Source: Nguyenibacter vanlangensis (lineage in GTDB: Bacteria > Pseudomonadota > Alphaproteobacteria > Acetobacterales > Acetobacteraceae). From it: a DNA stretch of 64,000 nucleotides. The notes beneath the pieces are model-generated. The model searched no databases. It saw only the letters and a list, made by a program, of their open reading frames with translations, and was not told the origin of the DNA. The stretch spans positions 4,295,501-4,359,500 of the forward strand of contig NZ_CP152276.1 in the NCBI RefSeq assembly GCF_038719015.1, given 5' to 3'. Position 1 is the stretch's first letter; each line of letters begins with the position of its first letter. Below, piece by piece: positions 1 through 64,000 of this stretch. A program made the translations under genes and the position numbers.

Positions 1-1
1 G

Positions 2-613
2 CAGTTCGCCGAAGAGCACAAGATCGGCTCGACGGTCGAGGGCGAGATCCGCAACATCACCGAGTTCGGCCTGTTCATCGGCCTGTCCGCGGACATCGAC
101 GGCATGGTCCACATGTCCGACCTGTCCTGGGACGAGCCGGGCGAGGTCGCCATGACCCGCTTCGAGAAGGGCCAGGTGGTCAGCGCCAAGGTGCTGGACG
201 TGGATGTCGAGAAGGAACGCATCTCGCTGGGCATCAAGCAACTGCATGAAGACCCCGCCGCCGACGCGCTGGGCCGCGTGCAGAAGGGCGCGGTCGTCAC
301 CTGCATCGTGACCGCCGTCCAGTCGAACGGCATCGAGGTCAAGGTCGATGACGTGCTGACCGGCTTCATCCGCCGCGCCGAGCTGGCGCGCGACAAGGCC
401 GACCAGCGCCCCGAGCGTTTCGCCGTGGGCGAGCGCGTCGACGCCAAGATCGTGTCGGTGGACCGTGCGGCCCGCAAGCTGGCCCTGACCATCCGCGGCC
501 GCGAGGTCGAGGAAGACAAGCAGGCCATCAACGAGTACGGCTCGTCCGACAGCGGCGCCTCGCTGGGTGACATCCTGGGGGCCGCGATCCGCCGCCGCAA
601 CGCCGAGGGCTGA
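2..613 (+). CDS. rpsA: 30S ribosomal protein S1, C-terminal part (5' end outside window)
   Basis: The last 203 residues of ribosomal protein S1. The frame is open to the left edge, so the N-terminal part lies outside the window. S1 sits on the 30S platform and binds and unfolds mRNA leaders during initiation. Two S1/OB-fold repeats are visible: one starting GSTVEGEIRNITEFGLF near the edge and the last starting near visible residue 95 (KGAVVTCIVTAVQSNG). The acidic linker and the tail ending IRRRNAEG are typical of alphaproteobacterial S1. A strong terminator begins 38 bp after the stop. The internal ATG at 104 is not the start, because conserved S1 sequence continues upstream of it. Confidence 0.96.
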   Translation, partial: QFAEEHKIGSTVEGEIRNITEFGLFIGLSADIDGMVHMSDLSWDEPGEVAMTRFEKGQVVSAKVLDVDVEKERISLGIKQLHEDPAADALGRVQKGAVVTCIVTAVQSNGIEVKVDDVLTGFIRRAELARDKADQRPERFAVGERVDAKIVSVDRAARKLALTIRGREVEEDKQAINEYGSSDSGASLGDILGAAIRRRNAEG

Positions 614-650
614 TCGCCGCCGGCGGGCAGCGTCTCGCAGCAGGACAAGG

Positions 651-688
651 GGGGCGGCGCCGGTCACGGCGCCGCCCCTTTTCTTTTT
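651..688 (+). terminator. Rho-independent terminator of rpsA
   Basis: A perfect 11-bp GC-rich stem (GGGGCGGCGCC, 651-661, pairing with 668-678) with a six-base loop GGTCAC is followed directly by TTTTCTTTTT (679-688). It lies 38 bp after the rpsA stop and should end that transcript. Confidence 0.93.
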
Positions 689-717
689 CATGGTCCGCTT
701 GACGCGCCGCCCCAGGG

Positions 718-751
718 TGTCCGATTCCGGACAGACCGTCCGTCTTCGGAC
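718..751. promoter_or_regulatory. Two tandem palindromes GTCCG-N4-CGGAC, candidate operator
   Basis: TGTCCG-ATTC-CGGACA (718-733) is a perfect 6+6 inverted repeat. GTCCG-TCTT-CGGAC (738-751) repeats the same half-sites. The two dyad centres are 19 bp apart, close to two helical turns, as expected for two dimers of a regulator bound side by side. A further GTCCG half-site lies at 804-808. The array is between the rpsA terminator and the AT-rich region before the permease gene. That it is an operator is inference; the regulator is unknown. Confidence 0.5.
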
Positions 752-768
752 AGAAGACGCCTAGGTGT

Positions 769-803
769 CAGAATTTATATATACTTATCAATAAGATAAA
801 ATC
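769..803 (+). promoter_or_regulatory. AT-rich block, probable promoter of the permease gene
   Basis: A 35-bp run that is overwhelmingly A and T in an otherwise very GC-rich window. It contains -10-like hexamers TATACT (780-785) and TAAGAT (792-797). I do not see a clear -35 box at the right distance from either, so the exact promoter cannot be fixed and an activator may be needed. It lies 45-80 bp upstream of the permease start, just after the tandem palindromes. Confidence 0.4.
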
Positions 804-847
804 GTCCGAAAATGCGGTAAAGTGTTTCTCGCGAGGAGAAACAGCCC

Positions 848-3319
848 ATGCTCGTTACCATTTGTCAGAGCATCGTACGACAGGCCCGGCGTCATCCGCT
901 CCATGTCGGGCTCAACGTGGCCGGCCTCGCTCTCGGGATCGGCGTGTTCCTGACGCTCGCCCTGCTGGTCCGTTATGAATATCGCTACAATGCCGGCCTG
1001 CCGGACGTCGATCGGCTGGTCCGGGTCGACGAGCACTGGACCCTTCCCGGCAGCGCGCCGAGCGAGACCGGCGACACCAGCTTTCGCGCCCTGCCGTTCC
1101 TGCGCGAGGATTTTCCGGAAATCGAGGACGCCGTCCGCCTGACGGGCACCGACCTGCGGACCGAAAGGGCGGGCATATTCAGCACCTACGTGTCCTATTT
1201 GACCGATCCCTCTTTTTTCCGCGTCTTCAAGGTGAAGCTGCTGCACGGTTCGCCGGACGACGCCTTGTCGAAGCCCGACGGGCTGGTGCTGTCGCAAGGC
1301 GCCGCGCTCAGGCTGTTCGGGACGACGGACGTCCTGGCGCGGACCGTCACGGTGAATCGCAACGGAACGAAGACGGTTCACACGGTCAGCGGCGTTTTGG
1401 CCACGCCGGAGGGTCCCGGCTTTTTGTCGAACGTGGACATGCTGGCACCGATCCCCGCACAGGAGGCGCAGACTCGCGCCTGCTACCGCTATTGGGGAAG
1501 CTCCTGCGGCGAGATCTATCTGAAACTGCGCCGGCCGGGCGATCTCGCGGCGATGAACGCGCGGCTGCGCGATTTCGTCGTCCGTCGTGCCGCCGGGCCG
1601 GGCGACGACCAGGCGTCCCTCGGCGCGCATCCGGACAAAATCTACGCGCTGTCGCTCGTCCCGCTGCGAGAGGCGCGTTTCCACGATCTGACGGTGGAAG
1701 ACGTGGATGACGGCGTCGATCGGAACGTCGTCGACAGCATCGGACTGATCGGGGTTCTGGCGCTCGGGCTCGCCTGCGCCAATGCGGTCAACCTCGCCAC
1801 GGCACGGTCCGCCTTTCGCGCCCGCGAGGTCGCGATACGCAAAACGCTGGGCGCCGCAAGGCATGGCCTCTTCGCCCAGTTCATGGGAGAGGCGCTGCTG
1901 ATCGCCGCGATCGCCGGATTGTCGGGCCTCGCATTCTGCGAGGTCATGACGCCGATCATGGCCAGCCTGACCGGAGAGGCCATCGGGGTGCAGTACGGCT
2001 TCGTGCTCGCCATGCTGCCGCTCGTCGTCCTGGTCACCGGCCTGGCAAGCGGCTGCCACCCGGCGGCTGTTCTATCCGCCTACCATCCGGCGACCATCCT
2101 GGCGGCGGCACGGACGCCGTCCGGCGGACGCGGCGCCGCGCGGTTGCGCAGCGCGCTCGTGCTCGCGCAATTCGCCATCGCGGTCACGATCGTCATCTGC
2201 ACGCTCGTCATCGACCGGCAAACGGCGTTCATGCGGGACGCCGATCGCGGCTATGTCCGGTCCGGCCTGCTGATCGGCCAGGAAATACCGTCGCGGGATG
2301 CCGGGCTCCAGCGCAGGATGTTCGACACGCTGCGCGCCGTTCCCGGCGTGGCGGCGATCACCATCGGGCAGTTGCAGCCGCGGCCGAACAGCGAGTGGCG
2401 TTCGACATACAGCTACACGGGGCCGACCGGGAAAAGCGACGTGCAGCTTCTTTTCGATCGCGTCGGTCCCGGCTATCTCGCGACCTATCGCCCCCGCATC
2501 CTGGCCGGACGCTGGTTCGATACGGCGCATGGACAGGACGACGCGCCCGCGGATGGCGCCCTCGGGAACGACGGGGGTCGCGTCAATGTCGTCATCAACG
2601 CGCGTGCCGCCGCGAAATTCGGCTTTGCCTCGCCAGGGGACGCCGTCGGCAAGGTTCTGCAGAAAGGCGGCATGCAGGCCGCGGTCGTCGGCGTCATCGA
2701 CGATCTGCGTTTCGGTTCGCCGCGCGCGCCCGTCTATCCGGAAATCATCTATTTCGGCACACTCTCCAAAACGCCCTTCGATAACCCGATCCCGGCGGTC
2801 CGTTTCCAAGGCGTGACGGAATCCGAAATGGCCCGGCGCCTGAACCGCGCCTGGGCCGGCATTCTTCCCGACATCGCCAGCGATTTCCAATCGGCGGACG
2901 CGCGGACCGATGCGTTCTACAAAGGCGACGAGCGCCGGGGCCATGTCTTTACGTTGGGGGCGGCGGCGGCGATGCTGATCGCGTGCCTCGGGCTCTACAG
3001 CCTGGCCGCGTTCGCCGCCGTGCGGCGTACCCATGAGATCGGCATCCGCAAGACAATGGGCGCGACCGGGCGGCAGATCGTGGTCCTGCTGCTCCGCGAC
3101 CTGCTTCGCCCGGTCATGCTCTCCTGCCTTGTCGCCTGTCCGGTCGCATGGATCGCCATGCGCTCCTGGCTGTCCGGATTCGACCAGCGCATCGCGCTCG
3201 ATCCGGTCTATTTCCTGCTTGCCGTGGCCGGTGCGCTCCTGGTCGCGGTGCTGACCGTGCTGGGGCAGACGCTCCGCGTCGCCCGCGCCGAACCGGCCCG
3301 CGCCCTGAGGGCGGACTGA
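848..3319 (+). CDS. Orphan MacB/FtsX-type ABC transporter permease with duplicated core
   Basis: An 823-residue inner membrane protein with the architecture of stand-alone duplicated MacB-like permeases. An N-terminal membrane segment (about residues 18-40) precedes a MacB-type periplasmic core domain. Next come an FtsX permease domain with three membrane spans (about 290-425), a second periplasmic core (about 430-700) and a second FtsX domain (about 705-820). Both FtsX domains start with the coupling-helix motif R-x-R/H-E-(V/I)-(A/G)-I-R-K-T-(L/M)-G-A (REVAIRKTLGA, HEIGIRKTMGA). This is seen directly. Family members export or mobilise substrates using an ABC ATPase, but no ATPase gene is next to it. 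The start is supported by GAGGAG at 833-838. The substrate is unknown. The isolated position and AT-rich upstream block would fit acquisition by transfer, but this is not proven. Confidence 0.85.
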   Translation: MLVTICQSIVRQARRHPLHVGLNVAGLALGIGVFLTLALLVRYEYRYNAGLPDVDRLVRVDEHWTLPGSAPSETGDTSFRALPFLREDFPEIEDAVRLTGTDLRTERAGIFSTYVSYLTDPSFFRVFKVKLLHGSPDDALSKPDGLVLSQGAALRLFGTTDVLARTVTVNRNGTKTVHTVSGVLATPEGPGFLSNVDMLAPIPAQEAQTRACYRYWGSSCGEIYLKLRRPGDLAAMNARLRDFVVRRAAGPGDDQASLGAHPDKIYALSLVPLREARFHDLTVEDVDDGVDRNVVDSIGLIGVLALGLACANAVNLATARSAFRAREVAIRKTLGAARHGLFAQFMGEALLIAAIAGLSGLAFCEVMTPIMASLTGEAIGVQYGFVLAMLPLVVLVTGLASGCHPAAVLSAYHPATILAAARTPSGGRGAARLRSALVLAQFAIAVTIVICTLVIDRQTAFMRDADRGYVRSGLLIGQEIPSRDAGLQRRMFDTLRAVPGVAAITIGQLQPRPNSEWRSTYSYTGPTGKSDVQLLFDRVGPGYLATYRPRILAGRWFDTAHGQDDAPADGALGNDGGRVNVVINARAAAKFGFASPGDAVGKVLQKGGMQAAVVGVIDDLRFGSPRAPVYPEIIYFGTLSKTPFDNPIPAVRFQGVTESEMARRLNRAWAGILPDIASDFQSADARTDAFYKGDERRGHVFTLGAAAAMLIACLGLYSLAAFAAVRRTHEIGIRKTMGATGRQIVVLLLRDLLRPVMLSCLVACPVAWIAMRSWLSGFDQRIALDPVYFLLAVAGALLVAVLTVLGQTLRVARAEPARALRAD

Positions 3320-3354
3320 CGGCAGCCACGGCAAGACGGGAAACCGCGATCCGC

Positions 3355-4251
3355 CTATTCCGCTGTTCCCGCCAGGCAGCGCGCGAACGCGGCGGAATCG
3401 TCGGGCCGATAGACCCGCGCATAATCCACCTGCATGGTCGTGGGATTGGGCGTCCGATTGATCGGCCACCCGCCGCCCAGCGCCAGGTTGATCAGGAACA
3501 TCAGCGGGCGTTTATGTTCCGGCGGCGTCGGGCTGCGCCAGACCTCCCGGCGGTCGAGGTAGAAGATCGTCTGCGCCGGCGCGACCAGCACGCCGTAGGT
3601 GTGGAAACGCGCGACCAGCGTCCCGGGATCGCCCGGGGCGGTAATCACCGTGCCCCAGCCCCCGTCCCGCGCAGCCGTACGGCCGTGCCAGACATGGATC
3701 GTCGCGTGGTATTTCCCGGGAAACTGCCCGTAATATTCCATCATATCGATTTCGACCGTCTGCAGCGGCCAGTCCTTCGGCGTGCTCTCGTTCAGCCAGA
3801 TGCCCGGCCAGGTGCCCGGACCGGGCGGCAGCTTCGTGCGCGTCTCGAAATAGCCGTACATCGTGGCGAAGCCGCCACCGACTCCGTCCGCCGACGCGAT
3901 CAGACCCGACGTCCAGGCCCCCGCCGCGTCCCGGCGCGCGGTAATCGACAGCACCCCGCCATGGACCGAAAAAGCCGATCCCGGACCGGGATCGGTAAAA
4001 CGCGCATCACCGAAATCGCCGGCCCAGGGCGTGTGCGTAATCCAGCGCCGGCCATCCAGCCTCCACGCCGCAAGGCTCAGCGTGTCGAATTCATCGTCGA
4101 AGACCGGCTGCTGGCCGCACAGTGCCGGCGCAGGTGCCCCCCCGGCGCCGGCCGCCCATGCCGGCGATGCCACGCCGGGGCAGGACAGGCCCGCGCAATA
4201 CAGCGCGGCGCAGACGATCCACGCGATAGTCCCTGGCTGCTTCCCGGTCAT
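3355..4251 (-). CDS. Secreted glycoside hydrolase family 16 (beta-glucanase-like)
   Basis: A 298-residue secreted enzyme. The first ~33 residues form a signal peptide (MTGKQPGTIAWIVCAALYCA, then a site near AWA-AG). The GH16 catalytic signature is present as EIDMMEYY, with nucleophile E167, D169 and acid/base E172. GH16 enzymes cleave beta-1,3/1,4-glucans or related galactans by a retaining mechanism; the exact substrate cannot be read from this sequence. An earlier in-frame ATG at 4323 exists, but the one at 4251 is preceded by AAGGGG and begins the signal peptide, so I chose it. The gene is convergent with the permease gene, whose stop lies 35 bp away, and is downstream of the M16 peptidase gene on the same strand. 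Confidence 0.88.
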   Translation of the reverse strand: MTGKQPGTIAWIVCAALYCAGLSCPGVASPAWAAGAGGAPAPALCGQQPVFDDEFDTLSLAAWRLDGRRWITHTPWAGDFGDARFTDPGPGSAFSVHGGVLSITARRDAAGAWTSGLIASADGVGGGFATMYGYFETRTKLPPGPGTWPGIWLNESTPKDWPLQTVEIDMMEYYGQFPGKYHATIHVWHGRTAARDGGWGTVITAPGDPGTLVARFHTYGVLVAPAQTIFYLDRREVWRSPTPPEHKRPLMFLINLALGGGWPINRTPNPTTMQVDYARVYRPDDSAAFARCLAGTAE

Positions 4252-4343
4252 GGCGTCCCCTTGCGGTTTTCGTTTCGCTGATCCGCCGGCGGGCACGGGA
4301 CGGCCGCGCCTGCCGAAGCGCATGAAAAACCCGTGCCCCGCCG

Positions 4344-7109
4344 TTACGGCATGGGGGCGGGGCCCTTGACGATCTCCGCCAGATCCCCCGGCCGAATCCA
4401 GGTGCGGAAGGCCGCCTGCACCGCCCCCGCCGTCATGCCGTAATAGGCTTTCGCCGCCAGGTCCGGCGTGTCCATGGGCAGGCCCAGCCCGATCAGGTGC
4501 AAATCCTCGGATGCGATCGAATCCAGGCTGGCCCGCGCCAGCGGCAGCCCGCGCAGCAGCGATGCCTTGGCCAGGGTCAGTTCGGCGTCGGACACGGGCT
4601 GGGCCTGCATGGCGGCGACGTCGCGGATGGCGGCATCGCGCGCCTTGCCGACCTTGTCCGGGTCGGCGCCGAAGCTGATGCTGTATCCGCCGCGATTGCG
4701 CGACCAGGAAAAATGGCTGCTGACCGAATAGACATAGCCCGTCCTGACCCGCAAATCGCGATAGAGCCGCGACGAAAATCCGTCGCCCAGGATCGCGTTG
4801 CCCACGCCCAGCGCGAAATGCGCCGGGTTGCTGGCGGTCAGGCCCAGGCTCTCGGCCAGGACCGCCGTGTCCTGCACGCTGGTGCGGTCGGGCACCTGGG
4901 TGCGCGACGCCCGGCTGTCCGGCCGGCGCGGCAGATCCACCGCCGGCGTCGGACCTGCCGGCCGCGTCCAGGCGCCGAAGGTCCGTCCAACCACCGCGCG
5001 CGCCTGCTCGGGCGTCACGTCGCCGGCCACCACGATCGTGGTCAGGTCGGGGCGATAGGCCGCCTGGTAGAAACCCCGCACATCGGCCAGGCGCAGCCCC
5101 ATGACATGGCGCGGGTCGGGCTGGCGCAGGCTCGGGTCGTCCGCGGGCGACACCGCCAGCTTCACCGCCCGGCCGAACAGGTAATCCGGCGTCTGCAACA
5201 GCCCGGCATAGGATTGCGCGGTCTGCATCCGCACCACCTGGAAGGCCCGCTCGGGAAAGGCCGGATGCAGTTCGTTATCCGCCAGCAACTGCATGCCGCG
5301 TTCGAAATCCGGGCTCAGCACCGCCAGGCTGAAGCCGGGGCCGGCGCTTTCGGTCGCCGCGATATCGTCCAGCGCCTTCTGGAAGGCCAGCCGGTCCAGC
5401 GATTGCGTGCCATAGCCGAACAGGTCGTCGGTAATCGCCGCCACCCCCTTCTGGCCTTTCGGCTCTTGCATGTCGGCATCCTGCCGCACCTGGCCATAGA
5501 CCTGCACCGTGTGGCTGACATGCGCCGGATGGACGATCAGCCGCAGCCCGTTGGGATAGGTGAACACGCTGGGTACGCCCACCGGCGGCGGCAGGGTCAG
5601 CGTCGCCAGCGCCGCATGCGCCCAGTCCGGCAACGTCACCGGATGGTCGGGAACGGCGGCGAAGGATTCCGATCCGCCGAAACCCTTGCCGGCGATCGGC
5701 TTGCCCGAATCCTCGGGGGTCAGCAGGGCGGTGACGGCACGGTCGGGGGCCAGGATCCGCCGCGCAAGGCGGTCGACGTCGTCCACCGTCACGCGCCGCA
5801 GCGCCGCCCCCAGCGCGTCGGGCGACTCCAGCCCCATCACCGCCAGCGCCTCGGACCAGGTCTCGGCCAGACCGCTGATGCTGTTGGCCGAGAAGCCCAG
5901 CTGCGCCAGTTCCTTGCGCCGCGCGGCCTCGACCAGTTCGGGCGGGACGCCCTTCCGGCGGATCTCGGCCAGGATCGCGTTCACCTCGGCCAGCAGCGGG
6001 GTGGGGTCCGTCGCCTTCGGATAGGCCGCGACCGCGATCCCCATCCCGGCCTCCGCCTTCGGCGCATATTCGAACCCGGCAAACAGCGCCTTGCCCGCCG
6101 GCACCAGGCCGTACAGCGCGCCGCGCTGGCTGCTCAGCACGTCGGACAGGATCTGCGCCGCGGCATAATCGGCGGCGGTCGCGCCGGGCATGCGCCACGC
6201 CACGGTCAGCAGCCCCACCGGATAATCGGTCGGGAAATGCAGGGTCTGCGCCGTCACCGGCCCGGGCCGCACCGCGCTGCGCGCCGGCAGGTCGCGGCGC
6301 GGAATGTCGCCGAACGCGGCGCGCGCCTCGGCGATGGCATGCGCCGGGTCCACATCGCCCGCAATGACCAGGATGGCGTTGTTGGGCGCGTACCATTTCT
6401 CATAGAACGCGCGCAGCAGCCCCGCATCCGTCTTGTCGAAGGACGGGCGCGTGCCCAGCGCGTCATGCGCGTAGGGCGTGCCGGCGAACAGGATCGCCTG
6501 CAGGCGCGACAGATACTGGTAGCTGGGGCTGGACAGGTCGCGTGCGACCTCCTGCTCGATCGCTCCGCGCTCCTTCTCCCAGTCCGCGGGCGCCAGGCTC
6601 AGCCCGCGCATGCGCAGCGCCTCGATCCGCAGCATCACGCCCAGATCCTCGGCCGGCGCGGTATAGAAATACTGGGTGACGTTCTCGGTGGTGTCGGCAT
6701 TGTAGCTGCCGCCCAACTGCGCGCCGATGGCCGCCAACTGGTCCTTGTCCAGTCCCGCGCTGCCGCGGAACATCATATGTTCCAGCGCGTGCGCCGTGCC
6801 GGGAAAACCCTGCGGCGCCTCGCTGGATCCGACCAGGTAGTTGATCTCCGTCGTCACCACCGGGGCCAGCCGGTCGCGGATCACCACCACGCGCAGCCCG
6901 TTGGGCAACGTCGCGCGCACGGCGGCGTCCGTCGGGGCTGCATCCACCGGAGCTGCATCCCCTGGGGCTGCATCCATCCGGGTCGCCGCGGGCGCTTTGT
7001 CCGGCCGGGCAGGGCCGGGCGGCGCGGCATGCGCCGGATCCGACGGCGGGGACGCGGCCAGCAGGGCCAGGGAAAGGCTTAACGCGGTGGTGGCCAAACG
7101 GGCGGTCAT
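4344..7109 (-). CDS. Secreted M16 family zinc metallopeptidase, fused two-half form
   Basis: A 921-residue insulinase/pitrilysin-family protein with a signal peptide (about residues 1-28). The N-terminal half carries the inverted zinc motif HxxEH as HALEH (H107, E110, H111) and, about 75 residues later, the downstream glutamate region EKERGAIEQEVARD. The C-terminal half (from about residue 500) repeats the M16 fold without HxxEH, as in other M16 proteins where it only shapes the chamber. It probably degrades peptides in the periplasm. I start it at 7109: earlier codons up to 7199 encode no signal peptide and run through a tandem repeat, while GAGGAG lies 13 bp upstream of 7109. An alanine/aspartate-rich linker after the signal peptide is made of a 15-bp repeat. 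Confidence 0.88.
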   Translation of the reverse strand: MTARLATTALSLSLALLAASPPSDPAHAAPPGPARPDKAPAATRMDAAPGDAAPVDAAPTDAAVRATLPNGLRVVVIRDRLAPVVTTEINYLVGSSEAPQGFPGTAHALEHMMFRGSAGLDKDQLAAIGAQLGGSYNADTTENVTQYFYTAPAEDLGVMLRIEALRMRGLSLAPADWEKERGAIEQEVARDLSSPSYQYLSRLQAILFAGTPYAHDALGTRPSFDKTDAGLLRAFYEKWYAPNNAILVIAGDVDPAHAIAEARAAFGDIPRRDLPARSAVRPGPVTAQTLHFPTDYPVGLLTVAWRMPGATAADYAAAQILSDVLSSQRGALYGLVPAGKALFAGFEYAPKAEAGMGIAVAAYPKATDPTPLLAEVNAILAEIRRKGVPPELVEAARRKELAQLGFSANSISGLAETWSEALAVMGLESPDALGAALRRVTVDDVDRLARRILAPDRAVTALLTPEDSGKPIAGKGFGGSESFAAVPDHPVTLPDWAHAALATLTLPPPVGVPSVFTYPNGLRLIVHPAHVSHTVQVYGQVRQDADMQEPKGQKGVAAITDDLFGYGTQSLDRLAFQKALDDIAATESAGPGFSLAVLSPDFERGMQLLADNELHPAFPERAFQVVRMQTAQSYAGLLQTPDYLFGRAVKLAVSPADDPSLRQPDPRHVMGLRLADVRGFYQAAYRPDLTTIVVAGDVTPEQARAVVGRTFGAWTRPAGPTPAVDLPRRPDSRASRTQVPDRTSVQDTAVLAESLGLTASNPAHFALGVGNAILGDGFSSRLYRDLRVRTGYVYSVSSHFSWSRNRGGYSISFGADPDKVGKARDAAIRDVAAMQAQPVSDAELTLAKASLLRGLPLARASLDSIASEDLHLIGLGLPMDTPDLAAKAYYGMTAGAVQAAFRTWIRPGDLAEIVKGPAPMP
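6934..6978. repeat. 15-bp tandem repeat x3 inside the M16 peptidase gene
   Basis: Three adjacent 15-bp units (6934-6948, 6949-6963, 6964-6978) sharing GGRGCTGCATCC. On the gene strand they encode five-residue units of the DAAPx type in the linker between signal peptide and catalytic domain. The reading frame is kept. Confidence 0.85.
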
Positions 7110-7162
7110 GATGCGCTGGGTACTCCTCGATGGCCCCGACAGCCTAGACCCGCGCGGCCTCC

Positions 7163-7201
7163 CTGAAAACCATGGCTGAAAACCATGACTGAAAACCATG
7201 G
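7163..7201. repeat. 13-bp tandem repeat x3, intergenic
   Basis: CTGAAAACCATGG (7163-7175), CTGAAAACCATGA (7176-7188) and CTGAAAACCATGG (7189-7201), followed by CTG. The array is in the 177-bp gap between the leftward M16 peptidase gene and the rightward serine hydrolase gene. Each unit contains an ATG on + and a CAT giving ATG on -, which creates false upstream start codons for the peptidase. No other feature is obvious in the gap. Confidence 0.9.
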
Positions 7202-7286
7202 CTGCCGCCTTCGGTCGCTGTCGTGATACCCTCGTCCTGCCGGATCATCCCGGCGTGCGGAACGACGCGGAACGAAAGGACACGCC

Positions 7287-8456
7287 ATGACCAATCCTCT
7301 GCCCGTCGCGGGCATGGCCGAACGCGTGGCCGGCGTGGTCAGGGGCGCGGTGGCGCGGGCGCGGCTGGTGGGCGCGGTGGTGCTGGTCTCGGTCGACGGC
7401 GCGCCGGTCGTCAGGTGCAGCGCCGGCCTGGCGGATCGCGACGCGGGGTCCGAGATGCGGCCCGACACGCCGATGCGCCTGGCCTCGCTGACCAAGCCGG
7501 TGGTGACCGCGCTGGCCCTGGCGCTGGCCGAACAGGGCCGCCTGACGCTCGACGATCCGGTCACGCGCTTCCTGCCCGATTTCCGGCCGCCTTGCGCCGA
7601 CGGCTCGGTCCCGGTCATCACCCTGCGCCATCTGCTGACCCATACGGCGGGCCTGTCCTACGGCTTCGCCTTCCCGCGCAACGACAATCCCTATGCGCGC
7701 GCCGGGGTGTCGGACGGCATCGCCCAGCCGGGCATGGCGCTCGCGGACAATCTGGCCCGGCTGGCCTCGGTGCCCCTGCTGTTCGCGCCGGGGCAGGGCT
7801 GGGCCTATTCGCTGGCGCTGGACGTCGTCGGCGGGGTGCTGGAACGGGTGGGCGACGCCGGCCTGCCCGACCTGGTGCAGCGCCATATCGGCGCGAAGCT
7901 GGGCTGGACACGCAGCGGATTTTCGGTGCCCGGCACCGCCGGCCTGGCCGCCGCCTATGCCGATGCGCGCCCGGCGCCCGTCGCGATGGGCGCGCATTAC
8001 GTCATGCCGCGCATCCTGCCCGACGGCGGCACCAGCGAAATCGTCTTCGCCCCCGACCGGGTGCGCGATGCCGCCTCCTATCCGTCCGGCGGCGCCGGCA
8101 TGGTCGGCACCGCCGAGGAATTCCTGCGTTTCCTCGAAGCCCTGCGGACGGGCGGCGGCCCGATCCTCTCGGCGGCCAGCGCCGCCCTGTTCAGCCAAAA
8201 CGCCATCGGCGACCTGCCGATGGGCCCGCTCGACCAGGGCATGCGCTTCGCCGTCGGCGCCGCCCTGGTGGACGACCCGGCCCGCGCGCGCAGCCCGCTC
8301 TCGCGCGGCGCCTTCACCTGGGGCGGCGTCTACGGCCATCAATGGATCGTCGATCCCGACCGCGCCACCACGATCGTGATGATGAGCAACACCGCGCTGG
8401 CCGGCATGGCCGGCGCCTACCCCGATGCAGTGCGCGACGCGGTCTACGGCGTATAG
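7287..8456 (+). CDS. Serine beta-lactamase-like hydrolase (class C / esterase EstB type)
   Basis: A 389-residue member of the serine beta-lactamase/penicillin-binding-protein fold. The nucleophile motif SxxK is SLTK (S67, K70), followed by the helix LTLDDPVTRFLP typical of this family. A YxN-like position is YSL in the segment GWAYSLALDVVGG, and the third motif is probably WGGVYG near the C terminus. There is no signal peptide, which favours a cytoplasmic esterase, transesterase or D-aminopeptidase-like enzyme over an antibiotic-inactivating beta-lactamase. Substrate unknown. It ends 37 bp from the convergent bfr stop codon, with only a GC-rich spacer between. Confidence 0.82.
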   Translation: MTNPLPVAGMAERVAGVVRGAVARARLVGAVVLVSVDGAPVVRCSAGLADRDAGSEMRPDTPMRLASLTKPVVTALALALAEQGRLTLDDPVTRFLPDFRPPCADGSVPVITLRHLLTHTAGLSYGFAFPRNDNPYARAGVSDGIAQPGMALADNLARLASVPLLFAPGQGWAYSLALDVVGGVLERVGDAGLPDLVQRHIGAKLGWTRSGFSVPGTAGLAAAYADARPAPVAMGAHYVMPRILPDGGTSEIVFAPDRVRDAASYPSGGAGMVGTAEEFLRFLEALRTGGGPILSAASAALFSQNAIGDLPMGPLDQGMRFAVGAALVDDPARARSPLSRGAFTWGGVYGHQWIVDPDRATTIVMMSNTALAGMAGAYPDAVRDAVYGV

Positions 8457-8493
8457 GGACAGGGGCGGAGACACCCCCACCCCGCCGCCCCCG

Positions 8494-8979
8494 TTATTCC
8501 TGATCCGGGGCCGACGCCGCATTCAACTGGATATAGCGTTCGATGCCGATCTGCCGGATCAGGTCGAACTGCCGGTCCAGGAAATCCACATGCTCTTCCT
8601 CATTGTCCAGGATCTTCAACAGCAGATCGCGTGACACATAGTCCCGCACCGACTCGCAATAGGCGATCCCGTCGCGCAGATCCTGCAGCGCCTTCTCCTC
8701 CAATTTCAGGTCGCATTGCAGGATCTCCTCGACCGACTGCCCGACCAGGATCGTATTCAGCCGCTGCACGTTCGGCAGTCCGCCCAGGAACAGGATCCGC
8801 TCGATCAGCCAGTCGGCATGGCGCATCTCCTCGATCGACTCGTCATATTCATGCTTGCCCAGCCTGGTGACGCCCCAGTGGCGCAGGGTGCGGGCATGCA
8901 GGAAATACTGGTTGATCGCCGTCAGCTCGTTGGTCAGCTGGGTGTTCAGATGGTCGATGACTTGCGGATCCTTGATCAT
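8494..8979 (-). CDS. bfr: Bacterioferritin
   Basis: A 161-residue heme-containing ferritin that forms a 24-mer shell, oxidises Fe(II) and stores Fe(III). The ferroxidase ligands known from E. coli Bfr are at the same positions: E18, Y25, E51 and H54, and later the NEEEH segment supplying the E127/H130 pair. M52, the axial heme ligand, is present in EEMRHAD. It therefore looks like a fully active heme-binding subunit. It is transcribed away from bfd, and the shared 231-bp region contains a Fur-box-like sequence and a 13-bp repeat array. Iron control of both genes is a reasonable inference. Confidence 0.97.
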   Translation of the reverse strand: MIKDPQVIDHLNTQLTNELTAINQYFLHARTLRHWGVTRLGKHEYDESIEEMRHADWLIERILFLGGLPNVQRLNTILVGQSVEEILQCDLKLEEKALQDLRDGIAYCESVRDYVSRDLLLKILDNEEEHVDFLDRQFDLIRQIGIERYIQLNAASAPDQE

Positions 8980-9011
8980 CGCGACTCCTTGTGCGCTGCG
9001 GGCGGGGGCCC

Positions 9012-9063
9012 GGCCCTATCGATCGGCCCTATCGATCGGCCTCGCCGATTGGCCCCGTCGATC
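9012..9063. repeat. 13-bp tandem repeat x4 upstream of bfr
   Basis: Four contiguous 13-bp units: GGCCCTATCGATC twice exactly (9012-9024, 9025-9037), then GGCCTCGCCGATT (9038-9050) and GGCCCCGTCGATC (9051-9063). It starts 33 bp upstream of the bfr ATG, so it is probably in the bfr leader or promoter. Each unit carries an ATCGAT/CGATC palindromic core. Confidence 0.9.
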
Positions 9064-9151
9064 GGACAGACTCCCCCGGACGCGTAAAGTTGCCCGCCGG
9101 CCGCCCGCGGCGCCAGTGGCGGATCGCCCCTTCGTCCGGGATGTTAAGAAT

Positions 9152-9170
9152 GATATTGCGAATCATTATC
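9152..9170. promoter_or_regulatory. Fur-box-like iron operator between bfr and bfd
   Basis: The 19-mer GATATTGCGAATCATTATC matches 16 of 19 positions of the classical Fur box GATAATGATAATCATTATC. It lies 41 bp upstream of the bfd ATG, inside a local AT-rich stretch (9143-9180) that would also hold the bfd promoter. Fur-type control of bfd, and perhaps of divergent bfr, is inferred from the match and the iron-related genes on both sides. Confidence 0.8.
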
Positions 9171-9210
9171 ACTTATGGTTGAAGCAGCAGGCACAGAAAT
9201 GGGACCTTCC

Positions 9211-9417
9211 ATGTTTGTCTGCTCTTGCAACATGCTGACCGACCGCGATCTGCACGATGCCGTTGCCGGGGGCGCCACCCGCCCGGGCGAAATCTATGCC
9301 GCCAAGGGCTGCCGCGCGCAGTGCGGCAATTGCGTACCGGGCGTGCTGTGCCTGCTGCGCCGGGCCATCCAGGCACGCGCCGAAGCAGACCTCGCGGACC
9401 TGGCTCCCGCAACCTGA
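9211..9417 (+). CDS. bfd: Bacterioferritin-associated ferredoxin
   Basis: A 68-residue [2Fe-2S] protein of the BFD family. The four cluster cysteines are in the expected CxC...CxxC order: CSC at the N terminus (MFVCSC) and CGNC about 33 residues later. In E. coli and Pseudomonas, Bfd docks on bacterioferritin and passes electrons to the heme to release stored iron. The ATG at 9211 is preferred because the family starts directly with M-x-V-C-x-C; an in-frame ATG at 9199 would add only MGPS. GGGA lies upstream. It is divergent from bfr, with the Fur-box-like site between them. Confidence 0.93.
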   Translation: MFVCSCNMLTDRDLHDAVAGGATRPGEIYAAKGCRAQCGNCVPGVLCLLRRAIQARAEADLADLAPAT

Positions 9418-9433
9418 CCGTGAAACCCGACCA

Positions 9434-9468
9434 CGCATCCCCGGACTCCACGGCCAAAAGGGGATGCG
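9434..9468 (+). terminator. Hairpin after bfd, possible terminator
   Basis: A perfect 9-bp stem, CGCATCCCC (9434-9442) with GGGGATGCG (9460-9468), and a 17-base loop, 16 bp after the bfd stop. There is no U-tract, so termination would be weak or Rho-assisted. Confidence 0.4.
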
Positions 9469-9498
9469 GTCGCGACGCACCCTTGATACAAGGGCCCC

Positions 9499-10020
9499 AT
9501 GTCTCTTGGTGATCGCGTCAATCAGTTCGATGGCTGGCTGCTGGACAGGGTCTTCCAGCCTTTCGCCGACCGCCTGCCCGAATCCCTGTCCGCAATGGCC
9601 CTGGGCATGAGCTTCCAGTTCGGCGCCATCATGCTGTCGGCGGCGTCGATCGTGGCGATGATCGTCATCGGCCACATGTCGCTCAGCGACGCCATGTTCA
9701 ACGTGCTGGTCTGGTGCCTCGGCCTGGCCTTCTATACCGGCATCAACCGGGTCCGGCCGCTGGTGCGCCCCGGCCATCTCAATCCGCTGCGGGTGATGCT
9801 GGCCGGCATGCGGCCGCTGTCGATCCCGTTCGCCGTCTATGCGATCTACCAGGGCGCGACCGCCCCGCCGCATTTCGAGATCGCGCTGTGGTTCAATTCG
9901 CTGGCGAATATCATCTTCGTCGCCGGGATCTACCTGATCTCGTGCGAGATCCGCCCCCCGGGCCACCGCCAGGCCGCCCGCGCACGCTTCGGCCGCATGC
10001 AGGAACAGGGCTCGCTCTAG
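9499..10020 (+). CDS. Hypothetical integral membrane protein
   Basis: A 173-residue protein I do not recognise. Four hydrophobic segments are visible, at about residues 36-62, 66-82, 104-120 and 128-147. The N terminus is amphipathic and the C terminus basic (RQAARARFGRMQ). There are no catalytic motifs or metal-ligand clusters. The ATG follows AAGGG, which itself lies in a small stem (CCCTTG-ATA-CAAGGG, 9480-9494). It is downstream of bfd but separated by 81 bp and a hairpin, so a functional link with iron is not established. Confidence 0.7.
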   Translation: MSLGDRVNQFDGWLLDRVFQPFADRLPESLSAMALGMSFQFGAIMLSAASIVAMIVIGHMSLSDAMFNVLVWCLGLAFYTGINRVRPLVRPGHLNPLRVMLAGMRPLSIPFAVYAIYQGATAPPHFEIALWFNSLANIIFVAGIYLISCEIRPPGHRQAARARFGRMQEQGSL

Positions 10021-10078
10021 ATTAGCCGGCGACCCCTTGCAGGCCCGAGGGGCGCGCCTCTGATCGGCCGTCGCCGAC

Positions 10079-10372
10079 TCAGCCCCTGGGCGGCATCCAG
10101 CGATCGCCGGCATGGCGCGAATGGGCGACGAAGAAACCCAGCATCACGCCGATCGCCCCGGCCAGCGCCGCCATCCGCCACCCGGCTCCTGCCAGCACGA
10201 TGGCCGCAGGCCCGATCGCCAGCCCGATTGCGACACAGGTCAGGCTCTCGCGCCAGGTCGGGCCGAAATGGCGCTCGGCCCCGCAATGGGGGCAGGCTTC
10301 CACGGTGCCCCGGACGGGCCGGTGGCAGAGCGGGCATTGCGCGATGCTGCTGGCGACGGGCTGAAGGCTCAT
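10079..10372 (-). CDS. Small zinc-ribbon membrane protein, hypothetical
   Basis: A 97-residue protein with an N-terminal zinc ribbon made of two CxxC knuckles, CPLC (about residues 13-16) and CPHC (27-30). Two hydrophobic segments follow, at about residues 46-63 and 66-83. A ribbon facing the cytoplasm on a small membrane anchor is a common but poorly characterised design. The gene follows ccmI on the same strand after a 75-bp G/C-repeat spacer and may be the last gene of the ccm operon. I see no clear Shine-Dalgarno sequence. A role in cytochrome c maturation is only suggested by position. Confidence 0.65.
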   Translation of the reverse strand: MSLQPVASSIAQCPLCHRPVRGTVEACPHCGAERHFGPTWRESLTCVAIGLAIGPAAIVLAGAGWRMAALAGAIGVMLGFFVAHSRHAGDRWMPPRG

Positions 10373-10393
10373 GAATCGGGGCTCACGACAATC

Positions 10394-10433
10394 GGGGGCC
10401 AGGGCGGGGACCTGGGCGGGGGCCAGGGTGGGG
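10394..10433 (+). repeat. G-run repeat with quadruplex potential
   Basis: Seven runs of three to five G occur in 40 bases on the + strand (10394-10398, 10402-10404, 10406-10409, 10414-10416, 10418-10422, 10426-10428, 10430-10433). The core GGGGGCCAGGG-Y-GGGG occurs twice with a 24-bp period. It is the spacer between ccmI and the zinc-ribbon gene, so the ccm transcript is C-rich here. Confidence 0.75.
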
Positions 10434-10447
10434 CCAGGACGGCGCGC

Positions 10448-11164
10448 TCACTGATGCTCGGATTCGGCGATGCGCTGTTCGGCCGCCATGCGCCAGGGCG
10501 CGTCGGCGGGCGCGGCATCCAGCGCGCGGCGGAACAGCACGGCACTTTCGGGCGAGACATGGCCGTCCGCCAAGGTCTGCGCCTCGGCGGCCCGCGCCGC
10601 AACCTCCGGGATGAACTGGATCGCGGTCGCCGCCCGCCAGGCCGAAGCCGCGTCGGCATAATGGCCGCGTGCGGCCTCGGCCTGGCCCAGCAGCAGATAG
10701 CCCTGGAAACGGTTCGGATCGTCCGGCGCCATGCGCGCCAGCCCGGCACGCAATTGCGTCAGCAGGGTCTCGTCGCGCCTGTCCTGCGCGTGCAGCGCCG
10801 CCAGGCGCGGCGCCAGCGGCTGCGCGGGCAGCGACGGATGGCCGCACAGCAGGTACAGCCCGGTCGCCGACGCCGGGATCAGCAGCAGCGCCACCGCCAG
10901 CACCGGCGCGGGAATGCGCTGCCCGGAAGCGCGGGGCCGCGCCGCATCGCTGGCCAGCAGCCGGCGCTGGATCTCCAGCGCCGCGCCCGCATGCTCGGTT
11001 TCGGCGATCAGCCCGTCCTGCCGGTCCCGGTCCAGCTCGACCAGTTGCGCCCGATGCAGCATCAGCGCGGAATCCCGCTCGTCGCGCACCCCCGCGCGGC
11101 GGAAGATCGTCAGCGACGGCAGCAGCACCGCGGCGCTCAGCAAGACAATACCAATCCAGATCAT
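10448..11164 (-). CDS. ccmI: Cytochrome c maturation protein CcmI (CycH type)
   Basis: A 238-residue protein with an N-terminal membrane helix (MIWIGIVLLSAAVLL), a short cytoplasmic linker rich in R, E and D, a second hydrophobic segment near residues 100-117, and a periplasmic region with TPR-like helices. CcmI holds apocytochrome c at its C-terminal heme-binding region and brings it to CcmH/CcmF. The protein is shorter than the ~400-residue CycH proteins of rhizobia and Rhodobacter, so the C-terminal TPR domain may be reduced. It starts 7 bp after the ccmH stop. The assignment rests on position and architecture more than on motifs. Confidence 0.82.
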   Translation of the reverse strand: MIWIGIVLLSAAVLLPSLTIFRRAGVRDERDSALMLHRAQLVELDRDRQDGLIAETEHAGAALEIQRRLLASDAARPRASGQRIPAPVLAVALLLIPASATGLYLLCGHPSLPAQPLAPRLAALHAQDRRDETLLTQLRAGLARMAPDDPNRFQGYLLLGQAEAARGHYADAASAWRAATAIQFIPEVAARAAEAQTLADGHVSPESAVLFRRALDAAPADAPWRMAAEQRIAESEHQ

Positions 11165-11171
11165 GCCAATC

Positions 11172-11639
11172 TCAGCGCGCTTCAGTCAGGTCGGTCAGCC
11201 GCGCCCGCTCGGCATCGCTCAGCGGGGCAGGGGCGGGGCGGCGGCGGAAGGACAGGGCGGCCACGATCCCCCCCACTAGCAGCGCCAGCACCGGCATGGC
11301 CCACAGCAGCGCCGTGCCGACGGTCAGCGGCGGCCGCAGCCGGATGAAATTGCCATAGCGCCCGACCATCCAGTCGATGACCTGCCGGTTCGTCTCGCCC
11401 TTCAGCACGTGCTGGCGCACCACGTGGCGCAGGTCGCGCGCCAGGCCGGCGCTGCTGTCCTCGATGGATTCGTTCTGGCAGACCAGGCAGCGCAGTTGCG
11501 ACCCGATCGCCTCGGCCCGCGCTTCCTGGCGCGGATCGGGCAGCATCTCCGACGGATCGTCCACCGCCGCCGCCGCCAGCGGCGACAGGATGGACAGGAC
11601 GGCCAGGGCGAACGCCAGCCGGCGCATCCGCGCCCTCAT
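11172..11639 (-). CDS. ccmH: Cytochrome c maturation thiol oxidoreductase CcmH
   Basis: A 155-residue periplasmic protein anchored by a C-terminal helix (about residues 106-126), with a signal peptide at the N terminus. The family hallmark LRCxxCQN is present as LRCLVCQN with C51 and C54. CcmH reduces the apocytochrome CxxCH thiols, working with CcmG, so that heme can be attached. The ATG at 11639 overlaps the ccmG stop (ATGA). A second in-frame ATG four codons later is possible. This is the short, single-domain form; the TPR part found fused in E. coli CcmH is encoded separately here as ccmI. Confidence 0.95.
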   Translation of the reverse strand: MRARMRRLAFALAVLSILSPLAAAAVDDPSEMLPDPRQEARAEAIGSQLRCLVCQNESIEDSSAGLARDLRHVVRQHVLKGETNRQVIDWMVGRYGNFIRLRPPLTVGTALLWAMPVLALLVGGIVAALSFRRRPAPAPLSDAERARLTDLTEAR

Positions 11640-12214
11640 CGGCGCAGCCCGGCGGCCAGCGGCAGCAGCGTGTCGCGGATCGTCCCGTCATCCAGCGCCG
11701 CCGCGTTATGCCAGCGGATCACCCCGCCCGGCCCGATCAGATAGGATTCCGGTACCCCCGACACCCCCCAATCGATGGCCGTCAGGCCCGGCAGGTCGCT
11801 GGCGATCCGCGTATAGGGATTGCCGGCCCGGCGCACGAAACCTGCCGCATCCTCGGGCTTGTCCTTGTACGCGATGCCCCAGATCGGCAGCCGCGCCTTC
11901 AGCAGGTTCAGCGCGGGCATCTCCGCGACACAGGGAATGCACCAGGACGCAAAGAAATTCACCAGCACCGGCGCCGTCAGGGCGCGCAGGTCGGCCGCCC
12001 CGAAACCCTGGCCCGGCGCCTGGTCGGGCAGGGCGAAATCCGGCACCGGCCGGTTCAGCACCGGCGCGTGGATGTCGTGCGGATCGAACGAGCCCCGGCT
12101 CATACCCGACAGCATGCGCCAGAACGCGACGCCGGCCAGGCCGGCCCCGGCCAGCGGCGCCGCCATCAGCAGCCGCCGCCGCGCGATCCCGGCCCCTTCC
12201 GCCGCGCCGCTCAT
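11636..12214 (-). CDS. ccmG: Thiol:disulfide interchange protein CcmG/DsbE
   Basis: A 192-residue membrane-anchored thioredoxin-fold protein. A single N-terminal hydrophobic segment (about residues 15-33) is followed by the thioredoxin domain with active site WCIPC (C92, C95) and the GVPES cis-proline region near the C terminus. CcmG passes electrons from DsbD/CcdA to CcmH and apocytochrome c. The start at 12214 overlaps the ccmF stop as ATGA. The frame stays open far upstream, but that stretch is only the shadow of ccmF. Confidence 0.95.
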   Translation of the reverse strand: MSGAAEGAGIARRRLLMAAPLAGAGLAGVAFWRMLSGMSRGSFDPHDIHAPVLNRPVPDFALPDQAPGQGFGAADLRALTAPVLVNFFASWCIPCVAEMPALNLLKARLPIWGIAYKDKPEDAAGFVRRAGNPYTRIASDLPGLTAIDWGVSGVPESYLIGPGGVIRWHNAAALDDGTIRDTLLPLAAGLRR

Positions 12215-14190
12215 TGCGCGGCCACCATCGCGGGGGCGGCGGCGCGGCGCGGCGCGCCGACGCGGACCCGGCGGTCCGACAGCGACAGCGCCCCGCCCAG
12301 CGCCATGATCAACCCGCCCAGCCACATCCACGGCGCCAGCGGGTTGTAATGCAGCCGCAGCACATAGGTCGGATCGGCATCGCTGCCATGCCGGTCGCCC
12401 AGCACGCCGTACAGGTCGGACATCAGGTTGGTATGGATCGACACTTCGGTGGTCGTCTGGTTCTGGCTGGCGAAAGTCCGCTTGGACGGATGCAGCACCG
12501 TCACCAGCCGGCCGGCATGCCGTACCTCGATGGTCGCGATCAGCGCCGTATAGTTCGGTCCCGGCGCGGCCCGCACCGCCGTCAGGGTCCAGGCATCGCC
12601 CGCCAGCATCTCGGTCTGGCCCACCCGCACTTCCACGATCCTGTGCTGCGCCTGCGACATCGCCGCCAGCCCCAGCACGCTGACCCCGACCCCCGCATGG
12701 GCCAGCGCCGCGCCCAGCGCCGCCCGCGGCAGCAGCCGCGCGCGCTGCAGGCTGGCCGCCGGCGGCAGGCGGAACAGCCGGATGCGCTCGGCGATGTCGG
12801 CGACGCTGGCAGCGATCACCCACACCGCCCCCGTGGCGGCCAGCAGCGGCAGCACGTCGCCGATCCGCCAGGCCAGCAGGACGAACGCGGCCAGCATCGC
12901 CACGCCCGCCCACCACAGCCGCCGCAGGACCGGCCAGAGCTGCGCGCGCTTCCACGGCATCATCGGGCCGAACCCCATGAAGGCCAGAAGCGGGATCGTC
13001 AGCGGCACCGTCGTGGCGTCGAAGAACGGCTTGCCGACCGAAATCGTCCTGCCGAACAGCAGCGACATGAAGGGCGGATACATCGTCCCCGTCAGCACCA
13101 CCGCGCAGATCGAGCAGAGCAGGATGTTGTTCACCACCAGCAGCCCCTCGCGCGAGACGGGGGCGAACAGCCCGCCCGCGACCAGCGACGGCGCCCGCAC
13201 GGCGAACAGCAGCAGCGACCCGCCGATCACCAGCGCCAGCAGCCCCAGGATGAACACCCCGCGCGCCGGGTCGTTGGCAAAGGCATGGACCGAATTCAGG
13301 ATGCCCGACCGCACCAGGAACGTGCCGGACAGCGAGAACGAGAAGGTGCCGATCGCCAGCAGCACGGTCCAGATCTTCAGCGCCTCGCGCTTCTCGACCA
13401 CGATGGCCGAATGCACCAGCGCGGTGCCCGTCAGCCACGGGATCAGCGACGCGTTCTCCACCGGGTCCCAGAACCAGTACCCGCCCCAGCCCAGCACGTA
13501 GTACGACCACCACGACCCCAGCGCGATGCCGCAGGTCAGGAAGCACCAGGCCGCCACCGCCCAGGGCCGCACCCAGCGTCCCCACGCGGCATCCACCCGC
13601 CCCTCGATCAGGGCCGCGACGGCGAAGGCGAAGGGCACGGCGAACCCGACATAGCCGGTGTAGAGAATCGGCGGATGGAACGCCAGGCCGGGGTCCTGCA
13701 GCAGCGGGTTCATCCCCTGGCCGTCCAGCGGCGCCGGCCAGACCCGGTCGAACGGATTGGACGTCGTCAGGCAGAAAAGCTGGAACCCCGCCGACACCCC
13801 GCCCAGCACCGCGATCACCCGCGCCCGCAGGGCCGACGGCAGGTTGCGCCCGAACAGGGCGACCGCCCCGCCGCAGATCCCCAGGATCAGGGCCCAGAGC
13901 AGGATCGACCCCTCATGGTTCCCCCACACGCCGGTAATCTTGTACAGCAGCGGCTTGGCGACCGCGCTGTTGGCCGCCACGTTCTGCACCGAAAAATCGT
14001 CGCTGATCGCCGCATCGACCAGGCAGGCGAAGGAAAAGCCCAGCGCCAGCAACTGCCCTACCGCCAGCGCGGGCGCCAGCGCCATCAGCCGCGCATCGCG
14101 CCGCTGCGCTCCCACCAGCGGCAGCACCGCCTGGCCGCCCGCCAGGCAGCAGGCCAGCGCCAGCGCGAAATTTCCCAGTTCCGGATTCAT
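12211..14190 (-). CDS. ccmF: Heme lyase subunit CcmF
   Basis: A 659-residue polytopic inner membrane protein of the heme-handling family. The tryptophan-rich WWD signature is present as GWGGYWFWDPVENASL at about residues 230-245, and conserved flanking histidines include the one in GNHEGS. CcmF takes heme from holo-CcmE and ligates it to apocytochrome c together with CcmH and CcmI. The length is normal (650-660). The ATG at 14190 is six bases from the end of ccmE. The gene sits in the middle of the ccmCDEFGHI operon. Confidence 0.97.
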   Translation of the reverse strand: MNPELGNFALALACCLAGGQAVLPLVGAQRRDARLMALAPALAVGQLLALGFSFACLVDAAISDDFSVQNVAANSAVAKPLLYKITGVWGNHEGSILLWALILGICGGAVALFGRNLPSALRARVIAVLGGVSAGFQLFCLTTSNPFDRVWPAPLDGQGMNPLLQDPGLAFHPPILYTGYVGFAVPFAFAVAALIEGRVDAAWGRWVRPWAVAAWCFLTCGIALGSWWSYYVLGWGGYWFWDPVENASLIPWLTGTALVHSAIVVEKREALKIWTVLLAIGTFSFSLSGTFLVRSGILNSVHAFANDPARGVFILGLLALVIGGSLLLFAVRAPSLVAGGLFAPVSREGLLVVNNILLCSICAVVLTGTMYPPFMSLLFGRTISVGKPFFDATTVPLTIPLLAFMGFGPMMPWKRAQLWPVLRRLWWAGVAMLAAFVLLAWRIGDVLPLLAATGAVWVIAASVADIAERIRLFRLPPAASLQRARLLPRAALGAALAHAGVGVSVLGLAAMSQAQHRIVEVRVGQTEMLAGDAWTLTAVRAAPGPNYTALIATIEVRHAGRLVTVLHPSKRTFASQNQTTTEVSIHTNLMSDLYGVLGDRHGSDADPTYVLRLHYNPLAPWMWLGGLIMALGGALSLSDRRVRVGAPRRAAAPAMVAAQ

Positions 14191-14196
14191 GATCGG

Positions 14197-14727
14197 TCAG
14201 CTTCCATGCGGCCGCGGCGCGTCGTCCTTGCGCGCGTCGCTCACGGTCATGCCGTTCCAGCTTGCCGCGTCGGGCGGCCGGCCATAGCGCGGGTCCCATT
14301 TGCCGCTGCGGCGCAGGGCCTCGGCGACTTCCTTGGGCATATAGGTCTCGTCGTGCTTGGCCAGTACCTCGCTGGCGCGGAACGACCCGTCGCGCGCCAC
14401 GCTGCCCACCGCCACCACGCTCTGCCCCTCGCGGAACAGATCGGGCAGGATGCCTTCATAGCGCACGGTCACCGCCGCCTGCCCGTCGGTCACGTCGAAC
14501 AGCGCGACCGGCGTGTCGCGCACCGTCTGGCGCCGCACCGACCCCGCCACCACCATGCCGCCCAGCCGGATCGTCCGGTCGGGCGGCGGCGGGCGGACAC
14601 GCACCTGCGACGGCGCCATGAAGAAGACGATATTGGACGAAAACGCGTTCAGGGTCAGCGCGGTCGCCGTCCCCAGCCCGACCAGGCAGGCGCCCACCAG
14701 CCACAGCCGCCGGCTCTTGCGGGTCAT
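14197..14727 (-). CDS. ccmE: Periplasmic heme chaperone CcmE
   Basis: A 176-residue protein with one N-terminal membrane anchor (about residues 8-28) and an OB-fold periplasmic domain. The heme-binding motif HxxxY is present as HDETY (H125 binds heme covalently, Y129 is the axial ligand). It receives heme from CcmC and delivers it to CcmF. The start overlaps the ccmD stop by ATGA at 14724-14727. Confidence 0.96.
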   Translation of the reverse strand: MTRKSRRLWLVGACLVGLGTATALTLNAFSSNIVFFMAPSQVRVRPPPPDRTIRLGGMVVAGSVRRQTVRDTPVALFDVTDGQAAVTVRYEGILPDLFREGQSVVAVGSVARDGSFRASEVLAKHDETYMPKEVAEALRRSGKWDPRYGRPPDAASWNGMTVSDARKDDAPRPHGS

Positions 14728-14912
14728 GGCGCGCCCCCGTCACGGGCCTCGTCACGGGAAAAGGACGCGCTGCGCCGTCCGCGCGCGGCCGCGTCCAGGC
14801 CGGCCAGCCGCGCCTTGGCCCGGCGCAGCCGCAGCGCGGCATTGCCGCCCAGCAGGACCGCCAGCCCCAGGGCCAGCCCATAGGACGCGGCGATATAGGG
14901 CAGGTGGGTCAT
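14724..14912 (-). CDS. ccmD: Heme exporter protein CcmD
   Basis: A 62-residue single-span membrane protein, MTHLPYIAASYGLALGLAVL at the N terminus, then a basic cytoplasmic tail. CcmD stabilises the CcmC-CcmE complex and helps release holo-CcmE. The identification rests on size, the HxxYIxxSY start and its place between ccmC and ccmE. It overlaps both neighbours by ATGA (14909-14912 and 14724-14727). Confidence 0.9.
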   Translation of the reverse strand: MTHLPYIAASYGLALGLAVLLGGNAALRLRRAKARLAGLDAAARGRRSASFSRDEARDGGAP

Positions 14913-15742
14913 GCCATCGCTCCGTCCAGGTCTACCCGGCCGGGCGTGCCGCTCTCCGGCATGTCGCTCTCTGGCATGTTGCTCCGGCCGCGGCGGCTGG
15001 CCAGGGCAGCGCGCACGCGGCTTTCCATCACCGCGGCGCGCAGCCGCGCCACCACGATGGCGGCGAATCCCAGCGTAAAGCCCAGCGTGCAGACCAGCAG
15101 CGGCCACAGCATCGCCAGCGACATGGTCGGCGCGCCGGTCAGGGTAATGCTGTCGGGCTGGTGCAGCGTGTTCCACCATTGCACGCTGAATTTGATGATC
15201 GGCAGGTCGATCGCGCCCGCCAGGCCCAGGATCGCCGCCGCGCGATAGCCGCGCTGCGGCTCGTCGAACGCGCGGATCAGCGCGATATGGCCCAGATACA
15301 GGAAAAACAGCACCAGCACCGAGGTCAGGCGGGCATCCCATACCCACCAGGCGCCCCACATCGGCTTGCCCCACAACGACCCGGTGGCCAGGCAGACGGC
15401 GGTCACCGCGGCGCCCACCGGCCCGATCTCCACCGCCGCCAGGTCCGCCAGCGGGTGGCGCCACACCAGCGACAGCAGCGAACAGACCGCCAGCGCCATA
15501 TAGCCCGACGAGGCCAGCCACGCCGCCGGCACATGCACGTACATGATGCGCACGCTGTCGCCCTGCTGCCAGTCGGCGGGCGAGAAGAACAGCCCCCAGA
15601 CGATGCCGGCCGCCGACAGCGCCAGCGCCGGCCAGGTCAGCCAGGGCTGCAGGCGCGCGCCCAGCCGGAGAAACCGCCCCGGATTGGCATAGCGATGGAA
15701 GAAATTGCCCGTGCGTGCGGTCAGGCTCTGCGTGGCGTTCAA
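14909..15742 (-). CDS. ccmC: Heme transporter / heme-handling protein CcmC
   Basis: A 277-residue protein with six predicted membrane spans and the WWD signature as WGAWWVWDARLTS. Conserved heme-ligand histidines flank it, in YVHVPAAW and LGHIALIR. CcmC loads heme onto CcmE in the periplasm. It is the first gene of the leftward ccm operon. The C-terminal tail carries five-residue repeats (NMPES, DMPES, GTPGR) encoded by a 15-bp tandem array and is longer than in typical CcmC. No ccmA or ccmB lies upstream; the 234-bp region before it leads to divergent genes. Confidence 0.95.
   Translation of the reverse strand: MNATQSLTARTGNFFHRYANPGRFLRLGARLQPWLTWPALALSAAGIVWGLFFSPADWQQGDSVRIMYVHVPAAWLASSGYMALAVCSLLSLVWRHPLADLAAVEIGPVGAAVTAVCLATGSLWGKPMWGAWWVWDARLTSVLVLFFLYLGHIALIRAFDEPQRGYRAAAILGLAGAIDLPIIKFSVQWWNTLHQPDSITLTGAPTMSLAMLWPLLVCTLGFTLGFAAIVVARLRAAVMESRVRAALASRRGRSNMPESDMPESGTPGRVDLDGAMA
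14941..14985. repeat. 15-bp tandem repeat x3 in the 3' end of ccmC
   Basis: Three 15-bp units (14941-14955, 14956-14970, 14971-14985) of the form CBGGCRTGYYGCTCY. On the ccmC strand they encode NMPES/DMPES/GTPGR near the C terminus, beyond the last membrane helix. The frame is preserved. Confidence 0.85.
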
Positions 15743-15877
15743 GACGATCCTGTTCCCTCCACGTCCCGCGGAAGGCTCCTGTCGTTGCGTCCGTCTTGCG
15801 ACGGGGTGGGGGCGTTTCGCTCCCCGCTCCTACACCATCATGCGACGAAAGGCACGGGCTCTGCCGATCATGGCAGA

Positions 15878-15918
15878 TTGTTCATATACCGGACGGCCTT
15901 ATATGATCGCCTTATAAT
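15878..15918 (+). promoter_or_regulatory. Putative promoter upstream of the YCII gene
   Basis: A perfect consensus -10 hexamer TATAAT lies at 15913-15918, 58 bp before the YCII start. A second option is TTGTTC (15878-15883), 16 bp, TATATG (15900-15905). The hexamers CATATA (15883-15888) and TATATG (15900-15905) also form an inverted repeat. The rest of the ccmC-YCII gap (15743-15877) shows nothing else clear. Confidence 0.45.
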
Positions 15919-15976
15919 GTCGAGCGTTTGGTCCCGGCCGGCTTTCCCGGCCGAGATTGGACTGAAAGGGTCTTCC

Positions 15977-16270
15977 ATGCTTTTCGCGATCATCTGCACC
16001 GACAAGCCGGGCGCGCTGGACACGCGCATGGCCACCCGGCCGCAGCATCTGGCCTATCTGCAGGCCTATCAGGAGCGCATCCTCCAGGCCGGCCCGCTGC
16101 TCGGCCTCGACGGCCGCCCCTGCGGCAGCCTGCTGCTGGTCGATGTCGAGGACCGCGCCGCCGCCGAGGGCTTCGCCGCCAGCGATCCCTACGCCAAGGC
16201 CGACGTGTTCGAAAGCGTGGTGATCCGCGCCTTCCGCGCCGTGTTCCGCGACGGCGCGCTGGTGGAATAG
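15977..16270 (+). CDS. YCII-domain protein (YciI-like)
   Basis: A 97-residue protein matching the YCII-related fold, a ferredoxin-like alpha/beta domain. The start MLFAIICTDKPGALDTRMAT and the central RPQHLAYLQ histidine (H24), plus the SDPYAKADVFE segment, are typical. Family members are proposed to be small enzymes or stress-related proteins; no reaction is established for this one. The ATG at 15977 follows AAAGGG. Five bases separate it from the EVE gene, so the two are co-transcribed. Confidence 0.88.
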   Translation: MLFAIICTDKPGALDTRMATRPQHLAYLQAYQERILQAGPLLGLDGRPCGSLLLVDVEDRAAAEGFAASDPYAKADVFESVVIRAFRAVFRDGALVE

Positions 16271-16275
16271 GCGCG

Positions 16276-16752
16276 ATGGCATATTGGCTGGTCAAGTCCG
16301 AGCCCGACGCGTTTTCCTGGGACCAGCAGGTCGCCAACAAGGTCGAGCCCTGGACCGGCGTGCGCAATTACCAGGCCAGGCGCAACATGATGGACATGCG
16401 CCTGGGCGATCGCGCCTTCTTCTATCATTCGAATATCGGCAAGGAGATCGTGGGCGTGGTGGAAATCGTCCGCGAAGCCTATCCGGACCCCACGTCCGGC
16501 GAATCCGCGTCCCCCGAGTCCGCGTCGGCCGGGTCCGCGTCGGCCAAGTCCGCGACCAAGGGCGGCGGCTGGATCTGCGTCGATGTGCGCGCGGTCGGGC
16601 CGATGCCCCGCCCCGTCACCCTGGCGGCGATCAAGGCCGATCCGGCGCTGGCCGACCTGGCCCTGGTCCGCCAGTCGCGCCTGTCGGTGGTGCCGGTGTC
16701 CGACGCGCACTGGGCGCACCTGTGCCGGATGGGCGGCTGGACCGCCGGCTGA
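16276..16752 (+). CDS. EVE domain protein
   Basis: A 158-residue EVE-domain (PUA-like) protein, similar to the THYN1/thymocyte nuclear protein family, which recognises modified bases in DNA or RNA. The hallmark segments are present: MAYWLVKSEPDAFSWDQ at the N terminus, WTGVRNYQARRNM, and RQSRLSVVPVSDAHW near the C terminus. The family normally has a short loop between VVEIVREAYPDPT and GGGWICVDVRA; here that loop is lengthened by four five-residue units (ESASP, ESASA, GSASA, KSATK) encoded by a 15-bp repeat. Downstream of the YCII gene, probably in the same transcript. Confidence 0.92.
   Translation: MAYWLVKSEPDAFSWDQQVANKVEPWTGVRNYQARRNMMDMRLGDRAFFYHSNIGKEIVGVVEIVREAYPDPTSGESASPESASAGSASAKSATKGGGWICVDVRAVGPMPRPVTLAAIKADPALADLALVRQSRLSVVPVSDAHWAHLCRMGGWTAG
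16501..16560. repeat. 15-bp tandem repeat x4 inside the EVE gene
   Basis: Four contiguous units with consensus RRGTCCGCGTCGGCC (16501-16515, 16516-16530, 16531-16545, 16546-16560). It encodes xSASx repeats in a loop of the EVE fold; units 2 and 3 differ by one base. Confidence 0.9.
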
Positions 16753-16780
16753 CGGCGCGCCCTCCCGAAGGCGCGGCCGG

Positions 16781-17305
16781 TCAGGGCTGGCCGGCCGCCC
16801 CCTCGGCGCTGGGCGCGTCATAGCCGCGTCCCGGCTGTCCGGCATAGGTCGAATACATGAAGGACGCGTTATAGGGCGGGGCCACCGGCGCGTTGAACTT
16901 CACCGGCACCCCGAACAGGCTGAAATGCGACGGCACATTGTTGGCCTCGCGCGGCGTCTGCCTGGCCTCGATCGACGGCAGGCCGGGCCCCCCGGTTGCG
17001 GTCACGCGCGGGCTGAAGGACTGGGCGGTCACGTCCTCGTCCTGCACCACCTGATAGCCGTCGGGCGGCGGCGGCGCGGGCGGGTTGTCCGGATCGACGG
17101 TGGGGTCGGGCCTGGCCGCCGCCCTGGCCGCCGCATTGTCGCCAAGGATCGGGTGTACCGTCGTGTCCTGCGCCGGCGCGGCCTTGTGATGGTGGGATGC
17201 CGCCCGGGCCGCGACCGCCGGGCCGGCCGCCAGCAGCGCCGCGGCGGCCAGCAGGGGCGCCAGGCGCGGGCGCCCGGGGCGCCGTGTGGCTATCATCGGG
17301 TCCAT
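16781..17305 (-). CDS. Hypothetical exported protein
   Basis: A 174-residue protein of unknown function. It has a hydrophobic signal-like segment (about residues 15-34, ending AVAARAAS), then a His-rich patch HHHK, a Pro/Asp-rich stretch (DPTVDPDNPPAPPPPDGY) and a more ordered C-terminal half with the segment PSHFSLFGVPVKFNAPV. AGGAGA ideally placed before the ATG at 17305 supports the start. It has no cysteines and no recognisable catalytic motif. It is convergent with the EVE gene and divergent from the ecsC unit across a 195-bp gap containing 16-bp repeats. Confidence 0.72.
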   Translation of the reverse strand: MDPMIATRRPGRPRLAPLLAAAALLAAGPAVAARAASHHHKAAPAQDTTVHPILGDNAAARAAARPDPTVDPDNPPAPPPPDGYQVVQDEDVTAQSFSPRVTATGGPGLPSIEARQTPREANNVPSHFSLFGVPVKFNAPVAPPYNASFMYSTYAGQPGRGYDAPSAEGAAGQP

Positions 17306-17355
17306 TCGGATCTCCTTGCATGCGGCCGTATGTAAAGGGCGGTCGTCTCCCCCAG

Positions 17356-17403
17356 GTCAACGTATGTCCGGGTCAACCTAATGTCTCGTCAACGCATGTC
17401 TCG
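17356..17403. repeat. 16-bp direct repeat x3 in a divergent intergenic region
   Basis: Three units starting at 17356, 17372 and 17388, each of the form GTCAACSYAWTGTC followed by two variable bases. Period 16 bp exactly. They lie between the hypothetical exported protein gene and the small ORF before ecsC, 51 bp upstream of the former and about 100 bp upstream of the latter. They could be stacked regulator sites; that is inference. Confidence 0.8.
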
Positions 17404-17500
17404 TCGGACCAGGGCCGCGTCCCCAGCGGGCGGCGCGGCCATGTCGTCCCTGCAATCACAACCATATACGGCGTGACGGCGCATTTGCGAGAGGGGTAAT

Positions 17501-17623
17501 ATGGACGTACAGGCAGGTTTCGCTCCGATTGGCGGGGCATTGTGGATCCGCCGCCACGCCATGCCGGCGGGCGGCGCCCGGGCGCGGACGCGGCCGGATG
17601 CGGGCAGGAGGAACGGGGAATGA
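17501..17623 (+). CDS. Possible 40-codon leader ORF coupled to ecsC
   Basis: An ATG at 17501, preceded by a strong Shine-Dalgarno sequence (GAGAGGGG, 17489-17496), opens a 40-codon frame. It ends exactly at the ecsC start: its TGA (17621-17623) overlaps the ecsC ATG (17620-17622) as ATGA. The peptide starts MDVQAGFAPIGGALWIRRHA and becomes Arg/Gly-rich. I do not recognise it. The good ribosome site and exact overlap suggest it is translated and couples translation into ecsC. It could equally be an N-terminal misreading of spacer DNA, since ecsC has its own AGGAGGAA site. Confidence 0.4.
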   Translation: MDVQAGFAPIGGALWIRRHAMPAGGARARTRPDAGRRNGE

Positions 17624-18471
17624 CCAATCGAACCGGGGGTGAGATCGCCCCGCTGGTGCTGGACGCCTCGGCCATCGCCGAATTGCAGAGCGCGCTGGAG
17701 CGCGTCGAATCGGGCCGCGGCGTGCTGGTGCGCCTCGCCGACCTGATGGGCGGGGCGGTGGGGCAGGCGGCCCGGCTTGGCCTGCGCGGCCTGGGCATGG
17801 CCCCCACGGTGCAGGCCAAGCTGAAGGGCATCGCCGAGGCCGCGATCTCGCGCGCCTTCGACGTCGCTATCACGGGCATGCGCGACTCGGCTCAGCCCCC
17901 GTCCTTGTCTCCGGCTCCATCCTCGGCCCCATCCCCAGCCCCGTCCTGGCGCGACCCGGCCATCCAGGCGGCGGTGGCCGTCTCCGGCGCGGTGGGCGGT
18001 TTCGCCGGCCTGCCCGGCCTGGTGCCCGACATCACCTTCACCACCCTGACCATCATGCGCGAAATCGCCCGCATCGCGCGGGAGGAAGGGGAAAGCCTCT
18101 CCGATCCCGACACCCATCGCGCCTGTCTCGAAGTGTTCGCCCTGCGCGCCTTCCCGGTCGGGGCGGCGGACGAGGAAAGCGAACTGGGCTATTTCTCGGC
18201 CCGCGCCATGCTGCGCGGCCGCCCGGTGGTCATGTTGGTGTCCGAGGTCGCGACCCATTACGGGCTGGGCCTGTCGCGCAAATTCGCGGTGCAGATGATG
18301 CCGGTGGCCGGCGCGCTGTGCGGCGCCTCGCTGAACGCCGCCTTCCTGTCGCATTACCGCGCCCTGGCCCGGGCGCATTTCACCATCCGGCGGCTGGAAC
18401 GCGAACACGGGCCTGAGGTCCGGCGCACCGCCGAACACCTCAAGGCCAACATGACCAGCGCCAGTTTCTGA
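17620..18471 (+). CDS. EcsC family protein
   Basis: A 283-residue protein of the EcsC family, named after a Bacillus gene next to an ABC transporter; its biochemical role is unknown. The family pattern is seen: an N-terminal helical part, a glycine-rich hydrophobic stretch (AAVAVSGAVGGFAGLPGLVP, about 120-140) with DITFTTLTIMREIARIA, and a conserved C-terminal FAVQMMPVAGALCGASLNAAF block. A Pro/Ser-rich linker built from a 12-bp repeat interrupts the N-terminal third. The start at 17620 has AGGAGGAA in front. It stands alone, away from any ABC transporter. Confidence 0.85.
   Translation: MTNRTGGEIAPLVLDASAIAELQSALERVESGRGVLVRLADLMGGAVGQAARLGLRGLGMAPTVQAKLKGIAEAAISRAFDVAITGMRDSAQPPSLSPAPSSAPSPAPSWRDPAIQAAVAVSGAVGGFAGLPGLVPDITFTTLTIMREIARIAREEGESLSDPDTHRACLEVFALRAFPVGAADEESELGYFSARAMLRGRPVVMLVSEVATHYGLGLSRKFAVQMMPVAGALCGASLNAAFLSHYRALARAHFTIRRLEREHGPEVRRTAEHLKANMTSASF
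17913..17948. repeat. 12-bp tandem repeat x3 inside ecsC
   Basis: GGCTCCATCCTC (17913-17924), GGCCCCATCCCC (17925-17936) and AGCCCCGTCCTG (17937-17948). They encode four-residue APSx-type units in the linker of the EcsC protein, in frame. Confidence 0.75.
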
Positions 18472-18481
18472 GGCGCGGGGC

Positions 18482-18661
18482 TCAGCCGGGACGAATCGCC
18501 TCGCGCAGCGCCGCCAGCGCCGCCGCCGCCAGATAGAACGCCCCCATGATCTGCGCCATGCGCAGGTAATGGGGCGCCACCAGCATCAGCACGCCCGCCA
18601 GCGCGGCACCGCCCAGGCAGGCGACCAGGAAGCCGATGGACGGGGAAATATGAATGGGCAT
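18482..18661 (-). CDS. Small two-helix membrane protein, hypothetical
   Basis: A 59-residue protein with two hydrophobic helices (about residues 11-29 and 34-51) and a short basic C terminus (REAIRPG). The start MPIHIS at 18661 is preferred over 18682 because AGAGGA lies 7 bp upstream. No family recognised. It lies just upstream of the dehydrogenase gene's 3' end on the same strand, 46 bp away, and converges on ecsC. Confidence 0.6.
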   Translation of the reverse strand: MPIHISPSIGFLVACLGGAALAGVLMLVAPHYLRMAQIMGAFYLAAAALAALREAIRPG

Positions 18662-18707
18662 GGGGTTTCCTCTGTGTTTCACCCGGTCGGGCCGCCCGGC
18701 CGGGCCG

Positions 18708-19682
18708 TCACGCCGGCACCGGGGTCACGGCTGGCCGGCCGGCCAGCACCGCGTCGATATTGTCCAGCGCCAGCATGCCCATGTCGGTCCGCGTCTCCAG
18801 CGTGGCGCTACCCATATGGGGGGTCATGAACAGGTTGGGCAGGCCCAGCAGGCGCGGATCGGGGCGCGGCTCGTTGCGGTAGACATCCAGCCCGGCCGCC
18901 GCCAGCCGCCCGTCCGACAGCGCGGCGATCAGCGCGTCCTCGTCCACCAGGCTGCCGCGCGCGGCATTGACGAAGATCGCCCCCTTCGGCAGCAGCGCCA
19001 GGGTCTCGGCGGTGATGACCGCCGCCGCCGCCGCGCTGCCGGGCATGTGCAGGCTCAGAATGTCGCAATGCGGCAGCATCTCGCGCATGTCGGCGAAATA
19101 GGTGGCACCCGCTTCCAGCTCCGGCGCCAGCCGCCGGCGGTTGGAATACAGGATCTTCATGTCGAATCCGCGCGCCCGCTGCGCCACGGCCCGGCCGATC
19201 CGCCCCATGCCGACAATGCCCAGCGTCTTGCCCGTGACGCGCACCCCCAGCATCTCCTCCATGCCGAAGGACCGGCCCCATCCCGCCTGCATGACGCCCA
19301 GATATTCCGCGCCGCGCCGCGCCGCCGCCAGGATCAGCATCATCGTCAGGTCGGCATTGCAATCGGTCAGCACGTCGGGGGTATAGGTCAGCGCCAGGCC
19401 CCGCGCCGCGATGGCGGAAATGTCCAGATGGTCGGTGCCGACACTGATGGTGGCGATCACCCGCACGCTGTCCGGCAGCGCCGCGACCGTTTCGGCCGTC
19501 ACCGGCGTGCCGGTGGTCACCATCACCGCATCCGGCCGGAATGCCTGCGCCAGCGCCACCAGTTCGGCCGGCGTCAGCTTGTGGCCGGGGGGCGGCGGCG
19601 CGTCGTAATCGCGGGCGATCCGCGCGGCCACGGCGGCGGGCAGGCGCTGGGAATGGATCAGGCGCGGACGGATCGCGGACAT
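18708..19682 (-). CDS. D-2-hydroxyacid dehydrogenase (2-ketogluconate/glyoxylate reductase type)
   Basis: A 324-residue NAD(P)-dependent D-isomer-specific 2-hydroxyacid dehydrogenase. The Rossmann motif is GIVGMGRIGRAVA. Just after it, the loop SNRRR replaces the acidic residue that normally binds NAD, which favours NADPH. The catalytic set is present: Arg in NAARGSLVDED, Glu in the NEP segment, and His in TPHMGSAT. Family members reduce 2-ketogluconate, glyoxylate or hydroxypyruvate; acetic acid bacteria use such reductases in ketogluconate metabolism, but the substrate here is not certain. The start at 19682 (MSAIRP) is preferred over 19730; AGAGAGG lies upstream. Confidence 0.88.
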   Translation of the reverse strand: MSAIRPRLIHSQRLPAAVAARIARDYDAPPPPGHKLTPAELVALAQAFRPDAVMVTTGTPVTAETVAALPDSVRVIATISVGTDHLDISAIAARGLALTYTPDVLTDCNADLTMMLILAAARRGAEYLGVMQAGWGRSFGMEEMLGVRVTGKTLGIVGMGRIGRAVAQRARGFDMKILYSNRRRLAPELEAGATYFADMREMLPHCDILSLHMPGSAAAAAVITAETLALLPKGAIFVNAARGSLVDEDALIAALSDGRLAAAGLDVYRNEPRPDPRLLGLPNLFMTPHMGSATLETRTDMGMLALDNIDAVLAGRPAVTPVPA

Positions 19683-19831
19683 GGCGGGGCCTCTCTGGTC
19701 GGACGATGCCGGCTTGTCAGGCTCCGACACGCGTCCATCTCAGGATCGAATCATTGCCCTGTCCTGTCCAGACGCGCCAGCCGGCCGGGATCGGAGCATC
19801 AGTCGGGATCGGAATCTCGGGGAGACGCCGC

Positions 19832-20551
19832 ATGACCAGCCAGGATTCGGGCCAGGATTCGGGGGACGGCGCCATGGCGGTCACGCCGGACCTGATGATC
19901 CGCGCCTATTCGGTCGGCCTGTTTCCCATGGCGCCCGATGCCGGGACCGACCATCTGGACTGGTACGATCCGCAGATGCGCGGCATCCTGCCGCTCGATG
20001 GGTTCCACGCGCCGCGCCGCCTGGTCCGCACCGTCCTGTCCGGCCAGTTCGACATCGTCGCCGACCGCGATTTCGAGGCGACGATCCGCGCCTGCGCCGC
20101 CCCGGCGCCGGGGCGCGAGACCACCTGGATCAACGACCGGATCATCCGCCTGTTCTGCGAACTGCATGCGCGCGGCCACGCCCATTCGGTCGAAACCTGG
20201 CAGGACGGCAGGCTGGTCGGCGGGCTGTACGGGGTCGCCATCGGCGGCGCCTTCTTCGGCGAAAGCATGTTCAGCCGCGCCCGCGACGCCTCCAAGGCGG
20301 CGCTGCTCTCGCTGGCGGCGCGGCTGCGCCTGGGCGGCTTCACCCTGCTGGACACCCAGTTCGGCACCAGCCATCTGGCCCAGTTCGGCGGGATCGAAAT
20401 ACCCGCCCGGCGCTACAAGCGGCGCCTGGCCCGGGCCCTGTCCGTGCCCGCCCACTGGCCCGACGACCGGGCCGCCGGCACCGCCGGCGCGATTCGCGAC
20501 GAAATGGCCGCCCTGCGCGGCGCATTTCGCACCTCGGACGGAAGCGGATAG
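19832..20551 (+). CDS. aat: Leucyl/phenylalanyl-tRNA--protein transferase
   Basis: A 239-residue Aat enzyme. It transfers Leu or Phe from tRNA to proteins with N-terminal Arg or Lys, marking them for ClpS/ClpAP degradation (N-degron pathway). Typical segments are YSVGLFPMAPD near the start, WYDPQMRGILPLDGFHAPRRL, and the conserved catalytic block GGLYGVAIGGAFFGESMFSR followed by LLDTQFGTSHLAQFGG. The ATG at 19832 has GGGGAG in front. The first ten residues include a duplicated QDSG from a 12-bp direct repeat (19841-19864) that is not part of the conserved domain. Confidence 0.95.
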   Translation: MTSQDSGQDSGDGAMAVTPDLMIRAYSVGLFPMAPDAGTDHLDWYDPQMRGILPLDGFHAPRRLVRTVLSGQFDIVADRDFEATIRACAAPAPGRETTWINDRIIRLFCELHARGHAHSVETWQDGRLVGGLYGVAIGGAFFGESMFSRARDASKAALLSLAARLRLGGFTLLDTQFGTSHLAQFGGIEIPARRYKRRLARALSVPAHWPDDRAAGTAGAIRDEMAALRGAFRTSDGSG

Positions 20552-20599
20552 ACTCCCCGGCGGCTGAAATACGGCCAGACCGGAAAGAAGGAAACGCCG

Positions 20600-21352
20600 A
20601 TGATCAACCTGATGCCGCGCCGCGCCGCCGGACGGCCCGGAATGATGGCCGGGGCGCTGCTCCTCGTGGGAATCGGGGCGGGAGTCGGGGCCGGAATCGC
20701 GCGGGCGGACGCCCAACCCGCGCCCGATTCGGCTCATTCCCCAACTCATCCCCCCTTGGCGCCGACCCGCGACGTGCAGGTCGCCTACAGCGTCCAGCCC
20801 GAAGGCGCGCCCGCGCCCAAAACCATCCAGGTCTGGTTCGCCGCCAATGGCGGCCTGATGCGCATCGACAGTCCCGAAGGCATGGGCGCGACCATCCTCG
20901 ACCGCGTCGCCCGCCAGGTGACGATCGTGCTGAACCGGCAGAAGGTCTATACGCGGCTGGACGCCGGCTCCGACATCCGCAATCCGTTCCTGCTGGACCT
21001 GTCCATGCAATATACCCGCAAGGGCGACGCACGCGTCGCGGACGTCGATTGCACCGAATGGGCTATCGTCTCCGGCCGCGGCTCGGCGACCGCCTGCGTC
21101 ACCGCCGACGGCGTCATCCTGCGCGAGGACGGGGTGGATGCCGAAGGCATGAAGGGGCGGCTGGTGGCCACCCGCGTCACCTACGCTCCCATCCCAGCCG
21201 GCACGTTCCAGCCGCCCGAGGGCTATCAGATGGTCACGCGGCATCGCGTCGCGCCAGGCCCCGCGGGTGCGGGGGCCGGCGGCACCGGACCGGGCGGCGA
21301 CGTCGCCCGGCCGGTGACCGGCGGCGCGATCCCGCCCGGCGCCGGCCAGTGA
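20600..21352 (+). CDS. Hypothetical exported protein, first of a coupled pair
   Basis: A 250-residue protein with a signal peptide (about residues 1-38, ending GIARADA). It has a beta-rich domain of the kind seen in DUF4412-like periplasmic proteins, with VQVAYSV, IDSPEGMGATILDRVARQVT and MQYTRKGDARVADVDCTEW. Two cysteines (in VDCTEW and TACVTADG) could form a disulfide. The C-terminal 40 residues are Gly/Pro-rich and probably disordered. Its stop overlaps the GTG start of the next gene, whose product has the same layout (YSV start, lipid- or ligand-binding-like beta domain, Cys pair). Function unknown. The Shine-Dalgarno is GAAAGAAGGAAA. Confidence 0.78.
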   Translation: MINLMPRRAAGRPGMMAGALLLVGIGAGVGAGIARADAQPAPDSAHSPTHPPLAPTRDVQVAYSVQPEGAPAPKTIQVWFAANGGLMRIDSPEGMGATILDRVARQVTIVLNRQKVYTRLDAGSDIRNPFLLDLSMQYTRKGDARVADVDCTEWAIVSGRGSATACVTADGVILREDGVDAEGMKGRLVATRVTYAPIPAGTFQPPEGYQMVTRHRVAPGPAGAGAGGTGPGGDVARPVTGGAIPPGAGQ

Positions 21353-22002
21353 TCCATCCGACGATCGGCGCCCGGACCGCGGGACGCTTCGCCGGCCTGC
21401 TGCTGGCGGCAGCCTTGTTTCCCACGCCCCTCCCCATGTCCCTCCCGGCGCGGGCTGCGACAGTTCCTGGCGCGGACACCTCTGGCGCGGACGCGTCCGC
21501 CGCACCGTTCGTCACTCCGCAATGCGACGTGGACGTGACCTACAGCGTCGCGGCGCCCGATCCGGCGGTGCCCGCCATCCGCCAGCGCATGCGCTGGTCC
21601 AGCGCAACCCTGCGCCAGCGGGTCGATCCCGCCGGGTCGGCGACCTACATGCTCACCGACTATCGGGCCCGGACCCTGACGGTCATCGACCTCGCGCGCA
21701 ACGTCCGCACGACCATCCCGGCCCCGGGCTCCGCCGTCACCCGGCCCGGACAGCGCGCGCCCGGCAGTTGGATCCACGGGGCGACGATGCTGGTGGCCGG
21801 TCAGCCCTGCACCGCCTGGCAGACCGCCGACACCGACGGCCAGGCCAGCGAGGTCTGCTACAGCGACGATGGCGTGATGTTGCAGGCCACCCGGAACGGC
21901 CACGTCATGGTCCGTGCCGAAACCGTGCGCCGTACGGCCCAGCCCGACGCGGTCTTCGCGATTCCGGCGGGACTCAGGGACCTGCCCGCCGCCCACCCCT
22001 GA
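21349..22002 (+). CDS. Hypothetical exported protein, second of a coupled pair
   Basis: A 217-residue protein with GTG start; GTGA overlaps the previous stop and no clear Shine-Dalgarno is seen, so translation is probably coupled. The signal peptide spans about residues 1-37. The mature part parallels the upstream product: VDVTYSVAAPDP, then IDLARNVRTTIP, a Cys in QPCTAWQTAD and another in EVCYSDDGVMLQATRNG. This suggests an ancient tandem duplication, though identity is low by eye. The linker after the signal peptide contains VPGAD/TSGAD from a 15-bp repeat (21463-21492). Function unknown; a paired periplasmic sensor or binding role is only a guess. Confidence 0.75.
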   Translation: MIHPTIGARTAGRFAGLLLAAALFPTPLPMSLPARAATVPGADTSGADASAAPFVTPQCDVDVTYSVAAPDPAVPAIRQRMRWSSATLRQRVDPAGSATYMLTDYRARTLTVIDLARNVRTTIPAPGSAVTRPGQRAPGSWIHGATMLVAGQPCTAWQTADTDGQASEVCYSDDGVMLQATRNGHVMVRAETVRRTAQPDAVFAIPAGLRDLPAAHP

Positions 22003-22156
22003 TGGTCCGTTCCGATCATCGGCCGTTACAATTCGTTACGGAAAAAGGGCACGCCTGCCCGCAACCGGCCCGCAAATCGCCATGGCGCCCCTGTTTTCTG
22101 TTTATCGAAGCAGGGGCGGTCCGCCGCTCCCGCGCAAGGATGAAAGGGTTGCGAAC

Positions 22157-22516
22157 ATGCGCAAGATGGTTCGTCTTCTGATGGCGGTTCCCCTGGTCGC
22201 CGGCGGCCTGGCCGCGGCGGCGCCCGCCGCGCATGCCGACTGGCGCGATCACGGCTGGCACCATGGCTGGGATCGCGGCTGGCACGATCGCGGCTGGGGC
22301 TGGCGGGGCCCGGGCTATTATCACCGCGGTCCCGGGCCGGGGGGCGCCTTTGTCGCCGGCCTGGTGGGCGGCGCGCTGCTCGGCGCGGCCGGCACCGCGA
22401 TCGCCGCGCCGACCTACGCCGCGCCGCCGCCGGTCTATGTCGCGCCGCCTCCGCCCCCGCCGCCCGTCACGGTCTACGCGCCGCCGGCCTACGGCTACGC
22501 CTATCCGGCCTATTGA
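22157..22516 (+). CDS. Hypothetical exported Gly/His/Trp-rich protein
   Basis: A 119-residue protein with a clear signal peptide (MRKMVRLLMAVPLVAGGLAA, cleavage near AHA-DW). The mature N terminus is unusually rich in Trp, His, Gly, Asp and Arg (DHGWHHGWDRGWHDRGW). A glycine-rich hydrophobic segment (about residues 64-83) follows, then a Pro/Tyr-rich tail with PPPVYVAPP. Such proteins are common in Acetobacteraceae and other alphaproteobacteria and are probably surface- or outer-membrane-associated; function unknown. The start follows AAAGGG. The His-rich stretch could bind metal ions. Confidence 0.72.
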   Translation: MRKMVRLLMAVPLVAGGLAAAAPAAHADWRDHGWHHGWDRGWHDRGWGWRGPGYYHRGPGPGGAFVAGLVGGALLGAAGTAIAAPTYAAPPPVYVAPPPPPPPVTVYAPPAYGYAYPAY

Positions 22517-22569
22517 TCGCAAGGGCCTTCCCGGGAAGGTTCCCGGGAAGGCGCTCAGGGGAAAGATGT

Positions 22570-23058
22570 TCAGGCCGCCGCTCGGGCGGCCTGCATCACC
22601 TCGGCGACGTGGCCGGGCACCTTGACGTTGCGCCAGGCCCGCACCAGCCTGCCTTCCGCGTCGATCAGGAAGGTCGCGCGCTCGATCCCCATATATGTCC
22701 GGCCGTACAGCCTCTTCTCGCCCCACACGCCATAGGATTCGGTCACCGCGCCGGTCACGTCCGACGCCAGCGGAAAGTCCAGCCCCTGCTTGTCGGCAAA
22801 GGATTCGATCGCCTTCATCGGATCGCGCGACACGCCGATGACCGGAATCCCCGTCCCCCCCAGCGCCGCCAGCGCCTCCTGAAAGCCGCAGGCTTCGGTC
22901 GTGCAGCCCGGCGTGTTCGCCTTGGGGTAGAAATACAGGATAAAGGGCCGCCCCCGCATCGATGCCAGGCTGACCTGCCGCCCGCGGCTGGCCGGCATAT
23001 CGAAATCCGGCGCCATTGCGCCCAGGGCTGGAAAAATTGGTGTCTCGCCGTCCGCCAT
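22570..23058 (-). CDS. bcp: Thioredoxin-dependent peroxiredoxin Bcp
   Basis: A 162-residue atypical 2-Cys peroxiredoxin (BCP/PrxQ type). The catalytic motif is PKANTPGCTTEACGF with peroxidatic C52 and resolving C57, followed by the conserved GVSRDPMKAIESFADK block. It reduces hydrogen peroxide and organic peroxides in the cytoplasm. Several ATGs are in frame (23085-23058); I chose 23058 because GAGGAG sits 7 bp upstream of it. It lies 26 bp downstream of glnE on the same strand and may be read from the same message. Confidence 0.94.
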   Translation of the reverse strand: MADGETPIFPALGAMAPDFDMPASRGRQVSLASMRGRPFILYFYPKANTPGCTTEACGFQEALAALGGTGIPVIGVSRDPMKAIESFADKQGLDFPLASDVTGAVTESYGVWGEKRLYGRTYMGIERATFLIDAEGRLVRAWRNVKVPGHVAEVMQAARAAA

Positions 23059-23084
23059 TGCCATTCTCCTCATGAAAAAACGCA

Positions 23085-26000
23085 TCACTCCCCGACCGGA
23101 CCGACCAGGCGGGTGAAGGCCGCCCGCACCGCGTCCGCGCGCGCCTCCATCTGCTGCAACGCCTCCGCGATCGTTGTCGCCCCCATCTCGCGCAGCAGGA
23201 TCTCGCGGGTCGCGGCGGGCATGGCGGCCGCCGGATCGGCGGGCAGGGCGGTGCCGAACAGGATTCGCAGCATGCTCTGCACGCTGCGCCAGGCCCGGTC
23301 GGCCTCTTCCAGCATACGCCCCGTGCCGCGGTCCAGCATCCCCTGCCGCACCAGGCGACGCAGCGCCTTGCGCGTGTTCGGGTCGCGCGCCGCCGCGTCG
23401 CCGGCCACCAGTTGCAGCGCCTGGGCGATGAATTCCACATCCATCAGCCCGCCGGCCCGATGGCGGATATCCCATGGCCCTTGCGGCGGCAATTCCCGCG
23501 CCACCCGTTCGCGCATCGCCCGCGCATCCTCCAGGATCGCCGCCCGCGTGGCGCCGCGCCGCCCGTCCAGCGCCGCCCCGATCGCGCCGCGCAGCGCGCG
23601 GACCAGCGCCGGCGGCCCGGCCACCACCCGCGCCCGGGTCAGCGCCATGCGCTCCCAGGTCCAGGCGCTTTCGGCGTGATAGCGGCGAAACGCCCCCAGC
23701 GACAGCGCCACCGGTCCTTTCGACCCGGACGGCCGCAGCCGCATATCGACCTCGTAAAGCGGTCCCTCCGGCCCCGGCGCGGTCAGCGCGCCGATGAAGC
23801 CGTGCGCCAGCCGGACGAAATACTGCCCCGCTGGCACCGATCGCGGCGCCAGGCCGCCATCCGCGCCCCCGTCTCCCGCACCATTATACGACCGACCCGG
23901 GGCGGGCGCGTCCACCACGCTGTCGGTCACGTCGTCCGGGTGGTCGAAGACCAGCATCAGGTCCAGGTCCGACCCCAGCATCATCTCGCGCGATCCGGCC
24001 TTGCCCAGCGCCACCACCGCCATGGCGCCGCCCGGCACGCGGCCATAGCGGCGGACATGCTCGGCCGTCACGCGGGCCAGCAGCCCGCGCATCACCGCGT
24101 CGGCCAGTTCGGTGCGCGCGCGGCTGGCGGCATCGACCCCGATCCGGTGCTCCAGCCGCGCGCAGGACAGGCGGAATTCCTCGCCCCGTACCAGCCCGCG
24201 CAGGATCGGCAGCACCTGCTCGGTCGACGCCGCCTGCGCCAGGTGCTGCCGCACCAGGCCCGCGGCCGGAATGTCGGCCGCGCCGTCCTGGTCGGCGCCC
24301 AGCAGCCCGTCCAGCGCGGCCGGGGTCTCCGCCAGATGGTCGGCCAGGAAGGGCGACCCGTCCAGGATCGTGGCGATCCGGTCGATCAGCGCCGGATTGC
24401 GGTCCAGCAGGGTCAGGAACTGGACGCCCGCCCATTGCCGGGCCAGCATGGCATCGAACCGCCGCAGGCAGGTCAGCGGGTCGCGCCGCGCGCCGAACCG
24501 CGCCAGGATCTCCGGCAGCAGCCGGCGCAGCAGGTTCCGCGCCCGGTCCGAGCGCAGCGCCCGCAGCCGGTTGCCGCTCCAGCGCTGCAGCAGGCTCACC
24601 GCGTCGGCGATGTCGGCATCGGCAAATCCGGCGGCGCGCAGATGCTCGGCCAGGTCCTCGGCATCGGGATCGACCGACCGCCCGGCGCCCCCGGGCTCGG
24701 CGAACTGGCCTTCGAAGATCCGCCGCGAATCCCGCATGATCGGCAGCATCGTCCCCGCCAGGGCGCGGCCGTTCTCCTCGGCCATGAACACGGCGAAGGC
24801 GTCGAAGGCTTCCCGCGTGGCCGGCAGCTTGTGGGTCTGGTGGTCGGCCTGCATTTGCAGCCGGTGCTCCGCCCGCCGCAACATGCGATAGGTCCGCGCC
24901 AGGCTGTCGCCCCGCGGGCGGTTCAGCACGCCGGCCCGCACCAGCCGGCGCAGCGCGCCCAGCGTAGTCGGGTCGCGCAGTTCGGGCCGGCGACCGCCCC
25001 AGACCAGTTGCAGCGCCTGGGCCACGAACTCGACCTCGCGAATCCCGCCCTGTCCCAGTTTCAGGTCGTGGCCCATCAGCCAGTCGCGCGCAAGGCGCGG
25101 GTCGTGTACCATCCGCTCGCCCAGGCGCGACAGGCCGGCATGGCCGGCATTGCGGTGGCGGTCGATTCGCGCCTTCATGTCGTGCAGGTCGTCGATGACG
25201 GCGAAATCGAGGTGCCGCCGCCAGACGAAGGGCGCGATCGCGCGCAGGAAACGCCGCCCGGCCGTCACGTCGCCCGCCACCGGCCGCGCCTTGGTCATCG
25301 CCGCGCGCTCCCAGGTCTGGCCCAGGCTTTCGTAATAGGTGATCGCGGCGGGGAACGAGATGGCCGGCGGCGTCGCCGACGGGTCGGGACGCAGGCGCAG
25401 ATCGGTGCGAAACACGTATCCGTCGGCGTCCCGCGCTTCCATCAGCCCGACAAGATCGCTAGTCATGCGGACGAAGATCCGGCGCAGATCCTCATGCCCG
25501 GCATGACAGGCCGGATCGTACAGCACGATCAGGTCGATATCCGAGGAGTAGTTCAGTTCCCGCGCCCCCAGCTTCCCCATCGCCAGCACGACGAAGCCGC
25601 TGCCGCGCGCCGGATGGCGGGGATCGGGCAGGACGATCTGCCCCGTATCGTGGGCTACGCGCAGCAGATGCCTGACCGCCGCCTCCAGCGCCGATTCCGC
25701 CAGGCGGCTCAGCGCCAGCGTCACCTGCTCCAGCGTCCACACCCCGCCGATATCGGCCAGGGCGATGGCCAGCGCCGCCTGCCGCTTGGCCGCGCGCATC
25801 GTCGCCGCGATGTCGGCGCGCGCATCGCGCGGCGACAGGGCGGCCAGGCTGTCCAGCACCGCGCCCATCGCCCGGTCCGGCCCTTCGGCCAGCAGCCGTG
25901 CGAACGGTACGGGGTCGCGGCGCGCCAGCCCGGCCAGATACGGGCTGTTGCCGCCCAGCATGTCCAGCAGCGGCGCCACCCCCGCGGCGCGCAGCAGCGC

Positions 26001-26240
26001 CGCGTCCAGCCCGTGCTCGCGCCACAGCTCCGCGACATCCTCGCGCAGCAGCGCGGCGCCGCGCGGATCGGCCGGCGCCGGCCAGGCGCGATCGGTCCAG
26101 GGACGATCCAGAGAAGCGCGATTCACGGGGGCGCGATCCATCCGGGCATGATCAGTCCGGGGGGGGCTGGCCCGACCCTGCTCGGCCGCCGGCATTTCCT
26201 CGGCGCGCCGGCGGGCATGGGCGGTCTTCGATCGGGGCAT
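23085..26240 (-). CDS. glnE: Bifunctional glutamine synthetase adenylyltransferase/deadenylase
   Basis: A 1051-residue GlnE. It adenylylates GlnA to switch it off under nitrogen excess and removes AMP when nitrogen is short, under control of PII. Two nucleotidyltransferase domains are visible: the N-terminal deadenylase with SSDIDLIVLYD (about residue 232) and the C-terminal adenylylase with GSDLDLMLVFD (about residue 758), each followed by its helical PII-response domain (LGQGGIREVEFVAQALQLV and HRAGGLMDVEFIAQALQLV). It is about 60-70 residues longer than usual. The extra N terminus includes five-residue xDRAx units from a 15-bp repeat, so the true start could be downstream of 26240. Confidence 0.95.
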   Translation of the reverse strand: MPRSKTAHARRRAEEMPAAEQGRASPPRTDHARMDRAPVNRASLDRPWTDRAWPAPADPRGAALLREDVAELWREHGLDAALLRAAGVAPLLDMLGGNSPYLAGLARRDPVPFARLLAEGPDRAMGAVLDSLAALSPRDARADIAATMRAAKRQAALAIALADIGGVWTLEQVTLALSRLAESALEAAVRHLLRVAHDTGQIVLPDPRHPARGSGFVVLAMGKLGARELNYSSDIDLIVLYDPACHAGHEDLRRIFVRMTSDLVGLMEARDADGYVFRTDLRLRPDPSATPPAISFPAAITYYESLGQTWERAAMTKARPVAGDVTAGRRFLRAIAPFVWRRHLDFAVIDDLHDMKARIDRHRNAGHAGLSRLGERMVHDPRLARDWLMGHDLKLGQGGIREVEFVAQALQLVWGGRRPELRDPTTLGALRRLVRAGVLNRPRGDSLARTYRMLRRAEHRLQMQADHQTHKLPATREAFDAFAVFMAEENGRALAGTMLPIMRDSRRIFEGQFAEPGGAGRSVDPDAEDLAEHLRAAGFADADIADAVSLLQRWSGNRLRALRSDRARNLLRRLLPEILARFGARRDPLTCLRRFDAMLARQWAGVQFLTLLDRNPALIDRIATILDGSPFLADHLAETPAALDGLLGADQDGAADIPAAGLVRQHLAQAASTEQVLPILRGLVRGEEFRLSCARLEHRIGVDAASRARTELADAVMRGLLARVTAEHVRRYGRVPGGAMAVVALGKAGSREMMLGSDLDLMLVFDHPDDVTDSVVDAPAPGRSYNGAGDGGADGGLAPRSVPAGQYFVRLAHGFIGALTAPGPEGPLYEVDMRLRPSGSKGPVALSLGAFRRYHAESAWTWERMALTRARVVAGPPALVRALRGAIGAALDGRRGATRAAILEDARAMRERVARELPPQGPWDIRHRAGGLMDVEFIAQALQLVAGDAAARDPNTRKALRRLVRQGMLDRGTGRMLEEADRAWRSVQSMLRILFGTALPADPAAAMPAATREILLREMGATTIAEALQQMEARADAVRAAFTRLVGPVGE
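26086..26160. repeat. 15-bp tandem repeat x5 in the 5' end of glnE
   Basis: Five units of 15 bp (26086, 26101, 26116, 26131 and 26146), sharing GCGCGATC-N-RTCCRG. On the glnE strand they encode five-residue units such as LDRPW, TDRAW and MDRAP in the non-conserved N-terminal extension. Confidence 0.8.
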
Positions 26241-26293
26241 GATCCTTCATCCGGCCTGCGCGGGGGCCCGATGGCGGCCGCGCGCGGCGCACC

Positions 26294-29200
26294 GTGGACA
26301 CGGCCATGACGCGCGGTCAAGGCCCCTCTCCCCCCGCTCCAGACGCCGCCCCTGCGCGCCGGGGCCGCCGGCGCGTCCTGTTCGCGGCGGCGGTGCTGCT
26401 CGTCGTGCCGCTGGCCGCCGCCGCCGGGCTGGCGGTGCGCCTGGCCATGGGCCCACTGGACGTCACGCCGCTCGCCCGGCTGGTCCTGCCCGCGCGCGTC
26501 CTGTCGGGCGGGGCGGGGCAGCCGCCGGTCCTGCGGCTGGATGTCGGGCAGGTCCGCGTGGGCTGGGACGGCCTGCATCGCGGCCTGGCCGCGCCGCTGG
26601 ACGTCACGGCCACCGATCTGCGCCTGCTGCGCCCCGACAATGTCGTGGCCGACCAGATCGGCGCCGCGCGGCTGGTGCTGAATGCCGACGCGCTGTGGCA
26701 TGGCGGCATCGCCCCGCGCATGCTCGTCCTCTCCGGGGCCCGGCTGGCCCTGCGCCGCGCGTCCGACGGGTCGGTCGGGCTGGATACCGGCCCGTTCCGC
26801 GCGGTTGCCACCCGGGGGGCGGCGGCCCTGGCGCTCGACATCCGCTTCTTCGACCGTCTGGTCGTCACCGACGGCGCGGTCACGCTCGGCGACCAGCGGA
26901 CGGCCACGTCCTGGCGCCTGGACGGCCTGGCCGCCGATCTGCGCCGGCTGCGCATCGGCCTGGCGCGGGGCGTCACCGGCACTGCCGCGTTCGGCCTGTC
27001 GGGCCCGGGGCTGCGGGCCCGGCTGCGGGCCGACGGCACGCGTGACGGAACCGCCCTGTCCTGGCACGTCGCCGGCACGCCGGTCGCCCCGCGTGCCTTC
27101 GCCCCCTTCCTGCCGCAGCTCGCGGCCATCGACCTGCCGCTCGGCTTCGACGCCACGATCCGCCTGATCGCCGGCCCGCACCGCCTGCTGGCCCGCCCGC
27201 GATCGGCCGTCCTGACCCTGCATGGCGGGGCGGGGCAGATTTCGACCGGCCCAGGTCCAGGTCCAGGTCCAGGTCCAGGTTCAGGTCCGGGCCCCGGTCC
27301 GACCCCGGGCACCACGGGCACGATCCGGTTCGACGATCTCCAGGCCCGCCTGTCCGCCGATTTCGGCCCCCGATCGAGCGGCCTCCTATCCGGCCCGGCG
27401 CGGATCCGGCTGGACATGCTCCAGGCCCGCCTGCATCCGTCCGACCGCCCCGATGCCCATCCGGACGTCCCCGCGGCGGCCGATCCCGTGCTCCAGGCCG
27501 ACGGCATGCTCGACGTCGCCGGCCCCACCCGCCCCGGCCTGATCCATTTTGGCCCGTCCCGTCCCGGCCCGCCCGGCCCCAGACTGCGCGCCAGCCTGCA
27601 CGCCAGCCTGTCCGACCTGGATTTCGCCCGGCTCGGCGCGTTCTGGCCGGCGGGGCTGGCCAAGGGGGCGCGTGCCTGGGTCACGCGCAACATCACCGCC
27701 GGCACCGCGCACGGGCTGCATGTCGCGGCGACCCTGGCCAACGATACAGGCGCCAACGATGCCGGCTGGGGCGGCCTGCGCCTGCGCACGCTGGGCGGCG
27801 GGGTCACGGGCACCGGCCTGGAGGTGCACTGGCTGCGGCCGATCGCGCCGATGCGCGGCGTGGACGCCACGCTGGCCATCGACGGGCCGGACGCGCTGTC
27901 GATCCGCTTCTCCGGCGGCACCCAGTCCGTCGATCGCGCCGGCCGCAACGTGGACGCCACCGGCATCGGCCGCATCGCGATCGGCAACGGGTCAATGCGG
28001 ATCACCGGCCTGCAGGCCAAGGACCAGATCGGCGACATCGCCGCCACATTGCACGGCGATCTGCCCGACATCATGGCCCTGCTGGCCGAACCGCGGCTGA
28101 ACCTGCTGTCGCGCCACCCCCTGGGTTTCAGCGGACCCTCGGGGCGGGCCCAGGTCGCGCTGCATCTGGTCCTGCCGCTGGACGACCGGGTCGACATCGC
28201 GGATATCCGCCTGTCCAGCCACGCGGACCTCGCGCAGGTGCATCTCGGCAATGTCGTGCTGAACCGCGCGCTCGATGACGGCGCGCTCACGCTCGACGCC
28301 ACGACCCGGGGCCTGACCCTGGCCGGCACCGCAATCCTGGGCGGCATGCCGGCGACGCTGCGCTACGTGATGGATTTCCGCAAGGACGCGGCGACCAGCG
28401 AATCCGCGCAGGTGCGCGCCCACCTCACGCCGGATGTCGCCGACCGGCTCGGCTACGCGGTCGGGCAGCGTTTCGCCGGCAGCGCGGATCTCGACGTGGC
28501 GTACAGCCGCCTGGCCGACGGCACGGGCCAGATCGCGCTGGACCTGGACCTGGCCGACGCCGCCCTGACGATACCGGTCTGGTCCAAGCCGCGCGGCCAG
28601 GCCGCCCATGCCTCGGTCCGGATCGGGCTGGCGCAGGGCCGCCTCGCCAGTGTCGAGGCGATTCACGCCACCGGCCCCGACCTGCAGCTCGACGGGCGGG
28701 CCAGCGTCGTGGACGGGCAGGCCCGCACCCTGGTGCTGCGCGGCTTTCGCATCGGCCGCTCGCACGGCGATGCGACCATCGGCCTGCCGCGGCACGCGAC
28801 CGACCCGGTGCGGGTCGCCGTCCAGGCTCCGGTGCTGGATCTGTCGCCGCTGCTGCATCCCGGCCCGGCGCCGGCCGCGCCGAAACCGGGTCCCTCCTAT
28901 CACATGCCGTCCGCCGCCACCGGCCGCGTCCAGGGGCCGCCGGGGCGAAGCTGGCTGATCGATGCCGACGTGCCCACCCTCTATTACGCCCCCGACGGGG
29001 CGCTGGCCGGCGTTCATGCCCATGTCGAGGATAACGGCATCCGCGTCACGCGGCTGCGCTTCTCGATGGCCGGCCCGTCCCCCGCCACCGCCATCCTCAC
29101 CCCGCAGCCCGACGGGCGGCATCTCCGGGCCAGCGTCCAGGACCTGGGGCTGATGCTGCAGAAGCTGGGCGTGACGCAGCAATTCTCCGGCGGCGCGACG

Positions 29201-29695
29201 GTGCTGCAGGGCGTGTTCGACGACCGCCAGTCCGCGGCGCCCTTCGCCGGCAGCCTGACCATCGGTCCGATCATGCTGCACGACGCGCCACGCCCGGTCC
29301 GGCTGGCCAACAACGCCTCGATCTATGGCTGGATGCAGGCGCCGCGCGGGCAGGGGTTCGAAATCCGCCGCGTCCTGCTGCCCCTGACCTTTCGTGACGG
29401 CACGCTCGCGATCCATGACGGGCAGGCCGGCAACGCCTCGCTGGGGGTGACGGTCGGCGGCACGATCGACCTCGACCGCGCGCGGCTGAACCTGAAGGGC
29501 ACCATCGTGCCGGCCTTCGCGGTGAACGCGCTGCCCGGCCACATGCCCGGCGTCGGACGGTTGATGAGCCCCGAGAAAGGCGGCGGCCTGCTGGCCGCGA
29601 CCTTCTCGGTCGGCGGCGCGCTGGACCGGCCGGACTTGCATGTCAACCCGTTCTCGATCTTCCTGCCGGGCGTGATGCGCCGCCTGGTCCAGTAG
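26294..29695 (+). CDS. Large AsmA-like / YhdP-type membrane-anchored protein
   Basis: A protein of about 1130 residues with a single N-terminal membrane anchor (about residues 27-50, after an Arg-rich cytoplasmic start). A very long beta-rich periplasmic part follows and ends in an AsmA-like C-terminal domain. The C-terminal segment LNLKGTIVPAFAVNALPGHM with GRLMSPEKGGGLLAATFSVGG and DLHVNPFSIFLPGVMRRL is characteristic of the YhdP/DUF3971 branch. In E. coli this branch moves phospholipids to the outer membrane. The start may be 26294 or the ATG at 26306; neither has a strong ribosome site. A Gly-Pro hexanucleotide repeat interrupts the middle. It diverges from glnE across 53 bp, so their promoters must overlap. 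Confidence 0.85.
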   Translation: MDTAMTRGQGPSPPAPDAAPARRGRRRVLFAAAVLLVVPLAAAAGLAVRLAMGPLDVTPLARLVLPARVLSGGAGQPPVLRLDVGQVRVGWDGLHRGLAAPLDVTATDLRLLRPDNVVADQIGAARLVLNADALWHGGIAPRMLVLSGARLALRRASDGSVGLDTGPFRAVATRGAAALALDIRFFDRLVVTDGAVTLGDQRTATSWRLDGLAADLRRLRIGLARGVTGTAAFGLSGPGLRARLRADGTRDGTALSWHVAGTPVAPRAFAPFLPQLAAIDLPLGFDATIRLIAGPHRLLARPRSAVLTLHGGAGQISTGPGPGPGPGPGSGPGPGPTPGTTGTIRFDDLQARLSADFGPRSSGLLSGPARIRLDMLQARLHPSDRPDAHPDVPAAADPVLQADGMLDVAGPTRPGLIHFGPSRPGPPGPRLRASLHASLSDLDFARLGAFWPAGLAKGARAWVTRNITAGTAHGLHVAATLANDTGANDAGWGGLRLRTLGGGVTGTGLEVHWLRPIAPMRGVDATLAIDGPDALSIRFSGGTQSVDRAGRNVDATGIGRIAIGNGSMRITGLQAKDQIGDIAATLHGDLPDIMALLAEPRLNLLSRHPLGFSGPSGRAQVALHLVLPLDDRVDIADIRLSSHADLAQVHLGNVVLNRALDDGALTLDATTRGLTLAGTAILGGMPATLRYVMDFRKDAATSESAQVRAHLTPDVADRLGYAVGQRFAGSADLDVAYSRLADGTGQIALDLDLADAALTIPVWSKPRGQAAHASVRIGLAQGRLASVEAIHATGPDLQLDGRASVVDGQARTLVLRGFRIGRSHGDATIGLPRHATDPVRVAVQAPVLDLSPLLHPGPAPAAPKPGPSYHMPSAATGRVQGPPGRSWLIDADVPTLYYAPDGALAGVHAHVEDNGIRVTRLRFSMAGPSPATAILTPQPDGRHLRASVQDLGLMLQKLGVTQQFSGGATVLQGVFDDRQSAAPFAGSLTIGPIMLHDAPRPVRLANNASIYGWMQAPRGQGFEIRRVLLPLTFRDGTLAIHDGQAGNASLGVTVGGTIDLDRARLNLKGTIVPAFAVNALPGHMPGVGRLMSPEKGGGLLAATFSVGGALDRPDLHVNPFSIFLPGVMRRLVQ
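27254..27301. repeat. Hexanucleotide repeat x8 encoding Gly-Pro in the AsmA-like gene
   Basis: Eight 6-bp units starting at 27254: four exact GGTCCA, then GGTTCA, GGTCCG, GGCCCC and GGTCCG. They encode (GP)4-GS-(GP)3 at about residues 321-336. Since the unit is two codons, copy-number change would lengthen the linker without shifting frame. Confidence 0.92.
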
Positions 29696-29741
29696 AGCGT
29701 CGCCCGGACGGATCGGGGCAGGGAAGGGAGGATAGACGATC

Positions 29742-31100
29742 ATGTCCGACGGATGGGAAGGCGGCCTGCTGGCGCTGGGCCTCGCGGTCCTGCTGCTGCT
29801 GGCGATCCTGCTGGCCCTGCTGCTGCGCCGCCGCGCCCGCCCGGAAGATGGCGGGCGCGGCGGCGAGGGCGACCTGCTCGCCCGCCTCTATGTCATGATC
29901 GAACGCGAAGCCGCCGCCCGCGCCACGGACAGCGAGGCCCAGCGCGCCCGGCTGGCCGAAATCGAGCGCGTGCTGGCGGCCCGACTGGACCAGTCCCGGG
30001 CCGACGTCGCCGACCGGCTGGGCGCGATCGCCCACGCCATCACCCGCGACCTCGCCGATGCCCGCATCCACCAGGGCGAGGCCCTGCGCGAGATGGCCGA
30101 AGCCTCCGCCCGGCAGATCGAGGCGATCCGCGCCACCGTCGACGAACGCCTGCACGAGGCCGTGGAACGCCAGATGCAGACCTCGTTCCAGCGGGTGCTG
30201 GAACAATTCACCGCCATGCAGAAGGCGATGGGCGAGGTCACGGCCATGACGGCCCAGATCGGCGACCTCAAGCGCCTGTTCTCCAACGTCAAGACGCGCG
30301 GCGGCTGGGGCGAGGCGCAGTTGCGCGCCATCCTGGACGACGTGCTGCCGCCCGGCGCCTACCAGGCGAATTGCCGCCTGCGCGAAGGCAGCGCCGAAAT
30401 CGTGGAATTCGCGGTGCGCATGCCGGTCCGCGCCGCGTCGCCCCCCCTGCTCGCCATCGATTCCAAATTCCCGACCGAGGCCTATGAACGCCTGCTGGAC
30501 GCCGTCGAGCGCGTGGACCCCGAGGCCGAGCGCGCCGCCCGCCGCGCGCTGGAGACCACCCTGCGGATCGAGGCGCGCAAGATCGCGGCCAAATATATCG
30601 TGCCCCCGGTCACGGTCGAATTCGCCGTGCTCTACCTGCCCACCGACGGGCTCTATGCCGAAATCGCCCGCATTCCCGGGCTGGTGGACGAAATCGGGCG
30701 CACCAGCCGGGTCATCGTGATGGGGCCGGGCCTGCTGCCGGCCATGCTGCGCACGATTCATCTCGGCTACGTCACCATGGCGCTCGAGGACCGGACCGAC
30801 GGCATCGCCCGCCTGCTGGGCGCCACCCGGCAGGAGATGCTGCGGATGGACGGCGTGCTGGAACGGCTGGCCCGCAACGCCTCGGCCATGTCCTCGTCGA
30901 TCGACGAGGCACGGCGCCGCACGCGGGTCGTGACCCGGCAACTGCGCGGACTGGACGGCGTCGATACGCTGTCCGATACCGCCCGGGCCGCCCCGACCCC
31001 GGAACCGGACCAGGAACCGGACCAGCAACCGGACCAGCAACCGGGCGAGGCCGGCGGGGATGCATCCGGCGGGGGTGAACACGAATTTAGTGGTGCGTGA
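29742..31100 (+). CDS. rmuC: DNA recombination protein RmuC
   Basis: A 452-residue RmuC homologue. An N-terminal membrane anchor (about residues 8-27) is followed by a long coiled coil (about 40-170) and the conserved nuclease-like domain. The domain starts at GDLKRLFSNVKTRGGWGE and contains LAIDSKFPTEAYERLL and FAVLYLPTDGLYAEI. RmuC limits recombination at inverted repeats in E. coli, and related proteins act in phage defence. The C-terminal tail carries EPDQ repeats from a 12-bp array. Its TGA overlaps a GTG (31097) in the frame of the next gene, and the response regulator follows at once. Confidence 0.92.
   Translation: MSDGWEGGLLALGLAVLLLLAILLALLLRRRARPEDGGRGGEGDLLARLYVMIEREAAARATDSEAQRARLAEIERVLAARLDQSRADVADRLGAIAHAITRDLADARIHQGEALREMAEASARQIEAIRATVDERLHEAVERQMQTSFQRVLEQFTAMQKAMGEVTAMTAQIGDLKRLFSNVKTRGGWGEAQLRAILDDVLPPGAYQANCRLREGSAEIVEFAVRMPVRAASPPLLAIDSKFPTEAYERLLDAVERVDPEAERAARRALETTLRIEARKIAAKYIVPPVTVEFAVLYLPTDGLYAEIARIPGLVDEIGRTSRVIVMGPGLLPAMLRTIHLGYVTMALEDRTDGIARLLGATRQEMLRMDGVLERLARNASAMSSSIDEARRRTRVVTRQLRGLDGVDTLSDTARAAPTPEPDQEPDQQPDQQPGEAGGDASGGGEHEFSGA
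31002..31046. repeat. 12-bp tandem repeat in the 3' end of rmuC
   Basis: GAACCGGACCAG twice exactly (31002-31013, 31014-31025), CAACCGGACCAG (31026-31037) and a partial CAACCGGGC (31038-31046). It encodes EPDQ-EPDQ-QPDQ-QPG in the acidic tail, in frame. Confidence 0.9.
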
Positions 31101-31114
31101 AGCGGGGTACCATC

Positions 31115-31855
31115 ATGTGTGCATTGACCATGAACGCGACGTCCAAGCCCGATCCGTCTGCCCCGGCCCAGGAACCCGCCCCCCGGGTACTGCTGGTCGA
31201 GGATGACGGCAAGATCGCCCAGGAAGTCGCCGAGGAACTGGAAAGCCGCGGCTTTTCCGTCCGCCACGAACGGACGGGCTCCAGCGGGCTGTCGGTCGGC
31301 CTCGGCGGCAATTTCGACGTCATGATCATCGACCGCATGCTGCCCGAGATGGACGGCCTGACCCTGATCGAAACCCTGCGCGGGCGGCAGGTCTCCACCC
31401 CGGTGCTGGTCCTGTCCGCCATGTCGGCGGTCGATGACCGGGTCAGCGGGCTCAAGGCCGGCGGCGACGACTACCTGACCAAGCCCTTCGCGATGGAGGA
31501 ACTGGCCGCCCGGCTCGAGGCGCTGATGCGGCGCCCGAACAACACGCGTGAGACGATGCTCCATGTCGGTCCGCTGGCCATGGACCTGATCGAACGCACC
31601 GTGACCCGCGACGGGGTCGTGATCGAATTGCTGCCGCGCGAATTCCGCCTGCTGGAATATCTGATGCGCCGCCCGAACCAGGTGCTCACGCGCAACATGC
31701 TGCTCGAGGATGTGTGGAACTACCGCTTCATCCCGCAGACCAACCTGGTCGACGTGCATATCGGCAAGCTGCGCCGCAAGATCGACGAGCCCGGCGCCAC
31801 CCCCCTGATCCAGAGCATCCGCGGCACCGGCTTCATGCTCCGCATTCCGGAATAG
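31115..31855 (+). CDS. OmpR-family two-component response regulator
   Basis: A 246-residue DNA-binding regulator. The receiver domain has the acidic pair E29/D30-D31, phospho-acceptor D73 in MIIDRMLPEMDG and lysine in LTKPF. The winged-helix domain ends with the typical VDVHIGKLRRKID and IRGTGFMLR. Starts at GTG 31097, ATG 31115 or ATG 31130 are all in frame; I use 31115, with GGGG 8 bp upstream, but the GTG overlapping the rmuC stop is possible. Seven bases separate its stop from the histidine kinase start. The pair most likely controls the RND efflux operon downstream. Confidence 0.92.
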   Translation: MCALTMNATSKPDPSAPAQEPAPRVLLVEDDGKIAQEVAEELESRGFSVRHERTGSSGLSVGLGGNFDVMIIDRMLPEMDGLTLIETLRGRQVSTPVLVLSAMSAVDDRVSGLKAGGDDYLTKPFAMEELAARLEALMRRPNNTRETMLHVGPLAMDLIERTVTRDGVVIELLPREFRLLEYLMRRPNQVLTRNMLLEDVWNYRFIPQTNLVDVHIGKLRRKIDEPGATPLIQSIRGTGFMLRIPE

Positions 31856-31862
31856 GCTGGGC

Positions 31863-33260
31863 GTGTCGCTCGGCGAACTGCTGCGCACGGCGACCTTCCG
31901 CCTGACATTGGCGGTCGTCGCCGCGATGATCGGCGCCGCGGCCCTGCAATTCTCGCTGGGCTACAGCCAGACCAAGACCTTCGAATTCCTCCGCTCCGAC
32001 ATGCTGCTGCACCGCGAGGCCGCGCTGCTCGAAGGCGAGAAGCCGCAGGATCTGGAACACAAGATCCGTGACCGCGCGACCGACGATCTGCGCGTGGTGA
32101 TCAACCAGGCCGCCCTGTTCGACGCGCAGCACCACTCCATCGCCGGCGACCTGCATAAATGGCCCGACGGGCTGGTGGCGGACGGCCATGTCCGCGAACT
32201 GACCGTCTGGCCGACCGAGGACGCGCCCTACGTGCTGCGCATCCTCGCCGTCCCGGTGGCGGGGGGGCGCATCCTGGTGCTGGCGCGCGGGCTGCACATG
32301 CTCGACGAATTGCGGCTGATGATGCGCCATTCCCTGCTGGTCTCCATCGTGCCGACCGTGCTCTTCGCGCTGATGACCGGCGTCGTGCTCAGCCACCGCG
32401 CCCTGGCCCGCGTCACTGTGATGCACGAGGCGATCGACCGGATCATGGACGGCGACCTGCATGAGCGCCTGCCGTCGGGGCGCGAGCGCGACGAGATGGA
32501 ACGCCTGGCCGGCAGCGTGAACCGCATGCTGGACCGGCTGGAACATCTGATGGACGAAATCCGCGATGTCGGAAACGACATCGCCCACGATCTGCGCACC
32601 CCGCTGGCCCGGGTGCGCGCCCGGCTGGACCGCGCGCAGGGCGGCACGCAGTCGGCCGACGCCCTGCGCGGGGTGGTGGCGCGCGCCATCGACGATCTCG
32701 ACCAGTGCTTCTCGATCATCACCGCCCTGCTGCGCATCGGCGAGATCGAGAACGCCCGCCGCCGGGTCGGATTCGCCGTCATCGACCTGCAGGAAATCGC
32801 CGCGGACATCGTCGATCTCTACGAACCGATCGCCGAGGCCAAGCAGATCCGCCTCGACCTGCTGTCGGGCAACGCGCCGGTCCCCGTCTATGGCGACCGC
32901 GACCTGCTGATCGAAGTCCTCGCCAACCTGATCGACAATGCCATCAAGTTCACCGATGCCGGGGGCGAGGTCTCGCTGTCCGTCATCCGCTACGGCGACG
33001 GCGCGCGGCTCGAGGTCGCCGATACCGGCATCGGCATCGCGCCCGAGGAACGCCAGGCGGTGATGAACCGCTTCTACCGCTCGGACAAAAGCCGCCACAT
33101 CCCCGGCAGCGGGCTGGGGCTCAGCCTGGTGTCCGCCATCCTGCGCCTGCACAACGCCGCCCTGACCATTTCGGATACGCGCAGGCGCGAATCGCGTCCC
33201 GGGGCGCTGTTCGGCATCGTCTTTCCGCCCGTTCCCACCCCCGCGCCGCCGCCGGCCTGA
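31863..33260 (+). CDS. Sensor histidine kinase, partner of the OmpR-type regulator
   Basis: A 465-residue membrane kinase with GTG start. Two membrane helices (about residues 13-33 and 154-176) enclose a periplasmic sensor of ~120 residues. A HAMP domain and the dimerisation/H-box follow, with phospho-acceptor H242 in GNDIAHDLRTPLAR. The ATP-binding domain has N-box NLIDNAIKF, G1 DTGIGI and G2 GSGLGLSL. All kinase motifs are intact. It lies 7 bp after its regulator. The signal is unknown; the adjoining efflux genes suggest an envelope or toxic-compound signal. Confidence 0.93.
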   Translation: MSLGELLRTATFRLTLAVVAAMIGAAALQFSLGYSQTKTFEFLRSDMLLHREAALLEGEKPQDLEHKIRDRATDDLRVVINQAALFDAQHHSIAGDLHKWPDGLVADGHVRELTVWPTEDAPYVLRILAVPVAGGRILVLARGLHMLDELRLMMRHSLLVSIVPTVLFALMTGVVLSHRALARVTVMHEAIDRIMDGDLHERLPSGRERDEMERLAGSVNRMLDRLEHLMDEIRDVGNDIAHDLRTPLARVRARLDRAQGGTQSADALRGVVARAIDDLDQCFSIITALLRIGEIENARRRVGFAVIDLQEIAADIVDLYEPIAEAKQIRLDLLSGNAPVPVYGDRDLLIEVLANLIDNAIKFTDAGGEVSLSVIRYGDGARLEVADTGIGIAPEERQAVMNRFYRSDKSRHIPGSGLGLSLVSAILRLHNAALTISDTRRRESRPGALFGIVFPPVPTPAPPPA

Positions 33261-33265
33261 ACGGC

Positions 33266-33292
33266 CCAGCCCGTCAGGCGCGGCCTGTGACG
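33266..33292 (+). terminator. Hairpin after the kinase gene, weak terminator candidate
   Basis: GCCCGTCA (33266-33273) pairs with TGACGGGC (33285-33292), extended inside by GGC/GCC. There is no U-tract. It is near the start of the 258-bp gap (33261-33518) before the RND gene; the rest of that gap shows no clear promoter, although 33323-33353 is locally AT-richer. Confidence 0.35.
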
Positions 33293-33518
33293 GGCCGCAC
33301 GGGCGTGCTATGCGCGTTTCGCCCAATCGAACATTCTAAACCGGAATTTCATTGGCGCACCGGGGTGACATGTTAACGAAGCCGCGAGACAGCCGGGGAG
33401 CGACGACAATGCATGCAGGCGGACAGCCGGATCGGACCGGGCGGGCCATGCGCGATCGCGGGATGCGGGGCATCGTCTCCTGTCCGGCCCATTCCCTTGC
33501 CCAGGACCTGACGCGCGC

Positions 33519-36500
33519 ATGAATTCCATCGTCGTCACCGCGCTCAAGCGGCCCTACACCTTCGTCGTCCTCTCGATCCTGATCGTGGTGTTCGGCTTCC
33601 GGGCCATCGTCCAGACCCCGACCGACGTGTTCCCCAGCATCAAGATCCCGGTGGTCGCCATCGTCTGGGGCTATACCGGCCTGATGCCCGAGGACATGTC
33701 GGGCCGCGTGATCTATTATTACGAACGCGCCCTGACCGCGACGGTCAACAATATCGAGCACATCGAAAGCCAGTCCTATTACGGGCGCGGCGTGGTCAAG
33801 GTCTTCTTCCAGCCGGGTACCGACACCTCGGTGGCGCAGACCCAGATCACCTCGGTGTCGCAGACCGTCATCAAGCAGATGCCCACCGGCATGACGCCGC
33901 CGCTGATCCTGACCTACAACGCGTCGTCGGTGCCGGTGCTCACGCTCCAGGTCTCGTCCGATTCGATGACCGCGTCGCAGATCTACGACATGTCCTCGAA
34001 CCTGATCCGCCCGGCGCTGGTCTCGGTCGCCGGCGCGGCCATTCCCAATCCCTATGGCGGCCAGCCCGGCAACATCATGGTCGATCTCGACCAGTCGAAG
34101 CTGCTGGCCCACGGTCTGTCGGCCACCGATGTCGGCAACGCGCTGGGGCGGCAGAACATCGTCCTGCCCGCGGGCGACCAGCAGATCGGCGCCTTCGACT
34201 TCATGGTGCAGACCAACGCCACCCCGCGCGAGATCGACACCTTCAACAGCATCCCGATCAAGCAGGTCGGCAATTCCGTGGTCTATCTGCGCGACGTCGC
34301 CTGGGTGCATTCCGGCGGCCCGCCGCAGACCAACATGGTGCTTGTCCGCGGCCACCAGGCGGTGCTGATCGTCATCATGAAAAGCGGCGACGCCTCGACG
34401 CTCAGCGTCGTGAGCGGGATCAAGGCGCTGCTGCCGTCCGTCATCGCCACCCTGCCGCAGGGCGTGCAGATCCATATCCTCAACGACGCCTCGATCTTCG
34501 TGAAGGACGCGATCCGCGACGTGGTCCAGGAAATGGGCACCGCCGCCCTGCTGACCAGCCTGGTGGTGCTGCTGTTCCTCGGCTCGTGGCGCTCGACGAT
34601 CATCATCGCCACCTCGATCCCGCTGGCCATGCTGTGCTCGGTCATCGGGCTGGGCTGGGCGGGCCAGACCATCAACGTCATGACCCTGGGCGGCCTGGCG
34701 CTGGCGGTCGGCATCCTGGTCGACGACGCCACCGTCATGATCGAAAATATCGACGCCCACCTGGAAATGGGCAAGGAACTGGAAACCGCGATCATCGACG
34801 CGGCCAACCAGATCGTCATCCCGACCTTCGTCTCCACCCTGTGCATCTGCATCGTGTGGATGCCGCTCTTCCAGTTGACCGGGGTCGCGGGCTGGCTGTT
34901 CATGCCGATGGCCGAGGCGATCATCTTCGCCATGATCGCGTCCTTCATCCTGTCGCGCACCCTGGTGCCGACCATGGCGAAATACCTGCTGGCGGCGCAG
35001 GTCGCGGCCCATGCCGACCCGCATGCCCACCACGCGCCGCGCGGTTTCTTCGGCCGCTTCCAGCGCGGGTTCGAGGCCCGGTTCACGGCCTTCCGCAACG
35101 GCTATCGCGACCTGCTGGCGCACCTGGTCGCCACCCGGGGGCGCTTCATCCCGGCCTTCCTGGGCGTCACGCTGGCGTCGATGGCGCTGCTGCTGTTCGT
35201 CGGCCAGGATTTCTTCCCCGAGATCAATTCCAACGCGCTGGCCATCCATATGCGTGCCCCCCTGGGCACCAAGCTGAACGAGTCCGGCAAGATCTCGATG
35301 CTGGTCAACGCGGAAATCCGCCGCCTGCTGCCCGGCCAGGTCGATGACATCGTCTCGAATTGCGGCCTGCCCTTCAGCGGCCTCAACCAGGCCTTCATCC
35401 CGACCCCCACGGTGGGCGCGCAGGATTGCGATCTGACGGTGACGCTCAAGCGCGAGGATTCGCCGGTCGCCGACTACCGCCAGATCCTGCGGCGCGGCCT
35501 GGCCGACCGTTTCCCCGGCACTCAGATCACCTTCATGCCCGCCGACCTGACGGCCAAGATCCTCAATTTCGGCCTGCCTTCGCCGATCGACGTGCAGGTG
35601 ACCGGCCGCGACCTGGCGGATAATTTCATCTTCGCCCAGCACCTCGCCGCGCGCCTGCGCCACGTGACCGGCATCGCCGACGTCTCGGTGCAGGAACCGA
35701 TGAACACCCCCACCCTGCGGGTGAATGCGCGGCGCAGCTACGCGCTGGGCACCGGCCTGACCGAGGCCGACATCGCCAACAACACGCTGGCGGTGCTGTC
35801 GGGCAGCGGCCAGGTCGCGCCGACCTACTGGCTCGACCCCAAGACCGGGGTGTCGCACCTGGTCGACATCCAGACGCCGCTGCAGTTCCTGCAGACCCTG
35901 AACGACCTGGAAACCATCCCGATCGACCGGGGCGACGGCAACCCGGCCAACGGCGCGCCGCAGATCCTGGGCGGCCTCAGCCAGCTCACGCAGACCGGCA
36001 CGGCGGGCGAGGTCGCGCACTACAACATCATGCCGGTGTTCGACATCTACGCCGCGAACGAAGGGCTGGACCTGGGCGCCGTCTCGCGAGAGGTCGCGCG
36101 CGTCGTCGACGCCGCCCGCCACGACCTGCCGCGCGGCTCCAGCCTGGTGGTGCGCGGCCAGGCCGTGACGATGACCGGCGCCTATTTCCAGCTCGGCGTC
36201 GGCCTCGCCATGTCGGTGCTGCTGGTCTATCTGATCATCGTCGTGAACTTCCAGTCCTGGCTGGACCCGTTCATCATCATCACCGCGCTGCCCGGCGCCC
36301 TGGCCGGCATTTCCTGGAGCCTGTTCGTCACGCACACGGCCCTGTCGGTGCCGGCCCTGACCGGCGCGATCATGTGCATGGGCACCGCCACGGCGAACTC
36401 GATCCTGGTGGTGGCCTTCGCCCGCGAACGGATGGACGTCCATGGCGACCCGATCCGCGCGGCGATCGAGGCCGGCTTCGAACGTATCCGGCCGGTGCTG

Positions 36501-36689
36501 ATGACCGCATCGGCCATGATCATCGGCATGCTGCCGATGTCGATCAGCAATTCGCAGAACGCGCCGCTCGGCCGCGCCGTCATGGGCGGGCTCGCGATCG
36601 CCACGGTCGCGACGCTGCTGTTCGTGCCCTGCGTCTTTGCGATGCTGCATTCCAGAAGACACCGTACCGCTGAAGGAGAACGTGCATGA
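33519..36689 (+). CDS. RND efflux inner membrane pump (HAE1/AcrB-like)
   Basis: A 1056-residue resistance-nodulation-division pump driven by proton flow. Two repeats each comprise a membrane helix, a large periplasmic loop and five further helices. The proton-relay aspartates of helix 4 are present in LVDDATVMIEN (D402, D403), the pattern of drug-exporting HAE1 pumps, not of metal pumps. The N terminus ALKRPYTFVVLSILIVVFG and segments PTDVFPSIKIPVV and VNFQSWLDPFIII fit. The length is typical. It is the first gene of a three-gene operon and its stop overlaps the adaptor start as ATGA. Substrate unknown. Confidence 0.94.
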   Translation: MNSIVVTALKRPYTFVVLSILIVVFGFRAIVQTPTDVFPSIKIPVVAIVWGYTGLMPEDMSGRVIYYYERALTATVNNIEHIESQSYYGRGVVKVFFQPGTDTSVAQTQITSVSQTVIKQMPTGMTPPLILTYNASSVPVLTLQVSSDSMTASQIYDMSSNLIRPALVSVAGAAIPNPYGGQPGNIMVDLDQSKLLAHGLSATDVGNALGRQNIVLPAGDQQIGAFDFMVQTNATPREIDTFNSIPIKQVGNSVVYLRDVAWVHSGGPPQTNMVLVRGHQAVLIVIMKSGDASTLSVVSGIKALLPSVIATLPQGVQIHILNDASIFVKDAIRDVVQEMGTAALLTSLVVLLFLGSWRSTIIIATSIPLAMLCSVIGLGWAGQTINVMTLGGLALAVGILVDDATVMIENIDAHLEMGKELETAIIDAANQIVIPTFVSTLCICIVWMPLFQLTGVAGWLFMPMAEAIIFAMIASFILSRTLVPTMAKYLLAAQVAAHADPHAHHAPRGFFGRFQRGFEARFTAFRNGYRDLLAHLVATRGRFIPAFLGVTLASMALLLFVGQDFFPEINSNALAIHMRAPLGTKLNESGKISMLVNAEIRRLLPGQVDDIVSNCGLPFSGLNQAFIPTPTVGAQDCDLTVTLKREDSPVADYRQILRRGLADRFPGTQITFMPADLTAKILNFGLPSPIDVQVTGRDLADNFIFAQHLAARLRHVTGIADVSVQEPMNTPTLRVNARRSYALGTGLTEADIANNTLAVLSGSGQVAPTYWLDPKTGVSHLVDIQTPLQFLQTLNDLETIPIDRGDGNPANGAPQILGGLSQLTQTGTAGEVAHYNIMPVFDIYAANEGLDLGAVSREVARVVDAARHDLPRGSSLVVRGQAVTMTGAYFQLGVGLAMSVLLVYLIIVVNFQSWLDPFIIITALPGALAGISWSLFVTHTALSVPALTGAIMCMGTATANSILVVAFARERMDVHGDPIRAAIEAGFERIRPVLMTASAMIIGMLPMSISNSQNAPLGRAVMGGLAIATVATLLFVPCVFAMLHSRRHRTAEGERA

Positions 36690-37969
36690 GCGGCGTGGAA
36701 CAGGTCTCCAGGCGCGGTGCGTCCGGCCGCGGCAGGCTGCTGGCCGGCGCCGGCGCCGTCATCGGGCTGGTCGTCGTCGTTGGCGGCATCATCCAGCGGC
36801 AGGCGCATTTCAGCACGCTGCGGCAGCAGACGGCCGACGCCGCCATCCCCCGGGTGCAGCTCATCGCGCCGTCCCATGGGCCCAGCACCCGCACGCTGGA
36901 CCTGCCGGGCAACATCGCCGCCTGGTACCAGGCGCCGATCTACGCCCAGGTCTCGGGCTACGTGCATATGTGGTACAAGGACATCGGCGCCCGGGTGAAG
37001 ACCGGCGACGTGCTCGCCACCATCGACACGCCGGGGCTGGACGCGCAATACGCGGCCTCGAAGGCGAATTTCGACGTGGCGATGGCGCGCTACAAGCTGG
37101 CGCAGATCACCGCCCATCGCTGGAAGGCGCTGCAGGGCACCCAGGCCGTCTCGCAGCAGGAAGTCGACGTCCAGGCCGCAAACGCCGAAGCCGAACAGGC
37201 GCAGGTCGAAGCCGCGCGCCACGACGTGTCGCGCTACGCGGCGCTGATCGGCTTCAAGCAGATCGTCGCCCCCTTCGACGGCGTGGTGACGTCGCGCCTG
37301 GCCGATGTCGGCGACTATGTGAATGCCGGCGGCGGCGACGTCTCCTCGCACGGCACCGCGACCGAACTGTTCAGCGTGGCCGACGTGCACCGCATGCGCA
37401 TCTTCGTCGCCATCCCGCAGGATTACGCGGACATTATCAGCCCCAAGCTGACGGCCGACGTCACGGTCCCGCAACATCCCGACCGGGTCTTCAAGGCGTC
37501 GTTCCTCGCCACCGCAAGCGCGTTCAATGCCTCGACCCGTACGGTGACGACCGAACTGACGGTCGATAACAGCAAGGGCGAATTGTGGCCCGACTCCTAC
37601 GCCACCGTCCATTTCCGCGCCCCGGGCGACCCCGGCATGCTGATCCTGCCCGAGGGCGCGCTGATCTTCCGTGCCCAGGGCATGCAGGTGGCCCTGGTCG
37701 ACGACAATAACCGCATCCGGCTGCACAACGTCACGGTCGGCACCAACCTGGGCACCATGGTGCAGATCCTCGGCGGGCTGAAGCCGACCGACCGGGTGGT
37801 CAACAACCCCTCGGCCGGCCTGCTGGACGGGCAGGAAGTCCGGATCGTCGACTCCACGCCGGGCTACAACGCGCCGTCCGGCGCCGCCCCGGCCGTCGCG
37901 CACGATGCGGACACCAGGGCCATGCCGATCGACAATGCCGGCACGGAGGAGGCAGGGGCCCGTCAATGA
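36686..37969 (+). CDS. RND efflux periplasmic adaptor (membrane fusion protein)
   Basis: A 427-residue HlyD/AcrA-family adaptor. An N-terminal anchor (about residues 18-37) is followed by the lipoyl half-motif YAQVSGYVHMWYKDIGARVK and TGDVLATIDTP. Next come an alpha-hairpin coiled coil (about 115-180), the second lipoyl half near FKQIVAPFDGVVTSRLADVG, a beta-barrel domain and the membrane-proximal domain. It links the pump to the outer membrane channel. It overlaps both neighbours by ATGA, showing tight co-translation. Confidence 0.94.
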   Translation: MSGVEQVSRRGASGRGRLLAGAGAVIGLVVVVGGIIQRQAHFSTLRQQTADAAIPRVQLIAPSHGPSTRTLDLPGNIAAWYQAPIYAQVSGYVHMWYKDIGARVKTGDVLATIDTPGLDAQYAASKANFDVAMARYKLAQITAHRWKALQGTQAVSQQEVDVQAANAEAEQAQVEAARHDVSRYAALIGFKQIVAPFDGVVTSRLADVGDYVNAGGGDVSSHGTATELFSVADVHRMRIFVAIPQDYADIISPKLTADVTVPQHPDRVFKASFLATASAFNASTRTVTTELTVDNSKGELWPDSYATVHFRAPGDPGMLILPEGALIFRAQGMQVALVDDNNRIRLHNVTVGTNLGTMVQILGGLKPTDRVVNNPSAGLLDGQEVRIVDSTPGYNAPSGAAPAVAHDADTRAMPIDNAGTEEAGARQ

Positions 37970-39585
37970 CCATCTCCAGGCCCCCCCGCTCAAGGCGTCT
38001 CCGTTCCGCCCCGCTCGCCGGCGGCCTCGCGCTGCTCACCGGGCTCGCCTCCTGCGACATGGCGCCCGCGTACCATCCGGCCAAGTTCGCCTTTCCCGAC
38101 AATTGGCAGGGACAGGGGATCATGCGCTACGGCACGCCGCAGGACGGCGCGCTGCGCGGCGACTGGTGGACCCTGTTCAACGATCCGCTGCTCGACAGGC
38201 TGGAAGAACAGGCCAACCGCGCCAATCCCGATCTCCAGGCGGCGGCCGAAACCTTCACCCAGGCCCGCGACATGGCGGCCGAGGCCGAGGCCGGCCTCTA
38301 CCCGCAGGTCAGCGCCTTCGCCGGCGCCGCGAAATACAAATCCTCGCAGCACCGGCTGTGGCGCGGCCATGGCTCCAGCGGCCCCGAATACATGTCGTCC
38401 GAGCAATATTACGGCACGGCGACGTGGGAACCCGATTTCTGGTCGAAGATCCGCAACCAGACCCGCATGAGCCAGCAGCGCGCGCAGCAGAGCGCCGCGG
38501 ACTACGCGCTGGCGCGCCTCAGCATCGATGCCGAGCTGGCATCAAGCTACATCTTGCTGCGCGGCCTCGACGCGCAGGACGCGGTCTATCGCGACTCGAT
38601 CCGCACCTACGGGCTGGCGGTGCAGATCACCCGCATGCGCCAGGCCGGCGCGATCGCCGCGGGCCTCGACGTCTCGCGCGCCCAGAACCAGCTCTATGCC
38701 ACCCAGGCGCAGGAAACCGACCTGCAGGCCCGCCGCGCGGTGCTGGAACACGCCATCGCCGTGCTGGTCAACGCGGCGCCGGCCGCCTTCCATATCCAGC
38801 CCGAGCAGGCCCTGCATTTCCCCGAGGTCGCGGTGCCGCTCCTGCTGCCCTCGGCGCTGCTGGAACGCCGTCCCGACGTGGCGGCGGCCGAGCGCGAGAT
38901 GGCGCAGGCCAACCGCGCGATCGGCGTCTCGCGGGCGGCCTTCTATCCCGACATCTCGGTCAACGCCATGACCGGCTTCATGGATAACGGCTTCACCCTC
39001 GCCGACCTGACCAACAGCATGTATTCCTACGCCGTCCAGGCGGCGATGCCGCTGTTCCAGGGCGGGCTGCGCCGGGCCGAATTGCAGCGCACCTGGTCCC
39101 AATACCGCCAGGCCGAGGACACATACCGCGCCACCGTCCTGGGCGCCTTCCAGGATGTCGAGGACGGGCTGACCCTGACCAACCAGCTCCGGACCGAGCA
39201 GGCACAGCAGGAAGCGGCGGTGACCGCCGCGATGCGCACCCAGAACATGACCATGACGCTCTATACCGGCGGGCTGACCAATTATCTCGACGTCGTGGTG
39301 GCCCAGATCGCCGCCCTGACCGCCCGCATCGACGAGGTCCAGGTCGAGACACGGCGCTTCCAGGCCACGGTCTCGCTGATCCGCGCCCTGGGCGGCGGCT
39401 GGTCGCGGGCGCAGATCCTCGACGCCAAGGCGATCCGCCCGTTCGGCCCCCTGCAATATGAAGGGCTGCGCGTGCCCAAGGAGGCCGGGGGCATCGCCGT
39501 CGGCACCAGCCCGGCGCTGCGCGACCTGACCGGGCCGGGGCTGACGGCGGGCTCGGCGGCAGGGTTGACAACCCCGGCCCGTTAG
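37966..39585 (+). CDS. RND efflux outer membrane channel lipoprotein (NodT family)
   Basis: A 539-residue TolC-like channel of the NodT family. It has a lipoprotein signal (lipobox LASC, C30), then two structural repeats of long helices and beta strands, seen as WWTLFNDPLLDRLEEQANRA near the start and ALLERRPDVAAAEREMAQAN in the middle. It would complete the tripartite pump. The C-terminal ~60 residues after LGGGWSR are an unusual extension. Only 109 bp separate its stop from rplK, an uncommon neighbour for that gene. Confidence 0.93.
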   Translation: MTISRPPRSRRLRSAPLAGGLALLTGLASCDMAPAYHPAKFAFPDNWQGQGIMRYGTPQDGALRGDWWTLFNDPLLDRLEEQANRANPDLQAAAETFTQARDMAAEAEAGLYPQVSAFAGAAKYKSSQHRLWRGHGSSGPEYMSSEQYYGTATWEPDFWSKIRNQTRMSQQRAQQSAADYALARLSIDAELASSYILLRGLDAQDAVYRDSIRTYGLAVQITRMRQAGAIAAGLDVSRAQNQLYATQAQETDLQARRAVLEHAIAVLVNAAPAAFHIQPEQALHFPEVAVPLLLPSALLERRPDVAAAEREMAQANRAIGVSRAAFYPDISVNAMTGFMDNGFTLADLTNSMYSYAVQAAMPLFQGGLRRAELQRTWSQYRQAEDTYRATVLGAFQDVEDGLTLTNQLRTEQAQQEAAVTAAMRTQNMTMTLYTGGLTNYLDVVVAQIAALTARIDEVQVETRRFQATVSLIRALGGGWSRAQILDAKAIRPFGPLQYEGLRVPKEAGGIAVGTSPALRDLTGPGLTAGSAAGLTTPAR

Positions 39586-39694
39586 GGCTAGGGAGCCGCC
39601 TCTTACGGAACGCGGGAGACCGCGCCGGCCGCCTTGCGCGGCGGGCGCGGCCGCATGAACCGCGGTCCGGGTGAAACAGTCAGGAGCCCCGGAT
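39586..39694 (+). other. Leader region of the rplK operon
   Basis: The 109-bp gap before rplK is GC-rich with several short self-complementary GC blocks (for example GCGCCGGCCGCC against GCGGCGGGCGC at about 39625-39650). It ends in AGGAG at 39682-39686, the rplK ribosome site. I do not see a clear promoter, so rplK is either read through from the efflux operon or starts from a promoter inside the upstream gene. Confidence 0.35.
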
Positions 39695-40129
39695 ATGGCC
39701 AAGAAAATCGTTGGCTACATCAAGCTGCAAATTCCCGCCGGCAAGGCGAATCCGTCCCCGCCGGTCGGCCCGGCGCTGGGTCAGCGCGGCCTGAACATCA
39801 TGCAGTTCTGCAAGGAGTTCAACGCCAAGACCCAGGGTCTCGAGCCCGGCATGCCGATTCCGGTCGTCATCACCGCGTTCGCCGACCGCACCTTCACCTT
39901 CATCACCAAGACCCCGCCGAACACCTACTTCCTCATGAAGGCCGCCAACATCAAGAAGGGCAGCTCGACGGTCGGCAAGTCCGCCGCGGTCGGCAGCGTG
40001 ACGATGGCGCAGCTCCGCGAGATCGCCGAGCAGAAGAAGCAGGACATGAATGCCAACGACCTGGACGGCGCCGTGCGTATGCTGGTCGGCTCCGCCCGCT
40101 CGATGGGCCTTACGGTGGTGGAGGGCTGA
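39695..40129 (+). CDS. rplK: 50S ribosomal protein L11
   Basis: 144 residues. L11 binds the GTPase-associated centre of 23S rRNA together with L10/L12 and is needed for RelA activation. The N-terminal [19 protein letters not shown] and C-terminal [13 protein letters not shown] signatures are intact. The ATG at 39695 has AGGAG upstream; an in-frame ATG at 39671 is less likely. It is followed after 4 bp by rplA. The usual upstream partner nusG is absent here. Confidence 0.98.
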
Positions 40130-40133
40130 TCCC

Positions 40134-40829
40134 ATGGCGAAGAATAAGCGTCTGGCCGCCGCGGCGGCCCAGGTTGACCGCAACAAGCAATATGGCCTGG
40201 ACGAGGCGATCGGCCTGGTCAAGCAGACCGCGTCGGCCAAGTTCGACGAAACGATCGAGATCTCGCTGAATCTCGGCATCGACCCGCGCCATGCCGACCA
40301 GATGGTCCGCGGCCTGCTCTCGCTGCCGAACGGCACGGGCAAGACCCTGCGCGTCGGCGTGTTCGCCCGCGGCGCGAAGGCCGAGGAAGCGCTGGCCGCC
40401 GGTGCCGACTTGGTCGGCGCCGAAGACCTGGCCGAGAAGGTGCAGGCCGGCGAGATCGCGTTCGACCGTTGCATCGCGACCCCGGACATGATGGCCCTGG
40501 TCGGCCGCCTGGGTAAGATCCTGGGTCCGCGCGGCCTGATGCCGAACCCCAAGCTGGGCACGGTGACCATGGACGTGAAGGGCGCCGTCACGGCGGCCAA
40601 GTCCGGCCAGGTCGAATACCGCGCCGAGAAGGCCGGCATCATCCATGCCGGCATCGGCAAGGCGTCCTTCGACGGCGAGAAGCTGGCCGAGAACATCCGC
40701 GCCTTCGTCGACGCGGTGCAGAAGGCCAAGCCGTCGGGCGCCAAGGGCACCTATCTGCGCAAGGCTGCCCTGTCCTCGACGATGGGGCCGGGCATCCGCG
40801 TCGACGTGTCCGCCTTCTCGGCGGGCTGA
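40134..40829 (+). CDS. rplA: 50S ribosomal protein L1
   Basis: 231 residues. L1 forms the mobile stalk at the E site and in many bacteria represses its own rplKA message. The conserved blocks [35 protein letters not shown] and [20 protein letters not shown] are present. The 287-bp stretch after its stop holds the L10-operon leader rather than a gene. Confidence 0.98.
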
Positions 40830-41032
40830 TCGCGCATCAGATGACGCGGTGCCCCCGGGCGCCGCGGACAGGAGGCAGGCGCCAGCGCGCCTGGTCTTCC
40901 GAACCTGTCCATGACCGGATGTGGCGCAAGCCTTGATGGACCCTCGGGGCCGCACACGGAAGACGGGGATTGCCGGATCGGGGCGGTCGCGCCGCCCGCA
41001 CTGGTTGTTCCGTTGCACAGGACAGGCGAACC

Positions 41033-41100
41033 GGAGAGGGCGCCCCAGGGCGCGCTCTCCTAGGGTAAACCCGACCTGACAGGTTCATGCCTGGCAGGTC
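41033..41100 (+). promoter_or_regulatory. Structured rplJL leader, probable L10-L12 binding region
   Basis: Two hairpins precede rplJ. GGAGAGGGCGCC (41033-41044) pairs with GGCGCGCTCTCC (41049-41060) with one mismatch around a four-base loop. GACCTG (41073-41078) pairs with CAGGTC (41095-41100). In many bacteria the L10-L12 complex binds the rplJ leader to repress translation; the position fits, but a kink-turn match to that leader class was not verified. The remainder of the 40830-41032 gap has no other clear feature. Confidence 0.5.
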
Positions 41101-41116
41101 ACGACGGAGACGGGAA

Positions 41117-41635
41117 TTGGACCGTACGGAGAAGCGGGAGTTTGTTGCCTCCCTCGCGGCCGTGTTCGCCGAGACGTCCATGGTCGTCGTCACCCGCAAT
41201 GACGGGCTGACGGTCGCCGATGCGACGGAACTGCGGCGGCGCGTGCGCGCGGCAGGAGCGACTTACAAGGTCGCGAAGAACCGGCTGGCCAACCTCGCCC
41301 TGGCAGGGACCCGATTCGAAGGCATCTCGCCGCTGCTGAAGGGGCCGACCGCATTGTCGTGGTCGGTCGACCCGGTGGCCGTGGCCAAGGTGCTTGTCGA
41401 GTTCGCCAAGACCAACGAAAAGCTCGTTCTGCTCGGTGGAGCGCTCGGCACCCAGACATTGAATGTCGATGGGGTCAAGGCGCTGGCCGAGCTTCCGTCC
41501 CTGGACACGCTCCGGGCGCAGCTGGTGGGGCTCATCTCCACGCCGGCCACGCGCATCGCGGGCGTCCTCCAGGCGCCGGGCGGACAGCTTGCGCGGGTTT
41601 TCGGGGCCTACGCCAAGAAGGACGAGGCTGCCTGA
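41117..41635 (+). CDS. rplJ: 50S ribosomal protein L10
   Basis: 172 residues from a TTG start. L10 forms the base of the L12 stalk; the C-terminal helix (about residues 130-165) binds L12 dimers. The alphaproteobacterial N terminus [16 protein letters not shown] begins directly after the TTG, and GGAG lies 7 bp upstream of it, which is why I prefer TTG 41117 over the in-frame ATG at 41087. The 41087 ATG would add an unusual RSRRRRE stretch and lies inside the leader hairpin. A rare start codon may help keep expression under leader control. Confidence 0.95.
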
Positions 41636-41642
41636 GCCAATG

Positions 41643-41661
41643 CGTTCCGCGTCGCGGAACG
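41643..41661 (+). other. Small hairpin between rplJ and rplL
   Basis: CGTTCCG (41643-41649) and CGGAACG (41655-41661) form a perfect 7-bp stem with loop CGTCG, 7 bp after the rplJ stop. There is no U-tract. It could be an RNA-processing or stability element that allows more L12 than L10 to be made; this is inference. Confidence 0.4.
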
Positions 41662-41734
41662 ATGAAATTCGCACGATCGCGTGAAACCGGGATTGTGTTG
41701 CGCCAATCAGTGTATAAATTAGGAAGACCAAATC

Positions 41735-42109
41735 ATGGCCGATCTGACCAAACTCGTTGACGAGCTGTCCGCCCTCACCGTTCTCGAGGCCGCCGAGCTC
41801 TCCAAGCTGCTCGAAGAGAAGTGGGGCGTTTCCGCCGCCGCTCCGGTTGCGGTTGCCGCCGCGCCGGCCGCCGCTGCTGCCGCTCCGGTCGAAGAGCAGA
41901 CCGAATTCACCGTGATCCTGGCCAAGGCCGGTGACAAGAAGATCAACGTCATCAAGGAAATCCGTGGCATCACCGGCCTGGGCCTGAAGGAAGCCAAGGA
42001 CCTGGTCGAGGGTGCGCCGAAGACCGTGAAGGAAGGCGTCAGCAAGGACGAAGCCGAGAAGATCAAGAAGCTTCTTGAAGACAACGGCGCGTCCGTCGAA
42101 GTGAAGTAA
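41735..42109 (+). CDS. rplL: 50S ribosomal protein L7/L12
   Basis: 124 residues. The stalk protein present in several copies per ribosome. The N-terminal dimerisation helices ([20 protein letters not shown]), the Ala/Pro hinge (about residues 36-52) and the C-terminal domain with [20 protein letters not shown] are complete. Its Lys-rich C-terminal domain contacts elongation factors. AGGA lies upstream of the ATG. Confidence 0.98.
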
Positions 42110-42122
42110 TCTTCGGGTTGCG

Positions 42123-42235
42123 GGCGACCCTCGGGTCGCCGCTTCCTGTGCTACTCCAGGCGAGGGCGGGATGCCGTAGGGTTCCCGCCCCCTTGGCCGT
42201 TCTGGCGCCCTGACCTTGCGGTCTCGGGCGCCTTT
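42123..42235 (+). terminator. Triple-hairpin attenuator region between rplL and rpoB
   Basis: Three stems occur in the 282-bp spacer. The first is 42123-42140 (GGCGACC, loop CTCG, GGTCGCC). The second is 42164-42171 with 42183-42190 (GGGCGGGA/TCCCGCCC). The third is a long stem, 42204-42210 with 42226-42232 (GGCGCCC/GGGCGCC) plus an inner GACC/GGTC, followed by TTT. Partial termination between rplL and rpoB is known in enterobacteria and lowers RNA polymerase output relative to L12. The same role here is inferred. The rest of the gap (42236-42391) has no clear element. Confidence 0.55.
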
Positions 42236-42391
42236 GGCGGTAGTAAGGCCTGCCTTCCGGGCGGGCGGGGTGTCGGTCCTGACCGGCATCCGGGCACAAG
42301 ACGGTTTGTGACGGCCCGCTTCCGGGTGCCGCGGCCAGGCGGCCGCCGGCGCGGGACGGTCCGGGTCGTCGGGATGGGGGCAGGATAGACG

Positions 42392-50858
<8,467 letters not shown>

Positions 50859-50901
50859 CGGACATGTCCGTCACCCAAGCCCGTCCGGGCGAGGGCGCGC
50901 A

Positions 50902-50932
50902 GGGCCGGGTGGCGACACCCGGCCCTTTTTTT
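50902..50932 (+). terminator. Rho-independent terminator of the rpoBC operon
   Basis: A perfect 10-bp stem GGGCCGGGTG (50902-50911) with CACCCGGCCC (50916-50925), a GNRA-type tetraloop GCGA, and seven T (50926-50932). It is textbook in form and ends the rpoBC transcript before the str operon. Confidence 0.96.
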
Positions 50933-51110
50933 GACCGGTCCGGTTTGTGAATCGGCCTTATTTTCGGTACGCGCACGATTCCGCTGGCCCGAATCGCCCG
51001 GATATGGGATAGCCCGCGCGGCGTCGGTGATCTGCCGCAGCCGCATGGCTGATGCGGTGGTCCGGCAGGTGCAAATCGACCGGTTTTGTCCGCGAATCCC
51101 AAGGTAACAC

Positions 51111-51139
51111 TTGACTCGCGGCTATCCGCTTCGTAGGTT
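51111..51139 (+). promoter_or_regulatory. Sigma-70 type promoter of the rpsL (str-S10-spc) operon
   Basis: -35 TTGACT (51111-51116), 17-bp spacer, -10 TAGGTT (51134-51139). It lies between the rpoBC terminator and rpsL, in a 500-bp gap. If used, the leader would be about 210 nt long. The stretch 50933-51110 before it shows no other clear signal. Confidence 0.7.
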
Positions 51140-51261
51140 CCGCGCCCTCGGCTAGCCCCGTCTCGTACGACGTCGTTGGCCGTCGAATGCAGCATGCAGG
51201 CATGCGGTGCCGTAGTCCCCGGGCGGGGCTGCCAAGGCCGGATGCATAAATGATGTCCAGG

Positions 51262-51278
51262 CGAATGAGTCTCATTCG
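51262..51278. promoter_or_regulatory. 17-bp palindrome in the rpsL leader
   Basis: CGAATGAG-T-CTCATTCG, a perfect 8+8 inverted repeat around a single T, 80 bp before the rpsL start and inside its predicted leader. In RNA it would form a 7-bp hairpin with loop GTC, followed by UUGGGAUUUUGUUGUG, which is weakly U-rich. It may be an attenuator, a protein-binding hairpin or a DNA operator. Confidence 0.5.
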
Positions 51279-51358
51279 TTGGGATTTTGTTGTGAACGAC
51301 AGTCGGCAGCCCGATACGCGGTTGGCCGGCCGAATTTTGTAAGGATCGGGAAAGGCGT

Positions 51359-51730
51359 ATGCCGACCATCAACCAGCTGATCGCCAAGGGCCGCGAACCC
51401 GCTGCCAAGCGCAACAAGGTGCCTGCCCTGCAGGGCTGCCCGCAGAAGCGTGGTGTCTGCACCCGCGTCTACACGACCACGCCGAAGAAGCCGAACTCGG
51501 CGCTGCGTAAGGTCGCGAAGGTGCGCCTGACGAACGGCTATGAGGTCGTCAGCTACATCCCGGGTGAAGGCCACAACCTGCAGGAGCACAGTGTGGTCCT
51601 GATCCGCGGCGGTCGCGTCAAGGACCTTCCCGGCGTGCGCTATCACATCCTGCGTGGCGTTCTGGATACCCAGGGTATCGCCAAGCGTCGTCAGCGTCGC
51701 TCGCTCTATGGCGCGAAGCGTCCGAAGTAA
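51359..51730 (+). CDS. rpsL: 30S ribosomal protein S12
   Basis: 123 residues. S12 sits at the decoding centre. K43 in [10 protein letters not shown] and K88 in [13 protein letters not shown], the main streptomycin-resistance positions, have the sensitive residues, and D89, the usual methylthiolation site, is present. The ATG follows AAAGG. First gene of the str operon, reading from the promoter about 220 bp upstream. Confidence 0.98.
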
Positions 51731-51745
51731 AAGGAATAACGAGGC

Positions 51746-52222
51746 ATGAGTCGCCGTCATCGCGCCGTCAAGCGCGAGATCCTTCCCGATCCGAAATTTG
51801 GTGACGTCGTCATCACGCGTTTCATGAACGCCCTGATGTATGACGGCAAGAAGTCCACCGCCGAAGGCATCGTCTACGGCGCGCTGGAAGTGCTGCGCCG
51901 TCGCGGCGGCGCCGCGGCCGACCCGGTGGTGATGTTCCACAGCGCGCTGGACAACGTGAAGCCGGCCGTCGAGGTCCGTTCGCGTCGCGTCGGCGGCGCC
52001 ACCTACCAGGTGCCCGTCGAAGTCCGCGCCGAGCGTCGCCAGGCACTTGCGATCCGCTGGCTGATCGACGCGTCGCGCAAGCGCGGCGAGAACACGATGC
52101 AGGAGCGTCTGTCGAACGAGCTGCTGGACGCGGTCAACAATCGCGGCTCCGCGGTCAAGAAGCGCGAAGACACGCACCGCATGGCCGAGGCGAACAAGGC
52201 GTTCAGTCATTACCGCTGGTAA
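51746..52222 (+). CDS. rpsG: 30S ribosomal protein S7
   Basis: 158 residues. S7 starts assembly of the 30S head and contacts the E-site tRNA. The N-terminal [19 protein letters not shown] and [20 protein letters not shown] at the C terminus are typical. It begins 15 bp after rpsL. In most bacteria fusA follows; here the next gene is tuf. Confidence 0.98.
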
Positions 52223-52234
52223 GTGACGCAGGAC

Positions 52235-52248
52235 CGGTCTAAAGACCG
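52235..52248 (+). other. Hairpin between rpsG and tuf
   Basis: CGGTC-TAAA-GACCG, a perfect 5-bp stem and four-base loop 12 bp after the rpsG stop, extendable to a 14-bp palindrome. It lies in the 91-bp gap where fusA would normally begin. Without a U-tract it is not a terminator by itself. Confidence 0.4.
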
Positions 52249-52313
52249 CGACGCTTCCGGTTAGGAACATTTCAACCCGACCCCGGCCGGTGGCCGAGTA
52301 ACGGAGACAGACG

Positions 52314-53504
<1,191 letters not shown>

Positions 53505-53532
53505 TCGGCCCGGTCGTAACCAGAACTGGATG

Positions 53533-53567
53533 CCCCGGCCGGAGCGATCCGGCCGGGGTCTCCTTTG
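53533..53567 (+). terminator. Stable hairpin after tuf, partial terminator
   Basis: CCCCGGCCGG (53533-53542) pairs perfectly with CCGGCCGGGG (53549-53558) around loop AGCGAT; TCTCCTTT follows. The stem is strong but the U-tract is broken by C, so it should stop only part of the transcripts. A smaller stem, GGTTC-CCCC-GAACC (53576-53589), follows before rpsJ. Confidence 0.6.
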
Positions 53568-53612
53568 GCGGCTCGGGTTCCCCCGAACCAGTAATGTTGG
53601 ACTGAACAGACG

Positions 53613-53921
53613 ATGGACAACCAGAACATCCGCATTCGCCTCAAGGCGTACGATCATCGGGTGCTCGACAACAGCACCAAAGAGATCGTCAACACGGCGA
53701 AGCGTACGGGTGCGCGGGTTCGGGGTCCTATCCCGCTGCCGACGCATATCGAACGGTTCACCGTGAACCGCTCTCCCCACGTGGACAAGAAAAGCCGCGA
53801 GCAGTTCGAAATTCGGACCCATCGCCGGCTGCTCGACATCGTCGAGCCGACCCCGCAGACCGTGGACGCTCTCATGAAGCTCGACCTCGCCGCCGGCGTG
53901 GATGTCGAGATTAAACTCTAA
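53613..53921 (+). CDS. rpsJ: 30S ribosomal protein S10 (NusE)
   Basis: 102 residues. S10 is part of the 30S head and, as NusE, links NusG and NusB to transcription antitermination. Segments [20 protein letters not shown] and [20 protein letters not shown] are typical. First gene of the S10 cluster; 10 bp before rplC. Confidence 0.98.
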
Positions 53922-53931
53922 GGTCCAGACG

Positions 53932-54615
53932 ATGCGCACCGGATTGATCGCAAAGAAGCTGGGCATGACCCGGCTGTTCAAGGAAGACGGCACGCACGTG
54001 CCCGTCACCGTCCTGCATGTCGATAATTTGCAGGTGGTGGATGTCCGTACCCAGGACCGCGACGGCTACACCGCCGTGCAGCTCGGGTTCGGCAACGCCA
54101 AGGTGAAGAACGTCTCCAAGCCGAACCGCGGCCATTTTGCCCGCGCGAAGGTCGAACCCAAGAAGAAGCTGGCCGAATTCCGCGTCGCGGAAGATGCCGT
54201 GCTGGAGGCTGGCGCCACCCTGTCCGCCACCCATTTCGTGGTGGGGCAGAAGGTCGACGTGACCGCCACCAGCAAGGGCAAGGGCTTCGCCGGCGCCATG
54301 AAGCGCTGGAACTTCGCGGGTCTCGAGGCCACGCACGGCGTGTCCATCAGCCATCGTTCGCATGGCTCGACGGGTAACCGCCAGGACCCGGGCAAGACCT
54401 TCAAGAACAAGAAAATGGCCGGCCATCTGGGCTCCGAGCGCGTGACCACCCTCAATCTCGAGGTGGCGGCGGTGGATGCCGAGAAGAATCTGCTCATGGT
54501 CCGCGGCTCCGTGCCCGGCGGCAAGAACGAGCTGGTTCTGGTTCGTGATGCGATCAAGAAGGCCCGTCATGCCGAGGCGCCGTATCCGGCGGCCCTGGTT
54601 GAGGCTGCGGGCTGA
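53932..54615 (+). CDS. rplC: 50S ribosomal protein L3
   Basis: 227 residues. L3 binds near the peptidyl transferase centre and starts 50S assembly. It begins [16 protein letters not shown]; an in-frame ATG at 53902 lies inside rpsJ and is rejected. The central loop [20 protein letters not shown] contains the conserved glutamine methylated in many bacteria. Confidence 0.98.
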
Positions 54616-54627
54616 GGATAGAGGGCA

Positions 54628-55242
54628 ATGGATTACGAAATCAAAACCCTCGACAACGGAAGCGCCGGTACGGCCGTTCTTCCGGACGAGATTTTCGGGG
54701 TGACGCCGCGGGCGGACATCATGGCGCGCGTCGTGCACTGGCAGTTGGCCAAGCGCCGCGCGGGCACGCACAAGGTCAAGGGGATGGGCGAAGTCTCCGG
54801 CACGACCAAGAAGCCGTACCGCCAGAAGGGCACCGGCAGCGCCCGCCAGGGTTCGCTGCGCGCGCCGCAGTTCCGCACCGGCGGCGCCGTCCACGGCCCG
54901 GTCGTGCGCGACCACGGCTACGACCTGCCCAAGAAGGTGCGCCGCCTGGGGCTGATTTCCGCGCTGTCGCAGAAGGCCGCCGAAGGCAAGCTGGTGGTGC
55001 TGGACCAGGCCGCCGCGTCGGGCAAGACGTCCGATCTGGCCGCGAAGCTGAAGGCCCTGGGCTGGACGTCCGCGCTGATCGTGGACGCGACGGTCGACGA
55101 GAATTTCTCGCGCGCCACGCGTAACCTGCCGAAGATCGACGCGCTGCCGACCGTCGGCGCGAACGTCTACGACATCCTCAACCACGACGTGCTCGCGATC
55201 ACGCAAGCCGGCGTCGAAGGCCTGAAGGAGCGCCTGGCATGA
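54628..55242 (+). CDS. rplD: 50S ribosomal protein L4
   Basis: 204 residues. L4 lines the nascent peptide tunnel and, in E. coli, represses the S10 operon. The extended loop reads [20 protein letters not shown] with the macrolide-relevant lysine/arginine region intact, then GGAVHGP. Its TGA overlaps the rplW ATG (ATGA, 55239-55242). Confidence 0.98.
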
Positions 55243-55574
55243 CCAACGTGCTCGCTATCCGCAAGAAGGCGGAGCGCATGTCGCGTGAGGCGATGTACGA
55301 CATCGTCCGCGCGCCCCTGATCACCGAGAAGGCGACCGCGCTTTCCGAGAAGAATCAGGTCGCCTTCAAGGTCGCGATCGACGCGACCAAGCCGGAGATC
55401 AAGGTCGCGGTCGAGACTCTGTTCGGGGTCAAGGTCCTGGGCGTGAACACGCTTGTCCAGAAGGGCAAGACCAAGCGCTTCAAGGGCCGCCCGGGCCAGC
55501 GTTCGGATGTGAAGAAGGCGTTTGTGCAGCTCGCCGAGGGTCAGTCCATCGACCTGACCGCGAAGCTGGTCTGA
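55239..55574 (+). CDS. rplW: 50S ribosomal protein L23
   Basis: 111 residues. L23 surrounds the tunnel exit and docks trigger factor, SRP and SecY. The core [20 protein letters not shown] and [20 protein letters not shown] are typical. The first ~18 residues before [12 protein letters not shown] are slightly longer than usual; an internal ATG at 55296 (MYDIVRAPL) would also give a normal N terminus, but the ATGA overlap favours 55239. Confidence 0.96.
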
Positions 55575-55590
55575 CGCGGGGTAACAAGAC

Positions 55591-56421
55591 ATGGCACTGA
55601 AGCACTTTAATCCGGTTACCCCCAGCCAGCGCGGGACCGTCCTGATCGACCGCAAGGAGCTGTGGAAGGGCAAGCCCGTCAAGGGGCTGACCGAAGGCAA
55701 GAACAAGACCGGCGGCCGCAACAACCATGGGCGCACCACCTCGCGCTTCATCGGCGGCGGTCACAAGCAGTCCTATCGCTACGTCGATTTCAAGCGGCGC
55801 AAGTTCGATGTGGCCGGCACGGTCGAGCGTCTGGAATACGACCCGAACCGCACCGCCTTCATCGCGCTGGTGAAGTATGAGGACGGCGAGCTGGCCTACA
55901 TCCTGGCGCCGCAGCGCCTGAAGGCCGGCGACCAGGTCGTCTCGGGCGCGCGCGTCGACATCAAGCCGGGCAATGCGATGCCGCTGGCGGCCATTCCGGT
56001 CGGCACGATCATCCATAACATCGAGCTGAAGCAGGGCGCCGGCGGCAAGCTGGCCCGCTCCGCGGGCACCTATGCCCAGTTGGTCGGCAAGGATGCCGGC
56101 TATGCGCAGATCAAGCTGCAGTCCGGTGAGCTGCGCATCGTGCGCGGCGAATGCATGGCGACGGTTGGCGCGGTGTCGAACCCCGACAACATGAACCAGC
56201 ATCTCGGCAAGGCCGGGCGCGGCCGCTGGCTGGGCCGTCGCCCGCACAACCGCGGCGTCGTGATGAACCCGGTCGACCATCCGCACGGCGGTGGTGAAGG
56301 CCGCACCTCGGGCGGCCGTCATCCGGTCACGCCGTGGGGCAAGCCGACGAAGGGTTACAAGACCAGGGTCAACAAGCGTACGGACAGTCTGATTATCCGT
56401 CGCCGGAAGACCGGCAAGTAA
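55591..56421 (+). CDS. rplB: 50S ribosomal protein L2
   Basis: 276 residues. L2 is required for subunit joining and peptidyl transfer. The C-terminal [20 protein letters not shown] block, with its catalytic-site histidine, is intact, as is the N-terminal [19 protein letters not shown]. Spacing to rplW is 16 bp and to rpsS 12 bp. Confidence 0.98.
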
Positions 56422-56433
56422 GGGGCAAAGAAG

Positions 56434-56712
56434 ATGGCACGTTCCGTCTGGAAGGGCCCGTTCGTGGACGGGTATCTGCTGAACAAAGCCGATGCGTCGC
56501 GCGCGTCGGGCCGTAACGAAGTGATCAAGATCTGGTCGCGTCGCTCGACGATCCTCCCGCAGTTCGTGGGGCTGACGTTCGGCGTTTATAACGGGCACAA
56601 ATTCCTGCCCGTTCAGGTGTCGGAGAACATGGTGGGGCACAAGTTCGGCGAATTCTCGCCGACCCGGACCTTCACGGGTCACGCCTCGGACAAGAAGGCG
56701 AAGCGGGGCTGA
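56434..56712 (+). CDS. rpsS: 30S ribosomal protein S19
   Basis: 92 residues. S19 forms part of the 30S head and contacts the B1a bridge. Signature blocks [18 protein letters not shown] and [20 protein letters not shown] are followed by the basic [12 protein letters not shown] end. One base separates its stop from rplV. Confidence 0.98.
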
Positions 56713-56713
56713 T

Positions 56714-57118
56714 ATGAGCAAGCCGAAGCATCCGCGCACGCTCGCGGAAACCGAGGCGCAGGCGATTGCGCGCAACATCCGCGTAAGCCCGCGCAAGCTG
56801 AACCTTGTCGCGGCCCTGATCCGCAACAAGCCGGCGGCCCAGGCCGTGGCGACGCTCACCTTCTCCAAGCGCCGCATCGCCCAGCAGGTCAAGAAGACCC
56901 TGGAAAGCGCGATCGCGAACGCCGAGAACAACCATCAGCTCGATGTCGACCAACTGGTCGTCCTGCGGGCCGAGGTCGGCAAGTCGATCGTCATGCGCCG
57001 CTTCCACGCGCGCGGCCGCGGCCGTTCGGCGCGGGTCGAGAAGTTCTTCAGCCACCTGAAGATCGTCGTGGCCGAGCGCGCGGCCGAGGCTGAGACAACC
57101 GAGCAGAAGGCGGCCTGA
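56714..57118 (+). CDS. rplV: 50S ribosomal protein L22
   Basis: 134 residues. L22 extends a beta-hairpin into the peptide tunnel; the macrolide-relevant hairpin reads [18 protein letters not shown]. The N-terminal [19 protein letters not shown] is conserved. The C-terminal tail [11 protein letters not shown] is non-conserved and a little longer than the E. coli protein. Confidence 0.98.
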
Positions 57119-57121
57119 TCC

Positions 57122-57799
57122 ATGGGACACAAAGTCAATCCGATCGGGCTGCGGCTCGGCATCAACCGCACCTGGGACAGCCGCTGGTACGCCGGTTCGG
57201 ACTATTCTCGCCTGCTGCATGACGACCTGAAGCTGCGGACGCACCTGCGCCGCAAGCTGTCGGGCGCCGGCGTGTCGCGCGTCGTGATCGAACGCCCGGC
57301 CAAGAAGCCGCGCGTGACGATCTACGCCGCCCGCCCGGGCGTGGTGATCGGCAAGAAGGGGCAGGACATCGACCTGCTGCGCAAAGAGCTGACCCGCATG
57401 GCCAAGGCCGACGTTGCGCTGAACATCGTCGAGATCCGCAAGCCGGAAATCGACGCGACTCTGGTGGCCGAGAACATCGCCCAGCAGCTCGAGCGCCGCG
57501 TCGCTTTCCGCCGCGCCATGAAGCGCGCCGTCCAGTCGGCGATGCGCCTCGGCGCCCAGGGCATCCGGATCAACTGCTCCGGCCGTCTGGGCGGGGCCGA
57601 GATCGCGCGCATCGAATGGTATCGCGAAGGCCGGGTGCCGCTGCACACGCTGCGTGCGGACATCGATTACGGCGTGGCCACGGCGAAGACCACCTACGGC
57701 ACCTGTGGCGTGAAGGTATGGATCTTCAAGGGCGAGATCCTCGCCCAGGACCCGATGGCGCAGGACCGTCGCGCCGCCGAGCAGGCTCCGCAGCGCTAA
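57122..57799 (+). CDS. rpsC: 30S ribosomal protein S3
   Basis: 225 residues. S3 lines the mRNA entry channel and has helicase activity with S4. The KH domain motif [16 protein letters not shown] and the C-terminal [20 protein letters not shown] block are present. A 55-bp spacer follows before rplP, the largest gap inside this cluster. Confidence 0.98.
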
Positions 57800-57854
57800 G
57801 CCGCGGGGTTTAGGACCGAGAACGGCGCCAGGCGGCGCATGAGGATTTTGAACA

Positions 57855-58271
57855 ATGCTTTCTCCAAAGCGGACTAAGTACCGCAAGGCCCACAAGGGCC
57901 GCATTCATGGGATGGCGAAAGGCGGGACGACGCTGAATTTCGGTGCGTTCGGCCTGAAGGCCCTGGAGCCCGAGCGGGTCACCGCCCGGCAGATCGAGGC
58001 CTCCCGCCGCGCCATTACCCGTGCGATGAAGCGCGCCGGTCGCGTCTGGATTCGGATCTTTCCCGACCTTCCGGTCTCGACAAAGCCCGCGGAAGTGCGT
58101 ATGGGCTCCGGCAAGGGATCCCCTGAATATTGGGTGGCCCGTGTCAAGCCGGGTCGTATCCTGTTCGAGATCGAGGGCGTGCCGCCGGACGTCGCGCGTG
58201 AGGCGCTGGCTCTGGGCGCGGCGAAGCTGCCGATCAAGACCAAGTTCGTGACCCGTATCGGAGAGGCGTGA
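57855..58271 (+). CDS. rplP: 50S ribosomal protein L16
   Basis: 138 residues. L16 shapes the A-site tRNA channel. The N terminus [16 protein letters not shown] and the [20 protein letters not shown] segment, which includes the arginine hydroxylated in some bacteria, are conserved. GAGGA precedes the ATG. One base separates it from rpmC. Confidence 0.98.
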
Positions 58272-58272
58272 G

Positions 58273-58512
58273 ATGGCTAAGGCAACCAAGCCGGCCGATC
58301 TGCGTGCCAAGACCGCCGAAGAACTGGAGGCGCTTCTCATCGACCTGAAGCGCGAGCAGTTCAACCTGCGGTTCCAGCGCGCGACCGGCCAGAATGAGGG
58401 ACAGGCTCGCTTCCGTGCGGTGCGTCGTGAGATCGCCCGCGTGAAGACGATCGCGTCCGAGGCGTTGAAGAAGAATGCTGCCGGCGCGGGTGCGCCGGCC
58501 GCCAGGTCCTGA
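58273..58512 (+). CDS. rpmC: 50S ribosomal protein L29
   Basis: 79 residues, a two-helix protein near the tunnel exit. The pattern [19 protein letters not shown] and [14 protein letters not shown] is typical. The N terminus ([20 protein letters not shown]) and the Ala/Gly-rich C terminus make it longer than the 63-residue E. coli L29. Confidence 0.97.
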
Positions 58513-58526
58513 AGGGAGAAGGGGCG

Positions 58527-58805
58527 ATGCCGAGGCGCGTCCTCACCGGACGGGTGACCAGCGACAAGATGGACAAGACGGTCACCGTCCTTGTCGATCG
58601 TCGGGTTATCCATCCGCTGTATAAGAAGTTCATCCGCCGCTCGAAGAAGTACGCGGCGCATGATGAGCTGAACGAGTGCAAGATTGGGGACATGGTGCGC
58701 ATCGAGGAATGCAAGCCGATCTCCAAGCGCAAGACCTGGACCGTGATCGTCCGCAACGGCGCCCCGCTGGGCTCCGCCGACGCGGCGTCCGGCGCGCAGG
58801 CGTAA
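58527..58805 (+). CDS. rpsQ: 30S ribosomal protein S17
   Basis: 92 residues. A primary 16S rRNA binding OB-fold protein. [19 protein letters not shown] and [20 protein letters not shown] are conserved. The extra Ala/Ser-rich C terminus ([10 protein letters not shown]) is not part of the fold. Confidence 0.98.
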
Positions 58806-58819
58806 GAAGGGCATAGGCT

Positions 58820-59188
58820 ATGATCCATCCCGAGACCAACCTGGACGTCGCCGACAATTCGGGCGCGCGTCAGGTGCAGTGCATCAAGGTGCTGGGCGGT
58901 TCCAAGCGGAAGACCGCCTCGGTCGGCGACGTGATCGTCGTGTCCGTCAAGGAAGCGATCCCCCGCGGCAAGGTCAAGAAGGGCGACGTGCACCAGGCGG
59001 TGATCGTGCGCACCTCCTACCCGGTGCGTCGTCCCGACGGCAGCGCCATCCGTTTCGACCGCAACGCCGCCGTGCTGATCAACAAGCAGCAGGAGCCGAT
59101 CGGCACCCGCATCTTCGGACCGGTCGTGCGTGAACTGCGCGCGCGCAAGTTCATGAAGATCATTTCGCTGGCGCCGGAGGTGCTGTGA
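58820..59188 (+). CDS. rplN: 50S ribosomal protein L14
   Basis: 122 residues, the standard length. L14 forms bridge B8 and is a target of RsfS. The N-terminal [20 protein letters not shown] and the [20 protein letters not shown] end are typical. First gene of the spc part; its TGA shares a base with the rplX ATG (TGATG). Confidence 0.98.
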
Positions 59189-59508
59189 TGGCTGCGCGTA
59201 TCAGGAAAGGCGACCAGGTCGTCGTCATCACCGGCTCTTCCAAGGGGACCCGCGGCGAAGTGCTGTCGGTGCGGCCGGACGACAACAAGGCGGTTGTGCG
59301 GGGCGTCGCGGTGGCCAAGCGCCACACGCGCCCCAACCGGATGGGTGAGCAGGGCGGCATCATCGAGAAAGAGATGCCGATCGACCTGTCGAACCTGAAG
59401 CTGGTCGATCCCAAGAGCGGCAAGCCGACGCGCGTCGGTTTCCGTATCTTGGAAGATGGCCGCAAGGTCCGTGTCGCCAAGGCGACCGGCGAAGTCATCG
59501 AAGGCTGA
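59188..59508 (+). CDS. rplX: 50S ribosomal protein L24
   Basis: 106 residues. L24 is an assembly initiator at the 5' end of 23S rRNA. The KOW motif is [20 protein letters not shown]. The ATG at 59188 overlaps the rplN stop; the in-frame GTG at 59185 adds one residue and is not needed. Confidence 0.98.
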
Positions 59509-59518
59509 GGAGGCGGGG

Positions 59519-60088
59519 ATGTCTGAAGTGCAAGAGACCCGCTCGGCGCCGCGTCTGCAGAAGCGTTATCAGGACGAACTGCGTGCGAAGCTGCGCGAGG
59601 AGTTCGGCTATAAGAACGTGATGCAGGTTCCGCATCTCGAGAAGATCGTCATCAATATGGGCGTGGGCGAGGCCGCGGGCGACCAGAAGAAGCTGGACGC
59701 CGCCCTGGCCGAAATGACGCTGATCTCCGGCCAGAAGCCGGTCAAGACGGTCGCCAAGAAGGCGATCGCCGGCTTCAAGATCCGTGCGGGCCTGCCGATC
59801 GGCTGCAAGGTCACGCTGCGCCGCGCGCGGATGTACGAGTTCCTGGACCGGCTGGTGACCATCGCGCTGCCGCGCGTCCGCGATTTCCGCGGCCTGCCGG
59901 CGAACAAGGGTTTCGACGGCCGCGGCAATTTCGCCATGGGCCTGAAGGAACAGATCGTCTTCCCGGAAATCGAGTACGACAAGGTCGACGATATCCGGGG
60001 CATGGACATCATCTTCGTCACCAGCGCGAAGACGGATGCGGAAGCGAAGGCTCTTCTGAAGGCGTTTGAACTGCCCTTCGCCGCCTGA
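59519..60088 (+). CDS. rplE: 50S ribosomal protein L5
   Basis: 189 residues. L5 binds 5S rRNA and contacts P-site tRNA. The start [17 protein letters not shown] follows GAGGAGG at 59508-59514; conserved blocks are [20 protein letters not shown] and [21 protein letters not shown] 104-bp spacer with two hairpins separates it from rpsN. Confidence 0.98.
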
Positions 60089-60114
60089 TCGCGGCGATTG
60101 GGGCTTCCGCCCGA

Positions 60115-60168
60115 AGGTCAGAAGACCTATTAGACACGTTGTTTGGAAAACCGTCGGGATGGCCCGAC
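60115..60168 (+). other. Two hairpins in the rplE-rpsN spacer
   Basis: AGGTC-AGAA-GACCT (60115-60128) and GTCGGG-ATGG-CCCGAC (60153-60168) form perfect 5- and 6-bp stems in the 104-bp gap before rpsN. The second is 24 bp from the rpsN ATG. S8 represses the spc operon in E. coli by binding RNA near rplE; a related role here is possible but not shown. Confidence 0.4.
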
Positions 60169-60192
60169 AGGTTCCGGAGGGTAGAACAAGGC

Positions 60193-60498
60193 ATGGCCAA
60201 GATCTCCGCCGTAAACCGCAATGCCAAGCGTGCGCGCATGGCAGAGCGGGACAAGGCTAAGCGGATTGCGCTCAAGAACATCATCATGGACCGGTCGCTG
60301 CCGGTCGAGGATCGGTTCGACGCATCCCTGAAACTCGCAGAACTTCCCCGCAACGGCTCGCGCGTGCGCGTGCGTCTGCGGTGCAAGCTGACCGGGCGCT
60401 CCCGCGCCAATTACAGAAAGTTCGAACTGTGCCGCGTGGCTCTGCGCGACCTGGCTTCCAACGGCCAGATCCCGGGCATGGTCAAGTCGAGCTGGTAA
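60193..60498 (+). CDS. rpsN: 30S ribosomal protein S14 (long, zinc-free form)
   Basis: 101 residues. The long S14 form lacking the four zinc-binding cysteines of the short form. Conserved [16 protein letters not shown] at the start and [17 protein letters not shown] with [12 protein letters not shown] at the end. The ATG at 60193 is chosen over 60139, which lies in the structured spacer. Confidence 0.98.
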
Positions 60499-60510
60499 GG
60501 GCGGGGAACG

Positions 60511-60909
60511 ATGTCACTTTCTGATCCCTTGGGTGATATGCTCACCCGGATCCGCAACGCGCAGCGCGCGCGTCACGCGGCCTGCATCGCGCCGGCGTCC
60601 AAGCTGCGCGCCAACGTGCTCGAGGCCCTGCGCCGCGAAGGCTATATCCGCGGCTACGCGCAGGAAGAACTGCGCAAGGGCGTGGCCCAGTTGCGGATCG
60701 AGCTGAAATACCTGGATGGCGAGCCCGTCATCAAGGAGATCCACCGCGTGTCCAAGCCGGGCCGCCGGGTCTACTCCAAGATCAAGGAACTGCCGCGGGT
60801 CTATGCCGGCCTGGGCGTTTCGATCCTGTCGACGCCGCGTGGCGTCCTGTCCGATGCGGAAGCCCGCGCTGCCAATGTCGGCGGCGAGGTCCTCTGCCGC
60901 GTGTTCTAA
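60511..60909 (+). CDS. rpsH: 30S ribosomal protein S8
   Basis: 132 residues, typical. S8 is a primary 16S binder and spc-operon repressor in E. coli. Conserved [18 protein letters not shown] and the C-terminal [20 protein letters not shown] with GGEVLCRVF. Followed 10 bp later by rplF, whose AAGGAGGG site covers its stop codon. Confidence 0.98.
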
Positions 60910-60919
60910 GGAGGGATAC

Positions 60920-61453
60920 ATGTCGCGTGTAGGCAAATATCCCGTCGAGGTTCCGTCGGGAGTACAGGTTTCGATCGTCGACGGCACGTTCGTGGCGAAG
61001 GGCAAGCTGGGCGAGCTGAAGCTGCCGCTGTCTCCGCACATCGAGGCCGAGATCGCCGATAACAAGGTGTCGGTCCGTCCGGTCGGCACGGCGTCGCAGG
61101 CGCGCATGATGTGGGGTACCACCCGCGCCCTGGTGGCCAGCATGGTCCGGGGCGTGTCCACGGGCTTCTCCAAGACGCTCGAGGTGACCGGCACCGGTTA
61201 CCGCGCCGCGGTCCAGGGCAGCAACCTGGTCATGAACCTGGGCTATTCGCATGACGTCGTCTATGCGATCCCCCCGGGCATCAAGATCACGACGCCGCGC
61301 CCGACCGCCATCGTGGTCGAAGGCGTGGACAAGCAGCGGGTCGGCCAGGTCGCGCTCGACATCCGCAGCTTCCGCAAGCCCGAGCCTTACAAGGGCAAGG
61401 GTGTCCGCTACGACACGGAGACCATCCGTCGCAAGGAAGGCAAGAAGAAGTAA
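60920..61453 (+). CDS. rplF: 50S ribosomal protein L6
   Basis: 177 residues. L6 lies near the sarcin-ricin loop and GTPase centre. [15 protein letters not shown] starts it, after a near-perfect ribosome site (60908-60914). The C-terminal [20 protein letters not shown] is conserved. Its TAA shares a base with the rplR ATG (TAATG). Confidence 0.98.
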
Positions 61454-61815
61454 TGAGCACGCAGCAGGATCTGCGGGAGCGCCGGCGCCAGCGTCTGCGC
61501 TTCCAGCTTCGCCGCAAGGGCGGCGGGCGTCCGCGCCTGTCGGTGTTCCGGTCAGGCAAGAACATCTATGCCCAGGTCATCGACGATGCCGCCGGGCGTA
61601 CCCTTGCCGCCGCTTCCAGCCTCGACAAGGCGCTGCGCGCGCAGCTCAAGACCGGCGCCGATGCCGACGCGGCCACGGCCGTAGGCAAGCTGGTGGCCGA
61701 GCGCGCCGTGGCGGCGGGTGTGTCGCAGGTCGTCTTCGACCGCGGTTCGTATATGTATCATGGGCGTATCAAGGCCCTGGCGGAGGCTGCCCGCGAGGGC
61801 GGTCTCGCCTTCTAA
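61453..61815 (+). CDS. rplR: 50S ribosomal protein L18
   Basis: 120 residues. L18 binds 5S rRNA in the central protuberance. [20 protein letters not shown] and [20 protein letters not shown] with REGGLAF at the end are typical. Translationally coupled to rplF by the one-base overlap. Confidence 0.98.
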
Positions 61816-61831
61816 GGAAAGGGTCACGCAC

Positions 61832-62410
61832 ATGGCACGTGAACCGAGGGAAGGCGGCCGGGGCGGCCGCGAGCGTGAGCGCGAAGGCGACGATCTGGTC
61901 GACAAGCTGGTCACGATCAACCGCGTCGCGAAGGTCGTGAAGGGCGGGCGTCGCTTCGCCTTCGCGGCCCTGGTCGTCGTCGGCGACCAGAAGGGCCGCG
62001 TCGGCTACGGCGCCGGCAAGGCGCGCGAGGTGCCCGAGGCGATCCGCAAGGCGACCGACCGCGCCAAGCGCACGATGATCCGCGTCCCGATGAAGGAGGG
62101 CCGTACCCTCCATCACGACGTCGCCGGTCATTTCGGCGCCGGCAAGGTGGTGCTGCGCTCGGCCGATCCGGGCACCGGCATCATCGCGGGCGGCCCGATG
62201 CGCGCGGTGTTCGAAAGCCTGGGCATCAACGACGTGGTTGCGAAGTCGCTCGGGACCCGCAACCCGCACAACATGGTCAAGGCGACCTTCGCCGCGCTGG
62301 AGCGTTGCGCCAGCCCGCGCTCGGTGGCCAACCGCCGTGGCAAGAAGGTGTCCGACATCCTGGGCCGCCGCGAGGTGGCCGGTGCCGGGGAGGCTGGCGC
62401 CGATGTCTGA
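61832..62410 (+). CDS. rpsE: 30S ribosomal protein S5
   Basis: 192 residues. S5 helps decoding accuracy and mRNA entry. [20 protein letters not shown] (the spectinomycin-loop region) and [18 protein letters not shown] are conserved. The first ~20 residues are Arg/Glu/Gly-rich ([18 protein letters not shown]), as in other alphaproteobacteria. Its last eight bases overlap rpmD. Confidence 0.98.
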
Positions 62411-62588
62411 GCAGAAGACGATCCGCGTCACCCAGGTGGCGTCGGGCAACGGCCGCAAGCCGGGCCAGCAGGCGACGCTGGTCGGGCTCGGCCTGAACAA
62501 GATCGGCCGCACGCGTGAACTCGAGGACACACCCTCGGTGCGCGGCATGATCACCAAGGTGGCCCACCTTGTGAAGGTGGAGGGTTGA
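62403..62588 (+). CDS. rpmD: 50S ribosomal protein L30
   Basis: 61 residues. A small alpha/beta protein of the large subunit. [20 protein letters not shown] and [20 protein letters not shown] are typical. The ATG at 62403 lies within the end of rpsE, so translation is coupled. One base separates it from rplO. Confidence 0.97.
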
Positions 62589-62589
62589 C

Positions 62590-63078
62590 ATGAACCTGAA
62601 CGAACTGCGCGACAACGCGGGCGCGCGCTATCGCAAGAAGCGTCTGGGTCGCGGCATCGGGTCCGGCAAGGGCAAGACGTCGGGCAAGGGCGTGAAGGGT
62701 CAGAAGGCGCGTGAGGGCGTGTCCCTCAACGGCTTCGAGGGTGGTCAGCTCCCGCTGTATCGCCGTCTGCCGAAGCGCGGCTTCAAGAACATCTTCCGCA
62801 AGGTCTACGCCCCGGTGAACCTGGGCGCGCTGGACCGCGCGATCGAGTCCGGCAAGATCGACGCCTCGGCCGTCGTGACCGAGGACGTGCTGCGCAATGC
62901 CGGCCTGGTCGGCACGGGCAAGTTCGCGGGCGTCCGCCTGCTGGCGAAGGGTGAGCTGGCCCGCGCGGTGACCATCGAGGTCTCGGGCGCGTCCGCCACC
63001 GCCATTGCCGCGGTCGAGAAGGCGGGCGGCACGGTCCGCACCGCCGCCGCGCGTGACGAGGCCGCCGCTTCGGCGTGA
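62590..63078 (+). CDS. rplO: 50S ribosomal protein L15
   Basis: 162 residues. L15 is a late-assembly protein at the elbow of the large subunit. [20 protein letters not shown] and [20 protein letters not shown] are conserved. The C terminus is extended and Ala-rich ([10 protein letters not shown]). A 164-bp spacer then leads to secY. Confidence 0.98.
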
Positions 63079-63192
63079 CGTGCCCGGAGGCGTGACCCCT
63101 CCCGGGGCACGACCCCGGGGGCCGTCCTCGCCTGGCCTTGTCTCTTGCGCCGGGGCCGAGCGACGCCTTACACTCTTTGCCGAATTGTCATG

Positions 63193-63222
63193 ACAGCGTC
63201 CCGTTTCGTACGGCGACGCTGT
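63193..63222 (+). other. Hairpin upstream of secY
   Basis: ACAGCGTC (63193-63200) pairs perfectly with GACGCTGT (63215-63222) across a 14-base loop, 20 bp before the secY ATG and just before its ribosome site (GAAAGGACG). A second stem, CCCGGGG-CACGA-CCCCGGG (63101-63119), lies earlier in the gap. Either could adjust secY expression relative to the ribosomal genes. Confidence 0.4.
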
Positions 63223-63242
63223 TCTTGTGAAAGGACGGGCGC

Positions 63243-64000
63243 ATGGCCTCCGCGGCCGAGCAGCTGGCTGCCAATCTGAATTTCAGCTCCTTTGCCAACG
63301 CAACGGAACTGAAGAAGCGAATCTGGTTCACCCTGGGCGCGCTGATCGTCTATCGCCTGGGCACCTACATCCCGGTCCCGGGCGTCGATGCGACGGTCAT
63401 GGGCCAGTTGCTGGCTCGCCACCAGGGCGGCATCCTGGGCATGTTCGACATGTTCACCGGCGGCGCGCTGGGGCGCATGACCGTGTTCGCGCTGAATATC
63501 ATGCCCTATATCAGCGCCTCGATCATCGTGCAGTTGATGTCGGCCGCCATCCCGTCGCTCGAAAGCCTGAAGAAGGAAGGCGAGCAGGGACGCCGCAAGC
63601 TCAACGAATATACCCGCTACCTGACGGTGCTGATCGCGCTCTTCCAGGCCTACGGCATCGCGATCGGGCTGGAGAACATGCACAGCGCCGCCGGCGCCGC
63701 CGTGGTGGCGCCCGGCCTGTTCTTCATCGTCTCCTGCGTCGTGACCCTGCTGGGCGGCACGATGTTCCTGATGTGGCTGGGCGAGCAGATCACCTCGCGC
63801 GGGGTGGGCAACGGCATCTCGCTGATCATCTTCGCCGGCATCGTGGCCAACCTGCCGCATGCGCTCGCCAGCCTGTTCCAGCTCGGCTACACCGGTGCGC
63901 TGTCGCCGTTCTTCGTGCTGGTCTTCCTGGTCCTCGCGGCGGCGACCATCGCCTTCATCGTGTTCATGGAACAGGCGCAGCGCAGGGTCGTCATCCAGTA
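63243..64000 (+). CDS. secY: Preprotein translocase subunit SecY (3' end outside window)
   Basis: The first 252 residues of SecY, the channel of the Sec translocon; the frame is open at the right edge. The start MASAAEQLAANLNFSSFANA is followed by KKRIWFTLGALIVYRLGTYI (helix 1), the plug region with GGALGRMTVFALNIMPYISA (plug and helix 2), and helices 3-6. The lysine-rich stretch LKKEGEQGRRKLNEYTRYLT is conserved. GAAAGGAC precedes the ATG. It is the usual next gene after rplO in the spc cluster. Confidence 0.97.
   Translation, partial: MASAAEQLAANLNFSSFANATELKKRIWFTLGALIVYRLGTYIPVPGVDATVMGQLLARHQGGILGMFDMFTGGALGRMTVFALNIMPYISASIIVQLMSAAIPSLESLKKEGEQGRRKLNEYTRYLTVLIALFQAYGIAIGLENMHSAAGAAVVAPGLFFIVSCVVTLLGGTMFLMWLGEQITSRGVGNGISLIIFAGIVANLPHALASLFQLGYTGALSPFFVLVFLVLAAATIAFIVFMEQAQRRVVIQ

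Follow-up and report, generated by a model that had tools for sequence, protein, structure and literature searches.

Short tandem duplications of 12 to 16 bp, filtered by reading frame in genes, point to an ongoing genome-wide process in Nguyenibacter vanlangensis

A single, ongoing, genome-wide process probably duplicates stretches of 12 to 16 bp head-to-tail in the genome of this acetic acid bacterium and is filtered by reading frame in genes. We put the probability of this reading at roughly 0.78, "one process" being deduced from a single size distribution. Otherwise conserved enzymes would thereby gain small floppy repeats.

Genome-wide size class and reading-frame filter

Near-perfect tandem copies were counted by lag in a 934-kb sample covering 20% of the genome (610 kb coding and 323 kb non-coding), excluding overlapping events and units with an internal period of up to 6 or 7. 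Because the home-made gene finder calls just two-thirds or so of this sample coding, some of the "non-coding" DNA is genic. In the 323 kb of non-coding DNA, 53 events fall at lags 12 to 16 and three at lags 17 to 30 (0.0 in shuffled sequence). The counts are 5 at lag 11 (shuffle, 5.8), 15 at lag 12 (2.0), and 38 at lags 13 to 16 (0.8), with most unit lengths at 12 to 14 bp. Lags 8 to 11 lie near chance, with 6, 3, 2, and 0 events against 5.6, 1.2, 0.4, and 0.2 when units with an internal period of up to 6 are excluded.

The 610 kb of coding DNA contain 74 events at lag 12 and 16 at lag 15, against far fewer in codon-shuffled sequence (16.8 and 0.2), together with 4 at lags 13, 14, and 16 (0.8) and 3 at lags 17 to 30 (0.0). 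Hence, 90 of the 94 coding events of 12 to 16 bp sit at lags 12 and 15, about 17 of them by chance. Since 12- and 15-bp copies do not shift the reading frame, they survive, and the out-of-frame sizes are almost lost from genes. The difference in lags between coding and non-coding DNA is strong (Fisher P = 4e-14; 2e-6 without lag 12). This bears out the first-pass annotation, which had proposed one genome-wide process filtered by frame and a comparison of unit lengths inside and outside genes against shuffled controls. Its view that all coding units are multiples of three nearly holds, at 104 of the 115 arrays in genes of our sample with a TRF score of at least 50, leaving 11 exceptions. The five-residue repeats it emphasized are enriched as 15-bp units, but units of 12 bp occur no less often.

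It is very improbable that the repeats in genes come from protein-level selection, or from the amino-acid or codon bias that goes with high GC, with no special DNA process. A chance share of coding lag 12 is real, as the codon shuffles show, but near-perfect DNA copies exceed those shuffles, most clearly at lag 15, and non-coding DNA has the same size window, including the non-codon lengths 13 and 14. This explanation is already largely refuted. Chance or composition as the origin of the arrays is ruled out by dinucleotide, Markov, and codon shuffles.

The excess persists after units with a short internal period (up to 6 or 7) are dropped. By eye, the 70 strongest arrays with 11- to 17-bp units resemble unrelated sequences, and no border motif stands out at the unit edges of 38 two-copy events. 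In the part of their paper considered here, Subirana and Messeguer (2019; PMC6749651) report that lengths that are multiples of three predominate among prokaryotic satellites, many of which lie within genes, and that the 12-, 14-, and 16-nt satellites of Burkholderia derive from 6- to 8-nt microsatellites. Our arrays resemble bacterial coding minisatellites (VNTRs) in being head-to-tail arrays beyond chance, often in genes, with units in multiples of three and copy numbers that vary between strains. They differ from the satellites in that part of PMC6749651 by a narrow non-coding class of 12 to 16 bp and by being short and scattered, and from the Burkholderia type described there in that the counted units are not themselves short repeats.

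Arrays inside genes of the window

In the window, the whole 64-kb stretch of DNA analyzed, nine coding arrays had been annotated, and their coordinates and unit lengths were all confirmed by direct check of the letters. For each array, the matches at its own lag were compared with those found across the window at 18 control lags, gaps not being allowed. Across the window, TRF arrays (score of at least 50, period of at least 9) occur at 26.6 per 100 kb, versus 3.1 in dinucleotide shuffles.

Six arrays have 0.00 equals per control lag. The first is a 15-bp array of three copies (RMDAAPGDAAPVDAAP; positions 6934 to 6978, minus strand) in the M16 peptidase gene (ORF 4344 to 7199, with the true start probably at 7109), placed between signal peptide and domain, where all 12 congeners have a gap in the alignment. 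Another 15-bp array of three copies (14941 to 14985, minus strand) lies at the C-terminus of ccmC, a CcmC-type gene, in a tail that differs in all 12 congeners. In glnE (23085 to 26240), the variable N-terminal extension holds a degenerate 15-bp array of five copies (26086 to 26160, minus strand), with 37 of 60 lag matches and 2.5 copies by TRF. The M16, ccmC, and glnE arrays are each equalled by two other places in the window at their own lag. Congener G009 carries distinct short repeats at two of these places, the tail of ccmC and the linker of glnE.

The EVE-domain protein (16276 to 16752) has a 15-bp array of four copies (ESASPESASAGSASAKSATK; 16501 to 16560, plus strand), amounting to a 20-residue loop insertion. 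Among 31 aligned sequences, drawn from the best 120 of 8000 matches, only P0003 has it. The loop is predicted to be disordered (pLDDT below 50 at residues 86 to 96). A few distant EVE homologs have unrelated longer loops at the same place. The C-terminal tail of rmuC carries a 12-bp array of four copies (EPDQEPDQQPDQQPGE; 31002 to 31049, plus strand), missing from all nine congeners with a match, and the YhdP/AsmA-like gene yhdP a 6-bp array of eight copies encoding a Gly-Pro repeat (27254 to 27301, plus strand), an insertion missing from 12 congeners. The 6-bp yhdP array is probably ordinary short-unit slippage, and the longer units are probably ordinary as well.

The other three arrays stand out less. 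The 12-bp array of three copies in the internal linker of the EcsC-family gene ecsC (17913 to 17948, plus strand) is modest, with 0.17 equals per control lag and nine others at its own lag; this linker varies across congeners and is longer in some. Also modest is the 12-bp array of two copies (QDSGQDSG; 19841 to 19864, plus strand) at the N-terminus of a putative aat (start 19832), with 0.33 equals per control lag and 11 others at its own lag. In a secreted-looking protein (21349 to 22002), the 15-bp array of two copies close to its N-terminus (21463 to 21492, plus strand) is weak and, taken alone, at chance level (11 of 15 matches, 9.1 equals per control lag).

In agreement with their earlier assignment to termini or linkers, all nine arrays lie in linkers, loops, or termini; each of these segments is different in every one of the 9 to 12 congeneric orthologs, and no identical array occurs in these orthologs at any locus. 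Neither outcome that the annotation had named as contrary to it, identical arrays in relatives or an equal frequency in codon-shuffled sequence, was observed. By this sequence comparison, the window arrays are lineage-specific among congeners. Such duplications would offer conserved enzymes a simple route to short disordered linkers.

Intergenic arrays of the window

Four intergenic arrays, with units of 13, 13, 16, and 24 bp, had been annotated, of which the two 13-bp arrays are clear: one of 3.2 copies (CTGAAAACCATGG; 7163 to 7204) upstream of the M16 gene and a perfect one of 2.4 copies (9011 to 9041). The imperfect 16-bp array of 2.9 copies (17355 to 17400) is weak, at chance level alone in the gapless test (11.6 equals per control lag). 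A 24-bp intergenic array was not found in the window; the only TRF row of period 24 (33824 to 33873) lies inside an RND pump gene. A palindromic 12-bp unit is present twice (TTCCCGGGAAGG) at intergenic positions 22528 to 22551.

Copy number differences between strains

The duplication process is ongoing, as copy-number differences between two strains indicate. A near-identical strain was aligned over 173.7 kb with 2026 substitutions, dropping blocks below 95% identity or 300 bp; much of the aligned DNA has a lower GC content than the window, and the window region from 14.3 to 32.3 kb was not found in this sister strain. The alignment contains 14 indels of at least 4 bp (4, 4, 6, 12, 13, 14, 14, 14, 15, 16, 16, 24, 49, and 50 bp; one of 14 bp is aligned as 11 plus a separate 3). 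Nine are 12 to 16 bp or twice 12 bp, and the class of 7 to 11 bp is empty over the 173.7 kb. Seven represent clear tandem copies, while one 14-bp indel is non-tandem and one 16-bp indel only 12/16 alike. The array-rich loci L127 and L159 were picked for this comparison; without both, there are six indels of 12 to 16 bp, five of them tandem.

Of 18 duplications of our genome in the aligned DNA, 5 have another length in the second strain, 2 of these in a stretch chosen for its arrays. The length differences support the earlier proposal of an active process. Copy number also changes within existing arrays, by a 14-bp and two 12-bp units in L127 and by 16 bp in L258. The remaining 13 of the 18 have equal length in this separate assembly, and the size class recurs in related species, so that an assembly or sequencing artefact is extremely improbable, even for a single-contig assembly of one genome.

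Birth of the duplications

Replication slippage on pre-existing short repeats could both make and expand the arrays, the size window being what slips well; this is possible but doubtful as a full account. It predicts copy changes inside existing arrays, as seen in L127 and L258, and the 22 exact two-copy duplications in coding DNA overrun by 0 to 9 bases, with at least 3 in 9 of the 22. With one mismatch allowed, their mean overrun is 1.2 to 1.8 in the larger classes, above the expected 0.74. This coding excess probably stems in part from third-copy remnants and the counting-window rule. However, the 13 exact two-copy duplications in non-coding DNA overrun by 0, 1, 2, and 5 bases in 7, 4, 1, and 1 cases (mean, 0.85 versus 0.74 expected). 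As they lack a microhomology excess, their birth does not resemble ordinary slippage; the coding duplications give a less clear picture. Only this non-coding set qualifies as repeat-independent tandem duplication. Moreover, units of 8 to 11 bp should slip at least equally well, yet they are near chance in the non-coding DNA of this genome. Of the slippage or insertion process first suggested, a size-limited duplication is supported, but birth by slippage is unsupported in non-coding DNA.

Alternatively, a fixed-size patch from repair or replication, such as a UvrABC oligonucleotide or a primase primer, might be strand-displaced, kept, and ligated in, duplicating its own length. UvrABC cuts out an oligonucleotide of 12 to 13 nt. 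The edges at 12 and 16 bp resemble an enzyme's ruler, and such a patch needs no microhomology, matching the non-coding set, but of the 14 genomes in the genus, 13, including ours, encode the PolA flap-nuclease domain (PF02739), and we consider this origin rather unlikely. Loss of that domain is ruled out, the sole miss being the fragmented G013.

A further candidate is an altered topoisomerase I resembling E. coli topA R168C, a mutator that, in the portion of Bachar et al. (PMC6954433) considered here, produces de novo tandem duplications of 2 to 19 bp without pre-existing repeats. The likeness lies in this independence from repeats. The E. coli range begins at 2 bp, in contrast to the 12 to 16 bp seen here with an empty class of 7 to 11 bp between strains, and our TopA (in L151) retains Arg at the equivalents of R35 and R168 and Tyr at that of Y319. 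A TopA mutator allele in this genome is therefore ruled out, and a topoisomerase origin in general is improbable. That part of the same source states that formation of tandem repeats from non-repeating sequence "remains unknown." Titles and abstract openings returned by searches of the open-access literature yielded no description of a 12- to 16-bp tandem-duplication window in wild-type bacteria. A natural lineage with so narrow a class, visible both between strains and in frame-free non-coding DNA, would make the birth step measurable.

For the size-limited process that we favor, the first duplication may arise without prior repeats when a staggered break, with single-strand interruptions 12 to 16 nt apart on the two strands, is filled in and rejoined. 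The Ku-LigD end-joining island carried by most of the genus could perform the rejoining. Once two copies are present, ordinary slippage would add or remove further ones, and selection would remove frame-shifting units and those in folded cores, so that units of 12 and 15 bp persist in linkers, loops, and termini. Nick spacing alone fails to explain the missing 8 to 11 bp. Ku-LigD joining of staggered breaks is only a tentative candidate for the birth step. Similarly speculative is the broader idea of a wild-type duplication ruler, either such joining or a ligated repair or primer patch, that copies 12 to 16 bp head-to-tail without homology and seeds repeats genome-wide; if true, protein linkers would grow in steps of four and five residues.

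A related scheme comes from mouse cells, for which Schimmel et al. (2021; PMC8355091) describe Ku80-dependent tandem duplications that form when protruding ends are filled in, with overhangs of 43 to 50 nt and CST-Pol alpha primase. The proposed fill-in is what the two would share; the differences are the organism, the size (43 to 50 nt versus 12 to 16 bp), and the role of Ku, which is only a candidate in our bacterium.

The size class and Ku in related genomes

Congeners share the 12- to 16-bp class at similar density in non-coding DNA and at lower density in genes. Chance-subtracted non-coding densities per 100 kb are 15.5 in our genome, 17.5 in ten Ku-positive congeners (48 kb), and 5.3 in G004; the shuffle-subtracted coding densities at lags 12 and 15 are 12.0, 4.7, and 5.3, making our genome about 2.5 times richer in genes (congeners, about 0.4 times our value). 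A mutator peculiar to our genome is unsupported, as congeners reach its non-coding density. In 12 congener pairs at least 88% identical (blocks of up to 400 bp dropped), recent indels are not concentrated at 12 to 16 bp. Tandem indels measure 5, 6, 15, and 17 bp in G001/G002/G011 and 6, 9, and 15 bp in G003/G007, whose 32 indels are mostly non-tandem, and are absent from G004/G005 (99.7% identical). The indels between our two strains are more concentrated at 12 to 16 bp than those of the congener pairs.

Evidence for Ku as the cause is mixed. A single island of our genome encodes two Ku proteins and a full-length LigD; Ku and LigD are also encoded by 10 of 12 congeners. TRF arrays are scarcer in the two Ku-negative congeners, G. 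dulcium and G. liquefaciens, with 12 in 80 kb versus 65 in the 160 kb sampled from four sisters (P = 4e-4), although the two form one clade and their sisters are not independent. The strict count for these two, 22.5 non-coding events per 100 kb (from 2 in 8 kb), disfavors Ku, as does the pattern outside the family: among 49 diverse genomes, for which 49 of 80 loci were taken, Ku-positive (7) and Ku-negative (42) genomes differ little, at 5.3 versus 3.4 per 100 kb. An E. coli sample and pSymB of S. meliloti (200 kb) show no events at lags 13 to 16. Since S. meliloti is presumably Ku-positive, the result for pSymB counts against a role for Ku.

Eight other genera of the family favor such a role, as do the TRF counts within the genus. 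At coding lag 12, four Ku-positive genera have 19 events versus 3.8 in shuffles (144 kb), and four GC-rich Ku-negative ones have 6 versus 4.0 (112 kb); non-coding densities are 32.0 and 10.2 per 100 kb, from five events each. In the same family, Acetobacter pasteurianus IFO 3283 has hyper-mutable tandem repeats in five genes (Azuma et al., as cited in the part of PMC4686929 considered here). These are alike in being hyper-mutable and in genes; the differences are that five genes are concerned and that the passages considered describe no genome-wide size window.

Excess of a narrow size class of tandem duplications

The N. vanlangensis genome that carries the window is a single contig of 4.75 Mb. 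Tandem-repeat finder density (score of at least 50, period of at least 9) equals 26.6 per 100 kb in the window, compared to 3.1 in dinucleotide shuffles. At the same thresholds, a first sample of this genome gave 21.2 per 100 kb in its GC-rich part and 12.5 in its GC-poorer part, and congeners ranged from 2.5 to 30.

Tandem near-copies with at most one mismatch per unit were counted by lag (unit length) in 934 kb of the genome, comprising the window, 39 evenly spaced stretches and six adjacent ones, which were split into coding and non-coding DNA with a home-made gene model. In non-coding DNA, lag 11 is at chance level (5 events; 5.8 expected), lag 12 yields 15 events versus 2.0 expected, lags 13 to 16 yield 38 versus 0.8 (16, 14, 6, and 2, respectively), and lags 17 to 30 yield 3. 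In coding DNA, 74 events occur at lag 12 (16.8 in codon shuffles), 16 at lag 15 (0.2 in codon shuffles), and four at lags 13, 14, and 16 combined. Coding and non-coding lags differ strongly (Fisher p = 4e-14; 2e-6 with lag 12 removed), and the same pattern is obtained with exact matches of at least 11 bp and with exact full copies. These counts indicate a duplication size window of 12 to 16 bp, of which mainly the in-frame sizes are passed in genes. The genome-wide, frame-filtered process proposed in the first-pass annotation is thereby supported.

The density of duplications is twofold higher in GC-rich than in GC-poorer stretches (21.9 versus 10.2 per 100 kb). Eight stretches of this genome (L123, L127, L128, L130 to L133, and L137) have a GC content of 0.56 to 0.63, compared to 0.65 to 0.71 in the other stretches measured alongside them, and are probable acquired islands.

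Tandem repeats whose lengths are multiples of three are known from bacterial genes (PMC6749651), a property shared by the coding arrays studied here. For a sharp 12- to 16-bp duplication class in a wild-type bacterial lineage, no description was found among the titles and abstract openings of the open-access papers surveyed.

Ongoing duplication between sister strains

The genome was aligned to the near-identical sister-strain assembly G013 (rpoB 99% identical) over 173.7 kb at 95% identity or more, with 2,026 substitutions. This assembly has 1,310 contigs, the 20 longest of which (L203 to L222) are at GC 0.58 to 0.66. Fourteen indels of at least 4 bp separate the strains (4, 4, 6, 12, 13, 14, 14, 14, 15, 16, 16, 24, 49, and 50 bp), one 14-bp indel having been joined from an alignment output of 11 plus a separate 3 bp. 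With this one joined, no indels of 7 to 11 or 17 to 23 bp occur in the 173.7 kb; shorter ones number 52 of 1 bp, 8 of 2 bp, and 10 of 3 bp (split 3 included). Nine belong to the 12- to 16-bp class, including the 24-bp indel, which is two 12-bp units inside an array. Seven of these are clear tandem copies, one is a 16-bp copy with 12/16 positions alike, and one, of 14 bp, is non-tandem; parts of L127 and L159 were picked for their arrays, and without them six events remain, five of them tandem. The 49- and 50-bp indels, in L253 near 2466 and L258 near 11893, are likewise non-tandem.

Copy-number change between sister strains, raised as a check earlier, was found for 5 of the 18 duplications in aligned DNA, all five longer in N. 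vanlangensis, the genome in which duplications were sought. The window's 14.3- to 32.3-kb region, with its arrays, was not found in G013 in searches of which one scored 40 of 560 candidates; in the aligned 39.5- to 63.0-kb region of the window, no indel reaches 4 bp. Tandem duplication of 12 to 16 bp is thus continuing in this lineage at present.

Distribution across related and distant genomes

The 934 kb contain 63 events at lags 13 to 16, or 152 at lags 12 to 16 (lag 12, 89). Ten Ku-positive congeners show a similar non-coding density and about 0.4 of the coding density, so the standing 12- to 16-bp class is at least genus-wide. Recent indels in 12 close congener pairs show no concentration at 12 to 16 bp; tandem indels between close congeners are often 5 to 9 bp, with single cases of 12, 15, and 17 bp. 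Among 200-kb controls, lags 13 to 16 give no events in Escherichia coli K-12 and Sinorhizobium meliloti pSymB, five in R. jostii pRHL1, and seven in T. mobilis pTM3.

Possible origins of the duplications

Slippage between short pre-existing repeats, slippage being one of the two origins suggested earlier, would make the copy match overrun the unit by several bases. No such excess is seen in non-coding DNA, where 13 exact two-copy duplications overrun by 0, 1, 2, and 5 bases in 7, 4, 1, and 1 cases (mean 0.85, versus 0.74 by chance). Among 22 exact coding duplications the overrun is 0 to 9 bases, reaching at least 3 in nine, and with one mismatch allowed it averages 1.2 to 1.8 in the larger coding two-copy classes; in genes, the overrun may owe something to slippage, to an older third copy, or to repeats at the protein level. 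Inspection by eye of the borders of 38 two-copy events revealed no motif. The non-coding duplications would fit a staggered break whose ends were filled in and joined, or a repair patch that was ligated in. Repeat-independent tandem duplication at staggered breaks is known from mouse cells (PMC8355091).

A topoisomerase mutator is another conceivable source, as E. coli topA R168C is reported to produce repeat-independent duplications of 2 to 19 bp (PMC6954433). In contrast, the class described here spans 12 to 16 bp and the TopA of this genome retains R35 and R168 intact, which argues against a mutator allele.

Ku-LigD end joining is a candidate for the joining of such staggered breaks. The genome encodes a Ku-LigD-Ku island (G000:C1:1463553-1467694), with a full LigD between two Ku genes, and Ku with full LigD occurs in 10 of 12 congeners. 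Gluconacetobacter dulcium (G006) and G. liquefaciens (G008) gave no Ku match and a partial LigD match only, a natural loss that offers a potential knock-out comparison. These two have the fewest repeat-finder arrays in the orthologous region: 12 in 80 kb, where four sister genomes have 65 in 160 kb (binomial p 4e-4). Among other genera, duplications are more numerous in four that carry Ku than in four GC-rich ones that lack it. However, G. dulcium and G. liquefaciens are sister species with two non-coding events in 8 kb by the strict lag count, loci of 49 diverse genomes differ little with or without Ku, and pSymB, from the Ku-positive S. meliloti, has no events at lags 13 to 16 in 200 kb. For these reasons, Ku-LigD joining is a tentative and rather doubtful lead for the birth of the duplications.

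Position of the arrays in the window

A sequence check recovered all nine coding arrays at the positions given in the first-pass annotation: in the genes for an M16 peptidase (6934-6978), ccmC (14941-14985), EVE (16501-16560), ecsC (17913-17948), aat (19841-19864), a secreted protein (21463-21492), glnE (26086-26160), yhdP (AsmA-like; 27254-27301), and rmuC (31002-31046). Pfam matches were obtained for the M16 peptidase, CcmC-type cytochrome c assembly protein, EcsC, GlnE, YhdP, and RmuC, and the EVE domain was matched as well; "aat" and "secreted protein" are names taken from the first-pass annotation. Orthologs from 12 congeners (nine for rmuC) were aligned around each array. The M16, EVE, secreted-protein, rmuC, and yhdP arrays are insertions relative to all of them, and those of ccmC, glnE, ecsC, and aat occupy a terminus or linker already variable among congeners, in agreement with the placement in termini and linkers noted before. 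Some congeners have a longer ecsC linker than N. vanlangensis. Congener G009 carries its own, different short amino acid repeats in the glnE linker and ccmC tail (L117 and L118), which may have arisen independently at sites that tolerate such arrays in both genomes.

The clearest example is the EVE array, which adds residues 76 to 95 to a loop joining two strands, while the rest of the domain is conserved; longer loops, unrelated to the array, occur there in a few distant homologs, and residues 86 to 96 are predicted at pLDDT <50. In a control-lag test, the two-copy array of the secreted protein and the intergenic 16-bp array are, each alone, not above chance. Upstream of the M16 gene, each copy of an intergenic 13-bp array (7163-7204) contains an ATG, thereby offering start codons in differing frames; the true start is probably at 7109, ahead of a signal peptide. 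Just behind a small gene, two copies of the palindromic 12-bp unit TTCCCGGGAAGG (22528-22551) form a terminator-like repeat.
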